49,271 bases of DNA from a virus, in IMG/VR virus record IMGVR_UViG_3300030104_003764, positions 3,294-52,564 of that record. The stretch is one strand, 5' to 3'. Below, piece by piece: positions 1 to 49,271 of this stretch. The notes under the pieces were generated by a model. The model did not search any database, was not told where the DNA came from, and saw nothing but the letters and a program-made list of their open reading frames with translations. The translations under genes and the position numbers were made by a program. The stretch's first letter is position 1, and each line of letters begins with the position of its first letter.

Positions 1-27
1 ACCTGAACAAAGAAAATTATGGCTTTC
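1..27. repeat. Inverted repeat, left arm (27 bp)
   Basis: Bases 1-27 are the exact reverse complement of 412-438, and the match stops at base 28. It starts at the window edge, so it could be longer. It may be an inversion site, a rearrangement joint or a fold-back assembly or amplification artefact. Confidence 0.8.
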
Positions 28-351
28 CTCTTTCCATATCTGAACCTGCGAAGGCCAAATTTTATCTGAAAACTCAACTTGCCAATCAGCAAAAAAATCT
101 TCATTTTCTTCTATTGTAATTTCAGGGGGATTATTGTCATCTGCATAAGCATCTTGTAGAATTATTTCAGTCACATGAAAACTAACTTCTCTTAGGCCAT
201 GTTCCCTTACACCAAATGTAAAATCCCATTTGACGACGCAATTGCCATCTTCAGGCCAACCGTTATTTTCTGAATCGTAATTATCAAAAGGAACACTTGT
301 TGTTTCAAAGGAATGACCCTCATTACCCTTTAGAATACGTTCCCAAGTCAT
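1..351 (-). CDS. Partial MxWxxILK-tagged protein
   Basis: The frame is open from an ATG at 351 to the window edge (117 codons), so the C-terminus is missing. It begins MTWERILK, the shared N-terminal tag of this gene block. The body is acidic and rich in aromatic residues and matches no family I recognise. The ATG overlaps the stop of the upstream gene (TAATG), which implies coupled translation. Its last visible 27 bases are an exact inverted copy of 412-438 inside the neighbouring gene, so the sequence close to the window edge may be rearranged or chimeric. Confidence 0.75.
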   Translation of the reverse strand, partial: MTWERILKGNEGHSFETTSVPFDNYDSENNGWPEDGNCVVKWDFTFGVREHGLREVSFHVTEIILQDAYADDNNPPEITIEENEDFFADWQVEFSDKIWPSQVQIWKEESHNFLCSG

Positions 352-662
352 TACTCATCACCTGTTGGATAAATTACACCTAAACGCCTTCCGAATTCTT
401 CATTCCATGTTGAAAGCCATAATTTTCTTTGTTCAGGTGAAGGATTATACAGTTGAAATTTCTTAGGTTTAGTGTGCATGATGTAATCTAAGTGTTCTTC
501 ATCACTAACCCCACCACTCAAACCTTCTTCTTTTCTTGCTTTTGCATTTTGCCATGCCCAAGAACGATAAGTAAGATAATTCGTGAGTTCAGCAGGGGTA
601 GTATCTACTTCAGTTCCATCATCTTTGATGCCCTTAAGTTTCAAAATATCTTCCCAAGTCAT
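351..662 (-). CDS. MxWxxILK-tagged protein, 103 aa
   Basis: The protein starts MTWEDILK, the block tag, followed by KLKG and a mixed-charge body with several Trp and Tyr residues. I recognise no domain. The start ATG overlaps the stop of the 44-aa gene (ATGA), and its own stop overlaps the next ATG (TAATG), so it is a member of a tightly coupled run. The tag suggests it shares a destination or partner with the other tagged proteins; its own function is unknown. Confidence 0.8.
   Translation of the reverse strand: MTWEDILKLKGIKDDGTEVDTTPAELTNYLTYRSWAWQNAKARKEEGLSGGVSDEEHLDYIMHTKPKKFQLYNPSPEQRKLWLSTWNEEFGRRLGVIYPTGDE
412..438. repeat. Inverted repeat, right arm (27 bp)
   Basis: This is the reverse complement of bases 1-27. 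It lies inside the 103-aa gene, where the minus strand encodes PEQRKLWLS. A 27-bp perfect inverted match 384 bases away is not expected by chance. Confidence 0.8.
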
Positions 663-793
663 GCTTCCTCAACCTCCTCGTATTCTGTTCCGCGCTCTTC
701 ATCAATTAACTTGATTTTTGTTTTATCAGGGGATGGAAATTTATGTGGCCTTGCCTTGTAGGGATGTTTCTTTAAAACATCTTCCCAACTCAT
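659..793 (-). CDS. Small MxWxxILK-tagged protein, 44 aa
   Basis: This short gene begins MSWEDVLK and ends with a Glu-rich tail (EYEEVEEA). Both ends overlap the neighbouring genes by four bases (ATGA), the same junction used across this block, and that is the main support for such a short frame. Beyond the tag there is only a Lys/Pro-rich middle. It may be little more than the tag plus a charged tail. Confidence 0.75.
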   Translation of the reverse strand: MSWEDVLKKHPYKARPHKFPSPDKTKIKLIDEERGTEYEEVEEA

Positions 794-1452
794 AGCAAAT
801 TCTCCTTTTTCAAATGTGCCTCATACTCTTCAAGAATTGTAAGTAGACCTTTTGTAACAACTTGTTTTGAACTGACACCACGTTCTCCACCTGAAAAGAA
901 AAATTGCCAAAGTGGTGGTTTTGCAGTATCTCTGTTTTCACTCGCCCAATCTTTAGGAATTGCAGGGAGGGTTTTGTTTCCGAGTTCAGATTGAATCTTG
1001 TTGTAGTGACTATTGTAGTAATGGCCAAACATTTCTTTCTTTTCTTTGGATTTGGCACGACCCTTTGTAGTCTTAACAGTCTTTGCAGAATGAGTAGCCT
1101 TGAGATTTTGTGGGTTACTATCTTCACTAGTTTCCATTCTTTTTAAATATCGAATGGTTTGAAGCACTCTTTTTGCACCGGCCTTGTCAATATCTCCACC
1201 CCTAAGACCAATTTCAAACGCTCTTTGAATTGCAGTTTTTCCCGCAACGGATGATTTTGCACCGGGCGTCCTTCCGTGATTAAATGCCATTGCCAAAAGT
1301 GAAGTGCTATTTTGTGGGCTAATTCCCAAAGCACTACCTGATTTTCCTTCAGCCTCTTGTTTTAATTTACGCATAGGTTCCTGAATCCAATTGTAGGGGT
1401 TAAGGTCTTTCTCGACCTTTTTCTTTTGTTTTAGAATATTGAACCATGTCAT
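790..1452 (-). CDS. MxWxxILK-tagged basic protein with GHY/PPLxQ module, 220 aa
   Basis: It begins MTWFNILKQKKK and is strongly basic in its middle (residues ~115-140). Residues ~140-210 contain GHYYNSHY, then a Trp, then PPLWQ and a final helix. The same order (GHYRDKY, KKGWW, PPLAQ, GL-x-x-I) occurs in the 371-aa protein at 9589-10704, so the two share a domain I cannot name. ATGA overlaps link it to both neighbours. A DNA-associated virion role is possible from charge and context, but it is inferred. Confidence 0.8.
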   Translation of the reverse strand: MTWFNILKQKKKVEKDLNPYNWIQEPMRKLKQEAEGKSGSALGISPQNSTSLLAMAFNHGRTPGAKSSVAGKTAIQRAFEIGLRGGDIDKAGAKRVLQTIRYLKRMETSEDSNPQNLKATHSAKTVKTTKGRAKSKEKKEMFGHYYNSHYNKIQSELGNKTLPAIPKDWASENRDTAKPPLWQFFFSGGERGVSSKQVVTKGLLTILEEYEAHLKKENLL

Positions 1453-1679
1453 GCTGTAAATGCCCCCCTTCTTTTACTACTTGGTTTGTGAGTATAAATA
1501 TCTCCATCTCGATGAATAAAGATTTTACCTTCCTTTTCTAATTTAGATAGTGCTGATTTAATTTCAGATTCTTCTCCAAATTGTTTTAGATTCTTCATAC
1601 CTAAAGCACCTCCTTCCTTTTTGATTTCAGCAAGAATCTTTCCTTCTATATTCATTTTCAATATATCTTCCCAACTCAT
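1449..1679 (-). CDS. MxWxxILK-tagged winged-helix-like protein, 76 aa
   Basis: It starts MSWEDILK. Residues ~20-65 read like a small winged helix: a helix (MKNLKQFG), a second helix (IKSALSKLEKEGK) and a beta wing (IFIHRDGDIYTH). A basic tail (SSKRRG) follows. It probably binds nucleic acid. If the tag sends proteins to the virion or another site, this one would carry a DNA-binding domain there. The fold is judged by eye only. Confidence 0.75.
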   Translation of the reverse strand: MSWEDILKMNIEGKILAEIKKEGGALGMKNLKQFGEESEIKSALSKLEKEGKIFIHRDGDIYTHKPSSKRRGAFTA

Positions 1680-2017
1680 GTTCTCATCCTCTTTGTCTTT
1701 CTTTTACTTGTTTCTTTTCTTGCTAAAGCGACCTTATGTGCTGCATTTAATCGTTTTTTCGTTTCTGGGTCTTTTGCTCTTTTAGCGGCTACTCTTGCTC
1801 TTTGTTCAACTAAGTTAATTATCTGTGATTGTCTTTTATGTGGTTTTGATTTAAATGAGCCGCTTGAAAATGTTTCCCTTACATCGTTTGCTGTTTTGAA
1901 TTTTACCGGAACTGTGTCTTTAGGGTTTTCATCTGTATATAATCTTCTATCTGAATCTTTTGGTTTTTTACCTGTTCCTTTTTTTGGGTCAGCCTTTAAG
2001 ATTTTTCTCCACATCAT
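1676..2017 (-). CDS. Very basic tagged protein, about 113 aa
   Basis: Two ATG codons in a row (2017 and 2014) give MMWRKILK, which matches the block tag; a GTG further up is possible but would put three residues ahead of it. The body is Lys/Arg-rich throughout and ends in a highly basic tail (SKRKTKRMRT), as in DNA-condensing or nucleoid-type proteins. No enzyme motif is visible. It overlaps the next gene by ATGA. Confidence 0.75.
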   Translation of the reverse strand: MMWRKILKADPKKGTGKKPKDSDRRLYTDENPKDTVPVKFKTANDVRETFSSGSFKSKPHKRQSQIINLVEQRARVAAKRAKDPETKKRLNAAHKVALARKETSKRKTKRMRT

Positions 2018-2019
2018 AA

Positions 2020-2304
2020 TCACTTTTGACTAAACTTCTTTCCTGTCTTTACATGTTGAATGCCTTTTTTACGGCCTTTTCTTTTCTTTGAATCTTGATA
2101 CCTTAGAGTTTTTTTATCTGTCCTTTGATAAGTTGCTTTAGGCATATATCTTCCCTTAGTTTTAGATGGTGCTTTTTTTCCTTTTGCTTTTGCTCGGTGT
2201 TGTTCAGCACTTCCCCAATCTTCATCAGTCCAAGTTGTTAAATCCTGCTGTCTTTTGGATTTAGTTTTGAGGATATTAAGCCAATTACTTTTTATAGCCA
2301 CCAC
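2020..2304 (-). CDS. Basic protein with displaced tag (SNWLNILK), 94 aa
   Basis: The reading frame contains NWLNILK, the block tag, but no ATG sits in the usual place: the codon expected to be Met is AGT. The nearest in-frame starts are two GTG codons (2304, 2301) just upstream, giving about five extra residues. The body has WTDEDWG, then GRYMPKA, and a Lys-rich tail, a pattern I recall from basic phage and algal-virus proteins related to DUF5872. It overlaps the 68-aa gene by 20 bases. Confidence 0.7.
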   Translation of the reverse strand: MVAIKSNWLNILKTKSKRQQDLTTWTDEDWGSAEQHRAKAKGKKAPSKTKGRYMPKATYQRTDKKTLRYQDSKKRKGRKKGIQHVKTGKKFSQK

Positions 2305-2491
2305 CTGCCCTTTTATATGCAGCCGCTAACATTTGTGCTTTTCTTGCAGACCATTGGCCTTTAGCCCCACCTTTATTACCGGCTTTAATTCTATTAAATA
2401 TACGCTTTCTTTTAGAAGGTTGAGTATAATTACCCGACGCATTTACAGTAGATTTTTTCTTTTTCTTCTTTAATATTTCTTCCCATGTCAT
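2285..2491 (-). CDS. MxWxxILK-tagged basic protein, DUF5872-like, 68 aa
   Basis: It begins MTWEEILK followed by six lysines. Residues ~30-68 hold KAGNKGGAKGQWSARKAQ and end GGGYKK. I recall this GGxxGQWSARKAQ...GGGY pattern from DUF5872-type proteins of large viruses and phages, whose function is unknown. In such proteins this part can be joined to the WTDEDWG part seen in the next gene, so here the two halves appear split and each carries a tag. Confidence 0.75.
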   Translation of the reverse strand: MTWEEILKKKKKKSTVNASGNYTQPSKRKRIFNRIKAGNKGGAKGQWSARKAQMLAAAYKRAGGGYKK

Positions 2492-3960
2492 TATCTGTCA
2501 CCTCTGCTTTGGTCTTCAACATCATATCGAACATTACTTGAACGAAGCATCTCTTCTTTTATTTTTCCAAAGAAAAGATTTCTTCTCTTTGGGTTCTTAA
2601 GACCATTATCTAAATAAAACTTTATTGCTCTTTTATTATCTTTACCTAAATTAGAAAACTTTACATATTTCTCAGGCTCAACAAAAGGGATGCTATCTTG
2701 TAGAATAGAATTACCCATTCTTATCCAACCCATATCAGCCATATCTTTCTTTTTTCTAATAGTGCTAGACTTAACCAAATCAAACCAACTCCCTGTATTA
2801 GACTTAATCCACTTTTGCACTTGGTCTGCGTATTTGGTATCTTTGAGTTCTTCTTGGATTTCTTTGGGGAGTTCTTCAACTTGCATATCAGTAAATCCTC
2901 TTTTTCTAAATGCACCCATTTCCGCTAATTTTTCATTAGCGACATTAATATACAAAGTTTTACTTCCTTTCTCGGATAGAACCTTTTGAACACATAAACC
3001 AAAAAGACCCTTACCCTTGTAGCCTTCCCTTGTATGAACACCTGCGCCAAGTAAAACACTCTTATACTTTGCTATTCCGCATACTGCTACGGGAGTTTCA
3101 CCATCGAATGCTACAAACATTCTTGCCGGTGCAGTAGCCCAAATAGAATCTTTTGAAAGGTTTGGCCCATATCGCATACTTCTTTTTTGATAGTCAAAAT
3201 ACCCATCATCTTGAAAAGTTTTAACTGCGGCATCCTCGGACATTTCCTTGAAAGTAATATCGCTTTCAGTATAATTCTGTTTCTTGAAAGTGAGCCTTTG
3301 TCCTGTTGGAAAATCAGTAGAATAAAGAGCCTTAGCATCCATTACCATTTTCTTATACTCGTCCGTAACCTTTCCTTCGGGAGTAACGAAACTTGCACCC
3401 GATTCATTCTTTTTAGAAACAGCAATAGAATCTTGTTTGTATTTCTTTGCCAAATCATATATCTTCTTCATCAAGTCTTCGGGAACATTAGTAAGCATAA
3501 AGGAAGGTTCTAATTCCCATTCAGCATTACCAGTAGCACTTGTAATAGTAAATGGTTTTTTCTTATTTCTTTTTAACTCATTATTTAATGTAGTTAAATC
3601 TTTGAGCATGGCATCGCTTAAGCGAGAGAGTTCTTTATTAGAAGTTGGCTTATTGCCTTCCTTTGCAGCAATAAAAACATTACTGTTTTTCTTGCTAAGG
3701 TTTCTTCTAATTTGCTTCTTATCAAAAGCAGGAAGAGTAGTTTGTTTTTTATTTATTTCATTGTCATCTAAATAAACATCTATTGCAGTATCATAATTTT
3801 GCAGATACTTTTGAGCATATTCAAAACCATAACTAAGGCCGTCAAAATAGTCGTCATATTTTTTACCAACTATTTTTTTAATTTTTTCAGAAAGTTCCAA
3901 TCCTTTAGAAACTACCTCCTTTACTTCTTTTTTATTTGCTTTAACTTCATCTATATTCAT
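2491..3960 (-). CDS. GNAT-domain protein, 489 aa
   Basis: Residues ~235-360 look like a GNAT N-acetyltransferase: a beta strand with VAVCGIAKY, then VHTREGYKGKGLFG (307-320), matching the acetyl-CoA pyrophosphate loop (R/Q-x-x-G-x-G/A), then a helix and a GFTDM strand. The N-terminal ~230 residues are charged and helical, and the C-terminal ~120 are unassigned. It lacks the block tag. A ribosome-binding site (AGGTGAT) precedes the ATG. Substrate unknown; acetylation of a protein or nucleic-acid modification are both possible. Confidence 0.75.
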   Translation of the reverse strand: MNIDEVKANKKEVKEVVSKGLELSEKIKKIVGKKYDDYFDGLSYGFEYAQKYLQNYDTAIDVYLDDNEINKKQTTLPAFDKKQIRRNLSKKNSNVFIAAKEGNKPTSNKELSRLSDAMLKDLTTLNNELKRNKKKPFTITSATGNAEWELEPSFMLTNVPEDLMKKIYDLAKKYKQDSIAVSKKNESGASFVTPEGKVTDEYKKMVMDAKALYSTDFPTGQRLTFKKQNYTESDITFKEMSEDAAVKTFQDDGYFDYQKRSMRYGPNLSKDSIWATAPARMFVAFDGETPVAVCGIAKYKSVLLGAGVHTREGYKGKGLFGLCVQKVLSEKGSKTLYINVANEKLAEMGAFRKRGFTDMQVEELPKEIQEELKDTKYADQVQKWIKSNTGSWFDLVKSSTIRKKKDMADMGWIRMGNSILQDSIPFVEPEKYVKFSNLGKDNKRAIKFYLDNGLKNPKRRNLFFGKIKEEMLRSSNVRYDVEDQSRGDR

Positions 3961-3964
3961 AAAA

Positions 3965-6535
3965 TCACCTAAAGTTCGCTTTCAAAACATATACATGCTC
4001 TGCATCAATTCCGTATTCCTTAGCAATACCTTCAAAAGAATCTACTGCCTTAACCACTCCAATAATTTCATTGGCACTCATATCAATATTGAATTGAGTT
4101 TCCATTTTAGTAATCATGTTTTCCATGTCATCATAATTATTTTCATTCTTCATTGAATGAATGACTTCTTTAGACTTAAGTATTCTTAACATATCATGGG
4201 CTTCAAGAAGTTTTCTTTGGACAATACTTTTAGCAACTCTATCTAATAGTCCAAGTAGTTCTTTTGCCTTTTCATTAGAAAATGTTTCTTTATCTCCTTT
4301 TTCTGTTCGATACAATAAATTTTCTCCTCTTGTTCTAATAACATCTACAAGAACTTGCATTGGGTATATATCAAGAGGTTCATCTGCATTTCTTTTATCA
4401 TATAAATCTAATACTGAGGTTTTTCTTTTTGGGAATTTATGTTCCCCATCTCTCTCTATTTTAGTTCTATCTTCTTCGGGTATCAATCTATAAACAGAAC
4501 CTAATATAGAACCAATGTCCGAAACCAAATCTTTACTTACTGAATCGTCATCAAAAACTCCCTTAAGAGTGGTAAGTAAATCAGTTGAGGCTGCGTATAA
4601 TTTAGAGTAATCAGTAATATTATTTGACCCTGCTAATGTTCTCAAATAAGTTGTAATGTCATCAATGTCTTCTTCTTCTAAGAAAGCAGTATCTCTTTCT
4701 AGTAATACTGTATTTATTGCTTTAATTGCTTTGTATTTGCTACCTATTGGTCGAGTAGCAGCAATTAATCTAAGTGTAAAGTCTCCTTCAAATGGCAACC
4801 TTATTCCGGCTCGATATGGAGAGAATTGAGGGGCTAAGAAACAATCAGCAATTAGTTTTGAAATTTTATTAACTGTCACGCTTATTTCTTCATGTAAGTC
4901 CTTTGCTTCTTTCATTGTAGTTTTATCGCTGTCATATCTCTGTGAGCCAGTTGAACCAGCAGCATAATTACTATAACTAAACCAAATGAAAGGAAAACCT
5001 GTTTTTGGGTTTCTCATTCGGTCTTCTGGTTTTCTTGATACTGGCGTTGTTCCTGCACCTGCCATATCTAAACGAACATTACTTGAAAGCGTTGCTTTAT
5101 CTTGTTCTAAAAATTCTTTAAATGCTTTGAGGAATTTTTTTATTACATCATCTGCTTTACTTGCCTCTCCCGCTAAACTTCGATATTCATTTTTTAATGC
5201 AGGGTCGTTAGCCATAAAGATAGGTAAGTATAATTCATCTCCAATATCTTCAACACTTTCTAAACCATCTAAAAAGTATTCAAATAAACCTTTTACATCA
5301 TCTTCTTCAAGATTAGGGTAGTTTGGATTATCTGGAGATAAGTCATCAAAATACTCCTTCAACTCTTCCTTTAAGGTTTGTAGATTAGTATTTACCATAC
5401 CAATTTCTTTGAGTTCTTTTCTAAAGTAAATTAAACCTAATGGGTCTAAAGGTTGGTCTTCGTCTAATATGTCTTTGAACTCTTCGATTTGAACAGGTAG
5501 TGAATCTATTTCTACCTTTTCATCAATGTCACTAGATTGTTCTACATTACCGGATTCTCCAAAATACCTACTGTATTCAATATTTTGATACAAGTCTTTA
5601 TCTTGAACTTCCATAATGCCTCCGATATAATTTAAAAAGTTTTCAAAGGTTTCATAAGCAACGACATCTATATCTTTTACTGCCACTTGGGTTCTATCAA
5701 ACTTTTCGATATAATTTAAATTTTTTATATTTTCTTCATTAGAAATTAATTTATCCAAAGCCAGCATGGTCTTGTCTTTTTCTGGTATCTTTTCAAAATG
5801 GGCCTTCAAGTTATTAAGTTGAACATTTAAATCTTTAAAACTCTCAAGGCTTACTTTCTTCCAATAATCATAGGCTCTTTCTCTATTTTCGAAGTTTTTC
5901 ATGCTTTTAGCATTGAAAACACTACTTACATCGAACCCAATAGACATTTTAGCAGCAATTTCTCCCCTAATTTTACCTTTACTACCTGTCTTATATTCAT
6001 CTTGAATCCTAGCAAATAGCCTACGAATGTTTCTTTTAATGTTTTTATTAGCCTCATTATCAGCAGTAAATTCGGGTTTCTTAAGAATATTTTGCCATTT
6101 AGCCTTTTTATCATCAATATCTATGGCTTTTTTACCTTTTTGGGTAAATCCTCCATTAACTAATTTGATTTCAGATTTATCAAAGTCACCTCTAATAATA
6201 TCGCTTGCATTGAGTTTTCTTCCTTGATATTGCATTCTTGAGAAACCGTTAATAAAACCATTGAGTATGTTTTCGTAAAGACCTGATGGTGTTTGGGGTT
6301 TTCCTCTACCACCCATCTTACTAAAGTAATCTTTTATCTCTTCAAGAATCTTAGCCATAGCCTTTCTTTTGTCACTACTACTTAATTCTTGATATTTAGA
6401 GTTTAACAAAGGAGAATAGTGTTCTATGAGTCTTGGCCTCATTCTTCTAGAAATTGCAGTAATTTCTTGGTATTTATTATAATCCAATACTTCCTCAAAA
6501 TTATCAAAATAGTTAGGTAAATATTCATATTGCAT
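3965..6535 (-). CDS. Large protein of unknown function, 856 aa
   Basis: This is the longest gene in the window. It has no tag, signal peptide or membrane segment. Most of it is helical and charged. A more conserved-looking part near residues 510-640 contains FPFIWFSYSNYAAGS and a long stretch resembling a globular domain. An AAGGTGAG ribosome-binding site precedes the ATG, and the stop codon lies inside the ribosome-binding site of the next gene. Size and position in the presumed late block suggest a structural or internal virion protein, without direct evidence. Confidence 0.7.
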   Translation of the reverse strand: MQYEYLPNYFDNFEEVLDYNKYQEITAISRRMRPRLIEHYSPLLNSKYQELSSSDKRKAMAKILEEIKDYFSKMGGRGKPQTPSGLYENILNGFINGFSRMQYQGRKLNASDIIRGDFDKSEIKLVNGGFTQKGKKAIDIDDKKAKWQNILKKPEFTADNEANKNIKRNIRRLFARIQDEYKTGSKGKIRGEIAAKMSIGFDVSSVFNAKSMKNFENRERAYDYWKKVSLESFKDLNVQLNNLKAHFEKIPEKDKTMLALDKLISNEENIKNLNYIEKFDRTQVAVKDIDVVAYETFENFLNYIGGIMEVQDKDLYQNIEYSRYFGESGNVEQSSDIDEKVEIDSLPVQIEEFKDILDEDQPLDPLGLIYFRKELKEIGMVNTNLQTLKEELKEYFDDLSPDNPNYPNLEEDDVKGLFEYFLDGLESVEDIGDELYLPIFMANDPALKNEYRSLAGEASKADDVIKKFLKAFKEFLEQDKATLSSNVRLDMAGAGTTPVSRKPEDRMRNPKTGFPFIWFSYSNYAAGSTGSQRYDSDKTTMKEAKDLHEEISVTVNKISKLIADCFLAPQFSPYRAGIRLPFEGDFTLRLIAATRPIGSKYKAIKAINTVLLERDTAFLEEEDIDDITTYLRTLAGSNNITDYSKLYAASTDLLTTLKGVFDDDSVSKDLVSDIGSILGSVYRLIPEEDRTKIERDGEHKFPKRKTSVLDLYDKRNADEPLDIYPMQVLVDVIRTRGENLLYRTEKGDKETFSNEKAKELLGLLDRVAKSIVQRKLLEAHDMLRILKSKEVIHSMKNENNYDDMENMITKMETQFNIDMSANEIIGVVKAVDSFEGIAKEYGIDAEHVYVLKANFR

Positions 6536-6537
6536 AA

Positions 6538-8508
6538 TTACTCACCTTCTTTAGTTTCTGTAATAAGTTTTGCGTCTGTTAATAGAGATAATGTTTCTCC
6601 AGAGAATATGCCAGCATAAGATTCTTTATTTTTAACTAAGTTTTTTAAATGCATTCTTAATTCTTTTCTAAACTTAGAGTTAAATCGTTTAAGCCCATTA
6701 ATCAAAGACTGTGCTAAGTCTTCGACCGCTTGATTCAAGGTTGGGTCTTCAAGTGATAAGCCTTCGCCCTTTTCCTCTACAATAGTATCAATTTTTTCAG
6801 CCTTGCTCTCCAATGTAACCTGAACAACTTTATTTACAAGATAATACGACATAATTAAACAATCTACTATATCTACTTGTTTTCCAACCTTGCTGTAAAA
6901 CTTACTTAAGTCTCCAGAATCAATAAGTATTTCAGATAATTTACTTTCTTCTGAAATAGCCTGTTGAATTGCAAAAACCATAGAATTTTCTTTAATTTCT
7001 GCTTTTTCGGCATCTCCCAATGCTTCTAACTCAAACTCTTCCGGATATTCTTGAGTATATTCTTTAAATTTTCGTTCTATTCCTCTAATAACTTCTACTC
7101 CTTCATCAGTAATGGCATGGTAAGTATTACCAACCTTAGAAAGTTTGCTTAACTCTTCTTCTACTAATATTTCGGGATAATCTAAATAAATATTTACCAT
7201 TTCTTGTGAAATTCTACGATTATTTAAGTATTTATCATAATCTTTTTGAAATGCTTCTACTTGACCTTCTTTTGCACTATCATAATCTGGGTTTTTTCTT
7301 TTATATTGAATTTCAAACTGATTTTTGTTCAAAACTGGTATTACTTGAACGCCTTTGGTAGCATATTTAAAAATAGAATCGTTATTTGGAGAGATAAGTA
7401 AGTTTTTAACAAAATTGATTGCACCTACCTTCTTACCTTGTCCTCCAAAATGCACAACATTAGTAATTCTTTGGTTGTTAAGCCGCCTCATGTATAATTC
7501 TCGACTACCTTTGTTTTCTTTTTTACCAGCAAGAGATAAAACATTGAAATATGCTTTTATTTTCGAAGAATTTAAAGAAGTGGTTGCGGAAAGTTTCTTA
7601 GAGAAAACACTTTCAATGCTTTCTAATTCAAGTTTTGCGGAAAATGCTTCCCTTAAGAGTAATAACTCTGGTAAGAAAGGAGATAACCTAAAGGTCAAAA
7701 TGTCTCCTTCATCAACTCCACCTAGTTTTCTTGCCAAATCAACAAATTCACTACTTTCTGTTTTACTTTCTCCACCTATTGCATATTTTGACCTATCACT
7801 ACTCGGAAAAATCTTTCTCCAAACCTCAAAAGTTCCACTTATATTGCCTTTATTATATTTTTTTTCTCCTTTTTCCCAACCTTCTATTGAATCTTTTCCA
7901 GATGGTTCGGCCAACATCAATTCAGCCAAACCAAAAGAGTAAATGGGTTTAGAATTATTTAAAAACTCTTCAATTGTTGGCTCATTCCCTTCGGGCAAGT
8001 TATTAACAAATAGTTTGTAAAGAAGTTTTCTTTTTTCTTTAGGTATATTCACTCTTATATTATCTATTCTACTACCATCTTGTTTATTTTTAACGAGAAT
8101 TTTAAAAAGTTTTTCTAAATTAGGTTTAACTTCCTCTCCGGAAAAAATTTTTTCTAAAAGGCCCTCTTTACTTATTGCAGACCTTCCCGATTGTTCTCTA
8201 AAATGTTCTCTTAACTTAACAAAATTATTAAAAACAGTTTGATTGATAGCATTTCTATTCTTTCTATCCTTTTGAAGTGCGGCTCTCCAATCATCATACA
8301 ATTGCCTATACTTTGACGAATTTTTTAAAGCACCCTTTAAAGAACTAAAATTATTCATATCTTTAAATTCTTGAAGAAATTCGATTACTAGTTTAGAGTT
8401 TCTATCTTTCTTATTTTTTTTATTTTTATTTAATGCTATTTGAGCATCAGTAGAAACATCCGAAAGTAAGACTAATTTAGTCAAGTCAGAAATTGGAGGA
8501 AAACTCAT
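6538..8508 (-). CDS. Large protein of unknown function, 656 aa
   Basis: It is untagged and begins MSFPPISDLTKL. It is predicted mainly helical, rich in Lys, Glu, Leu and Ser, with no recognised catalytic motif and no membrane segment. GAGGTGA precedes the ATG. It sits immediately upstream of the 856-aa gene with two bases between them, so the two are probably made together and may act together. Role unknown. Confidence 0.7.
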   Translation of the reverse strand: MSFPPISDLTKLVLLSDVSTDAQIALNKNKKNKKDRNSKLVIEFLQEFKDMNNFSSLKGALKNSSKYRQLYDDWRAALQKDRKNRNAINQTVFNNFVKLREHFREQSGRSAISKEGLLEKIFSGEEVKPNLEKLFKILVKNKQDGSRIDNIRVNIPKEKRKLLYKLFVNNLPEGNEPTIEEFLNNSKPIYSFGLAELMLAEPSGKDSIEGWEKGEKKYNKGNISGTFEVWRKIFPSSDRSKYAIGGESKTESSEFVDLARKLGGVDEGDILTFRLSPFLPELLLLREAFSAKLELESIESVFSKKLSATTSLNSSKIKAYFNVLSLAGKKENKGSRELYMRRLNNQRITNVVHFGGQGKKVGAINFVKNLLISPNNDSIFKYATKGVQVIPVLNKNQFEIQYKRKNPDYDSAKEGQVEAFQKDYDKYLNNRRISQEMVNIYLDYPEILVEEELSKLSKVGNTYHAITDEGVEVIRGIERKFKEYTQEYPEEFELEALGDAEKAEIKENSMVFAIQQAISEESKLSEILIDSGDLSKFYSKVGKQVDIVDCLIMSYYLVNKVVQVTLESKAEKIDTIVEEKGEGLSLEDPTLNQAVEDLAQSLINGLKRFNSKFRKELRMHLKNLVKNKESYAGIFSGETLSLLTDAKLITETKEGE

Positions 8509-8517
8509 TATGTCACC

Positions 8518-8730
8518 TCAATTTAAATCATTTCTAATTTTTTTAAGTTGGGAATATACCTTACTAAGCCTATCATATTCCTTTCTTTGTTTAGTTCCTT
8601 CAGGCATACCACTAAAAGGATAGCCATTCAATTTAAGCAAAAGAGCACGAATTACTGCATCTAATTTATCGGCGAGTTCTTTTTCACTTATGTATTTATA
8701 GGGGTGTATTTTTTTAATTTCTTCATTCAT
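8518..8730 (-). CDS. Small helical protein, 70 aa
   Basis: An untagged, short, helical, Lys-rich protein (MNEEIKKIHPYKYISEKELADKLDA), probably two helices separated by a Gly/Pro loop (GYPFSGMPEGT). It lies between a tagged zinc-ribbon gene and the large 656-aa gene. It has no recognisable family and could be a chaperone or accessory for its large neighbour. Confidence 0.65.
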   Translation of the reverse strand: MNEEIKKIHPYKYISEKELADKLDAVIRALLLKLNGYPFSGMPEGTKQRKEYDRLSKVYSQLKKIRNDLN

Positions 8731-8742
8731 TGTAATCTCTCC

Positions 8743-8934
8743 TTATCTTGGACTATCTATTGATTCTGTGCCTTCATCTTCCGTATATCCACATTTAGTG
8801 CAATATGAAACTTTGTCTTTACCAGTTAATGAAGCCGATTCATTGGGAAAGGTAGTCATCATTTTTGAGCCGCATTTTGGGCATTTTCTATCCCCGTAAA
8901 AGGTTTCATTTTTTAGTATTTTTTCCCAACTCAT
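8743..8934 (-). CDS. MxWxxILK-tagged zinc-ribbon protein, 63 aa
   Basis: MSWEKILK is followed by a single zinc ribbon: CPKCG at residues ~18-22 and CTKCGYTED at ~45-53. The layout is that of TFIIS/RPB9-type ribbons (C-x2-C, about 24 residues, C-x2-C), but the DE pair of TFIIS is not obvious. A tagged zinc ribbon might carry a nucleic-acid or RNA-polymerase contact to wherever the tag leads. It overlaps the upstream gene by ATGA. Confidence 0.75.
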   Translation of the reverse strand: MSWEKILKNETFYGDRKCPKCGSKMMTTFPNESASLTGKDKVSYCTKCGYTEDEGTESIDSPR

Positions 8935-9587
8935 TGTAATTTCTCCTGCATTTTCTTTTTAATTTCAAGCCAAATCTCAGGATTGTTCTGTGCTAACACT
9001 TCTTGAACAACCTGCATCTGTGCGACAATAATTGTATCTTGTCTCTTGTGAACAAGTTTGCCTTTGAACTCAAGTAGATACTTTAATGACTCTCGAACTT
9101 CTTTTGCGAGTTTAGTGAGGCTATCAATCTCTCTTGGTTCTAAATCTGTATTAAGGAACAAGTCATTCAATTTATCATCTAAGCGTTGAACATTCGCACT
9201 AAGTAAATCAATCTCATTAACTTCTTTTTTCGCTATGATAGCGGCTGCGGATTGCTGCACCAATGGGGCCAAGTGGTGCTTCATGTGGCGTTGCACCTGT
9301 GTTTTTGTCATGTCTAATGCTTGAGAAATACCGTCACTTGTTATATTACCGTTTGAAAGGGCTTCCTCGTAATGTTTTCGCATTGGGTCTACACATAACT
9401 TGCATTTAGGATTACTGCTGTTTGTATATTCTCCCATGTGGTTTCTTTGATGTTGGGCCGAAGTTCCGCTTCTCCAACCATATCTTGAATCTAAATCGTC
9501 GCAACTAACAGAACCCTGTTCTAATGCGGCTTCAAGTTCTTCTCTATCTTTACACTGACAAAAAGCACATCTCTTTCTTGTAATCAT
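8931..9587 (-). CDS. Duplicated zinc/HTH protein, possible small terminase subunit, 218 aa
   Basis: Two similar N-terminal units each run C-x2-C, a ~30-residue helix-turn-helix-like part, then H-x-x-x-H (CAFC...HQRNH at ~8-50; CKLC...HMKHH at ~61-103). This C-x2-C/H-x3-4-H pattern with an HTH is common in phage and bacterial DNA-binding proteins, some annotated as small terminase. The C-terminal half is helical and probably coiled, as in small terminase oligomers. No large terminase is visible nearby, so this label is tentative; DNA binding is more secure. Confidence 0.6.
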   Translation of the reverse strand: MITRKRCAFCQCKDREELEAALEQGSVSCDDLDSRYGWRSGTSAQHQRNHMGEYTNSSNPKCKLCVDPMRKHYEEALSNGNITSDGISQALDMTKTQVQRHMKHHLAPLVQQSAAAIIAKKEVNEIDLLSANVQRLDDKLNDLFLNTDLEPREIDSLTKLAKEVRESLKYLLEFKGKLVHKRQDTIIVAQMQVVQEVLAQNNPEIWLEIKKKMQEKLQ

Positions 9588-9588
9588 T

Positions 9589-10704
9589 TTAATCTCTCCA
9601 AAGGTGTTCCATCCAAGATTTCTTTACTGTTTCGGGAACTTTAGTCTTTCCTTTAATATCTAAGTAATTACCGTTCTTAAGTTTGTAAGTATCTTTGCCG
9701 ACAACTTTCATAATTAAAGATGCCATAGCCGCCTGTCCAAAAGGTTGTAAAGAAAAGGTTTCTAATGGACTTGCCAATTCGGGTAAGTTACCAACATATT
9801 GAACAATTAATTGTGGCTTTGCTGACCTTGCACCAAAAGACTTTGTTCCCACTGCAAACTCCATCCCTTGTAATATAGTTGCCATTTGATTCAATTTGGG
9901 TTTGCCACCAGAAAACAAATCGTTTCTTTTTAATAAAGCAAATACTTGTTTTCTTACAGAAGGTATTAAAGCCAATGAACCTGCGCTTCTTTGCACTTTA
10001 AGTTGAATACTAGGAATTGGAGTTTTATCAATTTCTTCTATTGCTTCTTTAATAATATCATATAGTCCTTCTTTAACTAAATCTCCTTTTCCATAAATAG
10101 CCTGTGCCAATGGTGGATTTGCGTCATTTGGTGAAAGACTCCACCAACCCTTTTTTTCTGGAAGACCATACTTATCTTCAAAATATTTATCTCTATAATG
10201 GCCGTAAATAGTTTGAGGCTTTTCATCCAAAATATCTATTTTGTTTTTTGCACGACTACCTTCTCTTGGTTTTCCTTTACCTACTCTCCATCTTGTCGGT
10301 CTTGTAAAAACTGTATTTCTAGGATTAAGTTTCGGACTATTTTCAATTGCATCAATTGCTTCTATTAACTCTTCTAAGTCTTCTATATCGTCAGCATAGA
10401 AAACTGCTTTCTTAGTTAATAACTCACTAATGCTATCTAATACTTTAAACAAACCATCATTACCAGTATTACTAGAACCATCTCTTAAATACTTTCTTAC
10501 ATGTTCTTGTAGTTGTAAATACAATGTCTTAGGATAAGTTTGTCTTCCTTCTTTTGCATATGGACTTCCGATACTTGCTATATCTTTAGATGAAATACCA
10601 TCACATGTTTTCTTCCACTTTAGGAAAGCCTTTCTAAAATCATAAGAAGGGGCTTGTATTTTACTACCGTTAATATCAACTGTCGATTTCTTCGTCTTCG
10701 TCAT
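9589..10704 (-). CDS. Protein sharing the GHY/PPLxQ module, 371 aa
   Basis: The start at 10704 is chosen because GGAGGTGA lies six bases ahead; longer upstream frames lack this. Residues ~155-250 contain GHYRDKY, KKGWW, PPLAQ and GLYDIIKEA, parallel to the tagged 220-aa protein at 790-1452. The rest is unassigned, with a C-terminal globular part (SLQPFGQAAMASLIMKVVG). It has no tag. It overlaps the tagged 53-aa gene by 29 bases. Function unknown. Confidence 0.7.
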   Translation of the reverse strand: MTKTKKSTVDINGSKIQAPSYDFRKAFLKWKKTCDGISSKDIASIGSPYAKEGRQTYPKTLYLQLQEHVRKYLRDGSSNTGNDGLFKVLDSISELLTKKAVFYADDIEDLEELIEAIDAIENSPKLNPRNTVFTRPTRWRVGKGKPREGSRAKNKIDILDEKPQTIYGHYRDKYFEDKYGLPEKKGWWSLSPNDANPPLAQAIYGKGDLVKEGLYDIIKEAIEEIDKTPIPSIQLKVQRSAGSLALIPSVRKQVFALLKRNDLFSGGKPKLNQMATILQGMEFAVGTKSFGARSAKPQLIVQYVGNLPELASPLETFSLQPFGQAAMASLIMKVVGKDTYKLKNGNYLDIKGKTKVPETVKKSWMEHLWRD

Positions 10705-10837
10705 CTTTGTCACCTCCATATTTGATATTGAACTTTGAAGGGTCGTTACCGTGACCCCCAAACGCTACACCTCCGGCTTCCTTATTCAAGTTACCGCAAG
10801 CGGCACAACAGTTTTTAATTATATTCCACCAATTCAT
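10676..10837 (-). CDS. Small MxWxxILK-tagged Cys/Gly protein, 53 aa
   Basis: It begins MNWWNIIK, then CCAACG (a possible metal or disulphide site), a Gly-rich middle and an acidic tail (DDEDEE). The tag, the TGA stop inside the next gene and the tight junction to the upstream gene support it. Its 3' end supplies the ribosome-binding site of the 371-aa gene. Function unknown. Confidence 0.7.
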   Translation of the reverse strand: MNWWNIIKNCCAACGNLNKEAGGVAFGGHGNDPSKFNIKYGGDKDDEDEEIDS

Positions 10838-10838
10838 A

Positions 10839-11312
10839 CTATTTCCTCATATCTATACTTTCAACTGGTTTATCCCTTTCTTGTCGGGTTTCCATATATA
10901 ATACTAATTTGTCTTCTTTACTAACTATGTAAAGTTCTAATTCCCAAAGGTTTTCATCTAAGTCGTAGAATGGCCTGTCTTGTCTTCCTAAATAAACTGA
11001 AACAAAATAATTATCAATATATTTTTCAAAAAAATCTAGCATTTCCTGTCTTAAAGGAAAAAGAGGTAATGACTCTACCCAATCAACTATTTTACAAGCA
11101 GTTTCTTCGGGCATGTCTTCGAGGTCAATTTCAAACTCACTTCCTATAACTCGCATATAGTCGCCATTGATTCTTACAGCATTATCATAATATTGCTTTA
11201 GTTTATCTTTACAATTTTCCTTAATATTAACTTTAATTTTAGAAGCATCGAGAGTAGAACCTTTGGCTTTACCTTTACCCTTAAGGTTTTTAACTATGTT
11301 CCACCAATTCAT
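10839..11312 (-). CDS. KGSTLD-family tagged protein 1, 157 aa
   Basis: The start at 11312 gives MNWWNIVK and has GGAG upstream; longer frames put the tag inside. After the tag comes KGKGKAKGSTLDASKIKVN, a linker shared by four consecutive genes (10839-12968). A later shared element is MPEETAC. The rest diverges. This is a tandem paralogous family with the same tag, linker and a small C-terminal domain. Function unknown. Confidence 0.8.
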   Translation of the reverse strand: MNWWNIVKNLKGKGKAKGSTLDASKIKVNIKENCKDKLKQYYDNAVRINGDYMRVIGSEFEIDLEDMPEETACKIVDWVESLPLFPLRQEMLDFFEKYIDNYFVSVYLGRQDRPFYDLDENLWELELYIVSKEDKLVLYMETRQERDKPVESIDMRK

Positions 11313-11803
11313 ATGTATTCGCTCCATTTTTTATAATCTCTATAGTTTAAAATTAAATCTATTACTTCATCATACTCAACAACTTCATGGTTGAAAACAG
11401 TTATATAATATTTGCCCAATTTGCTACCCTTTATAAAAAAAGTATAATCTATATGTATTTCATACTTTGGCCCATCTTCAGGTAATATCCATTCATCCCA
11501 TTTATCTTCTCCACGCCTTGTATTTTCTACAAAGGCATCAATATCTTGGTCGTATTTTTCTATTAGTTTTAATATATGACAAGCCGCTTCTTCTGGTAGT
11601 CTCGGAAAAGCAGGGCCAATACCTACTTGTCCTTTCATTGATGGAAAAGGAACCGCTTTAAGAATAAGTTCTCTTAATCTCTTTTTACAAGGGCCATCTT
11701 CTTCTTCAAGTTGTTTTACATTCACTTTAATCTTTGATGTATCTAAAGTAGAACCTTTACCCTTTGAGGATAATTTAGCGTTCTTTAGAATATCCCACCA
11801 CAT
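11309..11803 (-). CDS. KGSTLD-family tagged protein 2, 164 aa
   Basis: It starts MWWDILK, one residue shorter than the common tag, with AAGTGATT ahead of the ATG. The linker SSKGKGSTLDTSKIKVNV matches its three neighbours, and LPEEAACHI matches their (P/N)EE-x-AC element. The C-terminal half is acidic and beta-rich by eye. It overlaps the following gene by ATGA. Probably arose by tandem duplication; role unknown. Confidence 0.8.
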   Translation of the reverse strand: MWWDILKNAKLSSKGKGSTLDTSKIKVNVKQLEEEDGPCKKRLRELILKAVPFPSMKGQVGIGPAFPRLPEEAACHILKLIEKYDQDIDAFVENTRRGEDKWDEWILPEDGPKYEIHIDYTFFIKGSKLGKYYITVFNHEVVEYDEVIDLILNYRDYKKWSEYI

Positions 11804-11808
11804 AATAA

Positions 11809-12480
11809 TCACTTCAAAATAGAGTTTAATTTTTGCTGTGCATCTGAAAATCTGATAGCATCCCATATTTGTTTAACATGTTCATCTTGGTTATCATATC
11901 TTCCAAAAAAACCACGACTCATAGAAATACCTATATGGACTTTTTTAGGATAACCGCCAGCCGCTACATAATTAAAAGGGTAATTATAACCTAATTCGGG
12001 ATTACCTTTTTGGTTTGAAGTTTCTAATCTTGGTTCAATATCGTATTCGTAGATGCTGGTTCTTTTTGCTTCTTCCGAATTAAACATTTCTATTAACTTA
12101 CATGCCGCTTCTTCATTAATGGGTTCATAGTCATGATACACATATACAGCCAAAGTGCCTCGATTGATAGATGTCGGTATTTTATATGTTGTAATTCCCT
12201 CTTCAAGCACTACAGCAAGGTCTAATTCTGATGTTCCTTTACGACCATCAGTATGACTCTCTTTATTTGTTGGAGGATTATTCTCATTTATTTCTTTAAT
12301 TATTCTCCGTAATACTGGTTCTATTTTTCTAGCATAGGCGGCACAAAACACTTGAGCCTCCTGTAATTTTTTGTTACAGTTATTATCTTGAATATTAATT
12401 TTAATCCTATTTGTATCGAGAGTAGAGCCTTTACCTTTGGCTTTACCTGTAAGTTTTTTAAGAATATCAAACCAATTCAT
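11809..12480 (-). CDS. KGSTLD-family tagged protein 3, 223 aa
   Basis: The longest of the four paralogues. MNWFDILKK is preceded by GGAGGAA. The linker GKAKGKGSTLDTNRIKINI is followed by an extra ~60-residue insert and then INEEAACKLIEMF. The insert contains GTSELDLAVVLEEGITTY, absent from the sisters. The family core is clear but no known domain is. Confidence 0.8.
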   Translation of the reverse strand: MNWFDILKKLTGKAKGKGSTLDTNRIKINIQDNNCNKKLQEAQVFCAAYARKIEPVLRRIIKEINENNPPTNKESHTDGRKGTSELDLAVVLEEGITTYKIPTSINRGTLAVYVYHDYEPINEEAACKLIEMFNSEEAKRTSIYEYDIEPRLETSNQKGNPELGYNYPFNYVAAGGYPKKVHIGISMSRGFFGRYDNQDEHVKQIWDAIRFSDAQQKLNSILK

Positions 12481-12968
12481 AGAAGTTTCCTCCATTCTTG
12501 GTAAGTTTCTAATCCATATTCACCTCTTGTGTTTGGATGGTCTAAAGGCCCTAATGCTTTAACACTCATCGCAAAAACTTCTTTTCCTTTAATTTCGCAA
12601 TATCCTATCAATGACGGATTGGTTGATTTAGGGCTAGATATTGAAACATCCCATACTATTGTATATCCCATGAAATTTTGAGCCTTACTTTTATCTCCAT
12701 ATTTTTCATATAGGTCTTGGGGAAACGAACCCATAATATCGTCATCTATTTCCCTCAAATCTTTTAAAAACTCACAAGCCACTTCTTCGGGCATTCTACT
12801 AAATGGGCCTTCTGCGATATATCCTTTACTTAATGGAGAGTCAATTAACTCCCGAACTTTCTTTTTACATTTATCATCTTTAATATTAATTTTAATTTTA
12901 CTCGCATCTAAAGTTGAGCCTTTTGCCTTTCCAGACAATTTAGACTCCTTTAGAATATCCCACCACAA
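12477..12968 (-). CDS. KGSTLD-family tagged protein 4, 163 aa, TTG start
   Basis: No ATG is available. A TTG at 12968 gives MWWDILK, identical to the tag of paralogue 2, and GGAGTGATT lies just upstream, so I take TTG as the start. The linker KAKGSTLDASKIKINI and the MPEEVAC element confirm membership of the family. It overlaps its downstream neighbour's ATG by four bases. Function unknown. Confidence 0.75.
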   Translation of the reverse strand: MWWDILKESKLSGKAKGSTLDASKIKINIKDDKCKKKVRELIDSPLSKGYIAEGPFSRMPEEVACEFLKDLREIDDDIMGSFPQDLYEKYGDKSKAQNFMGYTIVWDVSISSPKSTNPSLIGYCEIKGKEVFAMSVKALGPLDHPNTRGEYGLETYQEWRKLL

Positions 12969-12973
12969 AGGAA

Positions 12974-13669
12974 TCACTCCTTTAAGTAACTAAACCAATC
13001 CATTTTGTTTGCTTCCATGAAATCTTCACTAAAGCCTCTATCATCAACTTCAACTTCAAAATCGGATTCTTTTGCTTTATCTTCCGACTCTTTAGCCATT
13101 TTACGAATTAATGCACTTAATACAACTGCAACATATCCAATAAACTCTTGACTTGAAACAACTTCAATAAGACCTTGAGTAATTTCATGTTTCTCTTGGC
13201 CGCTTAATTCTTCACCGAGTTTATTTTGAATAGTTTCAGTAACATTTTTTCTCATTTCAAATACTACTTTATTTGCTGCTTTATCAGCAAGTCCTTGAAT
13301 TGTTGTAATTTGTGCATCAGTTAAATCATCACTTTCATCTGTATCGGGTTGTTCCTCTTGAGCAATATTGGTTACTCTACTTTCACGCAAATTGTCAATA
13401 TCTTTTTCCATTGATGGGTCATTCATCATATCAATACCGATAAGAATAGGTTCCATTAAAACAACTTCTGCCGCCTTTCTTTTATCTGTAACAGTAAGAC
13501 CTTCAACCTCTTCAAGCGATTTAAGCGTATCACCTAATACAGCACCACCTAATTTTGAAAGGTCAGGCGTATCTTGAATACGGTCAAAAATACCAGCATA
13601 TACGCCTCTTGAGTTTTTAACGACTTCTCTAAACGAAAAGTCTGCTTTTAATATATGTTCCCAATTCAT
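12974..13669 (-). CDS. Tagged protein with a second tag copy at its C-terminus, 231 aa
   Basis: It begins MNWEHILK and ends MDWFSYLKE, so the tag-like pattern M-x-W-x-x-x-L-K occurs at both ends. The middle is mostly helical and acidic, with a conspicuous Glu/Asp linker (residues ~105-115) and a helical C-terminal half containing a hydrophobic run near VAVVLSALI that is too short to call a membrane anchor. A protein with two docking ends could bridge two partners. Function unknown. Confidence 0.8.
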   Translation of the reverse strand: MNWEHILKADFSFREVVKNSRGVYAGIFDRIQDTPDLSKLGGAVLGDTLKSLEEVEGLTVTDKRKAAEVVLMEPILIGIDMMNDPSMEKDIDNLRESRVTNIAQEEQPDTDESDDLTDAQITTIQGLADKAANKVVFEMRKNVTETIQNKLGEELSGQEKHEITQGLIEVVSSQEFIGYVAVVLSALIRKMAKESEDKAKESDFEVEVDDRGFSEDFMEANKMDWFSYLKE

Positions 13670-13681
13670 TCTATTTCCTCC

Positions 13682-14158
13682 TTAATATCTAAAACCTGAA
13701 GGTTTTCTTTTTTTTGCTTTGCCCGAACCGCTTGGCGGTGGATTTACTGAATCTCTAATGGCTTGCTTAATCCTATTCCTTAAACCATCTTGCCCATTAA
13801 CTTTATCTTTTGGTTTTAAATCAAGTGAATTACCTTTGACAAATTCAATTTGACCCATAGTTTTATCTCTATTAGTATATCGAACTCGCAAATCATATCT
13901 AATCCGTTCTTCACCAAGATTTCTTGCAATAATTCTAATACCACAACCTACCTCGGAATCAATCGGTGGATATGTTTGGCTACCCTTAATTCTGCGAACT
14001 TCAAATCTAGCCTTTCTTGTAGAATCAACTAATCCTTCATAACCTAATGCTGCGTCTATTAACTTGGTTCTCAATTCAACAATATATTCTTCAATATTTA
14101 CTTCTAATTGTTCTCCAGTATTCATATCTTCAACTTTTAAAATGTCTTTCCAATTCAT
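13682..14158 (-). CDS. MxWxxILK-tagged protein, 158 aa
   Basis: The start at 14158 gives MNWKDILK with GGAAGTGA upstream; a longer frame runs into the preceding gene and buries the tag. The body looks beta-rich in the middle (RIIARNLGEERIRYDLRVRY) and ends in a basic, Pro/Gly/Ser-rich tail (GSGKAKKRKPSG). No family recognised. Confidence 0.75.
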   Translation of the reverse strand: MNWKDILKVEDMNTGEQLEVNIEEYIVELRTKLIDAALGYEGLVDSTRKARFEVRRIKGSQTYPPIDSEVGCGIRIIARNLGEERIRYDLRVRYTNRDKTMGQIEFVKGNSLDLKPKDKVNGQDGLRNRIKQAIRDSVNPPPSGSGKAKKRKPSGFRY

Positions 14159-14171
14159 GTTATTCACTTCC

Positions 14172-14483
14172 TTAGAGTTCTCCGCCGGAATCATCATAGG
14201 GCTGGTATGTTTTCCTTTTAGGGAAAGTTTCATCCCATGATTCTTCTACTATTTTTAAAAGAAGTTGCTTTGCTTCTGTTAATGACTGTTCTCTATCAGT
14301 AGTTCTATTATATATATATCCTTCTGGGTGCTTATAACCCTCACTATCATAATCTACAATTAAATTATCTTTTAAAAACTTCTTCATTTTTCTCTTAAAA
14401 GAAGCATCTTTCATTCTTTTGATTAATGCCTTTACTTTATCTTTTATTCCTTTTTCAAGTTTAAGTTGTTCTTCCCAAGTCAT
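14172..14483 (-). CDS. MxWxxILK-tagged protein (variant MTWEEQLK), 103 aa
   Basis: The tag is slightly altered, with Gln in place of Ile (MTWEEQLK). A long basic helix (KDKVKALIKRMKDASFKRKMKKFLKDN) follows, then a C-terminal part with YIYNRTTDREQSL. A DNA- or protein-binding helix is plausible. Function unknown. Confidence 0.75.
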   Translation of the reverse strand: MTWEEQLKLEKGIKDKVKALIKRMKDASFKRKMKKFLKDNLIVDYDSEGYKHPEGYIYNRTTDREQSLTEAKQLLLKIVEESWDETFPKRKTYQPYDDSGGEL

Positions 14484-14499
14484 TTCTTAGCCTCCTTAA

Positions 14500-14724
14500 T
14501 CATTCCTCATCTTTAGGATTTCTAAAACAATAGTCGCATATTTTTACACCTGCTTCTAATTGTTCATCTGTAAGTTCTTCGCCACATGAAAGGCACTGTA
14601 AATCTTCATCTAAGTCTTGCATATTTGGGTCATAATCGTCTTTTGGGTCATAATCAATGTTCTCATCATCCATCATTCTATGTTCCGGCCCTTGATAGTT
14701 TTTTAATACTTCTCGCCAACTCAT
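14500..14724 (-). CDS. MxWxxILK-tagged acidic zinc-ribbon protein, 74 aa
   Basis: MSWREVLK is followed by a very acidic stretch (DDENIDYDPKDDYDP) and a C-terminal zinc ribbon: CLSCG at ~44-48 and CDYC at ~63-66. It is the second tagged zinc ribbon in the block, after 8743-8934. It overlaps the 37-aa gene by ATGA. Confidence 0.75.
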   Translation of the reverse strand: MSWREVLKNYQGPEHRMMDDENIDYDPKDDYDPNMQDLDEDLQCLSCGEELTDEQLEAGVKICDYCFRNPKDEE

Positions 14725-14834
14725 TTTTTCACTTCCTTTCCGGTTACAAAGTCTTTTTTTGTCTTTTTCTCAGTTTCATCAATCTTCTTTGATTGTTCAT
14801 CAAACCAAGCATCTAATGTATTACATCGTGTCAT
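14721..14834 (-). CDS. Small Lys-rich protein, 37 aa
   Basis: An untagged 37-codon frame (MTRCNTLDAWFDEQSKKI...) with GAGGCGA ahead of its ATG and an ATGA overlap with the next gene. A single charged helix is likely. Support is the ribosome-binding site and perfect packing between two genes; function unknown. Confidence 0.55.
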   Translation of the reverse strand: MTRCNTLDAWFDEQSKKIDETEKKTKKDFVTGKEVKK

Positions 14835-14835
14835 G

Positions 14836-15720
14836 TTATTCGCCTCTCATTCTATTTCGTCTTAAATCTATCTTTGGTTTCCTCTTTCTTTCTTCCTTAC
14901 TTGATTGAGGTATTCCTCTTTGACTGTATTCCATTTGTCTTTGTTGGATTCTGTCATATTGTTCCTTACTTTTGGCTCTTCTCTTGTTAATTAAATTAAA
15001 AATAGGTTTTAAGATGTTTTGCTTAACCCAATTTTTACTAATCAATGCTCGTTGAGTAAGATATAAGTCATGTTTGTTTCTAATAAAGGCATCATTAAAA
15101 TAAGTTTTAATAGTTGATGGTGTTATTGTTTCAAAATTAAATTCTTCTTCTAATATCTCTATTATCCTTTCCTTAAATCCTTTAACAGTATCTAACTTAT
15201 ACTCTTTATGTTCTTCATTCCACCGTTGAATAGATTCAGCACTTCTTTTCTTATCCGGTAATCTTGCTCTTTTCGTAGGATTTTTCTTTCTCATAGCAGA
15301 AGCAATTTTTGCACCAACAGTAATAAGATATGCTCTTGCTTCATCGGGAACTGTTATTCTATTTAACTTATTACCATAATGTGACTTAATCCAACTAGAA
15401 TCTTTGACAGTAACAAAATATCCTTTTTCTCTTAAAATCTTCAAAAGGCCCGATTGATTATCAATTGTTCTATCTGTAATAAATTTAAATGAATCTTGAA
15501 TAAACTTCTTTGAGCCTTTTGGTGCAAATCGAATACTACCATCAGCCATTCTTTCGGCAGGGTCAGGGCTTTGTGGAGGTTCGATATGAAGGACTTTAGC
15601 AGGATTATCTCTATCCCACGCCTTTACTGTTTGTTCCAAATAGTCGGGATTCCACTCAAAATGCTTATCAGCCTCCGGCATATCAATAACCGGTCTTTTG
15701 AGTATAGCCCACCAATTCAT
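14836..15720 (-). CDS. MxWxxILK-tagged basic protein, 294 aa
   Basis: First gene of the main tagged run, starting MNWWAILKRP. It is strongly basic, with a GSIRFAPKGSKKFIQDSF element, a Lys/Arg-rich middle (KKNPTKRARLPDKKRS) and a basic, Gln-rich tail. No catalytic motif is seen. The 134 bases upstream are AT-rich and could hold the promoter of the block. Probably DNA-binding by composition; otherwise unknown. Confidence 0.75.
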   Translation of the reverse strand: MNWWAILKRPVIDMPEADKHFEWNPDYLEQTVKAWDRDNPAKVLHIEPPQSPDPAERMADGSIRFAPKGSKKFIQDSFKFITDRTIDNQSGLLKILREKGYFVTVKDSSWIKSHYGNKLNRITVPDEARAYLITVGAKIASAMRKKNPTKRARLPDKKRSAESIQRWNEEHKEYKLDTVKGFKERIIEILEEEFNFETITPSTIKTYFNDAFIRNKHDLYLTQRALISKNWVKQNILKPIFNLINKRRAKSKEQYDRIQQRQMEYSQRGIPQSSKEERKRKPKIDLRRNRMRGE

Positions 15721-15854
15721 GTTATATCCCCTATTAAAATTAATGAAAAGTCGTTTTTGAAAAAATGTGGCGGAATTTTTTTGGCACTAGCAAAAATTTT
15801 TAATTGATTTATTATGTATTCCCAGTTTAAAAATAGTTATTTTAATAATAATAT
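15721..15854 (-). promoter_or_regulatory. AT-rich spacer, possible promoter of the tagged block
   Basis: 134 bases between two minus-strand genes. On the minus strand it contains AAATATTATTATTAAAATAA-type TATA-like sequence and no hairpin terminator. A promoter for the 294-aa gene is plausible but rests only on composition and position. Confidence 0.3.
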
Positions 15855-16076
15855 TTAAAATAGTTTTGTTTGTTTAGTTTTATTAGGATGCATTAATGTT
15901 ATAATATCTTCTTTTAATAGTTTTAGTTTTAATGCTATTTGTCTTAATTGCTTCTTATTGGCATCATTTGTCTGTATATTACGCTTTGATGTAGATTGTC
16001 TTATGTCTATTAGTATAGGGGTTATAATATCAATGATGCGAGATAGTTCAGTTAATACCTCATTATCATCAGTCAT
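15855..16076 (-). CDS. Small helical protein, 73 aa
   Basis: An ATG at 16076 is preceded by AGGGGAGT on the minus strand. The protein is helical and coiled-coil-like (LTELSRIIDIITPILIDI; LRQIALKLKLLKED). It has no tag and no recognised family. It is the leftmost-reading gene at the divergent junction with the plus-strand block, so it could be a regulator or small structural protein. Confidence 0.6.
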   Translation of the reverse strand: MTDDNEVLTELSRIIDIITPILIDIRQSTSKRNIQTNDANKKQLRQIALKLKLLKEDIITLMHPNKTKQTKLF

Positions 16077-16251
16077 AAGACTCCCCTGCTAATGCCTATC
16101 TGTATTGGGTATTAAGCATATCGTTTTTAGGGGTAATAAGTTGATATAGGCGGCGTTTTATTTAATAATAACATCTTTAATTGATTTATATTGATTAAAA
16201 TAGACTATTAAACGTTATTTTAATAATAAAACAATAAATAAAAAATTTAGA

Positions 16252-16270
16252 CAAAGCCATATGGTTGTAT
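16252..16270. promoter_or_regulatory. CCATATGG palindrome copy 1 (degenerate)
   Basis: CAAAGCCATATGGTTGTAT shares the CAAAG flank, the CCATATGG core and the right arm of the better copies, but the left arm has G for A. No TATA-like box lies at +25. It may be a weaker site or one read by the leftward genes. Confidence 0.55.
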
Positions 16271-16297
16271 AACTTGAGGTAAATAGAAATAATAGGT

Positions 16298-16311
16298 ATC
16301 TATATAGACAT
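16298..16311. repeat. Direct repeat ATCTATATAGACAT, copy 1
   Basis: An exact 14-bp repeat of 16451-16464. It contains CTATATAG, itself a palindrome. It may be a TATA element or a protein site in the divergent region. Confidence 0.5.
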
Positions 16312-16450
16312 ATTTAGAAATAATGTTTTGATTGAGTATAAATAGCAATAGACTCAATATGAGTCAAACCTATGCAAACGAAGAAGATAAACCCTAATTG
16401 ATTTACTGAATTATAATTAAAACATATAGTAATATACCCCTATTATATAC

Positions 16451-16464
16451 ATCTATATAGACAT
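16451..16464. repeat. Direct repeat ATCTATATAGACAT, copy 2
   Basis: Second exact copy of the 14-bp repeat, 10 bases before palindrome copy 2. Confidence 0.5.
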
Positions 16465-16473
16465 TAATCGACA

Positions 16474-16511
16474 CAACCATATGGTTGCTTTGCTACCTCG
16501 AATCATATACT
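16474..16511 (+). promoter_or_regulatory. Palindrome copy 2 plus TATA-like box
   Basis: A perfect 14-bp palindrome CAACCATATGGTTG at 16474-16487 is followed by ATATACT at 16505-16511, starting 25 bases after the palindrome centre. The ATG of the first rightward gene is 39 bases after the box start. The same spacing recurs at 17793 and 18537. I read it as an activator or repressor site next to an archaeal-type promoter. Confidence 0.65.
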
Positions 16512-16543
16512 CATTGAATACTAATTACTGCGAGGAGACATAT

Positions 16544-16753
16544 ATGATTGAAATACTGCAAAATTACCTAATAGAAGCGATTACCCAACTACAAGTTATG
16601 AAGGCGATACAAGACGAACAACCTGTAATACCGTCCGTTATTCCAGTTTGGGAACAAGAAGGAACATTGGACTATATCCTACATGCTTGGGATTTGGTGC
16701 AATTTGAAGAATACCGACAATGGGCTACTCAATTTTACGGAGTTGGTCTTTAA
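16544..16753 (+). CDS. Small protein, 69 aa
   Basis: The start at 16544 is chosen because GAGGAG lies seven bases upstream; the frame could extend to an ATG inside the palindrome at 16481 but that one has no ribosome-binding site. The protein is helical (MIEILQNYLIEAITQLQVM) with a Trp-rich C-terminal half. No family recognised. It overlaps the next gene by TAATG. First gene of a three-gene operon that ends at the 17421 terminator. Confidence 0.75.
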   Translation: MIEILQNYLIEAITQLQVMKAIQDEQPVIPSVIPVWEQEGTLDYILHAWDLVQFEEYRQWATQFYGVGL

Positions 16754-16959
16754 TGCGAACTACAATTAAAGTAGATACACATGGATGCACTTTTGATTAC
16801 TTTATTGCATTGATACACATGTTTCCGAAAGGAGAATATGTATGTCCCAAAGACGATTCATGCTATTGGTTCACCTTTGAAGGATTTACCTTTTTCTTGG
16901 ATATGGAGTTTTATCAGGAATACAGAGAATACAGAAAAATAGGAGAGGAACAAGAATGA
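16753..16959 (+). CDS. Small aromatic-rich protein, 68 aa
   Basis: The start at 16753 overlaps the previous stop (TAATG). The protein has a Cys pair (HGC, YVC) and a run of Phe and Tyr (YWFTFEGFTFFLD) that looks like a small beta-rich fold, then a charged helix. Unknown function; same operon as its neighbours. Confidence 0.7.
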   Translation: MRTTIKVDTHGCTFDYFIALIHMFPKGEYVCPKDDSCYWFTFEGFTFFLDMEFYQEYREYRKIGEEQE

Positions 16960-17393
16960 AAACAGAAGAAATGATGAATATAGAACAGATTGATGAAATT
17001 GCCGAGTTACTCGGACAGAGAAAAGAAGCGAGTTATTGCACTATGGGCAACTTTGGCACTAATTTGTTGAAGATGCTTATGTTTTTGGTTGGACAATCTT
17101 ACGAAAGTCGAACCTTGAATTATGAGTGTGTGAAAATGGTTCTTGAGCATATTCCCGCAACCAACTTTGAATACATCAAACAAATGGTGCTTTCTTTCAA
17201 TCAAGAACAGCAGAAATATAAAGAATCTCAAAAGAAACGCAGTCGATTGACCGATATAAATGCGGATTTACAGGCGAAGGTTGAATTGACTTATTATTGG
17301 CGACAACAAGCGGTATTCAATCAAACGATGCTAATGCAAAATACGCCGGTAGGCGAAGCAACAAGAGACACTATTCGTATGCTGGATTCTTGA
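16956..17393 (+). CDS. Unknown protein, 145 aa
   Basis: GGAGAGGAA precedes the ATG, which overlaps the previous stop. The protein is mainly helical; residues ~90-110 are a Lys/Arg/Gln-rich helix (QQKYKESQKKRSR). No domain recognised. Last gene of the operon; a strong hairpin terminator follows 27 bases after its stop. Confidence 0.75.
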   Translation: MKTEEMMNIEQIDEIAELLGQRKEASYCTMGNFGTNLLKMLMFLVGQSYESRTLNYECVKMVLEHIPATNFEYIKQMVLSFNQEQQKYKESQKKRSRLTDINADLQAKVELTYYWRQQAVFNQTMLMQNTPVGEATRDTIRMLDS

Positions 17394-17420
17394 AGAAAAC
17401 CTGCATCAATTCGTGAATTA

Positions 17421-17463
17421 GGGGAGAATCGGCCTTAATTGGTCGGTTCTCTCCATTTTTTTT
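17421..17463 (+). terminator. Hairpin terminator
   Basis: A 14-bp stem with wobble pairs (17421-17434 with 17441-17454, loop TTAATT) followed by A and T8. It ends the operon 16544-17393. Confidence 0.8.
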
Positions 17464-17492
17464 GTTTTCAGGGTTCGCAAGCCACAAAGTAG

Positions 17493-17504
17493 AACCATAT
17501 GGTT
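17493..17504. promoter_or_regulatory. CCATATGG palindrome copy 3
   Basis: AACCATATGGTT, a perfect 12-bp palindrome shortly after the terminator. No TATA-like box lies 25 bases downstream, unlike copies 2, 4 and 5. Confidence 0.55.
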
Positions 17505-17728
17505 GCATTCTTTGATAGCAGCCCACCAAAAAATAAAAAAAAGATTCGTGGCTGATTCCCCCCACTTGGATTTGCCACAGACTTATTACGCCGCTTTAGA
17601 CTACTTCAACCCGTTTCCTCTTCAATTGCCTCCGGAGCCTCAAAGAGTAATAATGGTCGGTTCATGCTTGCTACCCGAATTATCGCATTGGGTGGGGGGA
17701 ACCACCGTATAGTCACAAGGAGGGATAT

Positions 17729-17758
17729 ATGTCACTTGAGACAATAATTAACATGTAA
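17729..17758 (+). CDS. Possible nine-residue leader peptide
   Basis: AAGGAGGG is followed by ATG at 17729 and an in-frame stop at 17756-17758, giving MSLETIINM. The ribosome-binding site is one of the strongest in the window, which is why I note it. It ends about 35 bases before palindrome copy 4. It could equally be the remnant of a longer gene. Confidence 0.3.
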   Translation: MSLETIINM

Positions 17759-17780
17759 TAAGTATTTATTGGGGTTATTC

Positions 17781-17824
17781 AAAGCACAACCATATGGTGT
17801 GCTTTGACGGCCTGAATATATACT
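17781..17824 (+). promoter_or_regulatory. Palindrome copy 4 plus TATA-like box
   Basis: Extended imperfect palindrome at 17781-17805: AAAGCAC and GTGCTTT arms around CCATATGG, with one extra base in the left arm. ATATACT at 17818-17824 begins 25 bases after the centre, the same as copy 2, and both boxes are followed by ATTGAATAC within a few bases. Confidence 0.65.
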
Positions 17825-17842
17825 AATTGAATACATATATTT

Positions 17843-17884
17843 GCTTCGTGGGCGAAGTGGTTCAATTATTCGGCAACTCCGAAT
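17843..17884 (+). promoter_or_regulatory. Two leader hairpins
   Basis: The 5' leader of the 172-aa gene holds CTTCG-TGGG-CGAAG (17844-17857) and ATTCGG-CAACT-CCGAAT (17868-17884), seven bases before the ribosome-binding site. They may shape translation or RNA stability. GGGCGAAG also occurs in the helicase leader. Confidence 0.45.
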
Positions 17885-17900
17885 AGGAATGGTGAAAATT

Positions 17901-18419
17901 ATGGCTATGGAAAAACAAAAATATGAAGAAAAAGCAAACGAGATTTTAGTATGGTTGAAAGTGAACGATGCAGGTGCTTTAGGCCCAGTTATCGAAGCAA
18001 CTCTACAAGCGGGATTATCCGCAGAGACTGATGATGACCGAGATAAGTTTTGGGCCAGTGTTCGCTCATTGTGCGGAACACTCCCAAACTCCCCGATTCG
18101 CAGAGGTATTCAATCCAACCTCACAGCGGAGCAGAGTGCAAATGTGGATTCTGTCGTGAGTCGTATCGAAACTGCATTTGCTTCAATTGGTGAAGCAGAT
18201 TTGATACTCGATGTTATGCATCCTCGACAGCGTGGCGATTCAATCGGTCATTATGATTCAATTGAAGATTGGGCTAAGAATATGGCTCAATCAGTTATGC
18301 GCCAACTCAAGGTCGCTTTGAAAGAAAAGCGTTGGGACGGTTCATTGACTGACGGACTAACAAACATGGCTCTAAAGGAGCCAAAAGCAGAAACAACGGA
18401 GGTTCCCTCCGAAGAGTGA
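17901..18419 (+). CDS. Three-member viral family protein A, 172 aa
   Basis: The start at 17901 follows GGTGA by five bases; an ATG at 17889 is also possible. The protein is helical. Residues ~45-75 hold the pattern D-R-x-x-x-W-x-x-V-R-S-L-x-G-T-L-P-N-x-P-x-R-R, which recurs at 20085-20552 and at 36341-36679. The C-terminal RWDGSL also matches SWDGSV in the 155-aa relative. No known domain. It has its own promoter and terminator, so it may be made in quantity. Confidence 0.75.
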   Translation: MAMEKQKYEEKANEILVWLKVNDAGALGPVIEATLQAGLSAETDDDRDKFWASVRSLCGTLPNSPIRRGIQSNLTAEQSANVDSVVSRIETAFASIGEADLILDVMHPRQRGDSIGHYDSIEDWAKNMAQSVMRQLKVALKEKRWDGSLTDGLTNMALKEPKAETTEVPSEE

Positions 18420-18452
18420 ATGAGTAATTGATTCACTTTGCCCATGTTGCAC

Positions 18453-18492
18453 CCCCATCCTGCCCAAATCGGGCGGGGTGGGGATTTTTTTT
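18453..18492 (+). terminator. GC-rich hairpin terminator
   Basis: A 13-bp stem (18453-18465 with 18471-18483, two wobbles) around AAATC, followed by A and T8. It ends the 172-aa gene and lies just before palindrome copy 5. Confidence 0.85.
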
Positions 18493-18523
18493 CGATTTGG
18501 TTTGGGGTTGGTCTAAAGACAAA

Positions 18524-18568
18524 CAAAGCACAACCATATGGTTGCTTTGTAGCCCTGATTCTTATACC
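18524..18568 (+). promoter_or_regulatory. Palindrome copy 5 plus TATA-like box
   Basis: CAACCATATGGTTG at 18531-18544 with CAAAG/CTTTG outer arms (18524-18549). TTATACC at 18562-18568 begins 25 bases after the centre. The ATG of the first downstream gene is 40 bases after the box start, as for copy 2. Confidence 0.65.
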
Positions 18569-18601
18569 TATAACATAGTTATTATCATGCGAAGAGATAT
18601 A

Positions 18602-18712
18602 ATGTGTGAATGCAATGAAATAACATGGTATGATGAAAATGGTGGAACAGTGGCATTTGTTGATGCTATGAGATTTCTTTTGGGTATCTGCAAATGTGAG
18701 GTGAAAGAATGA
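18602..18712 (+). CDS. Small Cys protein, 36 aa
   Basis: The start at 18602 follows GAAGAGAT in a leader resembling that at 16531-16546. Its CEC, then TVAFVDAMRFLLGICKCE closely matches SVDFVDAIRYLMSICDCE in the 42-aa protein at 25136-25264. CxC pairs at both ends suggest a small metal-binding knot. The family is unknown to me; two copies in one genome argue that it is real. Confidence 0.65.
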   Translation: MCECNEITWYDENGGTVAFVDAMRFLLGICKCEVKE

Positions 18713-18836
18713 GAGGATTTATTTACGAAGCAATTCGTCGATGGAACATGGAAGCCCATTTATACACTGATTGGGAACATGACATGGAAATTGTATTTGA
18801 ACGAATAATGGATAATATCGAAAAGGAGAGATTAGA

Positions 18837-18840
<4 letters not shown>
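18709..18840 (+). CDS. Small helical protein, 43 aa
   Basis: It overlaps its neighbours by ATGA at both ends. The protein is a charged amphipathic helix (MRGFIYEAIRRWNMEAH...). No family recognised. Support is from coupling and position in a promoter-to-terminator operon. Confidence 0.6.
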
Positions 18841-19034
<194 letters not shown>

Positions 19035-19042
<8 letters not shown>

Positions 19043-19289
19043 AAAAAAGATTATAGAAGAAGAATGGCGAGATATGTGCGATGGTTGGATTTCAATGCGA
19101 GATGTTATGATGATTGCATTGATTGAGGATGTATTGCCGGATGAAGCATACGAGAATGCTTTTGAGAATATTCTTGAAATGCTTCTTGACGACCACCATG
19201 ATATTTCAATCAAAAGTATCAAGAAATTACTGAAAACTTACAGCGAGTATTGGGAGAAGATATTTCTGTTTCAACCGTTTTTTGAGTAA
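19035..19289 (+). CDS. Acidic helical protein, 84 aa
   Basis: GAGGAGTGG lies upstream of the ATG. The protein is acidic and helical with many Asp, Glu, Met and Ile residues. No domain recognised. Last gene of the operon; a strong terminator begins 14 bases after the stop. Confidence 0.7.
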
Positions 19290-19302
19290 TTAGAAAAAAA
19301 TC

Positions 19303-19340
19303 GAAGATTTGGTCGGAAACGGCCAAGTCTTCTTTTTTTT
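19303..19340 (+). terminator. Hairpin terminator with T8
   Basis: A 12-bp stem (19303-19314 with 19321-19332, wobbles at two positions), loop GGAAAC, then T8. It ends the operon 18602-19289. Confidence 0.85.
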
Positions 19341-19525
19341 GTAATTTTTTTTCTGCGAAGCCTCGCTCAACAAAGCACGCTACCAAGTTACATAGTCACT
19401 CGTATGTGTAAAATGGGTGTAAAATATATAGCCCTAAATTATTCCCTCTTCGACAGTATCTTTTCCAATTGCCCTTATATTGTATATCATATAACTATAC
19501 TATACTATATCTCTTGAAAACTTCC

Positions 19526-19842
19526 ATCCTATCATCCATCCTATTTCGTAGGATGCTTAACTTGAAAGTGAGTTGTGAGATATGTTCATAAGTATGAATT
19601 ATTAATATATTTTTATTATCTATCCTATCTATCCTATCATCCTATACCCCCCTTAGTCACATTGAGAGGTAACCTCATAACCCCATTTTTATTTAGGGGT
19701 TATAACCTCGTTTTTATTTAGAGGTTATGAAAATGCACAGTTCATCAAGAAAGGCAACCCCCATAGGATAATAGGATGGATAGGATGTATGGGCGCAGTA
19801 TAGCGTTTTTCCATCCTAAACCCGTAGGATTGAAAATAGGAT
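19526..19842. repeat. Cluster of 12 ATCCTA/TAGGAT hexamers
   Basis: ATCCTA starts at 19526, 19538, 19622, 19631, 19639 and 19813. TAGGAT starts at 19549, 19764, 19772, 19781, 19825 and 19837. Spacings of 8-12 bases within each group put many copies on about one helical turn. The left groups face mostly one way and the right groups the other, as iteron-like binding sites might. Confidence 0.75.
19679..19728. repeat. Two tandem 25-bp hairpin units
   Basis: Unit 1 (19679-19703) has AACCCC/GGGGTT arms; unit 2 (19704-19728) has AACCTC/GAGGTT arms. Both share the TTTTTATTTAG centre, and the arm changes are compensatory, so the pairing is conserved rather than the bases. Confidence 0.75.
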
Positions 19843-20030
19843 GAATCGTAGAACTTTCGTTTGTCTAAAATAGATGAAATCAAATTATTGATTCAAAATG
19901 AGTTATGGATATTATAGTGTAGAAAGAAATGGCCCGTTTCTCTGTTACTTCGATTTACAATGTTGGAAAATGCTGATTCGGGATTCTCAATGATGTAGAT
20001 TCTACATCAATTGCTCAATATGACATCGCT

Positions 20031-20070
20031 TTATATATGGGTAGCATGTGGAGAGATTGCCCCAGTGGGG
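20031..20070 (+). promoter_or_regulatory. TATA box and leader hairpin
   Basis: TTTATATATGG at 20031-20041 is a good archaeal TATA box. A GCCCC-AGT-GGGGC hairpin follows at 20058-20070, close to the expected RNA start, ahead of the ATG at 20085. Confidence 0.6.
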
Positions 20071-20084
20071 CAGGATATGATAAA

Positions 20085-20552
20085 ATGGATAATGTAAAGT
20101 GGGATAGTCTCGTTATCGAGATTAACGATTACTTAGAAGCAGATGAAAACTTAGATGGCGCACTCAAGCAAGTTGTTGAGTTGCACCTCCAAGTTGGACA
20201 AGAAAACCCGAATGAGCGAGAAGCGGCGCAAAACGCACTTAAGGCTCTACTTAAAGGCCGTGACGGAACACCATTCCGCCGAGGACAAAAGAGTAGCGTT
20301 CCAGCAAGTGTTCGTGTCGCTATTGACCGAATTTGCGGTGTAGTGAATGAAGCAAACTTGGCTTATTACGGTCATGACGGTATTATTGCGTCATTGTCGT
20401 TTAAGCACACAAAGTCTGGTGGCGGCCTTTACGAAGACGCTGAAGAGTTTGCATCTGCTCAAACTAAGAAAATGCGAAACAAACTATCTTCTATGTTCCG
20501 TGACGGTTCATGGGATGGTAGCGTTAATTCGCTCCTTTCGACCGAAGAGTGA
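20085..20552 (+). CDS. Three-member viral family protein B, 155 aa
   Basis: The start at 20085 is chosen because upstream Met codons overlap the TATA box. It aligns along most of its length with the 172-aa protein at 17901-18419: a helical start, GTPFRRG (versus NSPIRRG), an EAxL segment, then SWDGSVNSLL (versus RWDGSLTDGL). Single-gene unit with its own promoter and terminator. Unknown role; possibly an abundant early regulator or DNA-associated protein. Confidence 0.75.
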   Translation: MDNVKWDSLVIEINDYLEADENLDGALKQVVELHLQVGQENPNEREAAQNALKALLKGRDGTPFRRGQKSSVPASVRVAIDRICGVVNEANLAYYGHDGIIASLSFKHTKSGGGLYEDAEEFASAQTKKMRNKLSSMFRDGSWDGSVNSLLSTEE

Positions 20553-20610
20553 AGTTAATTCACTTCTTTAGTTTTAACTTAATCTAAATGATTGAGTAAG
20601 CCGAAACATT

Positions 20611-20640
20611 GGGGGCTTCGGCCCCCTTTGTTTCCTTTTT
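20611..20640 (+). terminator. UUCG-loop hairpin terminator
   Basis: GGGGGC-TTCG-GCCCCC at 20611-20626 followed by T-rich sequence. UUCG is a very stable tetraloop. It ends the 155-aa gene. Confidence 0.85.
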
Positions 20641-20641
20641 T

Positions 20642-20776
20642 ACCACATGGGAGTTTTCTTCGGTAATAAAGCCAATTGCATCTCGCATTCTTGGCTGAAA
20701 TCGCATGTTTTCAGTTTTGGCTTTTCTCCCGCCTGTGGTTCGTCAATCAATGGCCTATTTTGAGCCATTGATTTTT
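20642..20776 (+). ncRNA. Structured RNA candidate with terminator
   Basis: Nested pairings: ACCACA 20642-20647 with TGTGGT 20734-20739; GGGAG 20649-20653 with CTCCC 20726-20730; AAAGCCAA 20668-20675 with TTGGCTTT 20717-20724; CTGAAA 20695-20700 with TTTCAG 20709-20714. A separate hairpin (20746-20754 with 20764-20772) followed by T5 then looks like a terminator. There is no open frame of note. It sits between a terminated gene and the helicase leader. Class unknown; a small RNA or a regulatory leader. Confidence 0.5.
20746..20776 (+). terminator. Hairpin terminator after RNA candidate
   Basis: ATCAATGGC/GCCATTGAT, a nine-base perfect stem with a nine-base loop, followed by T5. No protein-coding gene lies immediately upstream, so it may end a non-coding transcript. 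Confidence 0.6.
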
Positions 20777-20821
20777 ATTCCTAATAATTGAGCAATAAGG
20801 GGGGGCAGGTCAGGCCCTACT

Positions 20822-20831
20822 ATATACTCAT
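20822..20831 (+). promoter_or_regulatory. TATA-like box ahead of helicase
   Basis: ATATACTCAT is identical to the box downstream of palindrome copy 2, but no palindrome lies 25 bases upstream. It would give a ~190-base leader for the helicase. Confidence 0.45.
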
Positions 20832-20920
20832 CACCGCCTGATTACTGGTTTGAGTCTAATAGAATCATTAACTAACAATTAGTTGAATAGATTCATAATC
20901 AAACTAATGTAACAATTCAT

Positions 20921-21002
20921 GGGCGAAGTTGAGAGTAAATCGAAACGGGTGCGACAAGAAGTAGTAGTTGAGCAATCAACTTAATTTGTATCTCCTTCGC
21001 CC
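20921..21002 (+). promoter_or_regulatory. Structured 5' leader of helicase gene
   Basis: GGGCGAAG (20921-20928) pairs with CTTCGCCC (20995-21002), closing a domain that contains a perfect GNRA hairpin AGTTGA-GCAA-TCAACT (20966-20981). It ends 34 bases before the helicase ATG. It could be a regulatory element sensing a ligand or protein. Confidence 0.5.
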
Positions 21003-21036
21003 TCCTATTCTAATAATAAAAATGAAGGTAATTTAA

Positions 21037-22488
21037 ATGAGTAATATAACAGGAACTAATGAACAAGAAGCGATATGGGAAGCCATTGAAAATACTAATG
21101 ATGATATTGTAGTTAATGCTGGTGCTGGCACTGGTAAAACATTTACTATTGTAGAAGCATCTGGAAGACTACCTAATTATCTAAAGCGTGGTTTTCTTTG
21201 TTTTAACAAATCAATTCAAAAAGAATTAGCAAACCGACTACCGGAAGGAGTAGAAGCAAAAACATTCCATGCTCTCGGATTTGGTGCTTTCTTCAAACAA
21301 GGACTGCGACCTAAAGTAAGCAATTACAAGGTTAAGAACATTATTGATTCAATCCCTGCTCTTGGTAGAGACTACAAGAGCGCACATCAATTGGTTAAAT
21401 TGATTAGTTTAGTTAAAGGTTCTATGATTGATTGTAAAAACGAAGAGCAGATTCGTGGGCTTATTGATTATTATAGTATTGAGTTTAAAACTGCTTTAGA
21501 AGAACAGTTGGGAATTGAGCATGTTTGTATGATTCTTGATGACTGTAAAGCAAATACTAATCAAATTGATTATGATGATATGATTTGGATTCCTTTAGTA
21601 AAAGAATGGTCTTTTCCTAAGTTCGATGTTCTATTCGTTGATGAAGCACAAGACTTCAATGAAATGCAAAGAGAGTTGATTGTTCGATGCACTACAAATG
21701 GTCGATGTATTATTGTTGGTGATAAAAACCAAGCAATCTACGGATTCCGAGGGGCAGATAGTAATTCAATGGCTATTTTCTCCGAGCGTTTAGAAAAGAT
21801 GGGTAAAAATGTCCGTCATTTTCCTATGACATTGACATGGCGTTGTCCAAAAACGGTTGTTGCGGAAGCAAACCGATATGTCAAGGAGTTTAATGGCCTT
21901 GATACTGCCGAAGAAGGTTCAGTAAATGTTAATTCTCACTTTAATCCTGTAAAGGATGACATTGTTCTTTGTAGATATAATGCTCCTTTAGTAAGTGCTT
22001 TTTATGATTTGCTTACACAGGGCAAATCCGCATATGTTCTTGGTCGAGATATGCACAAAGGATTGGTTAATGCAGTAAGAAAGATTACTAAGCATGATAA
22101 TATGAGCAGTAGTGAGTTTGTTAATTTACTTGATACAGATTTCAATACTCAATACATGCGATTGGTTAATGCTAATAAACAAAACCAAGCAAATAGTCTT
22201 GAAGACAAAATAAAATGTATTCTTATTTTTGCTGGTCGTGCTGATACTGTTGGTGGAATTATTGCTGAAATCGAGCGAGTTTTCCGAGATAACAATACGG
22301 GAGATATTATGCTCTCTACTGTTCACAAGGCAAAGGGATTAGAAGCGGATAATGTTTATATTCTTGCTACTGATAGAATGCCACACCCAAAGGCAACCAA
22401 TATGCAAGAAGAACGCAACATCTGTTATGTTGCTATTACAAGAGCAAAGAAGAATCTATATTATGTTGGGCCACGCCCAAAAAACTGA
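21037..22488 (+). CDS. UvrD/Rep-like superfamily 1 DNA helicase, 483 aa
   Basis: An ATP-driven DNA-unwinding enzyme. Motifs in order: Q-motif region (NEQEAIWEAI), Walker A GAGTGKT (29-35), AKTFHALGFG (motif Ib), VDEAQD (201-206, Walker B), GDKNQAIYGFRGAD (motif III), LTWRCP (motif IV), LSTVHKAKGLEADNVY (motif V) and YVAITRAKKNLY (motif VI). At 483 residues it is shorter than cellular UvrD (~700), lacking large 1B/2B insertions, as in phage versions. First gene of the rightward replication block, with a structured leader. Likely acts in replication restart, repair or recombination. Confidence 0.9.
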   Translation: MSNITGTNEQEAIWEAIENTNDDIVVNAGAGTGKTFTIVEASGRLPNYLKRGFLCFNKSIQKELANRLPEGVEAKTFHALGFGAFFKQGLRPKVSNYKVKNIIDSIPALGRDYKSAHQLVKLISLVKGSMIDCKNEEQIRGLIDYYSIEFKTALEEQLGIEHVCMILDDCKANTNQIDYDDMIWIPLVKEWSFPKFDVLFVDEAQDFNEMQRELIVRCTTNGRCIIVGDKNQAIYGFRGADSNSMAIFSERLEKMGKNVRHFPMTLTWRCPKTVVAEANRYVKEFNGLDTAEEGSVNVNSHFNPVKDDIVLCRYNAPLVSAFYDLLTQGKSAYVLGRDMHKGLVNAVRKITKHDNMSSSEFVNLLDTDFNTQYMRLVNANKQNQANSLEDKIKCILIFAGRADTVGGIIAEIERVFRDNNTGDIMLSTVHKAKGLEADNVYILATDRMPHPKATNMQEERNICYVAITRAKKNLYYVGPRPKN

Positions 22489-22497
22489 GGAAGTAAA

Positions 22498-22809
22498 ATG
22501 CCCAAACTGACAGAATATCAGCATTTACTATTAACTGTGTTTGATAGACCAATGGAAGAGAGTAAAAAGCAAAAAGTTCCAGAGATAAAATTTATGAATT
22601 TTGCGATTTGGAAACATTTGAAAGAAGAAGAATTTGATTGTCTATACGGTATTCTAAACTCAGATTTGTTTAACCATCTTAATATGGAACAAAGATATGA
22701 ATTATTTTACCGAAATGTTATTTATTACAATAATAATCGAAGGCGTAGAAAGCAAAGAGAATATGAATTAAATGCAAGAAAAAGGAGAAATAAAAATGGA
22801 ACAATATAA
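22498..22809 (+). CDS. Paralogue pair member 1, 103 aa
   Basis: GGAAGT precedes the ATG. It shares LLTVFDRPMEE, then a W-K...EFDCLYGILN block, with the next gene; the two are tandem duplicates. It ends in a basic Arg/Asn-rich tail. Function unknown. It overlaps the next gene by 14 bases. Confidence 0.7.
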   Translation: MPKLTEYQHLLLTVFDRPMEESKKQKVPEIKFMNFAIWKHLKEEEFDCLYGILNSDLFNHLNMEQRYELFYRNVIYYNNNRRRRKQREYELNARKRRNKNGTI

Positions 22810-23200
22810 GTATTTATTGATAACGGTATTTGATAGACCTATGGAAGAGGCAATTAGGAATAAATCTCCAGTAAAGGGATTTATGCAATTGGGTATTTGG
22901 AAAAAAATGACAAATGAACAATTTGATTGCTTATACCGTATTTTAAATACCAAGACCCTCAATGAAGACCAAAGATATACTATTTTCCATAACAGCATTT
23001 ATATCTACAATTCTGTGTTGAAAGAAACTACCAGAGTTAAGAACAAGAAAAAGATTAGATTACAACAAAAAAAATACCGTGAAGCAAATAGAGATAAACT
23101 TAGAGAAAGAAATAAAAAATATCGAGAAGCAAATAAAGATAGAATAAGTGCTCGAAAAAAAGCAAAATATTGGAGGAATAAAAATGGAACAAATAATTGA
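22796..23200 (+). CDS. Paralogue pair member 2 with basic repeats, 134 aa
   Basis: The start at 22796 follows AAGGAG. The N-terminal ~80 residues match the previous gene (ITVFDRPMEE, QFDCLYRILN). The C-terminal part has two KKYREAN(R/K)D repeats, a pattern seen beside HNH or AP2 domains in phage proteins and likely to bind DNA. No nuclease motif is present. It may be a DNA-binding accessory protein. Confidence 0.7.
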   Translation: MEQYKYLLITVFDRPMEEAIRNKSPVKGFMQLGIWKKMTNEQFDCLYRILNTKTLNEDQRYTIFHNSIYIYNSVLKETTRVKNKKKIRLQQKKYREANRDKLRERNKKYREANKDRISARKKAKYWRNKNGTNN

Positions 23201-24314
23201 AGCCAAGCGAGACTTGGGCGAAGGAAGATGGGATAAAATCCTAAAGCGTAAAATGGTTGAATTGTCATTTGCTGATACTTATGAAGAAGCGAGAGATGAA
23301 TGGGAAGCAACTGGTAATGTGTATAAACACACTCATAGAGGTAATGAACCGGAATGGACTAATGGACATACCGGACATTGTTTATGTGGGCATCCAGTTG
23401 TTTATCATTTTGAAATACGCAATACTGTAACAGGTGTTCATGAATGTGTTGGTTCAGACCATATCGGTGCTTATTTAATTATACAACAACTTGTTAATAT
23501 GGGCCATCAAGAAGATGAAATCACAGATAAAATGATTGAGGATTGGTTGAAAGACCGTGTTCAATCTATGAAGAGTGAAGCGTGGTGGAAAGAGAATGGT
23601 GAACATTTTACTGAGATGTATAATGCTATTCAAGAATTAGACAGGGCTGTTAATATTAAAGACAGACAAATTCGCTTTAATGGTAATACTTATCATTATA
23701 AGTATATTCCTAAAACAAGAGCAACCGGTAAATTAGGAGATAGGGGCTATCAAATGGCTTCTATTGTTTATCGTTGGGATGACCCAAATAACCCTAAAAG
23801 ACAAATTGATAAGTATGGCTATCCTAATGATAGGCTTTGGGCAGACTTGAATCTATTCTACCACACTCGACATTTATATCAACATAAATTAGATAACGAC
23901 ATCAAAACAATCAATGATTATAATACTCAACACAGAGAACGCCAAATTGCAGATGCAGAACGACGCAGGAAGTTAAAGGCTAAGAGAGAAGCGGATAGAA
24001 TTGCTTGGGAAGCAGGTGCGGAAGAAAGAGAAAGAAAGCGCATTGCACTAATAAAAGAAGATAAAAGGCGAGCAATCCTACGAAGACAAAGAGAAGCCGA
24101 AAAAGCAAAAACAATCATGGAAAAGTCAAGTGAAACTTTTACTGATATGTGTGATTATTATGGTATTAAAGAGTTCAATATTGAAGAAAACTATAACTCA
24201 CATCAAATAAGAAGCCTCGCATCAATCAAACAAATAATTATTGAGGGTCGTGAACTTCAAAGACACCATTTAGACCAACTTAAAAGGCTATTAGGAGAGA
24301 ATAACAATGAATAA
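23184..24314 (+). CDS. Zinc-motif and coiled-coil protein, 376 aa
   Basis: The start at 23184 follows GGAGG. Residues ~60-100 contain HCLCGHPVVYHFEIRN and HECVGSDHIG, a likely metal site (C-x-C-G...C) of a kind found in phage proteins without known function. Residues ~250-325 form a long, highly charged coiled coil rich in Arg and Glu. It may be a nucleic-acid-binding replication or repair accessory protein, inferred from neighbours only. Confidence 0.7.
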   Translation: MEQIIEAKRDLGEGRWDKILKRKMVELSFADTYEEARDEWEATGNVYKHTHRGNEPEWTNGHTGHCLCGHPVVYHFEIRNTVTGVHECVGSDHIGAYLIIQQLVNMGHQEDEITDKMIEDWLKDRVQSMKSEAWWKENGEHFTEMYNAIQELDRAVNIKDRQIRFNGNTYHYKYIPKTRATGKLGDRGYQMASIVYRWDDPNNPKRQIDKYGYPNDRLWADLNLFYHTRHLYQHKLDNDIKTINDYNTQHRERQIADAERRRKLKAKREADRIAWEAGAEERERKRIALIKEDKRRAILRRQREAEKAKTIMEKSSETFTDMCDYYGIKEFNIEENYNSHQIRSLASIKQIIIEGRELQRHHLDQLKRLLGENNNE

Positions 24315-24501
24315 AGAGAAATTAAAGGAATTAAGAGAACATTACAGTAAAAAATATATGGAGGACTTTAATAAGCCACATCCGCCACCAGTAAAGACTT
24401 TTGAAGAGTGGCTACTGTTTATGTTAGATTTGGTAGAAGGAGAGTATGTGGCATATGTATCTGCCCGACATAGAGAAGATATGAGGGATATTTATGAATA
24501 A
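24307..24501 (+). CDS. Small charged protein, 64 aa
   Basis: GGAGAGAA precedes the ATG, which overlaps the previous gene by eight bases. It has a helix, a PHPPPVKTFEEW motif and a second helix. No family recognised. Confidence 0.65.
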   Translation: MNKEKLKELREHYSKKYMEDFNKPHPPPVKTFEEWLLFMLDLVEGEYVAYVSARHREDMRDIYE

Positions 24502-24664
24502 TATATGTAGTATATGTAAAGAAGGAAATGCAGTAACAGATTGTGATAAGTGCGGCAAAAGAACTTGTCGTAGTTGTTCGAGATTAATTGTAATTAACAA
24601 CGAATTGACGGTAATGCACAAAGCGTGCGTTCCTAAGCGTTATTTGAAAACTCCAGCCAGTTGA
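24494..24664 (+). CDS. Small zinc-finger protein, 56 aa
   Basis: A dense Cys pattern: CSIC (5-8), CDKC (17-20), CRSC (25-28), then H-x3-C near the end. This is a treble-clef or B-box-like double zinc site. Probably mediates protein or nucleic-acid contacts. Last gene before a hairpin. Confidence 0.65.
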   Translation: MNNICSICKEGNAVTDCDKCGKRTCRSCSRLIVINNELTVMHKACVPKRYLKTPAS

Positions 24665-24696
24665 TTTGTGATGTTTCTCAACTGGCCGGTTCCTTT
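24653..24696 (+). terminator. Hairpin, possible terminator
   Basis: A 12-bp stem (24653-24664 with 24678-24689, one wobble) overlapping the stop codon of the 56-aa gene, followed by TTCCTTT rather than a pure T run. Probably ends the helicase operon. Confidence 0.55.
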
Positions 24697-24793
24697 GGGT
24701 TTTATAGAGTAATAAAGGTTTAAACTTTCAAACCGCTTGATGGGGTCTTCATAATTAGCCCCAACCTTTTCCCAAATTAAAGGAGGCATTAAA

Positions 24794-25030
24794 ATGATAA
24801 ATTGGATAAAGAGTTTCTTCGTTACAGAAGAAAAAGAAACTAAGCCAAAGTGCGCTTCATGTGGACTTGGTGCAACAAAATATGTGTTGATGGAGTTTAA
24901 AACATTAGCACTTGAAGAATTAGAAGAAAAAATAATGATAAAAATATGTGATGGTTGTTATGACGAAATATATGAAAGATACAATCCGAATTGGCTCCCA
25001 CCGCCTGTTCAAAAAAGAATACTTGAATAG
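24794..25030 (+). CDS. Zinc-binding protein, 78 aa
   Basis: GGAGG precedes the ATG. It starts with a hydrophobic, aromatic stretch (MINWIKSFFVT), then CASCG (20-24) and CDGC (~52-55), one zinc site. It opens a long operon of tiny coupled genes reaching to 28285. Function unknown. Confidence 0.7.
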   Translation: MINWIKSFFVTEEKETKPKCASCGLGATKYVLMEFKTLALEELEEKIMIKICDGCYDEIYERYNPNWLPPPVQKRILE

Positions 25031-25139
25031 GTTGGTAGCCTTAGAAGAACAGAGAATAATTCTCTATAAACAATATGTGGCTGATGGTATGCGCCACTAT
25101 GAAGCATACCAAAAATCAAAAAGGAGATTAAAATTATGA
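25023..25139 (+). CDS. Small basic protein, about 38 aa, start uncertain
   Basis: An open frame ends at 25139 in an ATGA overlap with the next gene. I place the start at a TTG (25023) overlapping the previous stop; TTG at 25032 or ATG codons further upstream, inside the previous gene, are alternatives. The sequence is helical (LVALEEQRIILYKQYVADGM) with a basic tail. Confidence 0.5.
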   Translation: MNRLVALEEQRIILYKQYVADGMRHYEAYQKSKRRLKL

Positions 25140-25264
25140 TAATTAAATTAAAATGTAAATGTGAAAAAAATGAAACTGAATATGATGATGACTACGGTAG
25201 TGTAGATTTTGTTGATGCAATACGCTATCTTATGTCAATCTGTGATTGTGAGGCGATTCAATGA
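25136..25264 (+). CDS. Small Cys protein, 42 aa, relative of 18602-18712
   Basis: AAGGAG precedes the ATG. CKC near the N-terminus and SVDFVDAIRYLMSICDCE near the C-terminus match the 36-aa protein at 18602. Overlaps both neighbours. Probably a small metal-binding fold. Confidence 0.65.
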   Translation: MIIKLKCKCEKNETEYDDDYGSVDFVDAIRYLMSICDCEAIQ

Positions 25265-25401
25265 AATATAAAATAGAAATAGATTTAGAAACAACAAACC
25301 TTAATTGGTTTTATGATTTGATGTGGGAAGTCTCAAAACAATTGGAGGCTAATGAAAGCATTGATTGGAAGTATCATATTGTAGGGGATGAAGAAGAATG
25401 A
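25261..25401 (+). CDS. Small acidic protein, 46 aa
   Basis: MKYKIEIDLETTNLNWF... ends GDEEE. It overlaps its neighbours by ATGA. The final codons, GGGGATGAAGAAGAATGA, form the ribosome-binding region of the next gene, a junction repeated along this operon. Confidence 0.6.
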   Translation: MKYKIEIDLETTNLNWFYDLMWEVSKQLEANESIDWKYHIVGDEEE

Positions 25402-25547
25402 TAGTTAATGAAGAACTATACAAAAGAATGATTCTATACATAGCAGAAATGAACAACTGTTATGATGAATCAATATATGAAAACTTTGGAATAACATGGA
25501 TGCAACTACATAAATTGCGAGCGTTAATAGAAGGTGAAGAAGAGTGA
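25398..25547 (+). CDS. Small protein, 49 aa
   Basis: MIVNEELYKRMILYIAEMNN... ends EGEEE. Helical, with an ITWMQLHKLRALIE helix. Overlaps both neighbours by four bases. Family unknown. Confidence 0.6.
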   Translation: MIVNEELYKRMILYIAEMNNCYDESIYENFGITWMQLHKLRALIEGEEE

Positions 25548-25816
25548 AAGAAAAAATAACCTATGGAAGCACAATACATTCAGATGATACCGTTACAAGA
25601 AGAACAAGATTCGATTGTAACTCTTTAAAAGAGTTTAAATCGTTTTGGCAAAATAGACTGACGCATACTTCTAATAATGAGAATGCTTCATGGACTGCAA
25701 ACATTGAACTTTTGTCAATTGAAAGAAAAGACTATGTGACGAGTGAAGAATATTTTGCGCTTCATATAGATGATATTATAGTAGCACTTGAATGGTTTGA
25801 AGGTGAAGAAGAATGA
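25544..25816 (+). CDS. Unknown protein, 90 aa, GTG start
   Basis: GTG at 25544 overlaps the previous stop; no ATG is close. It reads MKEKITYGSTIHSDDTVTRR, then a mixed sheet/helix body, and ends FEGEEE. No domain recognised. Lies directly before the DNA-repair-like gene. Confidence 0.65.
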   Translation: MKEKITYGSTIHSDDTVTRRTRFDCNSLKEFKSFWQNRLTHTSNNENASWTANIELLSIERKDYVTSEEYFALHIDDIIVALEWFEGEEE

Positions 25817-26472
25817 ATATATTTGCCCTATCAGAAAACCCAGTAAAAGCGGCAGAACAAATGATTGATAAGCATGTAATTAAAATGCCTACCGAAACAT
25901 GTCAAATGCTTCATACTAACATTATTTACATGGCTTATCGTCAAACATACGATAAAGAGCCTCAATTGAAAGACCTTAAGGCTTTTCATGTAGCATGTGG
26001 CTCAAAATTGATGAAGCCAGCCATGCTAAACCACCCCTCAACCATTTGGGCGAGGCAATCTATACAGAACTTTGCTTGGTTATATGAACATGGCTTGGCC
26101 CTTTGTCAAGAATATACTCATCGTTATGATAAATCACATGGTTCTCTTGATAGAATCCTTGATGTGAACATTCATGAAGATTTGATATTTAGACACGGCT
26201 ATCCGCATAGCGGATTAACGCCAGTATCTATTGCTATGTTCGATAAATACCGACTGGATGAGAAAGAGTATTACAATCGTAACCCCAATGCTAAAGATTG
26301 GGAGTTTGTAATTGCTTCTTACAGACACTATTACCTTGAAGGTAAATGGGAGTTTGCTACATGGAAAACAAAGTCACCGGATTGGTGGCCCGAAAACCAT
26401 TATGGTAACATGATGGCAAAAAAGGTTGAAGCGTTCAACCAAACTTATAATGCTAAATTACAGGAGGAATAA
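25813..26472 (+). CDS. Pyrimidine-dimer DNA glycosylase-like protein, 219 aa
   Basis: It opens MNIFALSENPVKAAEQMIDK, then HVIKMPTETCQML and LNHPSTIWARQS, followed by NFAWLYEHGLALCQEYTHRY. These blocks match the phage family related to T4 endonuclease V (Pyr_excise-type), common in marine cyanophages. Family members are thought to cut DNA at UV-induced pyrimidine dimers; activity of this long marine form is less well proven. It would protect viral DNA in sunlit water. An ATGA overlap joins it to the previous gene. Confidence 0.75.
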   Translation: MNIFALSENPVKAAEQMIDKHVIKMPTETCQMLHTNIIYMAYRQTYDKEPQLKDLKAFHVACGSKLMKPAMLNHPSTIWARQSIQNFAWLYEHGLALCQEYTHRYDKSHGSLDRILDVNIHEDLIFRHGYPHSGLTPVSIAMFDKYRLDEKEYYNRNPNAKDWEFVIASYRHYYLEGKWEFATWKTKSPDWWPENHYGNMMAKKVEAFNQTYNAKLQEE

Positions 26473-26474
26473 AT

Positions 26475-26567
26475 ATGATAAATGATGGATATTGGCTAGC
26501 CCAAATATTAGAAGAATTAAAGAAATTAACAGCCCATTTGGGTATAGAAGGAGATGAAGAAGAATGA
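26475..26567 (+). CDS. Very small acidic protein, 30 aa
   Basis: GGAGGAAT precedes the ATG. MINDGYWLAQILEELKKLTA... ends GDEEE. One amphipathic helix. The ribosome-binding site and ATGA junction support it. Confidence 0.5.
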   Translation: MINDGYWLAQILEELKKLTAHLGIEGDEEE

Positions 26568-26805
26568 ATGAAGAATTATTAAAAGAATTATATGATGATA
26601 TGCTAGATGAATGTTACCCAATAATTAAAATTGGTAGTTTAGAGTATTTACCATCAGTGGGATTGTACATTGTTTTTTTCACTAGAACGTCTGTATTGAC
26701 CCAATAGCATACAGAGTTGGAATGAGTGACTACGAAAGTTGTCTTCGGGAAGATTATGAAAACGGTTATGGTTATGAAGAATTATTTGGAGATGAAGAAG
26801 AATGA
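26564..26805 (+). pseudogene. Frameshifted small phage-type protein
   Basis: Frame 1 (26564-26707, 47 aa) reads MNEELLKELYDDMLDECYPI, then KIGSLEYLPS, and stops at 26705. Frame 3 continues with IDPIAYRVGMSDYESC and ends GDEEE at 26805. Together they match a phage protein pattern I recall, (K)IG-x-L-x-Y-x-x-S...(L)-x-x-x-DPIAYR-x-G. Between the halves are ~37 bases including T7, where ~20 are expected. So the gene looks broken by an insertion or frameshift, or is read by slippage at T7. Confidence 0.6.
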
Positions 26806-27050
26806 AAGAAATAAAATGTCAAGGAGAAGATTGCGGAAGAATGGCGAAAGAAGTTGATGAAGATTATTATGCCTGTTACCGTTGCGGTTGGGCAGGTAGT
26901 GAAAATAACCCTGTCGTTGTTTTAGAAAAGAAAATAGAAGAACTAATGTCGGAACTAAGAGATTGCCATGATTTACTTAATGACTGTGGCTTTTTCTATG
27001 AAGATGGAAGATGGATTGACCCTCAAGATGATTCGGAGGACTTAGAATGA
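26802..27050 (+). CDS. Zinc-ribbon protein, 82 aa
   Basis: C-x4-C (CQGEDC) and CYRCGW form one ribbon in the first 32 residues; a helix and an acidic tail follow (DDSEDLE). Overlaps neighbours by ATGA. Unknown partner. Confidence 0.65.
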   Translation: MKEIKCQGEDCGRMAKEVDEDYYACYRCGWAGSENNPVVVLEKKIEELMSELRDCHDLLNDCGFFYEDGRWIDPQDDSEDLE

Positions 27051-27346
27051 ATTGTGAAGAATGTAATAATGAAGGTCAAATATTACAGTTTGATTTTCAG
27101 CATGATGTAATGATGCGTATTCAATGTCCTCATTGTTTAGCACATGAACAAATGAAATATGATTTAAGTATCAAAATGGCAAAAGTGTTCATGGATTTAA
27201 GCATTAGTAGAATGGCTCGAATGTTGTCCGATACTCTAATTAGTCTTGTTGATGCTGACGATAATCCCGATTATGAGCGTCTATTTGCACTTGTAGCCGC
27301 AAAGAATAAAGAGTCATTAGCATCATTGTTGCAGGTGATGGCGTGA
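27047..27346 (+). CDS. Zinc-binding protein, 99 aa
   Basis: CEEC at 3-6 and CPHC at ~27-30 form a zinc site of the kind found in DnaJ-like or ribbon proteins, followed by a long helical part (MAKVFMDLSISRMARML). Function unknown; ATGA overlap upstream, TGA/GTG overlap downstream. Confidence 0.65.
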   Translation: MNCEECNNEGQILQFDFQHDVMMRIQCPHCLAHEQMKYDLSIKMAKVFMDLSISRMARMLSDTLISLVDADDNPDYERLFALVAAKNKESLASLLQVMA

Positions 27347-27708
27347 CGACAACAAGCCAAGAGGAATATGATATGATAGGACAAATAGACAGAAAAGTGC
27401 TTAATTTATTATATAAGAACGGTGAAATTAGTCTTGGTGAGATTCAACAAATACTTGTAAATAGTGATTTAGAATTGAATGTTGATGAAGTTATTTCATA
27501 CAGTGAAATGCTTGTATTTGAATTACAAAAGAGATTTTTAGAAAATGTAGAAGTGCCTTTATTTTCTATCAATTCTGATAATGTAAGGTTTGTAATACAT
27601 GAAGAAGCACTATGGGTATTAGACCAAATATCACAAGAAGTGTATGACGAAAACGGAGAGGTAGTTGCCAAAATACTACCAAATTTTGAAATGGAGGAAT
27701 ATCAATGA
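27343..27708 (+). CDS. Unknown protein, 121 aa
   Basis: A GTG at 27343 overlaps the previous stop and follows AGGTGAT closely; ATG at 27373, with GAGG upstream, is an alternative (111 aa). Residues ~15-65 (VLNLLYKNGEISLGEIQQIL) resemble a winged-helix start. Ends EMEEYQ. Could be a small regulator. Confidence 0.6.
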   Translation: MTTTSQEEYDMIGQIDRKVLNLLYKNGEISLGEIQQILVNSDLELNVDEVISYSEMLVFELQKRFLENVEVPLFSINSDNVRFVIHEEALWVLDQISQEVYDENGEVVAKILPNFEMEEYQ

Positions 27709-27971
27709 ACATAATGGAAAAGGAAAGAAAAGTCGAATTTAGAATGGTTGATGACGCAGAGTTGCCACCTATTGTAATTACGATGGATGAAGAAGATAAC
27801 CCTAAAGTAATAGTTAATATATACCATAGAATATGGATTAGTTATAATAGAAAGGTTATTGCAGGTATTATCGAAAGCCTACAAGGAAAGATGGATTCGC
27901 TCTTAGATGCGTATTTATTGGAACAAAGAAATTTTGAGAAAGAAGATAGGGCTTATGAAGCCGAATATTGA
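27705..27971 (+). CDS. Unknown protein, 88 aa
   Basis: An ATGA-coupled gene with a beta-rich first half (VEFRMVDDAELPPIVITMDE) and a helical second half. No family recognised. Followed by a 15-base gap and the 33-aa gene. Confidence 0.6.
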   Translation: MNIMEKERKVEFRMVDDAELPPIVITMDEEDNPKVIVNIYHRIWISYNRKVIAGIIESLQGKMDSLLDAYLLEQRNFEKEDRAYEAEY

Positions 27972-27986
27972 AAGGAAGTGAAAAAA

Positions 27987-28088
27987 ATGAATAAGAAAGA
28001 AATGAAGCAAAATGAAAAGACAGCCCAACCCACATCGCTTTATAAGGGTGTAGGGTATGGAGAGAATGCAACGGAGGAATATGAATGA
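27987..28088 (+). CDS. Small protein upstream of the ubiquitin-like gene, 33 aa
   Basis: GGAAGTGA precedes the ATG. It has a Lys/Gln-rich start and the end TEEYE. Its last four bases overlap the start of the ubiquitin-like gene, so the two are probably made together. Whether it is functional or only a coupling leader cannot be told. Confidence 0.5.
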   Translation: MNKKEMKQNEKTAQPTSLYKGVGYGENATEEYE

Positions 28089-28285
28089 TTAAATTACGAA
28101 TACAAAACGAAACCGGACACACAGACCTTACACTTGAAAGTAGTGGGGTTCTTGAGCAAATTGACACACACCCTACTCATTGGGTGTTTATTGACAATGT
28201 TATGGTTTCAAGGGAAAATATCACTGAAATTAACTGGGATTCAGTTACTAAAGTTGATTTGACCCCTGCTATCGTTGGCGGATAA
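28085..28285 (+). CDS. Ubiquitin-like (MoaD/ThiS/SAMP-type) protein ending Gly-Gly, 66 aa
   Basis: The length, the N-terminal beta hairpin (MIKLRIQNETG, TDLTLE), the central helix/loop and the end TKVDLTPAIVGG fit the beta-grasp fold of MoaD, ThiS and archaeal SAMPs, whose final Gly-Gly is adenylated by an E1-like enzyme. The stop directly follows the Gly pair, so no processing is needed. An E1/ThiF-like gene (33819) and a JAMM protease gene (35505) lie 5-7 kb downstream. It could be a protein modifier or a sulphur carrier. Last gene of its operon; a terminator follows. Confidence 0.7.
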   Translation: MIKLRIQNETGHTDLTLESSGVLEQIDTHPTHWVFIDNVMVSRENITEINWDSVTKVDLTPAIVGG

Positions 28286-28320
28286 GTAGGTTATTAAACC
28301 GACCACAACTTGCGAATCTT

Positions 28321-28365
28321 GGGGTGGGGGTGTTGCCTTTCGGGGCAATCCCCTGCCCCTTTTTT
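28321..28365 (+). terminator. Strong GC-rich terminator
   Basis: A 15-bp stem with two wobbles and a small bulge (28321-28337 with 28344-28359), loop around TTTCGG, followed by T6. It ends the small-gene operon at the ubiquitin-like gene. Confidence 0.85.
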
Positions 28366-28378
28366 GAGTGTGGCAAAC

Positions 28379-28753
28379 ATGGACTTATTCACTTTTATCT
28401 CTAAAGAAGCATTAAATCTTTTCTTTGAAACAAAAGGATGGAAAATGCTCATACCGATTGTTTTTGAAGAAAAAGCGGTTTTTAAACCCGACTTCTACGA
28501 AGATATGCACATTATAGCGCAGGGTAAGTCTGGAAAAATATGCGCTAAAGGACATTCAATTATAAATTATCAAGGTAATACCTTCGATTGCGTTAATATG
28601 CTTATATCTAAGCATGGAGAAACAGCAATTGAAGATTTTGATAACTGGCAGTTTATTGAAGAAAAAGAATGGGTCATTTACAAAAATGGTGAATGGATTC
28701 ATTCTTTTACTTCGCTGTTAGAATTACCAAATGCAAAAAAATTTAGGTGTTAA
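28379..28753 (+). CDS. Unknown protein, 124 aa
   Basis: The start at 28379 is the first ATG after the terminator; longer frames run into the hairpin. The protein is alpha/beta with many aromatic residues (FISKEALNLFFETKGW; EWVIYKNGEWIHSF). No family recognised. It lies two bases before the ribonucleotide reductase start, so it may be cotranscribed with it. Confidence 0.65.
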   Translation: MDLFTFISKEALNLFFETKGWKMLIPIVFEEKAVFKPDFYEDMHIIAQGKSGKICAKGHSIINYQGNTFDCVNMLISKHGETAIEDFDNWQFIEEKEWVIYKNGEWIHSFTSLLELPNAKKFRC

Positions 28754-28755
28754 TC

Positions 28756-30633
28756 ATGCAAACAGAAATTACAGAAAATAAAGCGATTCAAATTTTATCC
28801 GACATTACAGTGCATATGAAATATGCTCGGTATCTTCCCGACTTACAAAGACGGGAGACATGGGATGAGATTGTTTCAAGAAATGAACAAATGCACATTA
28901 AAACATATCCACAATTAAAAGGTGAAATAAATGAAATCTATACAAATTATGTCAGAACCAGAAAAGTCCTCCCTTCTATGCGCTCTATGCAATTTGGGGG
29001 GAAGCCTGTTGAGATTAGCCCGAATAGGGTCTATAACTGTGCTTATATGCCTATTGATTCCTATATTGCTTTTAGTGAATCTATGTTTTTACTTCTCGGT
29101 GGAACGGGGGTTGGTTATTCAGTCCAAAGACATCATATTGAGCAATTGCCTGAAATACAACAGCCCAATAAAGAAAGAACTCGCCGTTATCTCATTAATG
29201 ATTCTATTGAGGGTTGGGCTACTGCCGTAAGAGATTTAATGGAGTGTTATATGGGAGTAAGAAAGAGTAGTCCAAAGTTTGATTATTCTGATATTAGACC
29301 TAAAGGTTCCTTATTGAAGACTTCTGGTGGAAAAGCACCCGGCCCTCAACCTTTGCGTGAATGTTTAGTAAAGGTCGAAGGTATGTTACAAAACATCCCT
29401 AATGGTTCTAAACTGTCTCCTATTCAAGCACATGATATTATGTGCCATTTGGCTGATGCTGTATTAGCCGGAGGTATTCGTCGTGCGGCTATGATTAGTT
29501 TATTTAGTGCTGATGATTCTAATATGCTTTCATGTAAATCTGGTAATTGGTGGGAAAATAACCCACAACGAGGTAGAGCAAACAATTCAGCAGTATTGCT
29601 TAGACACAGAATTGATAAAGAGTTTTTTATGAATGTATGGGAAAGAATACAATTAAGTGGTAGTGGAGAACCCGGCCTTTATTTCAGTAATGACAAAGAT
29701 TGGGGAACTAATCCTTGTTGCGAAATTGCACTAAGACCATTTCAATTTTGTAATCTTACAGAAGTGAATGCTTCTACTGTTGAAGGACAAAAGGACTTAG
29801 AAGACAGAGTAAAAGCGGCGGCTTTCTTAGGAACATTACAAGCCGGATATACTGACTTTCATTATTTGCGTGATATTTGGCGTAGAACAACAGAAAAGGA
29901 TTCTTTGTTGGGAGTATCTATGACAGGTATTGCTTCTAACATTGTTGAGAAATTAGATATTGAATCTGCTTCTCTTCAAGCAAAATTAGAAAACCATAGA
30001 ATTGCTAAAATACTTGGTATTAATCCAGCGAGTAGAATTACTTGTGTTAAACCCGCAGGAACTACTTCTCTTGTATTAGGTTCTTCATCCGGTATTCATG
30101 CTTGGCACGATGATTATTATATTCGTCGTGTTCGAGTTGGTAAGAATGAAGCCATTTATAATTACTTGGCTAAAAACCACCCCGAATTGGTTGAAGATGA
30201 ATACTTTAATCCAACAGAGCAAGCAGTTATCAGTATTCCTCAAAAAGCACCAGAAAACGCAATTACCCGAAGTGAAAGCGTATTTGATTTACTTGAAAGA
30301 GTAAAACAATTTAGTATTCGTTGGGTTAATAATGGACATGTTGATGGAATGAATACACATAATGTATCAGCGACTATTTCAATCAAAGAAGATGAATGGG
30401 ATGATGTTGCTGAATGGATGTGGTTTAACCGTCATTATTATAATGGGCTTTCTGTTCTTCCTTATGATGGTGGAACATACAAACAAGCACCATTTGAAAC
30501 AATAACTAAAGAAGAATATACTAATCTGTATTCTCTTCTTGGTTCAATAGACCTAACTAAAGTAACTGAAAGTGAAGACAATACTGACCTTTCTGGTGAA
30601 ATAGCCTGTGCCGGTGGATTGTGCGAAATCTAA
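28756..30633 (+). CDS. nrdJ: Adenosylcobalamin-dependent (class II) ribonucleotide reductase, 625 aa
   Basis: Reduces ribonucleotides to deoxyribonucleotides for viral DNA synthesis using vitamin B12. Seen: LLGGTGVGYSVQ in the N-terminal half, NPCCEIAL (319-326) holding the radical Cys, QFCNLTEVN, and PAGTTSLVLGSSSGIH near 435-450. The C-terminal ACAGGLCEI has the Cys pair (618, 623) that re-reduces the active site. Length fits the monomeric RTPR-like branch. No NrdB partner is needed or seen. It depends on host B12. The start at 28756 is the first ATG after the previous stop. Confidence 0.92.
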   Translation: MQTEITENKAIQILSDITVHMKYARYLPDLQRRETWDEIVSRNEQMHIKTYPQLKGEINEIYTNYVRTRKVLPSMRSMQFGGKPVEISPNRVYNCAYMPIDSYIAFSESMFLLLGGTGVGYSVQRHHIEQLPEIQQPNKERTRRYLINDSIEGWATAVRDLMECYMGVRKSSPKFDYSDIRPKGSLLKTSGGKAPGPQPLRECLVKVEGMLQNIPNGSKLSPIQAHDIMCHLADAVLAGGIRRAAMISLFSADDSNMLSCKSGNWWENNPQRGRANNSAVLLRHRIDKEFFMNVWERIQLSGSGEPGLYFSNDKDWGTNPCCEIALRPFQFCNLTEVNASTVEGQKDLEDRVKAAAFLGTLQAGYTDFHYLRDIWRRTTEKDSLLGVSMTGIASNIVEKLDIESASLQAKLENHRIAKILGINPASRITCVKPAGTTSLVLGSSSGIHAWHDDYYIRRVRVGKNEAIYNYLAKNHPELVEDEYFNPTEQAVISIPQKAPENAITRSESVFDLLERVKQFSIRWVNNGHVDGMNTHNVSATISIKEDEWDDVAEWMWFNRHYYNGLSVLPYDGGTYKQAPFETITKEEYTNLYSLLGSIDLTKVTESEDNTDLSGEIACAGGLCEI

Positions 30634-30644
30634 GGTGATTGAGT

Positions 30645-30977
30645 ATGGCTCTTTCTTATAGGAAGTTATCTTATGACGAATATAAGAAAGCCATATTGTC
30701 TTTATTGAATGATTTTTCTAAACAATCAAAAACTAAACTATTATTGGCAATAGAAGTTTGTGAAGAGTTACCGCATGATGATAGGTTATATAGGATTGAA
30801 CAAAGTTTAGATACTGCTCTATGGGAGTTTGATGAAGCAATTGAAATCGGTTTCAATAAGTGGAAAGATAAACATTTAGTCGATAGAAGTAATGCAATCA
30901 TATATCATGAACTGAATAAAGATGAATGTAATTATGATTGCGAAGTATGCAAATTAGTATTTGGGTGGAAGTCATGA
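30645..30977 (+). CDS. Unknown protein, 110 aa
   Basis: AGGTGATT precedes the ATG at 30645. The body is helical, with DRLYRIEQSLDTALWEF and a C-terminal Cys pair (CNYDCEVC) that could bind metal. No family recognised. It overlaps the next gene by ATGA. Confidence 0.7.
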   Translation: MALSYRKLSYDEYKKAILSLLNDFSKQSKTKLLLAIEVCEELPHDDRLYRIEQSLDTALWEFDEAIEIGFNKWKDKHLVDRSNAIIYHELNKDECNYDCEVCKLVFGWKS

Positions 30978-31144
30978 AAGAAAAAGACCCAAAGTATGTT
31001 AAGAGTCACCGTTCTTACAAAAAGAGGATAGCAACCTCTTGTCGCATATGCGGCAAACAATTGCTTATACCCGAAGAAATTAAAAAAGAAATGCACGAAG
31101 AATGTGCTTTAAAGAATAAAAATGATAACATATATATGATGTGA
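30974..31144 (+). CDS. Small zinc-binding protein, 56 aa
   Basis: The start at 30974 overlaps the previous stop. CRICG at 23-27 and H-x2-C near 40 form one zinc site; the N-terminus is basic (YVKSHRSYKKR). Likely nucleic-acid-binding. Confidence 0.65.
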   Translation: MKEKDPKYVKSHRSYKKRIATSCRICGKQLLIPEEIKKEMHEECALKNKNDNIYMM

Positions 31145-31148
31145 TAAT

Positions 31149-32324
31149 ATGAGAGAAATAGGAATAAAAATTAGAAAACCGGATGACACCAGAGAATATT
31201 TTCCGACTGTTAAGGTAACATCGGAATCAATATCCAATTATGGTGCAGGTTGGGAATACAAGGTAGAATACCAAAGGAATAAAAAAGACCCAATTCATGC
31301 AGGTCTTGTTGCCTTTTGGAAAGGTGCTTTGTCTAAAAAGAACACTTACAATTCTATTAGAATAAAATTTAAAGAAGGAATACCAATACTACTTAAGATT
31401 GAAGAGTTACCAATAGCAATTCAAAGAACTAAAGGCCGTTATAAATTAAATGGTAAATCGGAATCCGCTACCACTATTGCTAATGCTCTTGCGAGAGTAA
31501 CAGTGACAGCAATTAGAGAAAAGTCAGCAACTAAACTATTGACATCACTGATGAAAGTTTTGAGTCTTTCTGAGAATGTAAAGTATTGTCTCGAAAATCG
31601 AGTTCCTTTTCATTATTATATTAACTTTGAAAGGGTAAATGTTCGTTTGAATGTTCAACAGATTTCCGAAAAGGAGTGTGCTATCGAAATAAGTGATGGA
31701 GTTTGGGCAAGCATAACGAATAAAGAACTCGATAAGTTTTGCACATTCTTTTTGCATGGAAAGAAACAAGGTAAGTTTAAACATATGGGAATAAAAAAAC
31801 TATACACTTATCTCATGGGAAATAAACCCAATGATTCGGACTTAGAATTGATGCGTCAGTTTTTGCGACAAAATAGACAACAGGATATTGTAGAAGACAG
31901 AGCAATACAACTCTTGCATGAATTGGTAGAAGAAGCACCCGACCGACTTCATTTAGTAATGAACGGAAAAGAACCGGAGTCCCTTTATGTTAAAGGGCAA
32001 GCATATGACTGGCTTTTAACTGCAACCGAGTTTAAGAGTGACATTCAAATGGTATCTACATATATTTGCCAACCCATGCCACAAACTAAAGACGATAAGC
32101 CTTTAGACTTCATAGATTGTGAATGGAAATGGAAAGGCCCAATTTGCATTGATAATATGGCGAAGGGTTCTTCACTTGGCGACCAGTTCGCAACAAGAGC
32201 CTTAGCGTTAATTAACGATACTCATACAATAAGAATTGTAAATACAATTAAAAGATATATAATTGCTGATGAAAATACAAATAGGAAGGATTTTGATGAA
32301 ATGCTTAGAGTGCAACACAAGTAA
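31149..32324 (+). CDS. Unknown protein, 391 aa
   Basis: A large protein without recognised motifs. The N-terminal ~120 residues look beta-rich (YKVEYQRNKKD...IRIKFKEGIPILLKIEEL). The centre and end are mixed. Its 3' end overlaps the TFB gene by 29 bases, implying joint expression with a transcription factor. Role unknown. Confidence 0.7.
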   Translation: MREIGIKIRKPDDTREYFPTVKVTSESISNYGAGWEYKVEYQRNKKDPIHAGLVAFWKGALSKKNTYNSIRIKFKEGIPILLKIEELPIAIQRTKGRYKLNGKSESATTIANALARVTVTAIREKSATKLLTSLMKVLSLSENVKYCLENRVPFHYYINFERVNVRLNVQQISEKECAIEISDGVWASITNKELDKFCTFFLHGKKQGKFKHMGIKKLYTYLMGNKPNDSDLELMRQFLRQNRQQDIVEDRAIQLLHELVEEAPDRLHLVMNGKEPESLYVKGQAYDWLLTATEFKSDIQMVSTYICQPMPQTKDDKPLDFIDCEWKWKGPICIDNMAKGSSLGDQFATRALALINDTHTIRIVNTIKRYIIADENTNRKDFDEMLRVQHK

Positions 32325-33165
32325 TTTTGAATATGATGAAGTAATGGGAGAAACCGCATGTAAAGAATGCGGGTTGATTGCTATTACTGAATTGTTTGAA
32401 GAACGACAGATTTCAGTAGATAAAGAGGTGCTGAAAAGTTCTTCCGAAAGAACAACAGAATTAGGTAGCGTTATTGCAGGTAAAGGTAAAATGGCTCACA
32501 TTCATAACAGATATAGTAGTAAGGATAATCATATTAAAAAAGCAATAGTTTTAGGACAATTAGTTTTATCAAGTGTATTTGATGCCAATACTACTCTTCG
32601 AGATAGAGTCGGTGAAGTATATAGAGAACTGCATTCTAAGGGTATATTCAAAGGAGTTACTTTAGAAATAAGAGCGACTGCGGTTGTATGGTTTGTTATG
32701 AAAGAAAACAAAACACCCATTACAGCAAAGAAAGCAAGTAAGGAGTATGATTGCGGCGGTAAATCATTGAATCGTTTAATACGAAAAATCAACTCTTACT
32801 ATGGTAGTAGAATGAGATATTTACAACCAGACCCACAATACCTATTAAAGAAAGTAGCCAATCAAATAACAGACGATATAGTTTTCATTTCTCAATGTAT
32901 GGAAACTCTTGAGTTATTTGAGCCAATAGTAATTAGTAGTGACTATAACAAAACACCTGCATACTATGAGAGCATTTGTTGGATTTCAAAGAACATCTTT
33001 GTATATCCAAGAGTTACATTGAAACTTATTGCCGAGAAGAGTGATGCTTCTTGGTCGGCAATACAAAAACAAACTAAAGTCCTTTTAGGATTAATTGGAT
33101 TAGAAACTTGTGCCCAAGTAAAAGGCAAACAAATAAGTGAATTAGAAAGGAGAGGAAAAATATGA
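32296..33165 (+). CDS. tfb: Transcription initiation factor B (TFB) homologue, 289 aa
   Basis: TFB bridges TBP on the TATA box and archaeal RNA polymerase. Start chosen at 32296 after AGGAAGG, placing the zinc ribbon at the N-terminus: C3, C6, C22, C25. The linker (residues ~35-70) stands where the B-reader lies. Two cyclin-like repeats follow: LSSVFDANTTLRDRV to ~170, and the second to ~280 with YPRVTLKLIAEKSDAS as its HTH. Virus-specific TFB could steer polymerase to viral promoters, such as those with the CCATATGG sites. It strongly supports an archaeal host. Confidence 0.88.
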   Translation: MKCLECNTSNFEYDEVMGETACKECGLIAITELFEERQISVDKEVLKSSSERTTELGSVIAGKGKMAHIHNRYSSKDNHIKKAIVLGQLVLSSVFDANTTLRDRVGEVYRELHSKGIFKGVTLEIRATAVVWFVMKENKTPITAKKASKEYDCGGKSLNRLIRKINSYYGSRMRYLQPDPQYLLKKVANQITDDIVFISQCMETLELFEPIVISSDYNKTPAYYESICWISKNIFVYPRVTLKLIAEKSDASWSAIQKQTKVLLGLIGLETCAQVKGKQISELERRGKI

Positions 33166-33458
33166 ACGAAGTAAAAATAACATACTATAAGAAAAATGAA
33201 GATGACCGATTTATACATTTGAAAATAGAAGGAAGCCTAATAATAGGTGATTCAATGTTTTCAAGTATGATTGGAGTAAAGAATGAAGAAGGATTTATTT
33301 TAATTCCTATTAATACTGTCACTATGATAGAAGCAAAGGAATTAGATGAAATGTTTTTGACACCACTGGAAATTTTCGGTAAAATAAAAGCAGAATCTTT
33401 GGAAAGAGAAGAACAGAACTTAGGTCAGGGAATGAATAAAAATCATCTATTTGGTTGA
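33162..33458 (+). CDS. Unknown protein, 98 aa
   Basis: AAGGAGAGG precedes the ATG, which overlaps the TFB stop. It is beta-rich (VKITYYKKNEDDRFIHLKIEG) and mildly resembles an OB or Sm-like small barrel, without a firm match. It ends in a charged helix. Function unknown. Confidence 0.65.
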   Translation: MNEVKITYYKKNEDDRFIHLKIEGSLIIGDSMFSSMIGVKNEEGFILIPINTVTMIEAKELDEMFLTPLEIFGKIKAESLEREEQNLGQGMNKNHLFG

Positions 33459-33471
33459 GGAGAGGAAAAAT

Positions 33472-33819
33472 ATGAGAACAATAGAAATTAAAGTGCCATG
33501 TGAAATACATGGATTAGAAATATACCATAGTGAAGGCGGTAAAGATTACTGCGAAGAATGTATGGTTGAAAGAATTGAAAGAAATATTGAGGGCTATTCT
33601 ACAAAAACTATCGCTAGATGGATTCATAAGAACGCTAATTTAGATGCTGATTGGTGGACTATTTTCAAATATGCCCAGTTATATCACATTGAAGAACTTG
33701 ACGAGGTTATTTTGAATGCTGAATTTCATTCAAAGTTCTTGAAAAGCAAGAAAAAAAGGTTTAATAGATTAAATGAAGGAGAATTTCTTGCAGAAGAAAT
33801 TGATAAGGAGGAATACTAA
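33472..33819 (+). CDS. Zinc-site protein upstream of E1-like gene, 115 aa
   Basis: The start at 33472 follows GAGGAGAGG. A short zinc site lies at the N-terminus: CEIHG, then YCEECM (as in B-box-like C-x2-H...C-x2-C). A Trp-rich middle and basic region follow. Its stop overlaps the start of the E1-like gene (TAATG), so it could be a partner of that protein, which is inference. Confidence 0.65.
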   Translation: MRTIEIKVPCEIHGLEIYHSEGGKDYCEECMVERIERNIEGYSTKTIARWIHKNANLDADWWTIFKYAQLYHIEELDEVILNAEFHSKFLKSKKKRFNRLNEGEFLAEEIDKEEY

Positions 33820-34376
33820 TGAGAAAAATACTAATAATTGGAACAGGCGGGATTGGGTCATTCTTGACCCAATACTTAGATAAAGTCGGACTATACAACA
33901 TTACTGTTGCAGACCCCGATATTGTAGAAACAAAGAACTTAACATATCAAAACTTTAAGAAAGGTCATGTTGGGCAGAATAAGGCCAGTGTAATGATGAA
34001 TGAGTATGAATCAGTCAATCATTTCTCTAAGTTTCCTATTCTTACAATAAAGCAAATGGAAGGTTATGACTTAGTAATATGCTGTGTTGATAATTTGAGT
34101 GTTCGTCGAACCTTATACAACACAAGTATTAAATGGTTGGACTTACGAGCGCAAGGTAGGAATGCCGCCCTTGTTAGCCATAGGGCAGATTCTAATATGC
34201 ACGATACTTTGCTTACGGGCGAAGATGGTTCATTTAGTTGTCAAGGTGATTCTTGGGATGGAACAAACAAAGGCGTTCACTTTATGCAAATAGTAATTGC
34301 AGGGATGGGCGCACAATGGATTCAACGATACTTCAATAAAGAAGAAGTATTAGATTTTAAGGTGGTGAATGTATGA
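33819..34376 (+). CDS. E1/ThiF/MoeB-like adenylating protein, 185 aa
   Basis: The Rossmann start IIGTGGIGS (6-14), acidic ADPD (31-34), NLTYQNF (40-46), GQNKA (52-56) and CCVDN (88-92) follow the order of the ThiF/E1 family, which adenylates the C-terminal Gly of a ubiquitin-like protein. It is a minimal form, about 60 residues shorter than MoeB, without the rhodanese or UFD part. The usual Arg in NLxRQ is Tyr43. Cys141 is a possible thioester or zinc residue. The ubiquitin-like gene (28085) and the JAMM gene (35505) flank it at a distance. Confidence 0.75.
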   Translation: MRKILIIGTGGIGSFLTQYLDKVGLYNITVADPDIVETKNLTYQNFKKGHVGQNKASVMMNEYESVNHFSKFPILTIKQMEGYDLVICCVDNLSVRRTLYNTSIKWLDLRAQGRNAALVSHRADSNMHDTLLTGEDGSFSCQGDSWDGTNKGVHFMQIVIAGMGAQWIQRYFNKEEVLDFKVVNV

Positions 34377-35503
34377 GAACATACGATAATTGGACAAAAA
34401 AACAAATAGATTATGCGATAAAGGAAAGTAAGGCAGGAAAAACTAGAAATGCAATTGCTAGAGAAATGCAGCGAATATTCGGTGTTAAACGAACAGGAGC
34501 AAATGTTTCACAGAAACTGTATAATTTAGCGAAAAAAGAAGAAGAAAAGAAAAAGATAAAAGAGCAGTCTAAACAATTGCAGAAGAAGGATAATGAGGAG
34601 GAAGAAAATATGTATGACGATGACTATGAGCCAGCAACGAGAAAACAATGCAATTACTATGCATCATTGGTATTAAACGAACACAGTAATTCAAAAGTTG
34701 TAAAGGCATTTACAGAAGAACTATATAAGGATAAAGCACTAAAGGGACTTTTTAGTAAAGAAGAGTGTTCTAAGCAAATACAGATTGCTTTGAACGCTGT
34801 TCCTCCTAAAAATATAGCGAGTAGGATGCAAAATCGTTGGACAGACGAACAAGAAAAAATATTATTTGATAATTATAATACTCGTGCCGATGTTCCTAAA
34901 ATTGCTATTATGCTTAATCGAACAGAAAGAGCAGTTATACAAAGATATACACACATGCGAAAATATGGTTCTTGGGAAGAACTAAAAAAGAATCAACTTA
35001 TGGATATATTGGCTAAAAAGAGTAAAAGCGAATTACCTGAAAAGATTGAAACTTTTGTAGAAAAGCATGGTAATCCAACAACTCGTCATCTTTCAAATGA
35101 TGAGAAAGAAATGTTTGAGGAAGTGAAAGAAGTGTTAGAAGAAGCAGTAATTGAACGAAAGCATGTAAGAAGCCGAAAGGCTTGGAAAAATGAAGAAGAG
35201 TTTGACCTTCTTTGTAATTTCTATGAATTGTCTATTGATGAAGCAAGAGAACATTTTGGTCGAAGTTACTCCTCTCTTGCACAAAGACTTGAATTGATTG
35301 TAGATAGCGAAGAACCCGAATATGTTTTGATGCTTAAGAGAGCCGCTAAGGTTATTTCAAAGCGAAAGAAAGAAGAGGCCAAGAATGCAAAGATGGGCTA
35401 TTTCAAGCGTCGGAAGATAGCAAGAAAGGCACGAAAGGCACAAAAGGTAGCAAGAAAGGCAGAGCGTCTTGAGGCAAAACTAAACAAACTACGAGGTGAA
35501 TGA
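34373..35503 (+). CDS. Myb/SANT-like multi-HTH protein, 376 aa
   Basis: Three HTH-like units each begin with a Trp-containing helix: DNWTKKQIDYAIKES (~5-45), RWTDEQEKILFDNY (~155-200) and KAWKNEEEFDLLCNFYEL (~268-310). The second, with AIMLNRTERAVIQRY, looks most like a Myb/SANT repeat. Charged coiled segments lie between them, and the C-terminus (~330-376) is very basic. Probably a DNA-binding architectural or regulatory protein. It sits between E1-like and JAMM genes and overlaps both or nearly so; it might be their target or simply cotranscribed. Confidence 0.7.
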   Translation: MRTYDNWTKKQIDYAIKESKAGKTRNAIAREMQRIFGVKRTGANVSQKLYNLAKKEEEKKKIKEQSKQLQKKDNEEEENMYDDDYEPATRKQCNYYASLVLNEHSNSKVVKAFTEELYKDKALKGLFSKEECSKQIQIALNAVPPKNIASRMQNRWTDEQEKILFDNYNTRADVPKIAIMLNRTERAVIQRYTHMRKYGSWEELKKNQLMDILAKKSKSELPEKIETFVEKHGNPTTRHLSNDEKEMFEEVKEVLEEAVIERKHVRSRKAWKNEEEFDLLCNFYELSIDEAREHFGRSYSSLAQRLELIVDSEEPEYVLMLKRAAKVISKRKKEEAKNAKMGYFKRRKIARKARKAQKVARKAERLEAKLNKLRGE

Positions 35504-35504
35504 A

Positions 35505-36053
35505 ATGGGAAGAATGAGCGATAAAAGCATAGAAAACGAAGAAAGATACGGAATCAATGATGATGCTTGGGAATACCAAATGCAAGTTAAAGAAGCAAGA
35601 AGTGAAATAATTGCTATGTTGCAGAACAATTGGATTGAAGAGTTTGATACTTATGGAGATGATGCAATACATTCTAAGTCTTGGCATTATTCTATTTGGT
35701 TTGCTTCAACTCAAATGCTACCAAATCTTGAAGTTCAAGTAGTTATTGATACAAATAATAGAGCATACATTTCATCGGGAACAGCAGGTTATGTTGATTT
35801 TCCTATACCGCCAAAGGGATTAACATTACCTATTAAGTGTTGGTTTCATACTCATCCATTTGGTTCAGCCTATTTCAGTGGAACTGATTGGCGAACTATT
35901 TCTATATGGAAAGATAATATGAAAACAGCGTATGTTATTGGTGGAGATGAACATTATGGATTTTGGGAACAAAGCAAACCTAATGAGTTAGAGATTAAAG
36001 AAAAAGACGGAACATACCGAATACAAATAAAACAAGGAAGTGAAGAAGAATGA
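35505..36053 (+). CDS. JAMM/MPN metalloprotease-like protein, 182 aa
   Basis: It carries an exact JAMM motif: H115-T-H117, seven residues, S125, two residues, D128 (HTHPFGSAYFSGTD), which binds zinc in proteases removing ubiquitin-like tags. Strands around EVQVVIDTNNRAYIS and AYVIGGDEHYGFWE complete an MPN-like core; the expected upstream Glu is not certain. The start at 35505 follows GAGGTGA. JAB domains also occur in phage tail proteins, but no NlpC/P60 part or tail gene is here, and E1-like and Gly-Gly proteins are nearby. Confidence 0.82.
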   Translation: MGRMSDKSIENEERYGINDDAWEYQMQVKEARSEIIAMLQNNWIEEFDTYGDDAIHSKSWHYSIWFASTQMLPNLEVQVVIDTNNRAYISSGTAGYVDFPIPPKGLTLPIKCWFHTHPFGSAYFSGTDWRTISIWKDNMKTAYVIGGDEHYGFWEQSKPNELEIKEKDGTYRIQIKQGSEEE

Positions 36054-36340
36054 AGAAAGGAGATAGAAACGCAAGTAAGTTGCAGGAAATACCAATGAGA
36101 GAATACGAAAAAATTACTCTACAAGAAAGACAGGAACGACATAAAGCATTACACCCTAATGATGATAACATTGTAAAGGTTAATGATAATGGAGAACCTG
36201 TGAATGGTATTACTTGGAATAAAGCAGGTAAGCATACTAAAAAGATGGATAAGTTTTACAAAGAACATATCTATACTTTTATTGATAGAGATATGAATAA
36301 GGCTTGGGTGCGAGTTGCAGGATTTGAGGAGGAAGAATAA
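36050..36340 (+). CDS. Unknown protein, 96 aa
   Basis: Coupled to the JAMM gene by ATGA. Basic N-terminus (MKKGDRNASKL), then QERQERHKALHPNDDN and an aromatic C-terminal part ending FEEEE. No family recognised. Could be a partner of the JAMM protein. Confidence 0.65.
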   Translation: MKKGDRNASKLQEIPMREYEKITLQERQERHKALHPNDDNIVKVNDNGEPVNGITWNKAGKHTKKMDKFYKEHIYTFIDRDMNKAWVRVAGFEEEE

Positions 36341-36679
36341 ATGGATAAAATATGGGGAACAGTAACAATAGATGCTAATTGGCTAAAAGAATACCACCCT
36401 AAAGCATTACAGGATTGGATATTTGAAAATGAAAGACGACAGGCTAAATTAAGAATTGCTTTTAATAAGAAACTTGAAAGGGTTCAATACTTTTTAGATA
36501 ATGACACTGATGATGATGCGAAAACTTTAGAAATTAAAAAGGCTATGCAATTTGCAGTAGATTCGGCTCTTAATGCCGATACGCTCGATACAAGAGAGAG
36601 TATGTGGAACGCAATTCGCTCTTTAGGTTCATCATTACCTAATTATCCACGACATAGAATAGGAAAGGAGGAAGAATAA
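36341..36679 (+). CDS. Three-member viral family protein C, 112 aa
   Basis: The C-terminal ~45 residues (TRESMWNAIRSLGSSLPNYP) match the DRDKFWASVRSLCGTLPNSP segment of the 172-aa protein at 17901 and more weakly the 155-aa protein at 20085. The N-terminal part is different, with a coiled helix. It ends GKEEE. Function unknown; it shows that this motif is a reusable viral module. Confidence 0.65.
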   Translation: MDKIWGTVTIDANWLKEYHPKALQDWIFENERRQAKLRIAFNKKLERVQYFLDNDTDDDAKTLEIKKAMQFAVDSALNADTLDTRESMWNAIRSLGSSLPNYPRHRIGKEEE

Positions 36680-36912
36680 TGATATTGAAAGGTTGCGGAG
36701 AATGGATTCTTATTGAAACTGAACAAGCCAGTAGAAGTGGAATTATTATGAAAGCGGATAACAAAGGAAAGTGTTTGAGCGCAAGTGATGATTATAGATA
36801 CTTGATTGGTAAAACTGTTTATTTTGATAACACTGGAACTCAATATCAAACTATTGGAAACTTAACTGTTGTTCCTTTCAGGAAGATTTACGGATATGAG
36901 GTGGTGTCATAA
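36679..36912 (+). CDS. GroES-like co-chaperonin, 77 aa
   Basis: Order of elements fits GroES: an N-terminal strand (GEWILIETEQ), SRSGIIM where GroES has its mobile loop (GGI), a KG turn, IGKTVYFDN (as in VGDIVIFND) and a final strand YGYEVVS. Shorter than GroES (~97) with a reduced roof. A GroEL gene lies 600 bases downstream, and T4 and other viruses use their own GroES for capsid folding. Assignment is by pattern and context. Confidence 0.65.
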   Translation: MILKGCGEWILIETEQASRSGIIMKADNKGKCLSASDDYRYLIGKTVYFDNTGTQYQTIGNLTVVPFRKIYGYEVVS

Positions 36913-37025
36913 TGTGCGGAGCAATACCAATTGAATGTGAAACTAAAAATTGTTTGGCTTTAGTTAAATATGATACTATTTGCACCATTTGTAAAAACAA
37001 TTTAAATTATCCAACGGGGGTCTAA
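36912..37025 (+). CDS. Small Cys-rich protein, 37 aa
   Basis: TAATG overlaps the previous stop. It has Cys at 2, 9, 14, 24 and 27 (CTIC), probably one zinc site. No family. Two bases separate it from the MazG-like gene. Confidence 0.55.
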   Translation: MCGAIPIECETKNCLALVKYDTICTICKNNLNYPTGV

Positions 37026-37027
37026 TT

Positions 37028-37360
37028 ATGTCAATACCTTTTGAAAAGGGCTGGAATAAAATATCTAAGAAAATCTACACTAATGCTGTTAATCATGGTT
37101 TTTGGAAAGAAGAACCTAATGACGGTGAACGCATGGCTTTGATTCATGCTGAAATTAGTGAAGCACTTGAAGCACTAAGGGATGGAAACCCGTCATCTAA
37201 TAAGATTATTGAGTTTTCTTCTCTTGAAGAAGAATTAGCCGATGCAGTAATTCGTATTATGGATTATGCGTTTGGTAAAGATTTAGATATCGCAGGTGCT
37301 ATTCTTGCTAAGATGGAATATAATGAAAGTCGTGAATACATGCATGGTAAAACTTTTTGA
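37028..37360 (+). CDS. MazG-like nucleotide pyrophosphohydrolase, 110 aa
   Basis: Contains ALIHAEISEALEALRDG (E-x-x-E region) and LEEELADAVIRIMDYA (E-x-x-D), the metal-binding pattern of the all-alpha MazG/dUTPase family. Such proteins hydrolyse (d)NTPs to monophosphates, clearing non-canonical nucleotides or adjusting pools. It is the single-domain form common in marine phages. Fits beside ribonucleotide reductase. Confidence 0.85.
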   Translation: MSIPFEKGWNKISKKIYTNAVNHGFWKEEPNDGERMALIHAEISEALEALRDGNPSSNKIIEFSSLEEELADAVIRIMDYAFGKDLDIAGAILAKMEYNESREYMHGKTF

Positions 37361-37369
37361 GGATTTAAT

Positions 37370-37513
37370 ATGACAGATAAACATAACGATGATGCAGAAT
37401 ACTTAATTGATTTGATTAAGTTATTCTACAAAGAAATGAGTGAAGGGCCGCCATTACGGTCAAGAGAAATAATGGAAAAATATGAAAGGTTCTTTAGGGG
37501 GCAATTGAAATGA
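37370..37513 (+). CDS. Small helical protein upstream of GroEL, 47 aa
   Basis: MTDKHNDDAEYLIDLIKLFY... two helices separated by SEGPPLRS. Its stop overlaps the GroEL start (ATGA), so it is coupled to it. Unknown function. Confidence 0.6.
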   Translation: MTDKHNDDAEYLIDLIKLFYKEMSEGPPLRSREIMEKYERFFRGQLK

Positions 37514-39015
37514 TTATACATGGAAATGAAGTAAAAGAAAAACTATTACAAGGAATTAATTTAGTAGCAGATACAGTATTACCGACACTTGGCCCACAAG
37601 CCAAGACAGTAATCCTTCAAGGAAACCCACCAGTTATTATTAACGATGGTGTTACCATTACTAAGTATGTTTCGCATGAAGACCCTTATGTTCAAATGGG
37701 TGTTCAAATGGTTCAAAACTTGGCGAGTAAAGCACAGGATAATTCTGGTGATGGAACAACAACTGCTTGTATTATTGCGAGAGCATTATGTGAACAAATC
37801 AATAATGCTGATGTTTCAAACCTTCACACTCTTCGTAAGGAATTGGGTGAAGCACAATCAATTATTGTAGAAGCACTTGAAATGATGGCATGTGATATTG
37901 GAGAAGCCGATATTGTTTCAGTTGCTACTATTGCGGCAAACAACGATTCTTACTTGGGTAGTTTAATTGAACAGGCACTTAATGAAGTTGGGCGAGATGG
38001 TATTATTACAGTAGAAGAATCAAATAGCCACCGAACAAACTTAGTTGTCCGTAAAGGATTAGAAATTGATGAGGGGTATTTGAGTCATTTGATGGCTAAT
38101 GGTGATGATGGAAAGGTTCAATTCACCAACCCTCTTATCTTTACTTCTAATTTAGCAATAAAAAACTTTAGCGATATTCTACCAATGTTGGAATTAGCCG
38201 CCGTTGAAAAGCGACCAATGGTAATGTTTGTAAAAGGAATGGATGGAAGTGCTTTGAATAATATTATTATGAATGTTCTTCAAAAGACAATTGAAGTTGC
38301 AGTTGTTACTGCACCTAATTTTGGTGATGCCCAATTAGATGAATTGGGTGATATTGTTTCTATTGTTGGAGGTCGCCTCTATACTGACGAAAGTAAAGAT
38401 GACCCTGAATTGATTACTAAGGAAGAATTAGGTTCTTGTGAAAAAATTATTATTACAAAGGAGACTACTACTATTATTGGTGGTAATTCGGCTGATGAAA
38501 GAATCAATACTCTTAAGTCTGTATTTGACACACTGGATGATGATTTCGATAAGAAGCGTATGAAAAAGCGAATATCTCGTTTGAGTGGTGGTATTGCTAC
38601 TATTCAAATTGGTGCTTCTTCTTCTATGGAGATGCGTGAAAAGAAAGAAAGGTTGGATGATGCTTTGAATGCAACAAAAGCGGCATTGGCTGAAGGTATT
38701 ATTACAGGTGGTGGTCTTGGTTTGTTAAGTGCAAGAAAGAACTTAGCCATTGAAAAGACAGGACATAAGATTGTTTATGATTCTTTAGAGGAACCTGTTC
38801 GTGCTTTATTGGGTAACAGTGGTAAAGTTAGTGGAATGGCATTTCAAAATGGCAATCCTAATTATGGTTATAACGCTCTTACTGAAAAGTATGAAGATTT
38901 GTTTGAAGCAGGTGTCTTTGACCCTGTAAAGGTAACAAAGGGAAGTTTTAATGCGGCAATCTCTATTGCTTCATTGTTCTTAACTACTGAAGTTGCTGTA
39001 TTATTGGAGGAATAA
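37510..39015 (+). CDS. groL: Group I chaperonin (GroEL), 501 aa
   Basis: ATP-driven protein-folding ring. LGPQAKTVIL (27-36), NDGVTITK (45-52), MGVQMVQNLASKAQDNSGDGTTTA (bracketing 63-86) and, near the C-terminal third, RISRLSGGIATIQIGA and EGIITGGGLGLL are group I signatures, not thermosome ones. It is ~45 residues shorter than E. coli GroEL and lacks the GGM tail. A bacterial-type chaperonin among archaeal replication genes suggests acquisition from a bacterium or a host that has one. Probably folds capsid or other abundant viral proteins with the 36679 co-chaperonin. Confidence 0.93.
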   Translation: MIIHGNEVKEKLLQGINLVADTVLPTLGPQAKTVILQGNPPVIINDGVTITKYVSHEDPYVQMGVQMVQNLASKAQDNSGDGTTTACIIARALCEQINNADVSNLHTLRKELGEAQSIIVEALEMMACDIGEADIVSVATIAANNDSYLGSLIEQALNEVGRDGIITVEESNSHRTNLVVRKGLEIDEGYLSHLMANGDDGKVQFTNPLIFTSNLAIKNFSDILPMLELAAVEKRPMVMFVKGMDGSALNNIIMNVLQKTIEVAVVTAPNFGDAQLDELGDIVSIVGGRLYTDESKDDPELITKEELGSCEKIIITKETTTIIGGNSADERINTLKSVFDTLDDDFDKKRMKKRISRLSGGIATIQIGASSSMEMREKKERLDDALNATKAALAEGIITGGGLGLLSARKNLAIEKTGHKIVYDSLEEPVRALLGNSGKVSGMAFQNGNPNYGYNALTEKYEDLFEAGVFDPVKVTKGSFNAAISIASLFLTTEVAVLLEE

Positions 39016-39017
39016 AT

Positions 39018-39311
39018 ATGGGTAAAAAGTTAAACAGTAAGTCTAAAATATGGGTTGATATGGTAATAACTCATGAGCCTAAAACAATATCTAAAATATT
39101 AGATGACCTTTATACTTTGATAAATGTATATAATCGAACAGTATATAAAACCAAAGGTTACATGACCGGACGGTTCATCCCCACCACAACAGAATTACAA
39201 TACTATCTAAGCAAAAAATACGAATCTGTTTTATTAAAGAATCCATCCAACCCTGTTGTTGCACTACACAACAACAACAAAGTTCGGCACTATTTTAGAA
39301 AGGAGGAATAA
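39018..39311 (+). CDS. Unknown basic protein, 97 aa
   Basis: GGAGG precedes the ATG. It begins MGKKLNSKSKIWVDMVI. The middle has LDDLYTLINVYNR and the C-terminal half resembles a small winged helix (TTTELQYYLSKKYESV). It may be a DNA-binding regulator. Ends RKEE. Confidence 0.65.
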   Translation: MGKKLNSKSKIWVDMVITHEPKTISKILDDLYTLINVYNRTVYKTKGYMTGRFIPTTTELQYYLSKKYESVLLKNPSNPVVALHNNNKVRHYFRKEE

Positions 39312-39312
39312 A

Positions 39313-39714
39313 ATGAAAAAGAGAGCAGTAACGGTAACATTACCTGCGCCACATAATGCGGAAATACCTTGCCCTATTTGCGAAGGAAACAAATGTAAAG
39401 TATGTGGTATGAAAGGCAAGTTATCAATTAAAGTTGCGCCGAAGATTCCTATTCAAAGGGCGCATATCATTAAGTATGTTGTAGAAAATATACATGAAGT
39501 AGCAAAGGAAATTACTTACAAGTATGGTTTGGTTCCTGAAATACAAACTAAAGAAGTTATTAATGTGAATGATGGGCAGTATGAAATTGTCCAAGTATCA
39601 AGCATTGGTGGCTCATGTTGGGTTGTTAATCGTCTTGATGAATTAGAAACCCCAAAGTATTATACTGCAAGAAAAGAATTAGACAAGTTTAAGCAGGGGT
39701 GGTTCAATGAGTGA
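39313..39714 (+). CDS. Zinc-ribbon protein, 133 aa
   Basis: The start at 39313 follows AGGAGG. CPIC (20-23) and CKVCGMKGK (~28-36) form a DnaJ-like zinc site. A helix and a beta-rich C-terminal domain follow (QYEIVQVSSIGGSCWVV). No named family. Overlaps the PC4-like gene by eight bases. Confidence 0.65.
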   Translation: MKKRAVTVTLPAPHNAEIPCPICEGNKCKVCGMKGKLSIKVAPKIPIQRAHIIKYVVENIHEVAKEITYKYGLVPEIQTKEVINVNDGQYEIVQVSSIGGSCWVVNRLDELETPKYYTARKELDKFKQGWFNE

Positions 39715-39910
39715 TGAATTTGAAACAAGAGGAACAATAGCAAGGGATTCAAATAATGAAATCCTAATTAAAACAGGTGAATATTACAATATCGAAGTCT
39801 TGGATATTCGTTGGCACACCTCATCAAAGCCAACAAGAAAAGGTATTCGTTTGAATATGGAAGAAGCAAAGAAATTATTAAATGTGTTACAGAGGATTTT
39901 AAATGAGTGA
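39707..39910 (+). CDS. PC4-like ssDNA-binding protein, 67 aa
   Basis: YNIEVLDIRWHTSSKPTRKG then IRLNMEEAKKLLNVL matches the PC4/p15 fold: strand, DIR, a loop, RKGI-x-L and a long helix. PC4 relatives bind single-stranded DNA and act in transcription or replication. Length (67) is right for one domain. A phage PC4 relative (T5) is a ssDNA-binding factor for late genes, so a similar role is possible. Confidence 0.72.
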   Translation: MSDEFETRGTIARDSNNEILIKTGEYYNIEVLDIRWHTSSKPTRKGIRLNMEEAKKLLNVLQRILNE

Positions 39911-40244
39911 AGAAATAGAAAGAGAATATCAAGAGAAAAGGATTCCTTTTCAACAGGCAAGAAAATCATTACGGTTGGCTAACCCAAAACGACAATATGG
40001 AACTGGTTCTGTTGATAGATTCCGAGTAAGAGCGAGTGAACTAATAGATTTGTTTGCGGTGTATGTTGATGAACAAATGATTAAAGCACCCAATACAGGT
40101 CATGGTTGTAGAGTTCAACCAAGTAATGTTCAAATGGCTTTCATTAAAATGAAAGCAGAAATGGAAGAATATATTAGTAAAGAAAGAGAATTAATGGCTT
40201 CTGTAAGGGTTGCTATGAATGCAAAAAAAGGTGAAGAGGAATGA
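39903..40244 (+). CDS. Unknown basic protein, possible histone-fold relative, 113 aa
   Basis: Residues ~45-95 (ASELIDLFAVYVDEQMIKA, then GCRVQPSNVQMAFIKM) have the helix-loop-helix spacing of a histone fold, with RVQPSNVQMA where histones have the T-I-x-x-x-D-x-x-x-A element. This is weaker than for 42641-43093. Ends KGEEE. Confidence 0.5.
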   Translation: MSEEIEREYQEKRIPFQQARKSLRLANPKRQYGTGSVDRFRVRASELIDLFAVYVDEQMIKAPNTGHGCRVQPSNVQMAFIKMKAEMEEYISKERELMASVRVAMNAKKGEEE

Positions 40245-40576
40245 ATTACGAGAAGCATTGGAAAACAGACAAGTCTATGAATCAATGGGCAAAGAAAATG
40301 CGAAAGAACTTAAAAGGAAGATATCTTGATTTGTTTAATCAACAACATGCTACCATGAGTAAAGCCAATTTGTATATCAAAGCAACTTTTGTAATCTATT
40401 GGGAGATACAAACTGACGATAATTTGTCAAAGTATGCAATTTATATTACTCAAGCCACTCTAATGACAATGGCAGATAAGTTTTTACAGATTAATAAAAT
40501 GCAAGAAGCAAATGCAGTTCATATGATGAATGTTAATTTTACAAGACTTATAGGTGGATTAGATGAAGAAGAGTGA
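40241..40576 (+). CDS. Unknown protein, 111 aa
   Basis: ATGA-coupled. The protein is helical with many Met, Asn and Gln residues (HATMSKANLYIKATFVIYWEI). No domain recognised. Ends LDEEE; its stop region provides the next gene's ribosome-binding site. Confidence 0.65.
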   Translation: MNYEKHWKTDKSMNQWAKKMRKNLKGRYLDLFNQQHATMSKANLYIKATFVIYWEIQTDDNLSKYAIYITQATLMTMADKFLQINKMQEANAVHMMNVNFTRLIGGLDEEE

Positions 40577-40808
40577 ATGGGATTATTTGTCTAAGGCTAT
40601 GTGGTCTTATTCGGAAAAGCATGAAGGAACAATTAGTAGCCTATTAAAAGAACTAATTCAGTTGGTAAATCTGAACCTATTTACTGAAAACATAGAGGAA
40701 GTGAATATATATGACAATGACGAAAATGACGAGATTACTAGAAGCAACGGAACAATTGACTCCGACTCAACAAATAACTTTAATTTCGAGGGAACTGGAG
40801 AATTTTGA
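40563..40808 (+). CDS. Acidic protein overlapping the ligase start, 81 aa
   Basis: A helical N-terminal half (WDYLSKAMWSYSEKHEG) and an acidic, Asn/Asp/Ser-rich tail ending NFEGTGEF. It overlaps the ligase gene by 98 bases in another frame, long for this genome, so its C-terminal part may be over-called. The tail resembles that of ssDNA-binding proteins, but no OB fold is seen. Confidence 0.5.
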   Translation: MKKSEWDYLSKAMWSYSEKHEGTISSLLKELIQLVNLNLFTENIEEVNIYDNDENDEITRSNGTIDSDSTNNFNFEGTGEF

Positions 40809-42240
40809 AGATAAGCCAACTTTTTTTGCGATTCTATCTCAAGAATATCCATCAAACAATATTGGATTAGCAAAGGCTAAGAAATGGCTTACTAAAATGT
40901 ATAGGTGTTTTGATGATGAAATTGAACAAGAATACAATGTGCATGATGATTTGGGAGATGCTATTTATTATCTCGATACATCAGCAAAAACAAGAGTAGA
41001 ACATAGTCTTGCTACATTCCACCGAATACTTTCTTTGGACTGTGGCGGAGTAGATTCTAATGCTTATCGGGCAATTGATTCTTTTTTAGAAGACTTGTCG
41101 GCTTTGGAAGCAAAGTGGTTTATTCGTCATTGGTTGAAGACAACCCGTAATGGTTTGCGTGATGGTGTAGTTAAGAAAATTATAGCAAAACACTACAATA
41201 AGAAGATTACACTTGTCAAGAAACATTGTAATTTTAATTCAATTAAAGATGTAGTTTCATACTATGAGCGTGATGAAGAACCTCCATGTAATTTAACACA
41301 TGGAAAGTTTATTGCACCAATGCTTGCTAAAGAAATACCTATGAAGAAATGGCCGTCAAATCCTATTGTTGATTACAAGTATGACGGTAATCGCTATCAA
41401 ATCCATAAGGATAAAGAAAATGTGATTATCTTTAATCGTAAGGGTAAAATTGTAACGGCCCAATTTGCTGATGTTGCACAACAAGTAAGTGAATATGCAG
41501 TTATACAAGCCATATTCGACGGTGAAATCTACCCGATAAAGGAAGACGGAAGCCCCGATGAACACAAGAAAATGGGAACGAGAGTCCATTCTAAGAACCA
41601 TGCCGAGGCTATGGAAAGAGTGCCGGTTCGATGGGTTATTTTTGATTGTTTAAAATGGGAGAATGAAACTATTATGAATCTTTCTTATGCTCAAAGATTA
41701 GAGAAATTCAAATCTAATCCAGACCAAGCACATAGAATGGAAACAGGTGGAGATATTATGGCATTTTATAACAATGCAATCAATGATGGTTTTGAAGGTA
41801 TTATAGTTAAAGATACTACATTACCATATGAAGCAGGTAAAAGAAGCACAGGTTGGGCTAAATACAAACCACCTCAAATTGAATTAGATGTTGTTATTCT
41901 TGCGGCTTCTTACGGAGAAGGTCGTAGAGCAAATGTATTTGGAACCTTTGAGATTGGTGTTAAGTCCGAAACCGGATTTACAAATATCGGTTCTATTGGA
42001 ACAGGATTTACTGATACTGATTTGATTAACTTAACTAATCAATTGCGTAAGATTGTAGAATCATACAAAGATGGAAGATATGTATTCCTTCCTCGAATTG
42101 TTTTAGAAGTTAAGGCTGATTTAATTAGCAGAGATGCAAGAGGGAACATTGGTTTGCGATTTCCCAGAATGAAACGAATTAGAGATGATAAGTTCGTAGC
42201 AGACATAAATACAATTGAAAATGTAATGGAGATGATTTAA
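40711..42240 (+). CDS. lig: ATP-dependent DNA ligase, 509 aa
   Basis: Seals nicks in DNA during replication. Motif I KYDGNR at 223-228 holds the Lys that becomes adenylated. FDGEIYP (motif III), EGIIVKD (motif IV) and TGWAKYKP (motif V) follow. The N-terminal ~200 residues are the helical DNA-binding domain of archaeal/eukaryotic ligase I, and the C-terminal part is the OB fold. Length is close to archaeal ligases (~560). GAGGAAGTGA precedes the ATG. No PIP box is obvious. Confidence 0.93.
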   Translation: MTMTKMTRLLEATEQLTPTQQITLISRELENFEDKPTFFAILSQEYPSNNIGLAKAKKWLTKMYRCFDDEIEQEYNVHDDLGDAIYYLDTSAKTRVEHSLATFHRILSLDCGGVDSNAYRAIDSFLEDLSALEAKWFIRHWLKTTRNGLRDGVVKKIIAKHYNKKITLVKKHCNFNSIKDVVSYYERDEEPPCNLTHGKFIAPMLAKEIPMKKWPSNPIVDYKYDGNRYQIHKDKENVIIFNRKGKIVTAQFADVAQQVSEYAVIQAIFDGEIYPIKEDGSPDEHKKMGTRVHSKNHAEAMERVPVRWVIFDCLKWENETIMNLSYAQRLEKFKSNPDQAHRMETGGDIMAFYNNAINDGFEGIIVKDTTLPYEAGKRSTGWAKYKPPQIELDVVILAASYGEGRRANVFGTFEIGVKSETGFTNIGSIGTGFTDTDLINLTNQLRKIVESYKDGRYVFLPRIVLEVKADLISRDARGNIGLRFPRMKRIRDDKFVADINTIENVMEMI

Positions 42241-42648
42241 ATGATAAGTGATGAAGAAAGAATGAAAGCCACACCGAGACTTGCACAAGGTTGTTGTAAT
42301 GATACTCATGTAATAGACAAGCGGGGTAATATCCTTCAAGTTAATAGTATATCAAAGAAAAAGGCAAAGAAACTTTTAGCCTATAAAATAATCTGTATGA
42401 AAAGAGCATTAGATGATATTGATTTGTTATTGGACTATGCTCCTGTTGGAGATGGAACAGCCAAAACATTTGCTCGTAATTTGAAATTAAATAAGACTTT
42501 GTATAGGTTACAAGTTTGGGAAGAAGAAGACGAACCCGAAGCATTACAACTGGTAATGGATTTGGCAATAAGAAGTTTAGAAAATGGAGCAAGTCAAGAA
42601 ATAGTGCTTGCCATGTTAAAACAGAGTAGAGGTGACAGAGATGATTAA
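42241..42648 (+). CDS. Unknown protein, 135 aa
   Basis: Starts directly after the ligase stop. CCNDTHVIDKRGNI near residues 18-31, then a basic helix (SKKKAKKLLAYKI) and an acidic helical C-terminus. No family recognised. Overlaps the histone-fold gene by eight bases. Confidence 0.65.
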   Translation: MISDEERMKATPRLAQGCCNDTHVIDKRGNILQVNSISKKKAKKLLAYKIICMKRALDDIDLLLDYAPVGDGTAKTFARNLKLNKTLYRLQVWEEEDEPEALQLVMDLAIRSLENGASQEIVLAMLKQSRGDRDD

Positions 42649-43093
42649 AGTTGGCGAATTGACTGTAATAGATTTTAAGACATATACTTGTCTTGAAATA
42701 GACGAAGAGGGATATGCACATCTAAAAGATGTAACTACTGCTCAAGGAAGACCAAAGAAGATGAAAGCAACACTGGTTCCTTATTTTGAAGATGGAGTAT
42801 TTATTACTCCCGAACCTGAACCTGTTGAGAAGTTTAGGCTTAGAACTAAAATTAGTGTAAGAAAAGTAGCCAAAGAAGAAGTAGAGATGCCAATTAGTAA
42901 TGCGGCAATTAGACTATTATCCGAATGGGCTGACACATATATTCGGGTTGCTATTATTAACGCACAAAGTAATGCTCTTAGGAGAGGCGCAAGAACAATT
43001 CAAGCAGGAGATATTTATTGGTTTGAACCTAATTCATTACAGGTAGAAGGATATTGGCCTTCTCATGATGAATACGCAAAGAAGGAGGAATAA
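42641..43093 (+). CDS. Histone-fold protein with N-terminal extension, 150 aa
   Basis: Residues ~72-129 follow an archaeal histone: short helix 1, then a long helix 2 (EWADTYIRVAIINAQSNALR), RRGARTIQAGDI in place of the usual H-A-G-R-K-T-I-x-x-x-D-I, and helix 3. A ~65-residue beta-rich N-terminal domain precedes it, unlike cellular archaeal histones (~67 aa in all). It could package viral DNA, pair with host histones or act as a regulator. The start at 42641 follows GGTGA. Confidence 0.75.
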   Translation: MIKVGELTVIDFKTYTCLEIDEEGYAHLKDVTTAQGRPKKMKATLVPYFEDGVFITPEPEPVEKFRLRTKISVRKVAKEEVEMPISNAAIRLLSEWADTYIRVAIINAQSNALRRGARTIQAGDIYWFEPNSLQVEGYWPSHDEYAKKEE

Positions 43094-43095
43094 GT

Positions 43096-43491
43096 ATGTT
43101 TAGTAAAGATATGTTAATTGGTATTATTCTCGGTCTATCTAAGACTGACATTCACATAGACAAGAATGATAAATCTCAAATTGGTTATAGAGTTAGGCTT
43201 AGACTAAATATTAGAGCAAATGCTGACTTTCTATTAGCAATTCAACGAAGTTTGTTACAGCACCAAATAGCCACCACATACAAAGATAGTGAGCATAAAA
43301 GCCGTCCAAAGCCTATACTGCGAATTGGAGGCATCAAAAACTTGTTCAAAATATGTGAGTTGGTTCCTGAGAATCTGCCGGATGCGAAAGATGAGTGGGT
43401 AGTCTTTAGACAAGCAGTAGATATTGTAGCCAATGATAGGCATTTACAATTAGAGGGTTTAGAAGCACTCTTTGAATTAAAAGGGGTTTAG
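43096..43491 (+). CDS. LAGLIDADG-fold-like protein, probably inactive, 131 aa
   Basis: LIGIILGLSKTDIHI stands where LAGLIDADG homing endonucleases have their helix; the catalytic acid is missing (Leu-Ser). The rest follows the family: RVRLRLNIRANADFLLAIQRSLLQ, then a DSEHKSRPKPILRI strand pair, NLFKICELVP and HLQLEGLEALFELK. A single-motif protein would act as a dimer. Likely a domesticated DNA-binding relic rather than an active nuclease. It lies inside the replication operon without an intron or intein nearby that I can see. Confidence 0.6.
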   Translation: MFSKDMLIGIILGLSKTDIHIDKNDKSQIGYRVRLRLNIRANADFLLAIQRSLLQHQIATTYKDSEHKSRPKPILRIGGIKNLFKICELVPENLPDAKDEWVVFRQAVDIVANDRHLQLEGLEALFELKGV

Positions 43492-43493
43492 TA

Positions 43494-44345
43494 ATGGGAT
43501 TTACAACAATGGAAATAAAAAGACCGATACTCTTAACTGGTAAAGCGGGAACAGGAAAAACAACTAAAGCCCATGAATGGTTGCCAAATGCCGCATTGTA
43601 TTATGCTAATGAAATGGGAATTAGAGAATTAGGTTCAATGTCAAGAGAAGATGGGATAATTATTGAAGATATACACATCAAACCAAAGAAAGATGAAATA
43701 CTTAATGTTCTTAGAAAGTATCGAGGGCAGGTAATTATTACTTCAATTAATGAGAAATCAGTTCCTAAAGATATTAAGAGCATGTGCCAAATAAAAAGAG
43801 CAGGTTCAAATAAATATCTACGAAATGCCATACAAGAAATAGCACCTCATTCATGTGAACCTCTATCTATGGAACAAGATACATATAGTTTAGTATCTAT
43901 GTATCTAAAAGAAACCGATAGAGACTTAATGGCAAAAGTATTGTGGTATAATAAACCATCCGATACTCAAATACTATCTTGGTTGGTAGAGAATATGCAT
44001 CCAAACAAAATAGTATTCATTGATAGTGTAGTAAAGCGTAGATGGCCTTTGTCTTATTTTTATGAGATGTTGGCATATACCCATAGTGGTAAAACATTTG
44101 GGCAGGTATCAATGCCAAAGAGAGGGAAGTATTCGCAGAAACCTAAACTAATTAAACGGTTGGGCATTAAAAGCGGTGAAGAAAGATTATTCAAGCAGTT
44201 TAAGAAAGACGAAGAGTTTGTAGAGTTTGCTAAAACTAAACTTAACAATGGCGATTGTCGAATACTTGGGCTTGGAGAAAAACGAAGAAGAAGAAAGACT
44301 GACCCTGTAAAGGTTCAGCAAAAAACATTAGGTGATTATCTATGA
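43494..44345 (+). CDS. P-loop protein with C-terminal PIP box, clamp-loader large-subunit-like, 283 aa
   Basis: Walker A GKAGTGKT at 16-23; IIIEDIH near 55-61 may be Walker B. The C-terminus is basic (EKRRRRKTDP) and ends QQKTLGDYL, an archaeal PIP-box pattern (Q-x-x-L-x-x-aromatic) for PCNA binding, as at the end of archaeal RFC large subunits. It is much smaller and more divergent than RfcL (~480 aa) but lies next to the RFC small-subunit gene. Likely loads PCNA with it; a PCNA-tethered ATPase of other function is possible. Confidence 0.65.
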   Translation: MGFTTMEIKRPILLTGKAGTGKTTKAHEWLPNAALYYANEMGIRELGSMSREDGIIIEDIHIKPKKDEILNVLRKYRGQVIITSINEKSVPKDIKSMCQIKRAGSNKYLRNAIQEIAPHSCEPLSMEQDTYSLVSMYLKETDRDLMAKVLWYNKPSDTQILSWLVENMHPNKIVFIDSVVKRRWPLSYFYEMLAYTHSGKTFGQVSMPKRGKYSQKPKLIKRLGIKSGEERLFKQFKKDEEFVEFAKTKLNNGDCRILGLGEKRRRRKTDPVKVQQKTLGDYL

Positions 44346-44629
44346 GTTTAAATAAAAATAATAAAAAGAGAATAAAAAGAATTTTAGAAGACGGCCCAAA
44401 AACAACAGGGCAAATTATGGAAAGATTGAAAGAAGACCCAACAACAAGGGGAACACAACGAATCATTAAAGATGGTAAGATTGTAGGCTATAAGAAAAAT
44501 AAGCGTGAAAGTCGGAGAAATGATACTCCAACTATGAATCAACTATCTAATCTTATGAGAAGTGTTGCCAAGAAAACTGGATTTTGTAGAGATAATAAAC
44601 AGGCAATTTGGGAATTAAAGGCGGAATAA
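44342..44629 (+). CDS. Winged-helix-like protein, 95 aa
   Basis: ATGA-coupled. Residues ~8-50 (NNKKRIKRILEDGPKTTGQI then ERLKED and KIVGYKK) have the helix-turn-helix-wing order of a small DNA-binding domain. Basic overall. Could be a transcriptional regulator. Confidence 0.65.
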   Translation: MSLNKNNKKRIKRILEDGPKTTGQIMERLKEDPTTRGTQRIIKDGKIVGYKKNKRESRRNDTPTMNQLSNLMRSVAKKTGFCRDNKQAIWELKAE

Positions 44630-44631
44630 AA

Positions 44632-44796
44632 ATGAAAAAAATAACAGAAGAACAATTTGAAATATTAGAACATATTATGAACGAAGCAAGAAAGAATGTA
44701 ACATATGATTACTACTTAACTGATGCAGTATTTGATGGTATATTATCTTTAATTTATGATTATAACAAGGAGAGGGGTTATTATGCTTTGGACTGA
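44632..44796 (+). CDS. Small helical protein, 54 aa
   Basis: The start at 44632 is two bases after the previous stop. MKKITEEQFEILEHIMNEAR... two helices. It overlaps the RFC small-subunit gene by 14 bases. Function unknown. Confidence 0.6.
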   Translation: MKKITEEQFEILEHIMNEARKNVTYDYYLTDAVFDGILSLIYDYNKERGYYALD

Positions 44797-45697
44797 AAAA
44801 TATAGACCAAAGAAGATAGGAGACATTGTAGGGCAAGAACATTTTGTAATGGATGCCGCTACTTGGATTGAAGAAGGAAACATGCCAAATGTATTATTCT
44901 TTGGTAATGCCGGAACAGGTAAAACTGCGGCTGCTATTGCCTTAGCAAGAGATATTCTTGGTGATTGTTTTAATGATAACTTTGTAGAAGTAAATGCTTC
45001 CGATGATAGGCGACTTGAAGTTGTAAGAACTACAATTAAGAATGTAGCGCAAAGTGGAACAATTGGCGATGTTCCTTTCCGAATGATTCTATTAGATGAA
45101 TTGGGAGGAATGACAGTTGATGCTCAAAGTGCATTGAAGCGCATTATGGAAAGATATGCAAACAATGTTCGTTTCATTATTACTTGTAATGACAGAAGTA
45201 AGATTATTCACCCATTACAAAGTCGGTGTGCTAATTATCATTTTAAGCCACTTGCGAATGAAGTCATTCTTGAAGTAATCAAGTCAATGCTTCAAAAAGA
45301 ACAAGTAAATATATTTGCAGATGATGAATTAGCAACCTTCATATATGAGGTAGATGGAGACTTGCGTAGGGCGATTACCGAGATACAGGCGGCTAAGTCC
45401 TCCGGTTTCTCATTATCGAAACAAATAGAATCTTCTCACAAAGAATACAATGAAATACTAATTGAAATACTAAATAAAAATCCAAACAAAGCACTAACAG
45501 ACCTTCATAAAATTGTTTATGAAGGTAGAAGCGTTAAACAAATCTGTTTAGGTTTGCATAATGCTATTATTGCTTCGGATGGCTTGGATAATACTACCAA
45601 GTATAAACTGTTAAGAACAGTCGGAGAAAGCGAATACCGTTCAACTACCATGACTCCGAAAGTATTACTATCATGGATGGTTGGACAACTAATATGA
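44783..45697 (+). CDS. rfcS: Replication factor C small subunit (clamp loader), 304 aa
   Basis: AAA+ ATPase that opens PCNA and loads it on primed DNA. LWTEKYRPKKIGDIVGQE (2-19) is the RFC box, GNAGTGKT (41-48) Walker A, LLDELGGM Walker B (variant of DEAD/DEAA), ITCNDRSKII sensor 1 and SRC the arginine-finger motif. The C-terminal helical collar is present. Length is near the archaeal norm (~320). The start at 44783 follows AGGAGAGG. Works with PCNA (48042) and perhaps the 43494 product. Confidence 0.93.
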   Translation: MLWTEKYRPKKIGDIVGQEHFVMDAATWIEEGNMPNVLFFGNAGTGKTAAAIALARDILGDCFNDNFVEVNASDDRRLEVVRTTIKNVAQSGTIGDVPFRMILLDELGGMTVDAQSALKRIMERYANNVRFIITCNDRSKIIHPLQSRCANYHFKPLANEVILEVIKSMLQKEQVNIFADDELATFIYEVDGDLRRAITEIQAAKSSGFSLSKQIESSHKEYNEILIEILNKNPNKALTDLHKIVYEGRSVKQICLGLHNAIIASDGLDNTTKYKLLRTVGESEYRSTTMTPKVLLSWMVGQLI

Positions 45698-45713
45698 AAA
45701 AGGAAGTGAAAAT

Positions 45714-46937
45714 ATGCTAAGTGAAAAAATGCAAGCAGAATTGGAAAAGAGCGCACAACACCTGAATATGACGGTGGAGGAAGCAACAGAAAAATATACG
45801 GCTATTTGCGCCGAAAATGATGTAGAGGTATCGGATGTTTTAGGATTAAGCCTATGGCGTTCATTTGCCGCACAGATTGTTCGTAGAGCAAAACAAGGCG
45901 AAACAACACAGAATACAGGAAGTAACTCTCTTGTTAAGAAATGTTTTGGTTTCTTCGTTGCTTTAGAAGCACCGAGAGATATGATGTCTTGGAATCGTAA
46001 TAAAGCAAAAGAAGAATATAACCGTGATTCGGATAATGCTTTGAATGAAGGGCATGTAGCAGTCGCTACTAAGAATGCTTTAGGTAAATGGATGATTAGC
46101 CGTTATTATAATGGTGAATATCAAGAGCGAATGGTTTCGGATTTACCCTCCGGTGCAGAAGAAATGCCGGATGGTGTAATGGTTATTCCTTTGGATAATA
46201 CTAAAACATACATGAATGGTGGAGAAAACCGAAGTTACGGTAAGCCTTTGCCTTTGGAACAAATGCGACGAACCGGAGTATTCTATGGAAGCGTTGATGG
46301 TGCTGATATGAAACCATATACCTTCTCTTACAAGAATGACGGTGGAGTAGCATTTACTCCCGATTGTTATGACTTTGTTCACTTTGTAGCAATTCCCTCG
46401 GAAGACGGAAATAACCTATATGGTATGACAATGACAACAAAAGACAGTCTTATTCGCAATAATGATTTAGACCCTGAAAACTCTGATTATCGAGATATGG
46501 GAGAAGTTGATTGGCTTAGTGTGCTAAATGAAAACTTTGAAAGTCATATGGTTGAATTAGTAGAAATTGACAGAGCGCATATTACTCGTCAAACTCTACC
46601 TGCAAAAGACCGTTTCGTTATTACTGGCGGAACAGTTTGTAATATGAATATGATGCCAACTTCAAATGGCAATCGTATTTTAAATATTACTGACTTGAAT
46701 GCAGAGTTCGATTATGATAATGAATCAAACATGACTACTTGTTGGATTCCCGAACATTTGAATATTGATTTTGGAATTGGTTCTTCTGTAATTGTTGTTG
46801 GTCGAACATCTCAACGATTGATTGATGGAGTCGCTGACCCTGTAACAATCAATGTTTCTTCTGTTCTTGTAACTGAAAAGCGTGGTGCGCCTATTGAAGT
46901 AGATGCTCCGCAAGAAGAATCATTTGATTGGTTTTGA
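45714..46937 (+). CDS. Probable ssDNA-binding protein (RPA-like), 407 aa
   Basis: The C-terminal ~120 residues (DRFVITGGTVCNMNMMPTS, then beta strands with VGRTSQRLIDG) look like an OB fold. The protein ends with an acidic stretch and EESFDWF; an acidic tail ending in aromatic residues is the classic partner-binding tail of SSB and T7 gp2.5-type proteins. Size and position between clamp loader and recombinase fit RPA. No zinc finger is seen. GGAAGTGA precedes the ATG. Confidence 0.6.
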   Translation: MLSEKMQAELEKSAQHLNMTVEEATEKYTAICAENDVEVSDVLGLSLWRSFAAQIVRRAKQGETTQNTGSNSLVKKCFGFFVALEAPRDMMSWNRNKAKEEYNRDSDNALNEGHVAVATKNALGKWMISRYYNGEYQERMVSDLPSGAEEMPDGVMVIPLDNTKTYMNGGENRSYGKPLPLEQMRRTGVFYGSVDGADMKPYTFSYKNDGGVAFTPDCYDFVHFVAIPSEDGNNLYGMTMTTKDSLIRNNDLDPENSDYRDMGEVDWLSVLNENFESHMVELVEIDRAHITRQTLPAKDRFVITGGTVCNMNMMPTSNGNRILNITDLNAEFDYDNESNMTTCWIPEHLNIDFGIGSSVIVVGRTSQRLIDGVADPVTINVSSVLVTEKRGAPIEVDAPQEESFDWF

Positions 46938-47027
46938 GGTTTAATTGATAAAGTGCGTGTGTAATCTAATGCCAATGAATGTAGGTCAAAACGGGTGCGA
47001 AGCCCGTTCTCTTAGGAGGAAAAATAA
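46938..47027 (+). promoter_or_regulatory. Spacer with leader hairpin
   Basis: A 90-base gap. AACGGG/CCCGTT at 46990-47008 forms a hairpin with a GCGA-type loop, followed by a TAGGAGG ribosome-binding site and ATG. AAACGGGTGCGA here also occurs at 20943-20954 in the helicase leader. Confidence 0.5.
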
Positions 47028-47294
47028 ATGAATGATATTATAGAAAATAAATTCATTCTTAAAGGAGAAAGTTATATTGCCGATTTAGAAAAGGTGGACT
47101 TTCTCACTTGGAATGAAAATGATAAAACAAAGGGAACATATTTTATGAAGTTTCATATTGGAACAAAAGAAACTAGATTTATATGTTCCAGCAAAAAAGA
47201 ATTACTGGGCATAATTAAGGCTTGGTGTTTAGCAAATGGAAAAGATGTAGATATAAATGAAAATGATATAGGTGATTGGCTTGCTAGGGATTAA
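47028..47294 (+). CDS. Unknown protein, 88 aa
   Basis: Strong ribosome-binding site (TAGGAGG). It has an alternating sheet/helix pattern (ENKFILKGESYIADLEKVDF; GTYFMKFHIG) and an acidic end. It overlaps the RecA-fold ATPase gene; its last codons provide AGGTGATT for that start. Confidence 0.65.
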   Translation: MNDIIENKFILKGESYIADLEKVDFLTWNENDKTKGTYFMKFHIGTKETRFICSSKKELLGIIKAWCLANGKDVDINENDIGDWLARD

Positions 47295-48045
47295 AAAAGA
47301 AAAACTGAATTTTAAAGAATTGATGGCTCAAAAGAGAGCAGAACGAAAAGCACGAATGGTATTAGGTATTTGGGGAGAACCCAAGACTGGAAAGACTGGA
47401 ATTGCATTAGACTTCCCCGATAAGAACATTTATGTTCTTGATTGGGATAGAGGTGTTGAATCAACATGGTTTGAACATCATGATGCAACCGACCGAATCA
47501 ATGTGTATTGTCCTATTGTTATGCGAAAGGATAACATTATGGATATTGATAAGAGTGAACAAAACTCTCTTGATTTTATCAACTTTGCCAAAGAGCAAAT
47601 TGAAGCAGGAGAAGATGTTGTATTTGTTATTGATGGTGTAGATACATGGTTCGATAGTTGTATGCTTAAGGTTAATCCTAATCCAAGAGTAGTTACAAAG
47701 ATTATGCCATTTATGTATGGTAGTCGAAACAAGACTTTCTATTTCCTATTGGAAGCAATTTACCAATTGAACTGTGATGTAATTTACATTACTCACGAAA
47801 CTGAAAAGTATGTTGATAATTCACCTGTTGGTGTGCAACCTGCTTGGAAAGATTGGGGCGGAAAACTTGAACAAGAGATTTATTGTTCAAAGAAGAAAGT
47901 AAAGAACGAGTTGCATTTCAGTGCTGAATTGATTGGTTCAAGAACCAATGGTAATTTAGTTGGAAAGAAATGGACTGTGCGTGAAGGAACTCCCCCTAAT
48001 ATTCAATGGAACGGTGTTCCTGAATTAAGGGAGGGTAAGATTTGA
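47281..48045 (+). CDS. RecA-fold ATPase (Sak4/RadA-like), 254 aa
   Basis: Walker A GEPKTGKTG (32-40) and Walker B VVFVIDGVDTW mark a RecA-core ATPase. LDWDRGVEST, and YITHETEK after the Walker B strand, fit the Sak4-like phage recombinases and RadB-like proteins. It lacks the N-terminal HhH domain of full RadA. Likely works in strand annealing or recombination-dependent replication. I chose TTG at 47281 (AGGTGATT four bases upstream); GTG at 47272 and ATG at 47323 are alternatives. Confidence 0.78.
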   Translation: MLGIKKEKLNFKELMAQKRAERKARMVLGIWGEPKTGKTGIALDFPDKNIYVLDWDRGVESTWFEHHDATDRINVYCPIVMRKDNIMDIDKSEQNSLDFINFAKEQIEAGEDVVFVIDGVDTWFDSCMLKVNPNPRVVTKIMPFMYGSRNKTFYFLLEAIYQLNCDVIYITHETEKYVDNSPVGVQPAWKDWGGKLEQEIYCSKKKVKNELHFSAELIGSRTNGNLVGKKWTVREGTPPNIQWNGVPELREGKI

Positions 48046-48809
48046 AATTCGTAGTAAATAATAAAGAAATGGAGAAAGCATTAACAGACATTCAAGGAAA
48101 AGGAAAGTATCTTGGTAATAGTGGGCTATCATCTTCTAAGATGGGGTCTTACTTTTATATGACACTTAATGACAATTCTTTGGAGATATGGAATGGTGAT
48201 GCTACATTCGGAATGAATATTACACTGGAAGTAGAAGGATTAACTAATGGTGCTTTTATTGGTGATGCGAATTTTATTATTCCATATCTAAAGAAGTTTG
48301 GAGAAAGCGTATTGTTTGAGAGTGGAGATTATTTGAAACTAGTTTCTGGAACAAAGAAGGCTTCTTTACCTATGGTAGTAAATCATCCAAACATGGATGC
48401 AATCTCTCGTATTAGGGAAATGATAAAGCATATCTCATATGAAGAGGACTTAGAAAAACTCTGGTCTTTTGGTTCTACTAACTTTGAAGGTGCATTTAAA
48501 TTGAATAGTGATATTTATAGTGAAGCGATTAGCCTTTGTGAATTAGTTAAGAGTGGAGTGTATAAGTTGGATTATCTTGATGGTAATGTTACCTTTTCGA
48601 GTCGAGCAAATGCTTCTAATAAATATGAACAAGAAATTGAATTAGAATCAACTATTGGAGAAGATGCAACCCTTGAGTATTCGGGGCCACTACATAACTT
48701 CTTTGAAAAAGGACAGACTCTTAACTTTTATGTAAAAGATGAGTTCCCGTTAATCATTGTAGCCAATAACAGAATGATATTAAAAGCCCCGTATTCGGGA
48801 GGAAATTAG
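48042..48809 (+). CDS. pcn: DNA sliding clamp (PCNA), 255 aa, TTG start
   Basis: Ring protein that tethers polymerase and other enzymes to DNA. Length matches archaeal PCNA (~245-250). An N-terminal domain with LTLNDNSLEIWNGD-like strands, a connector around residue 125 and the C-terminal FYVKDEFPLIIVANNRMILKAPY match the PCNA signature at the end of the fold (D-x-P-L...AP). The sequence is divergent. TTG overlaps the previous stop; GAGGG lies upstream. Partners: RFC, PolB and the PIP-box protein at 43494. Confidence 0.82.
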   Translation: MKFVVNNKEMEKALTDIQGKGKYLGNSGLSSSKMGSYFYMTLNDNSLEIWNGDATFGMNITLEVEGLTNGAFIGDANFIIPYLKKFGESVLFESGDYLKLVSGTKKASLPMVVNHPNMDAISRIREMIKHISYEEDLEKLWSFGSTNFEGAFKLNSDIYSEAISLCELVKSGVYKLDYLDGNVTFSSRANASNKYEQEIELESTIGEDATLEYSGPLHNFFEKGQTLNFYVKDEFPLIIVANNRMILKAPYSGGN

Positions 48810-48810
48810 A

Positions 48811-49271
48811 ATGATAATTAGTAAATGTATAGATGAAAAACATATTTACACAGCATGGAGAGAAAATGGAGAGCGAAAGTTTAAACTTGAAGCACATGAA
48901 CCGTATTTCTTTATTGAAGACGATGAGTTTGAATTTGAAAACTATACAGTGAACAAATACATTTCTCGTTCTTTTACATATGAAAAGGGTGATTGGGTTT
49001 CACTTCAAGGAAAGTCCTTGAAGAAAGTTATTGTTGAACAAGCAACTGATATTTACAAGGCTCGTAAAATGTGGAATAAAACATATGAAGCAGATGTTCC
49101 TTTTGGTTTTCGTTATGCTATTGATAACTTGAATGAATTACCCGAATATAAACTGCGTAAATGGTATTGGGATATGGAATGGCAACAAGGTGGAGAACAC
49201 CATGATAAGATTACTACTATTGTAATGTATGATAATTATGATAAGAACTACTATCAATGGGCTTGGTTTCC
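48811..49271 (+). CDS. polB: Family B DNA polymerase, N-terminal part (truncated by window)
   Basis: The frame is open from ATG (after GGGAGG) to the window end, 153 codons. The start (HIYTAWRENGERKF, then EPYFFIED) matches the N-terminal domain of archaeal/viral PolB. WYWDMEWQQGGEHHDKI near residues 127-143 is exonuclease motif I (D-x-E), so proofreading is expected. The polymerase palm lies outside the window. Replicates viral DNA with PCNA and RFC. Confidence 0.88.
   Translation, partial: MIISKCIDEKHIYTAWRENGERKFKLEAHEPYFFIEDDEFEFENYTVNKYISRSFTYEKGDWVSLQGKSLKKVIVEQATDIYKARKMWNKTYEADVPFGFRYAIDNLNELPEYKLRKWYWDMEWQQGGEHHDKITTIVMYDNYDKNYYQWAWF

Follow-up and report, generated by a model that had tools for sequence, protein, structure and literature searches.

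Most late proteins of the magrovirus stretch analysed here (the window, 49,271 nucleotides, positions 3294-52564 of a 52.6 kb record) begin with variants of one octapeptide, and the comparison of related sequences suggests that this tag is probably a head-docking (cargo-loading) peptide of a whole magrovirus lineage. The head-docking role is proposed because the motif also ends the prohead maturation protease and the small coiled-coil protein p79, beside the head genes on the late strand.

The hosts of magroviruses are marine group II archaea, and we know of no cultured representative of these viruses; nearly all of their late proteins are without annotation. The window contains PolB, clamp, clamp loader and chaperonin genes (inspection and GroEL tblastn) and has two divergent gene blocks, which matches the published magrovirus gene content used for comparison (PMC10768690), and its PCNA is 90% identical in G001, a genome that has HK97-type head genes (TerL, portal, protease and MCP). 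The window belongs to a magrovirus, one of the tailed viruses that infect marine group II archaea, in line with its earlier assignment to an archaeal virus. The record stops before the head genes, and the comparison of tag with tail was made in relatives.

A strict scan of the window for M-x-W-x-x-[ILVMF]-[ILVMFA]-[KR] gave 14 starts, all on the minus strand between 351 and 15720, and the variants MTWERILK (the start of a gene running off base 1), SNWLNILK, MWWDILK, LWWDILK and MTWEEQLK raise the number to 19 (Table 1). The sequence-only reading had counted 19 tagged genes among 27 leftward ones; the 19 starts were verified, but the leftward (late) genes number 25-26. The equal frequency in early genes that would speak against a late-specific tag was not seen, the tag being found in 18 of 25 late genes versus 1 of 59 early ones (Fisher p = 9e-12). 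The sole early match is a coincidental internal one, and none of the 59 rightward genes begins with the tag. The remainder of the record has eight tagged starts to the left, one of them belonging to the gene that extends into the window. The G002 homologue of the MTWEEQLK gene begins MTWDYY, which represents a second tag class.

Table 1. Tagged starts and other copies of the motif in the window
Position	Strand	Motif	Protein	Remarks
1..351	-	MTWERILK		extends past window edge
351..662	-	MTWEDILK	103 aa	
659..793	-	MSWEDVLK	44 aa	
790..1452	-	MTWFNILK	220 aa	
1449..1679	-	MSWEDILK	76 aa, family F0	winged-helix matches weak
1676..2017	-	MMWRKILK	113 aa, family F3	
2020..2304	-	MVAIK-SNWLNILK	94 aa, family F31	GTG start
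2285..2491	-	MTWEEILK	68 aa, family F4	
2770..2790	-	SWFDLVK	489 aa (2491-3960)	inter-domain copy, just downstream of GNAT-like part
6080..6100	-	KWQNILK	856 aa (3965-6535)	internal copy
8743..8934	-	MSWEKILK	63 aa	zinc-ribbon-like
8934..8978	-	EIWLEIKKKMQEKLQ	218 aa	C-terminal W-x-[DE]-I-x-K-like tail, weak copy
9592..9624	-	KKSWMEHLWRD	390 aa	degenerate C-terminal tag
10676..10837	-	MNWWNIIK	53 aa	
10839..11312	-	MNWWNIVK	157 aa, paralogue family F6	
11309..11803	-	MWWDILK	164 aa, family F6	
11809..12480	-	MNWFDILK	223 aa, family F6	
12477..12977	-	MIP-LWWDILK	166 aa, family F6	GTG start
12974..13669	-	MNWEHILK	231 aa	C-terminus with second tag-like copy MDWFSYLKE, 13003-12977
13682..14158	-	MNWKDILK	158 aa	
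14172..14483	-	MTWEEQLK	103 aa	variant
14500..14724	-	MSWREVLK	74 aa	
14836..15720	-	MNWWAILK	294 aa	

The expectation that the motif is enriched only in the late block of related genomes was borne out, since tagged starts in 80 related loci (1.35 Mb) comprise 556 on the late strand versus 1 on the other. Twenty large contigs gave about 245 dominant-strand matches against 3 on the opposite strand, with 2 for the reversed-pattern control. Without use of the motif regex, Trp stands at position 3 in 357 of 1136 non-redundant late starts with an upstream Shine-Dalgarno. The tag logo reads M-S-W-K-D-I-L-K (consensus M-[SNT]-W-x-[DNE]-[IV]-[LI]-K), and conservation ends sharply after residue 8. Tagged genes share the strand with, and mostly adjoin, the TerL, portal, protease and MCP genes; replication genes are without tags. 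The tag is carried, as had been claimed, by unrelated bodies: when grouped by body, the tagged proteins make up 206 families, 129 of them singletons, with no detectable similarity between families. Among 150 tagged families, a Pfam scan gave only six matches and PHROGs three, each in one family, and a literature search found no published account of the motif.

The prohead maturation protease ends in a C-terminal tail of the form M-x-W-x-[DE]-I-x-K, which is found in 97 of 99 complete homologues (the other two are Val/Arg variants), and neither M396 nor W398 varies among 69 protease homologues. The same C-terminal motif is borne by p79 (tail in 138 of 145), the gene of which sits in the portal-protease-capsid cluster, and one short C-terminal motif is thus common to both proteins. 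Gene position suggests that p79 is a prohead protein, and its size and coiled-coil look, together with this position, indicate that it is probably scaffold-like. Position 7 is L/I in tags versus H/E/D in tails. Moreover, K8 is lost from the tails of the most divergent magroviruses but retained in 44 of 46 of their tags, which indicates that the constraint on the tag is not identical to that on the tail. Binding of the protease and p79 to each other, and not to the shell, could also account for their common motif.

In the structure model of the protease, the C-terminal region consists of long helices, predicted with confidence, and then of two short ones at the tail, a layout that is scaffold-like; a Foldseek search with this model gave no match at E <= 0.001. 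In G001 the protease and MCP genes lie in one reading frame, and two TGA codons were read through for the fusion model. AlphaFold modelling of the last 45 protease residues with MCP, based on 59 sequences, was of low confidence (pLDDT 55, pTM 0.51) and gave no usable docking. An alignment to which full-length proteases had been added was discarded because MAFFT overlaid the proteases on the capsid protein.

The motif is not restricted to protein starts. Its C-terminal copies number 100 on the late strand versus 0 in 3913 other-strand ORFs, and the tag also occurs between fused domains. A fusion of cargo genes usually retains one N-terminal tag, 71 homologue-query matches show a cargo body joined to the end of another protein with a tagged N-terminus, and the same body is seen with the tag gained, lost or swapped. 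The C-terminal and inter-domain copies mean that the tag is not strictly N-terminal, as it had been described. In the window, the 489-aa protein with an inter-domain copy combines its GNAT-like part with a weak SAM-lyase match. At the level of the motif, the degenerate KKSWMEHLWRD resembles the canonical C-terminal tags KKSWQDILRW and LKSWMDILRN of relatives.

According to the head-docking reading, tagged late proteins would be recruited into the assembling prohead via a docking interaction that the maturation protease would use through its near-identical C-terminal tail, and that the small scaffold-like p79 would probably use as well, so that the tag would copy the docking tail of the protease or scaffold. 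The most likely docking partner would be the capsid protein, at its inner face or N-arm, followed by p79 or the portal. Once packaged, the proteins would travel with the virion and might enter the next host, as T4 internal proteins or P1 Dar proteins do. We infer both docking inside the prohead and delivery of the cargo. The earlier proposal of virion targeting, or of one docking partner, gains support from the location of tagged genes on the late strand beside terminase, portal, protease and capsid genes and from the protease and p79 tails. HVTV-1 and HCTV-1, distant cultured haloarchaeal relatives, have neither tag nor protease tail, and this joint absence was counted as further support for head docking. 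A broader proposal, which we favour slightly, is that one position-independent docking code serves the whole internal proteome of the virus lineage. Any polypeptide with the motif at its N-terminus, its C-terminus or a domain junction would then enter the head by imitating the capsid-docking tail of the scaffold or protease, and a gene would join the cargo set by gaining the octapeptide.

Known systems share parts of this arrangement. The T4 CTS, about 10 N-terminal residues common to unrelated internal proteins (IPII, IPIII and, in some accounts, Alt), brings cargo to the prohead (PMC9958956, PMC7411985) and is likewise a short N-terminal sequence on otherwise unrelated proteins. It is, however, restricted to a handful of proteins and to the N-terminus and is removed by gp21, whereas the magrovirus tag occurs on about 200 families, also at C-terminal and inter-domain positions, and has no mapped cleavage site. 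In the 80alpha scaffold SP and SaPI1 CpmB, a common C-terminal RIIK motif provides docking to the capsid protein (PMC5644958). As with the protease and p79, different proteins there carry one short C-terminal motif, but that system comprises two competing scaffolds and only C-terminal motifs, whereas the magrovirus motif is also an N-terminal cargo tag. For SPN3US, it was proposed that the protease C-terminus targets the protease to the prohead and that N-terminal propeptides target cargo (PMC7411985); the propeptides are much longer, and the parts of that account considered here mention no 8-residue motif common to protease and cargo. The N-terminal 30 residues of P1 DarB are enough to direct a reporter to the capsid interior (PMC9024508), but the Dar proteins have no common N-terminal consensus.

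The T4 parallel drawn from the window stands as regards a short N-terminal sequence common to unrelated proteins, but not as regards a conserved cleavage mark past position 8 or a purely N-terminal location. A sub-variant of head docking, in which the tag is a T4-type propeptide that the prohead protease cuts off once the cargo has been targeted, is possible, although we rather doubt it. The T4 CTS and the SPN3US propeptides are removed by the respective prohead proteases, and tags keep K8 also in viruses with a protease tail that has lost it, which is what a processing site would need. The tag logo has no conserved residue from position 9 on that could serve as a T4-like cleavage mark, although cleavage after K8 itself is compatible with it, and copies at the extreme C-terminus and between domains suit docking better than N-terminal removal.

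Docking onto a common late-infection partner outside the head (a replication/transcription complex, a host protein or the membrane) is unlikely. W-x-x-I-L is a docking-type pattern, and some tagged bodies look DNA-binding or zinc-ribbon-like, but the prohead protease and p79 end in the same motif, tagged genes adjoin head genes and replication genes lack tags. It is more improbable still that the motif is a protease cleavage site, with late proteins as precursors and inter-domain copies parting polyprotein domains. Such a site would fit the copies that lie between fused domains or end the protease itself; however, cutting 8 residues from about 200 unrelated N-termini without targeting has no obvious use, no downstream residue is conserved, and any plausible scissile bond would come after the invariant Met and Trp.

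The claim that selection acts on the peptide and not on the DNA holds in part. Codons 6-8 of the tag are as variable as gene-body codons, and therefore selection at these codons acts on the peptide. The Ser2 codon, however, is mostly AGT (82 of 91 at the family level; 85% in tagged versus 36% in untagged genes), and a small DNA-level or descent effect persists at codon 2. This skew and the gene-end sequence MQERLQ shared by some neighbours would suit a nucleic-acid signal at gene starts, such as a translation enhancer or recombination junction, that incidentally encodes the peptide, but this explanation was rejected as scarcely credible, given the free codons 6-8 and the motif copies at C-termini and inside proteins. 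Descent of all tagged genes from one ancestor by duplication, for which family F6 (one genuine paralogue cluster, four copies in the record) could be cited, has next to no probability and was rejected, as no similarity is detectable among the 206 body families, of which 129 are singletons, and tags are swapped on one body.

If the tag is a head-loading signal, a virion location would be assigned to about 200 protein families at once, and a sequence test for packaged, probably injected proteins would become available. It would also show how a virus can take on new cargo through the gain of eight residues, extend capsid targeting as in T4 and P1 to archaeal viruses, and join it to scaffold docking as in 80alpha/SaPI1. 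In encapsulins, which are not viruses, a short terminal peptide, presumably unrelated in sequence to the magrovirus tag, docks cargo to an HK97-fold shell; the tag is itself a candidate peptide to load foreign proteins into such a shell. Should the docking code prove true, the packaged protein set of uncultured marine viruses would be readable from sequence alone.

In gene content the window agrees with what has been published on magroviruses (PMC10768690), tailed viruses that infect marine group II archaea and have a chaperonin as well as opposed blocks for replication and morphogenesis. The window takes up 49,271 of the 52,564 bases of the source record. In its leftward block, successive genes open with the octapeptide M-x-W-x-x-I-L-K (the tag, class 1). 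The sequence-only reading had assigned the tag to 19 of 27 leftward genes; the 19 were recovered when variants were included (14 by the strict rule), and the gene total is corrected to about 26. None of the 59 early genes carries the tag, and the part of the record left of the window adds 8 tagged starts, including that of a gene running into the window.

Relatives were found by a PCNA search. Two of these, G001 (71.7 kb) and G002 (76.3 kb), are large and tagged, in each case with most of the tagged block immediately upstream of the gene for the large terminase (TerL). A terminase search gave 80 loci (1.35 Mb) with 556 tagged starts on the late strand versus 1 on the other, raw counts that are not independent, as many loci are close relatives; the family-level logo is the safer number. 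The expectation that the motif would be confined to the late block of related viral genomes was borne out. A plain DNA pattern in 20 large contigs gave about 245 matches on one strand and 3 on the opposite one, against 2 for the reversed control, and a motif-free count, restricted to starts with a preceding Shine-Dalgarno sequence, found Trp at position 3 in 31% of late starts. One 184.7-kb contig (IMGVR_UViG_3300021958_000021; loci L054 and L118) bears a pair of magrovirus terminase genes that differ from each other and are separated by about 90 kb; the contig is either a chimera of the assembly or consists of two genomes joined together.

Once the ten N-terminal residues were removed, the 558 distinct tagged proteins fell into 206 families, 129 of them singletons; these counts hinge on the cut-off of the single-linkage BLAST clustering (1e-4), and distant kinship among short proteins may have gone unnoticed. 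The logo of one representative per family (n=206; W fixed and positions 6-8 constrained by the regex) reads M (181/206), S-N-T, W (206), K-E-Q-F, D-N-S-E, I (171) or V (29), L (145), I (44) or V (15), and K (202). Regex-free W3 starts (n=357) show the same preference (I/V 277, L/I/V 314, K 295). No conserved residue follows position 8 in the logo, position 9 being already random. The codons of I6, L7 and K8 vary like gene bodies; the Ser2 codon in tags of the TerL loci is AGT in 85% versus 36% in untagged genes, a bias not explained by peptide selection.

Copies away from the N-terminus bear on whether the tag is a start-site signal. A position-weight scan of protein interiors (score of at least 9) gave 122 matches on the late strand versus 6 on the other, about half of them within 25 residues of the C-terminus (e.g., terminal KKSWQDILRW and LKSWMDILRN) and further ones at domain junctions (AYASGYVKKSWKDILKSN; KKWFDILK behind GNAT-like domains). 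At the C-terminus, M-x-W-x-x-[ILVM]-x-[KR] is found in 100 ORFs of the late strand versus 0/3913 other-strand ORFs. The window itself holds N-terminal tags, a C-terminal MDWFSYLKE, and inter-domain SWFDLVK and KWQNILK. Such independence of position favours a docking peptide over a start-site signal.

The record stops before the head genes, and all statements on these therefore derive from relatives. Downstream of the tagged block, G001 encodes terminase, portal, prohead protease and major capsid protein (PHROGs). Its protease ends in ...EMDWSDIHKMVNNI, and p79, a 79-residue coiled-coil-like protein encoded between portal and protease, ends in ...SMDWSDIHKMVEKVGGQ; alignment with the tag brings M, W, the acidic residue, I and K into register. 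This tail occurs in 138/145 p79 homologues and in 97/99 complete protease homologues; the remaining two proteases depart from it solely by I to V and K to R. Across 69 aligned proteases (identity down to 45%), Met396 and Trp398 never vary, amid a variable C-terminal region. The AlphaFold model of the protease, of low overall confidence (pLDDT 52), has long confident helices at 302-383 and two short helices at 390-406. In layout the model resembles the fused protease and scaffold of phage lambda, C/Nu3, with a docking element at the end.

Scanning viral contigs for the pattern extended the set to magroviruses whose capsid proteins are just 52-56% identical; these still carry 6-20 tags each and keep the protease W-tail, and likewise that of p79 where the region was read; their tails are without K8. 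Three contigs without a magrovirus capsid gave a single chance match apiece. HVTV-1 and HCTV-1, two cultured viruses of haloarchaea, have protease and capsid homologues (24-30% identity), and neither tags nor tail were found in their head-gene region. Therefore, tags and tail go together in the genomes tested.

The tag also behaves as a separable module, since one and the same body was found with a class-1 tag, a class-2 tag (MTW[DN][YF]Y) or none. By simple pattern rules counting query-subject matches rather than independent events, 78 homologues of the one conserved family marked by class 2 carry class 2 and 18 carry class 1, and a polypeptide of fused cargo bodies usually keeps a tag at its N-terminus: 71 homologue-query matches have such a tag, versus 82 in which none was recognised (48 of these from one doubtful family, F81). 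The shared N-termini in L352 look as if tag and linker had been copied as one unit, and the common ends in G002 suggest gene exchange at gene junctions.

Coordinates of features in the window and in related genomes and loci
Sequence	Position	Feature
Window	1-16 kb	Leftward block of tagged genes
Window	16.4-49 kb	Rightward block, read from sequence as UvrD-type helicase, ribonucleotide reductase, TFB, GroEL-type chaperonin (checked by tblastn), DNA ligase, RFC, RadA, PCNA, PolB
Window	2491-3960	489-aa protein in tagged block; GNAT-like domain, weak match to S-adenosylmethionine lyase slightly below the Pfam cut-off (E 3.5e-6)
Window; G002	14172-14483; 53436-53780	One body, class-1-like tag replaced by class 2
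L036	9186-9551	Conserved family upstream of p79 (with homologues), dominated by wider class 2, M-[TS]-W-[DN]-[YF]-Y
L352	Starts 3833, 4384, 6630, 7181	Longer N-terminus LKNIQI[SG]SQ[KR]T[GS]S[KR][DNE]Y behind tag, common to four neighbours
G002	58648-59307, 59304-59504, 60114-60374	Unrelated neighbours with common C-terminal end MQERLQ, directly overlapping next tagged start
G001	41151-42488	Capsid protein; N-terminus YINTIxDLEAxTYG...LLK almost invariant among magroviruses (alignment A4)

The proposed mechanism has several precedents: the capsid-targeting sequence of T4 (PMC9958956); the signal of P1 DarB (PMC9024508); RIIK, a tail that the 80alpha scaffold and SaPI1 CpmB share and through which both bind capsid protein (PMC5644958); and the C-terminus of the SPN3US protease, a proposed prohead-targeting element (PMC7411985). 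On these analogies, the first choice of docking partner is the capsid protein, with a probability somewhat short of even, followed by p79 or portal; the near-invariant N-terminus of the capsid protein is a candidate docking site. In the direct structural test, model quality was too low to show docking. The evidence on a possible removal of the tag is mixed, with K8 kept more strictly in the tags than in the protease and p79 tails but no residue behind it conserved. On the most likely reading, the protease and p79 would dock onto a prohead component through their tail, and the cargo proteins would mimic that tail within eight residues.
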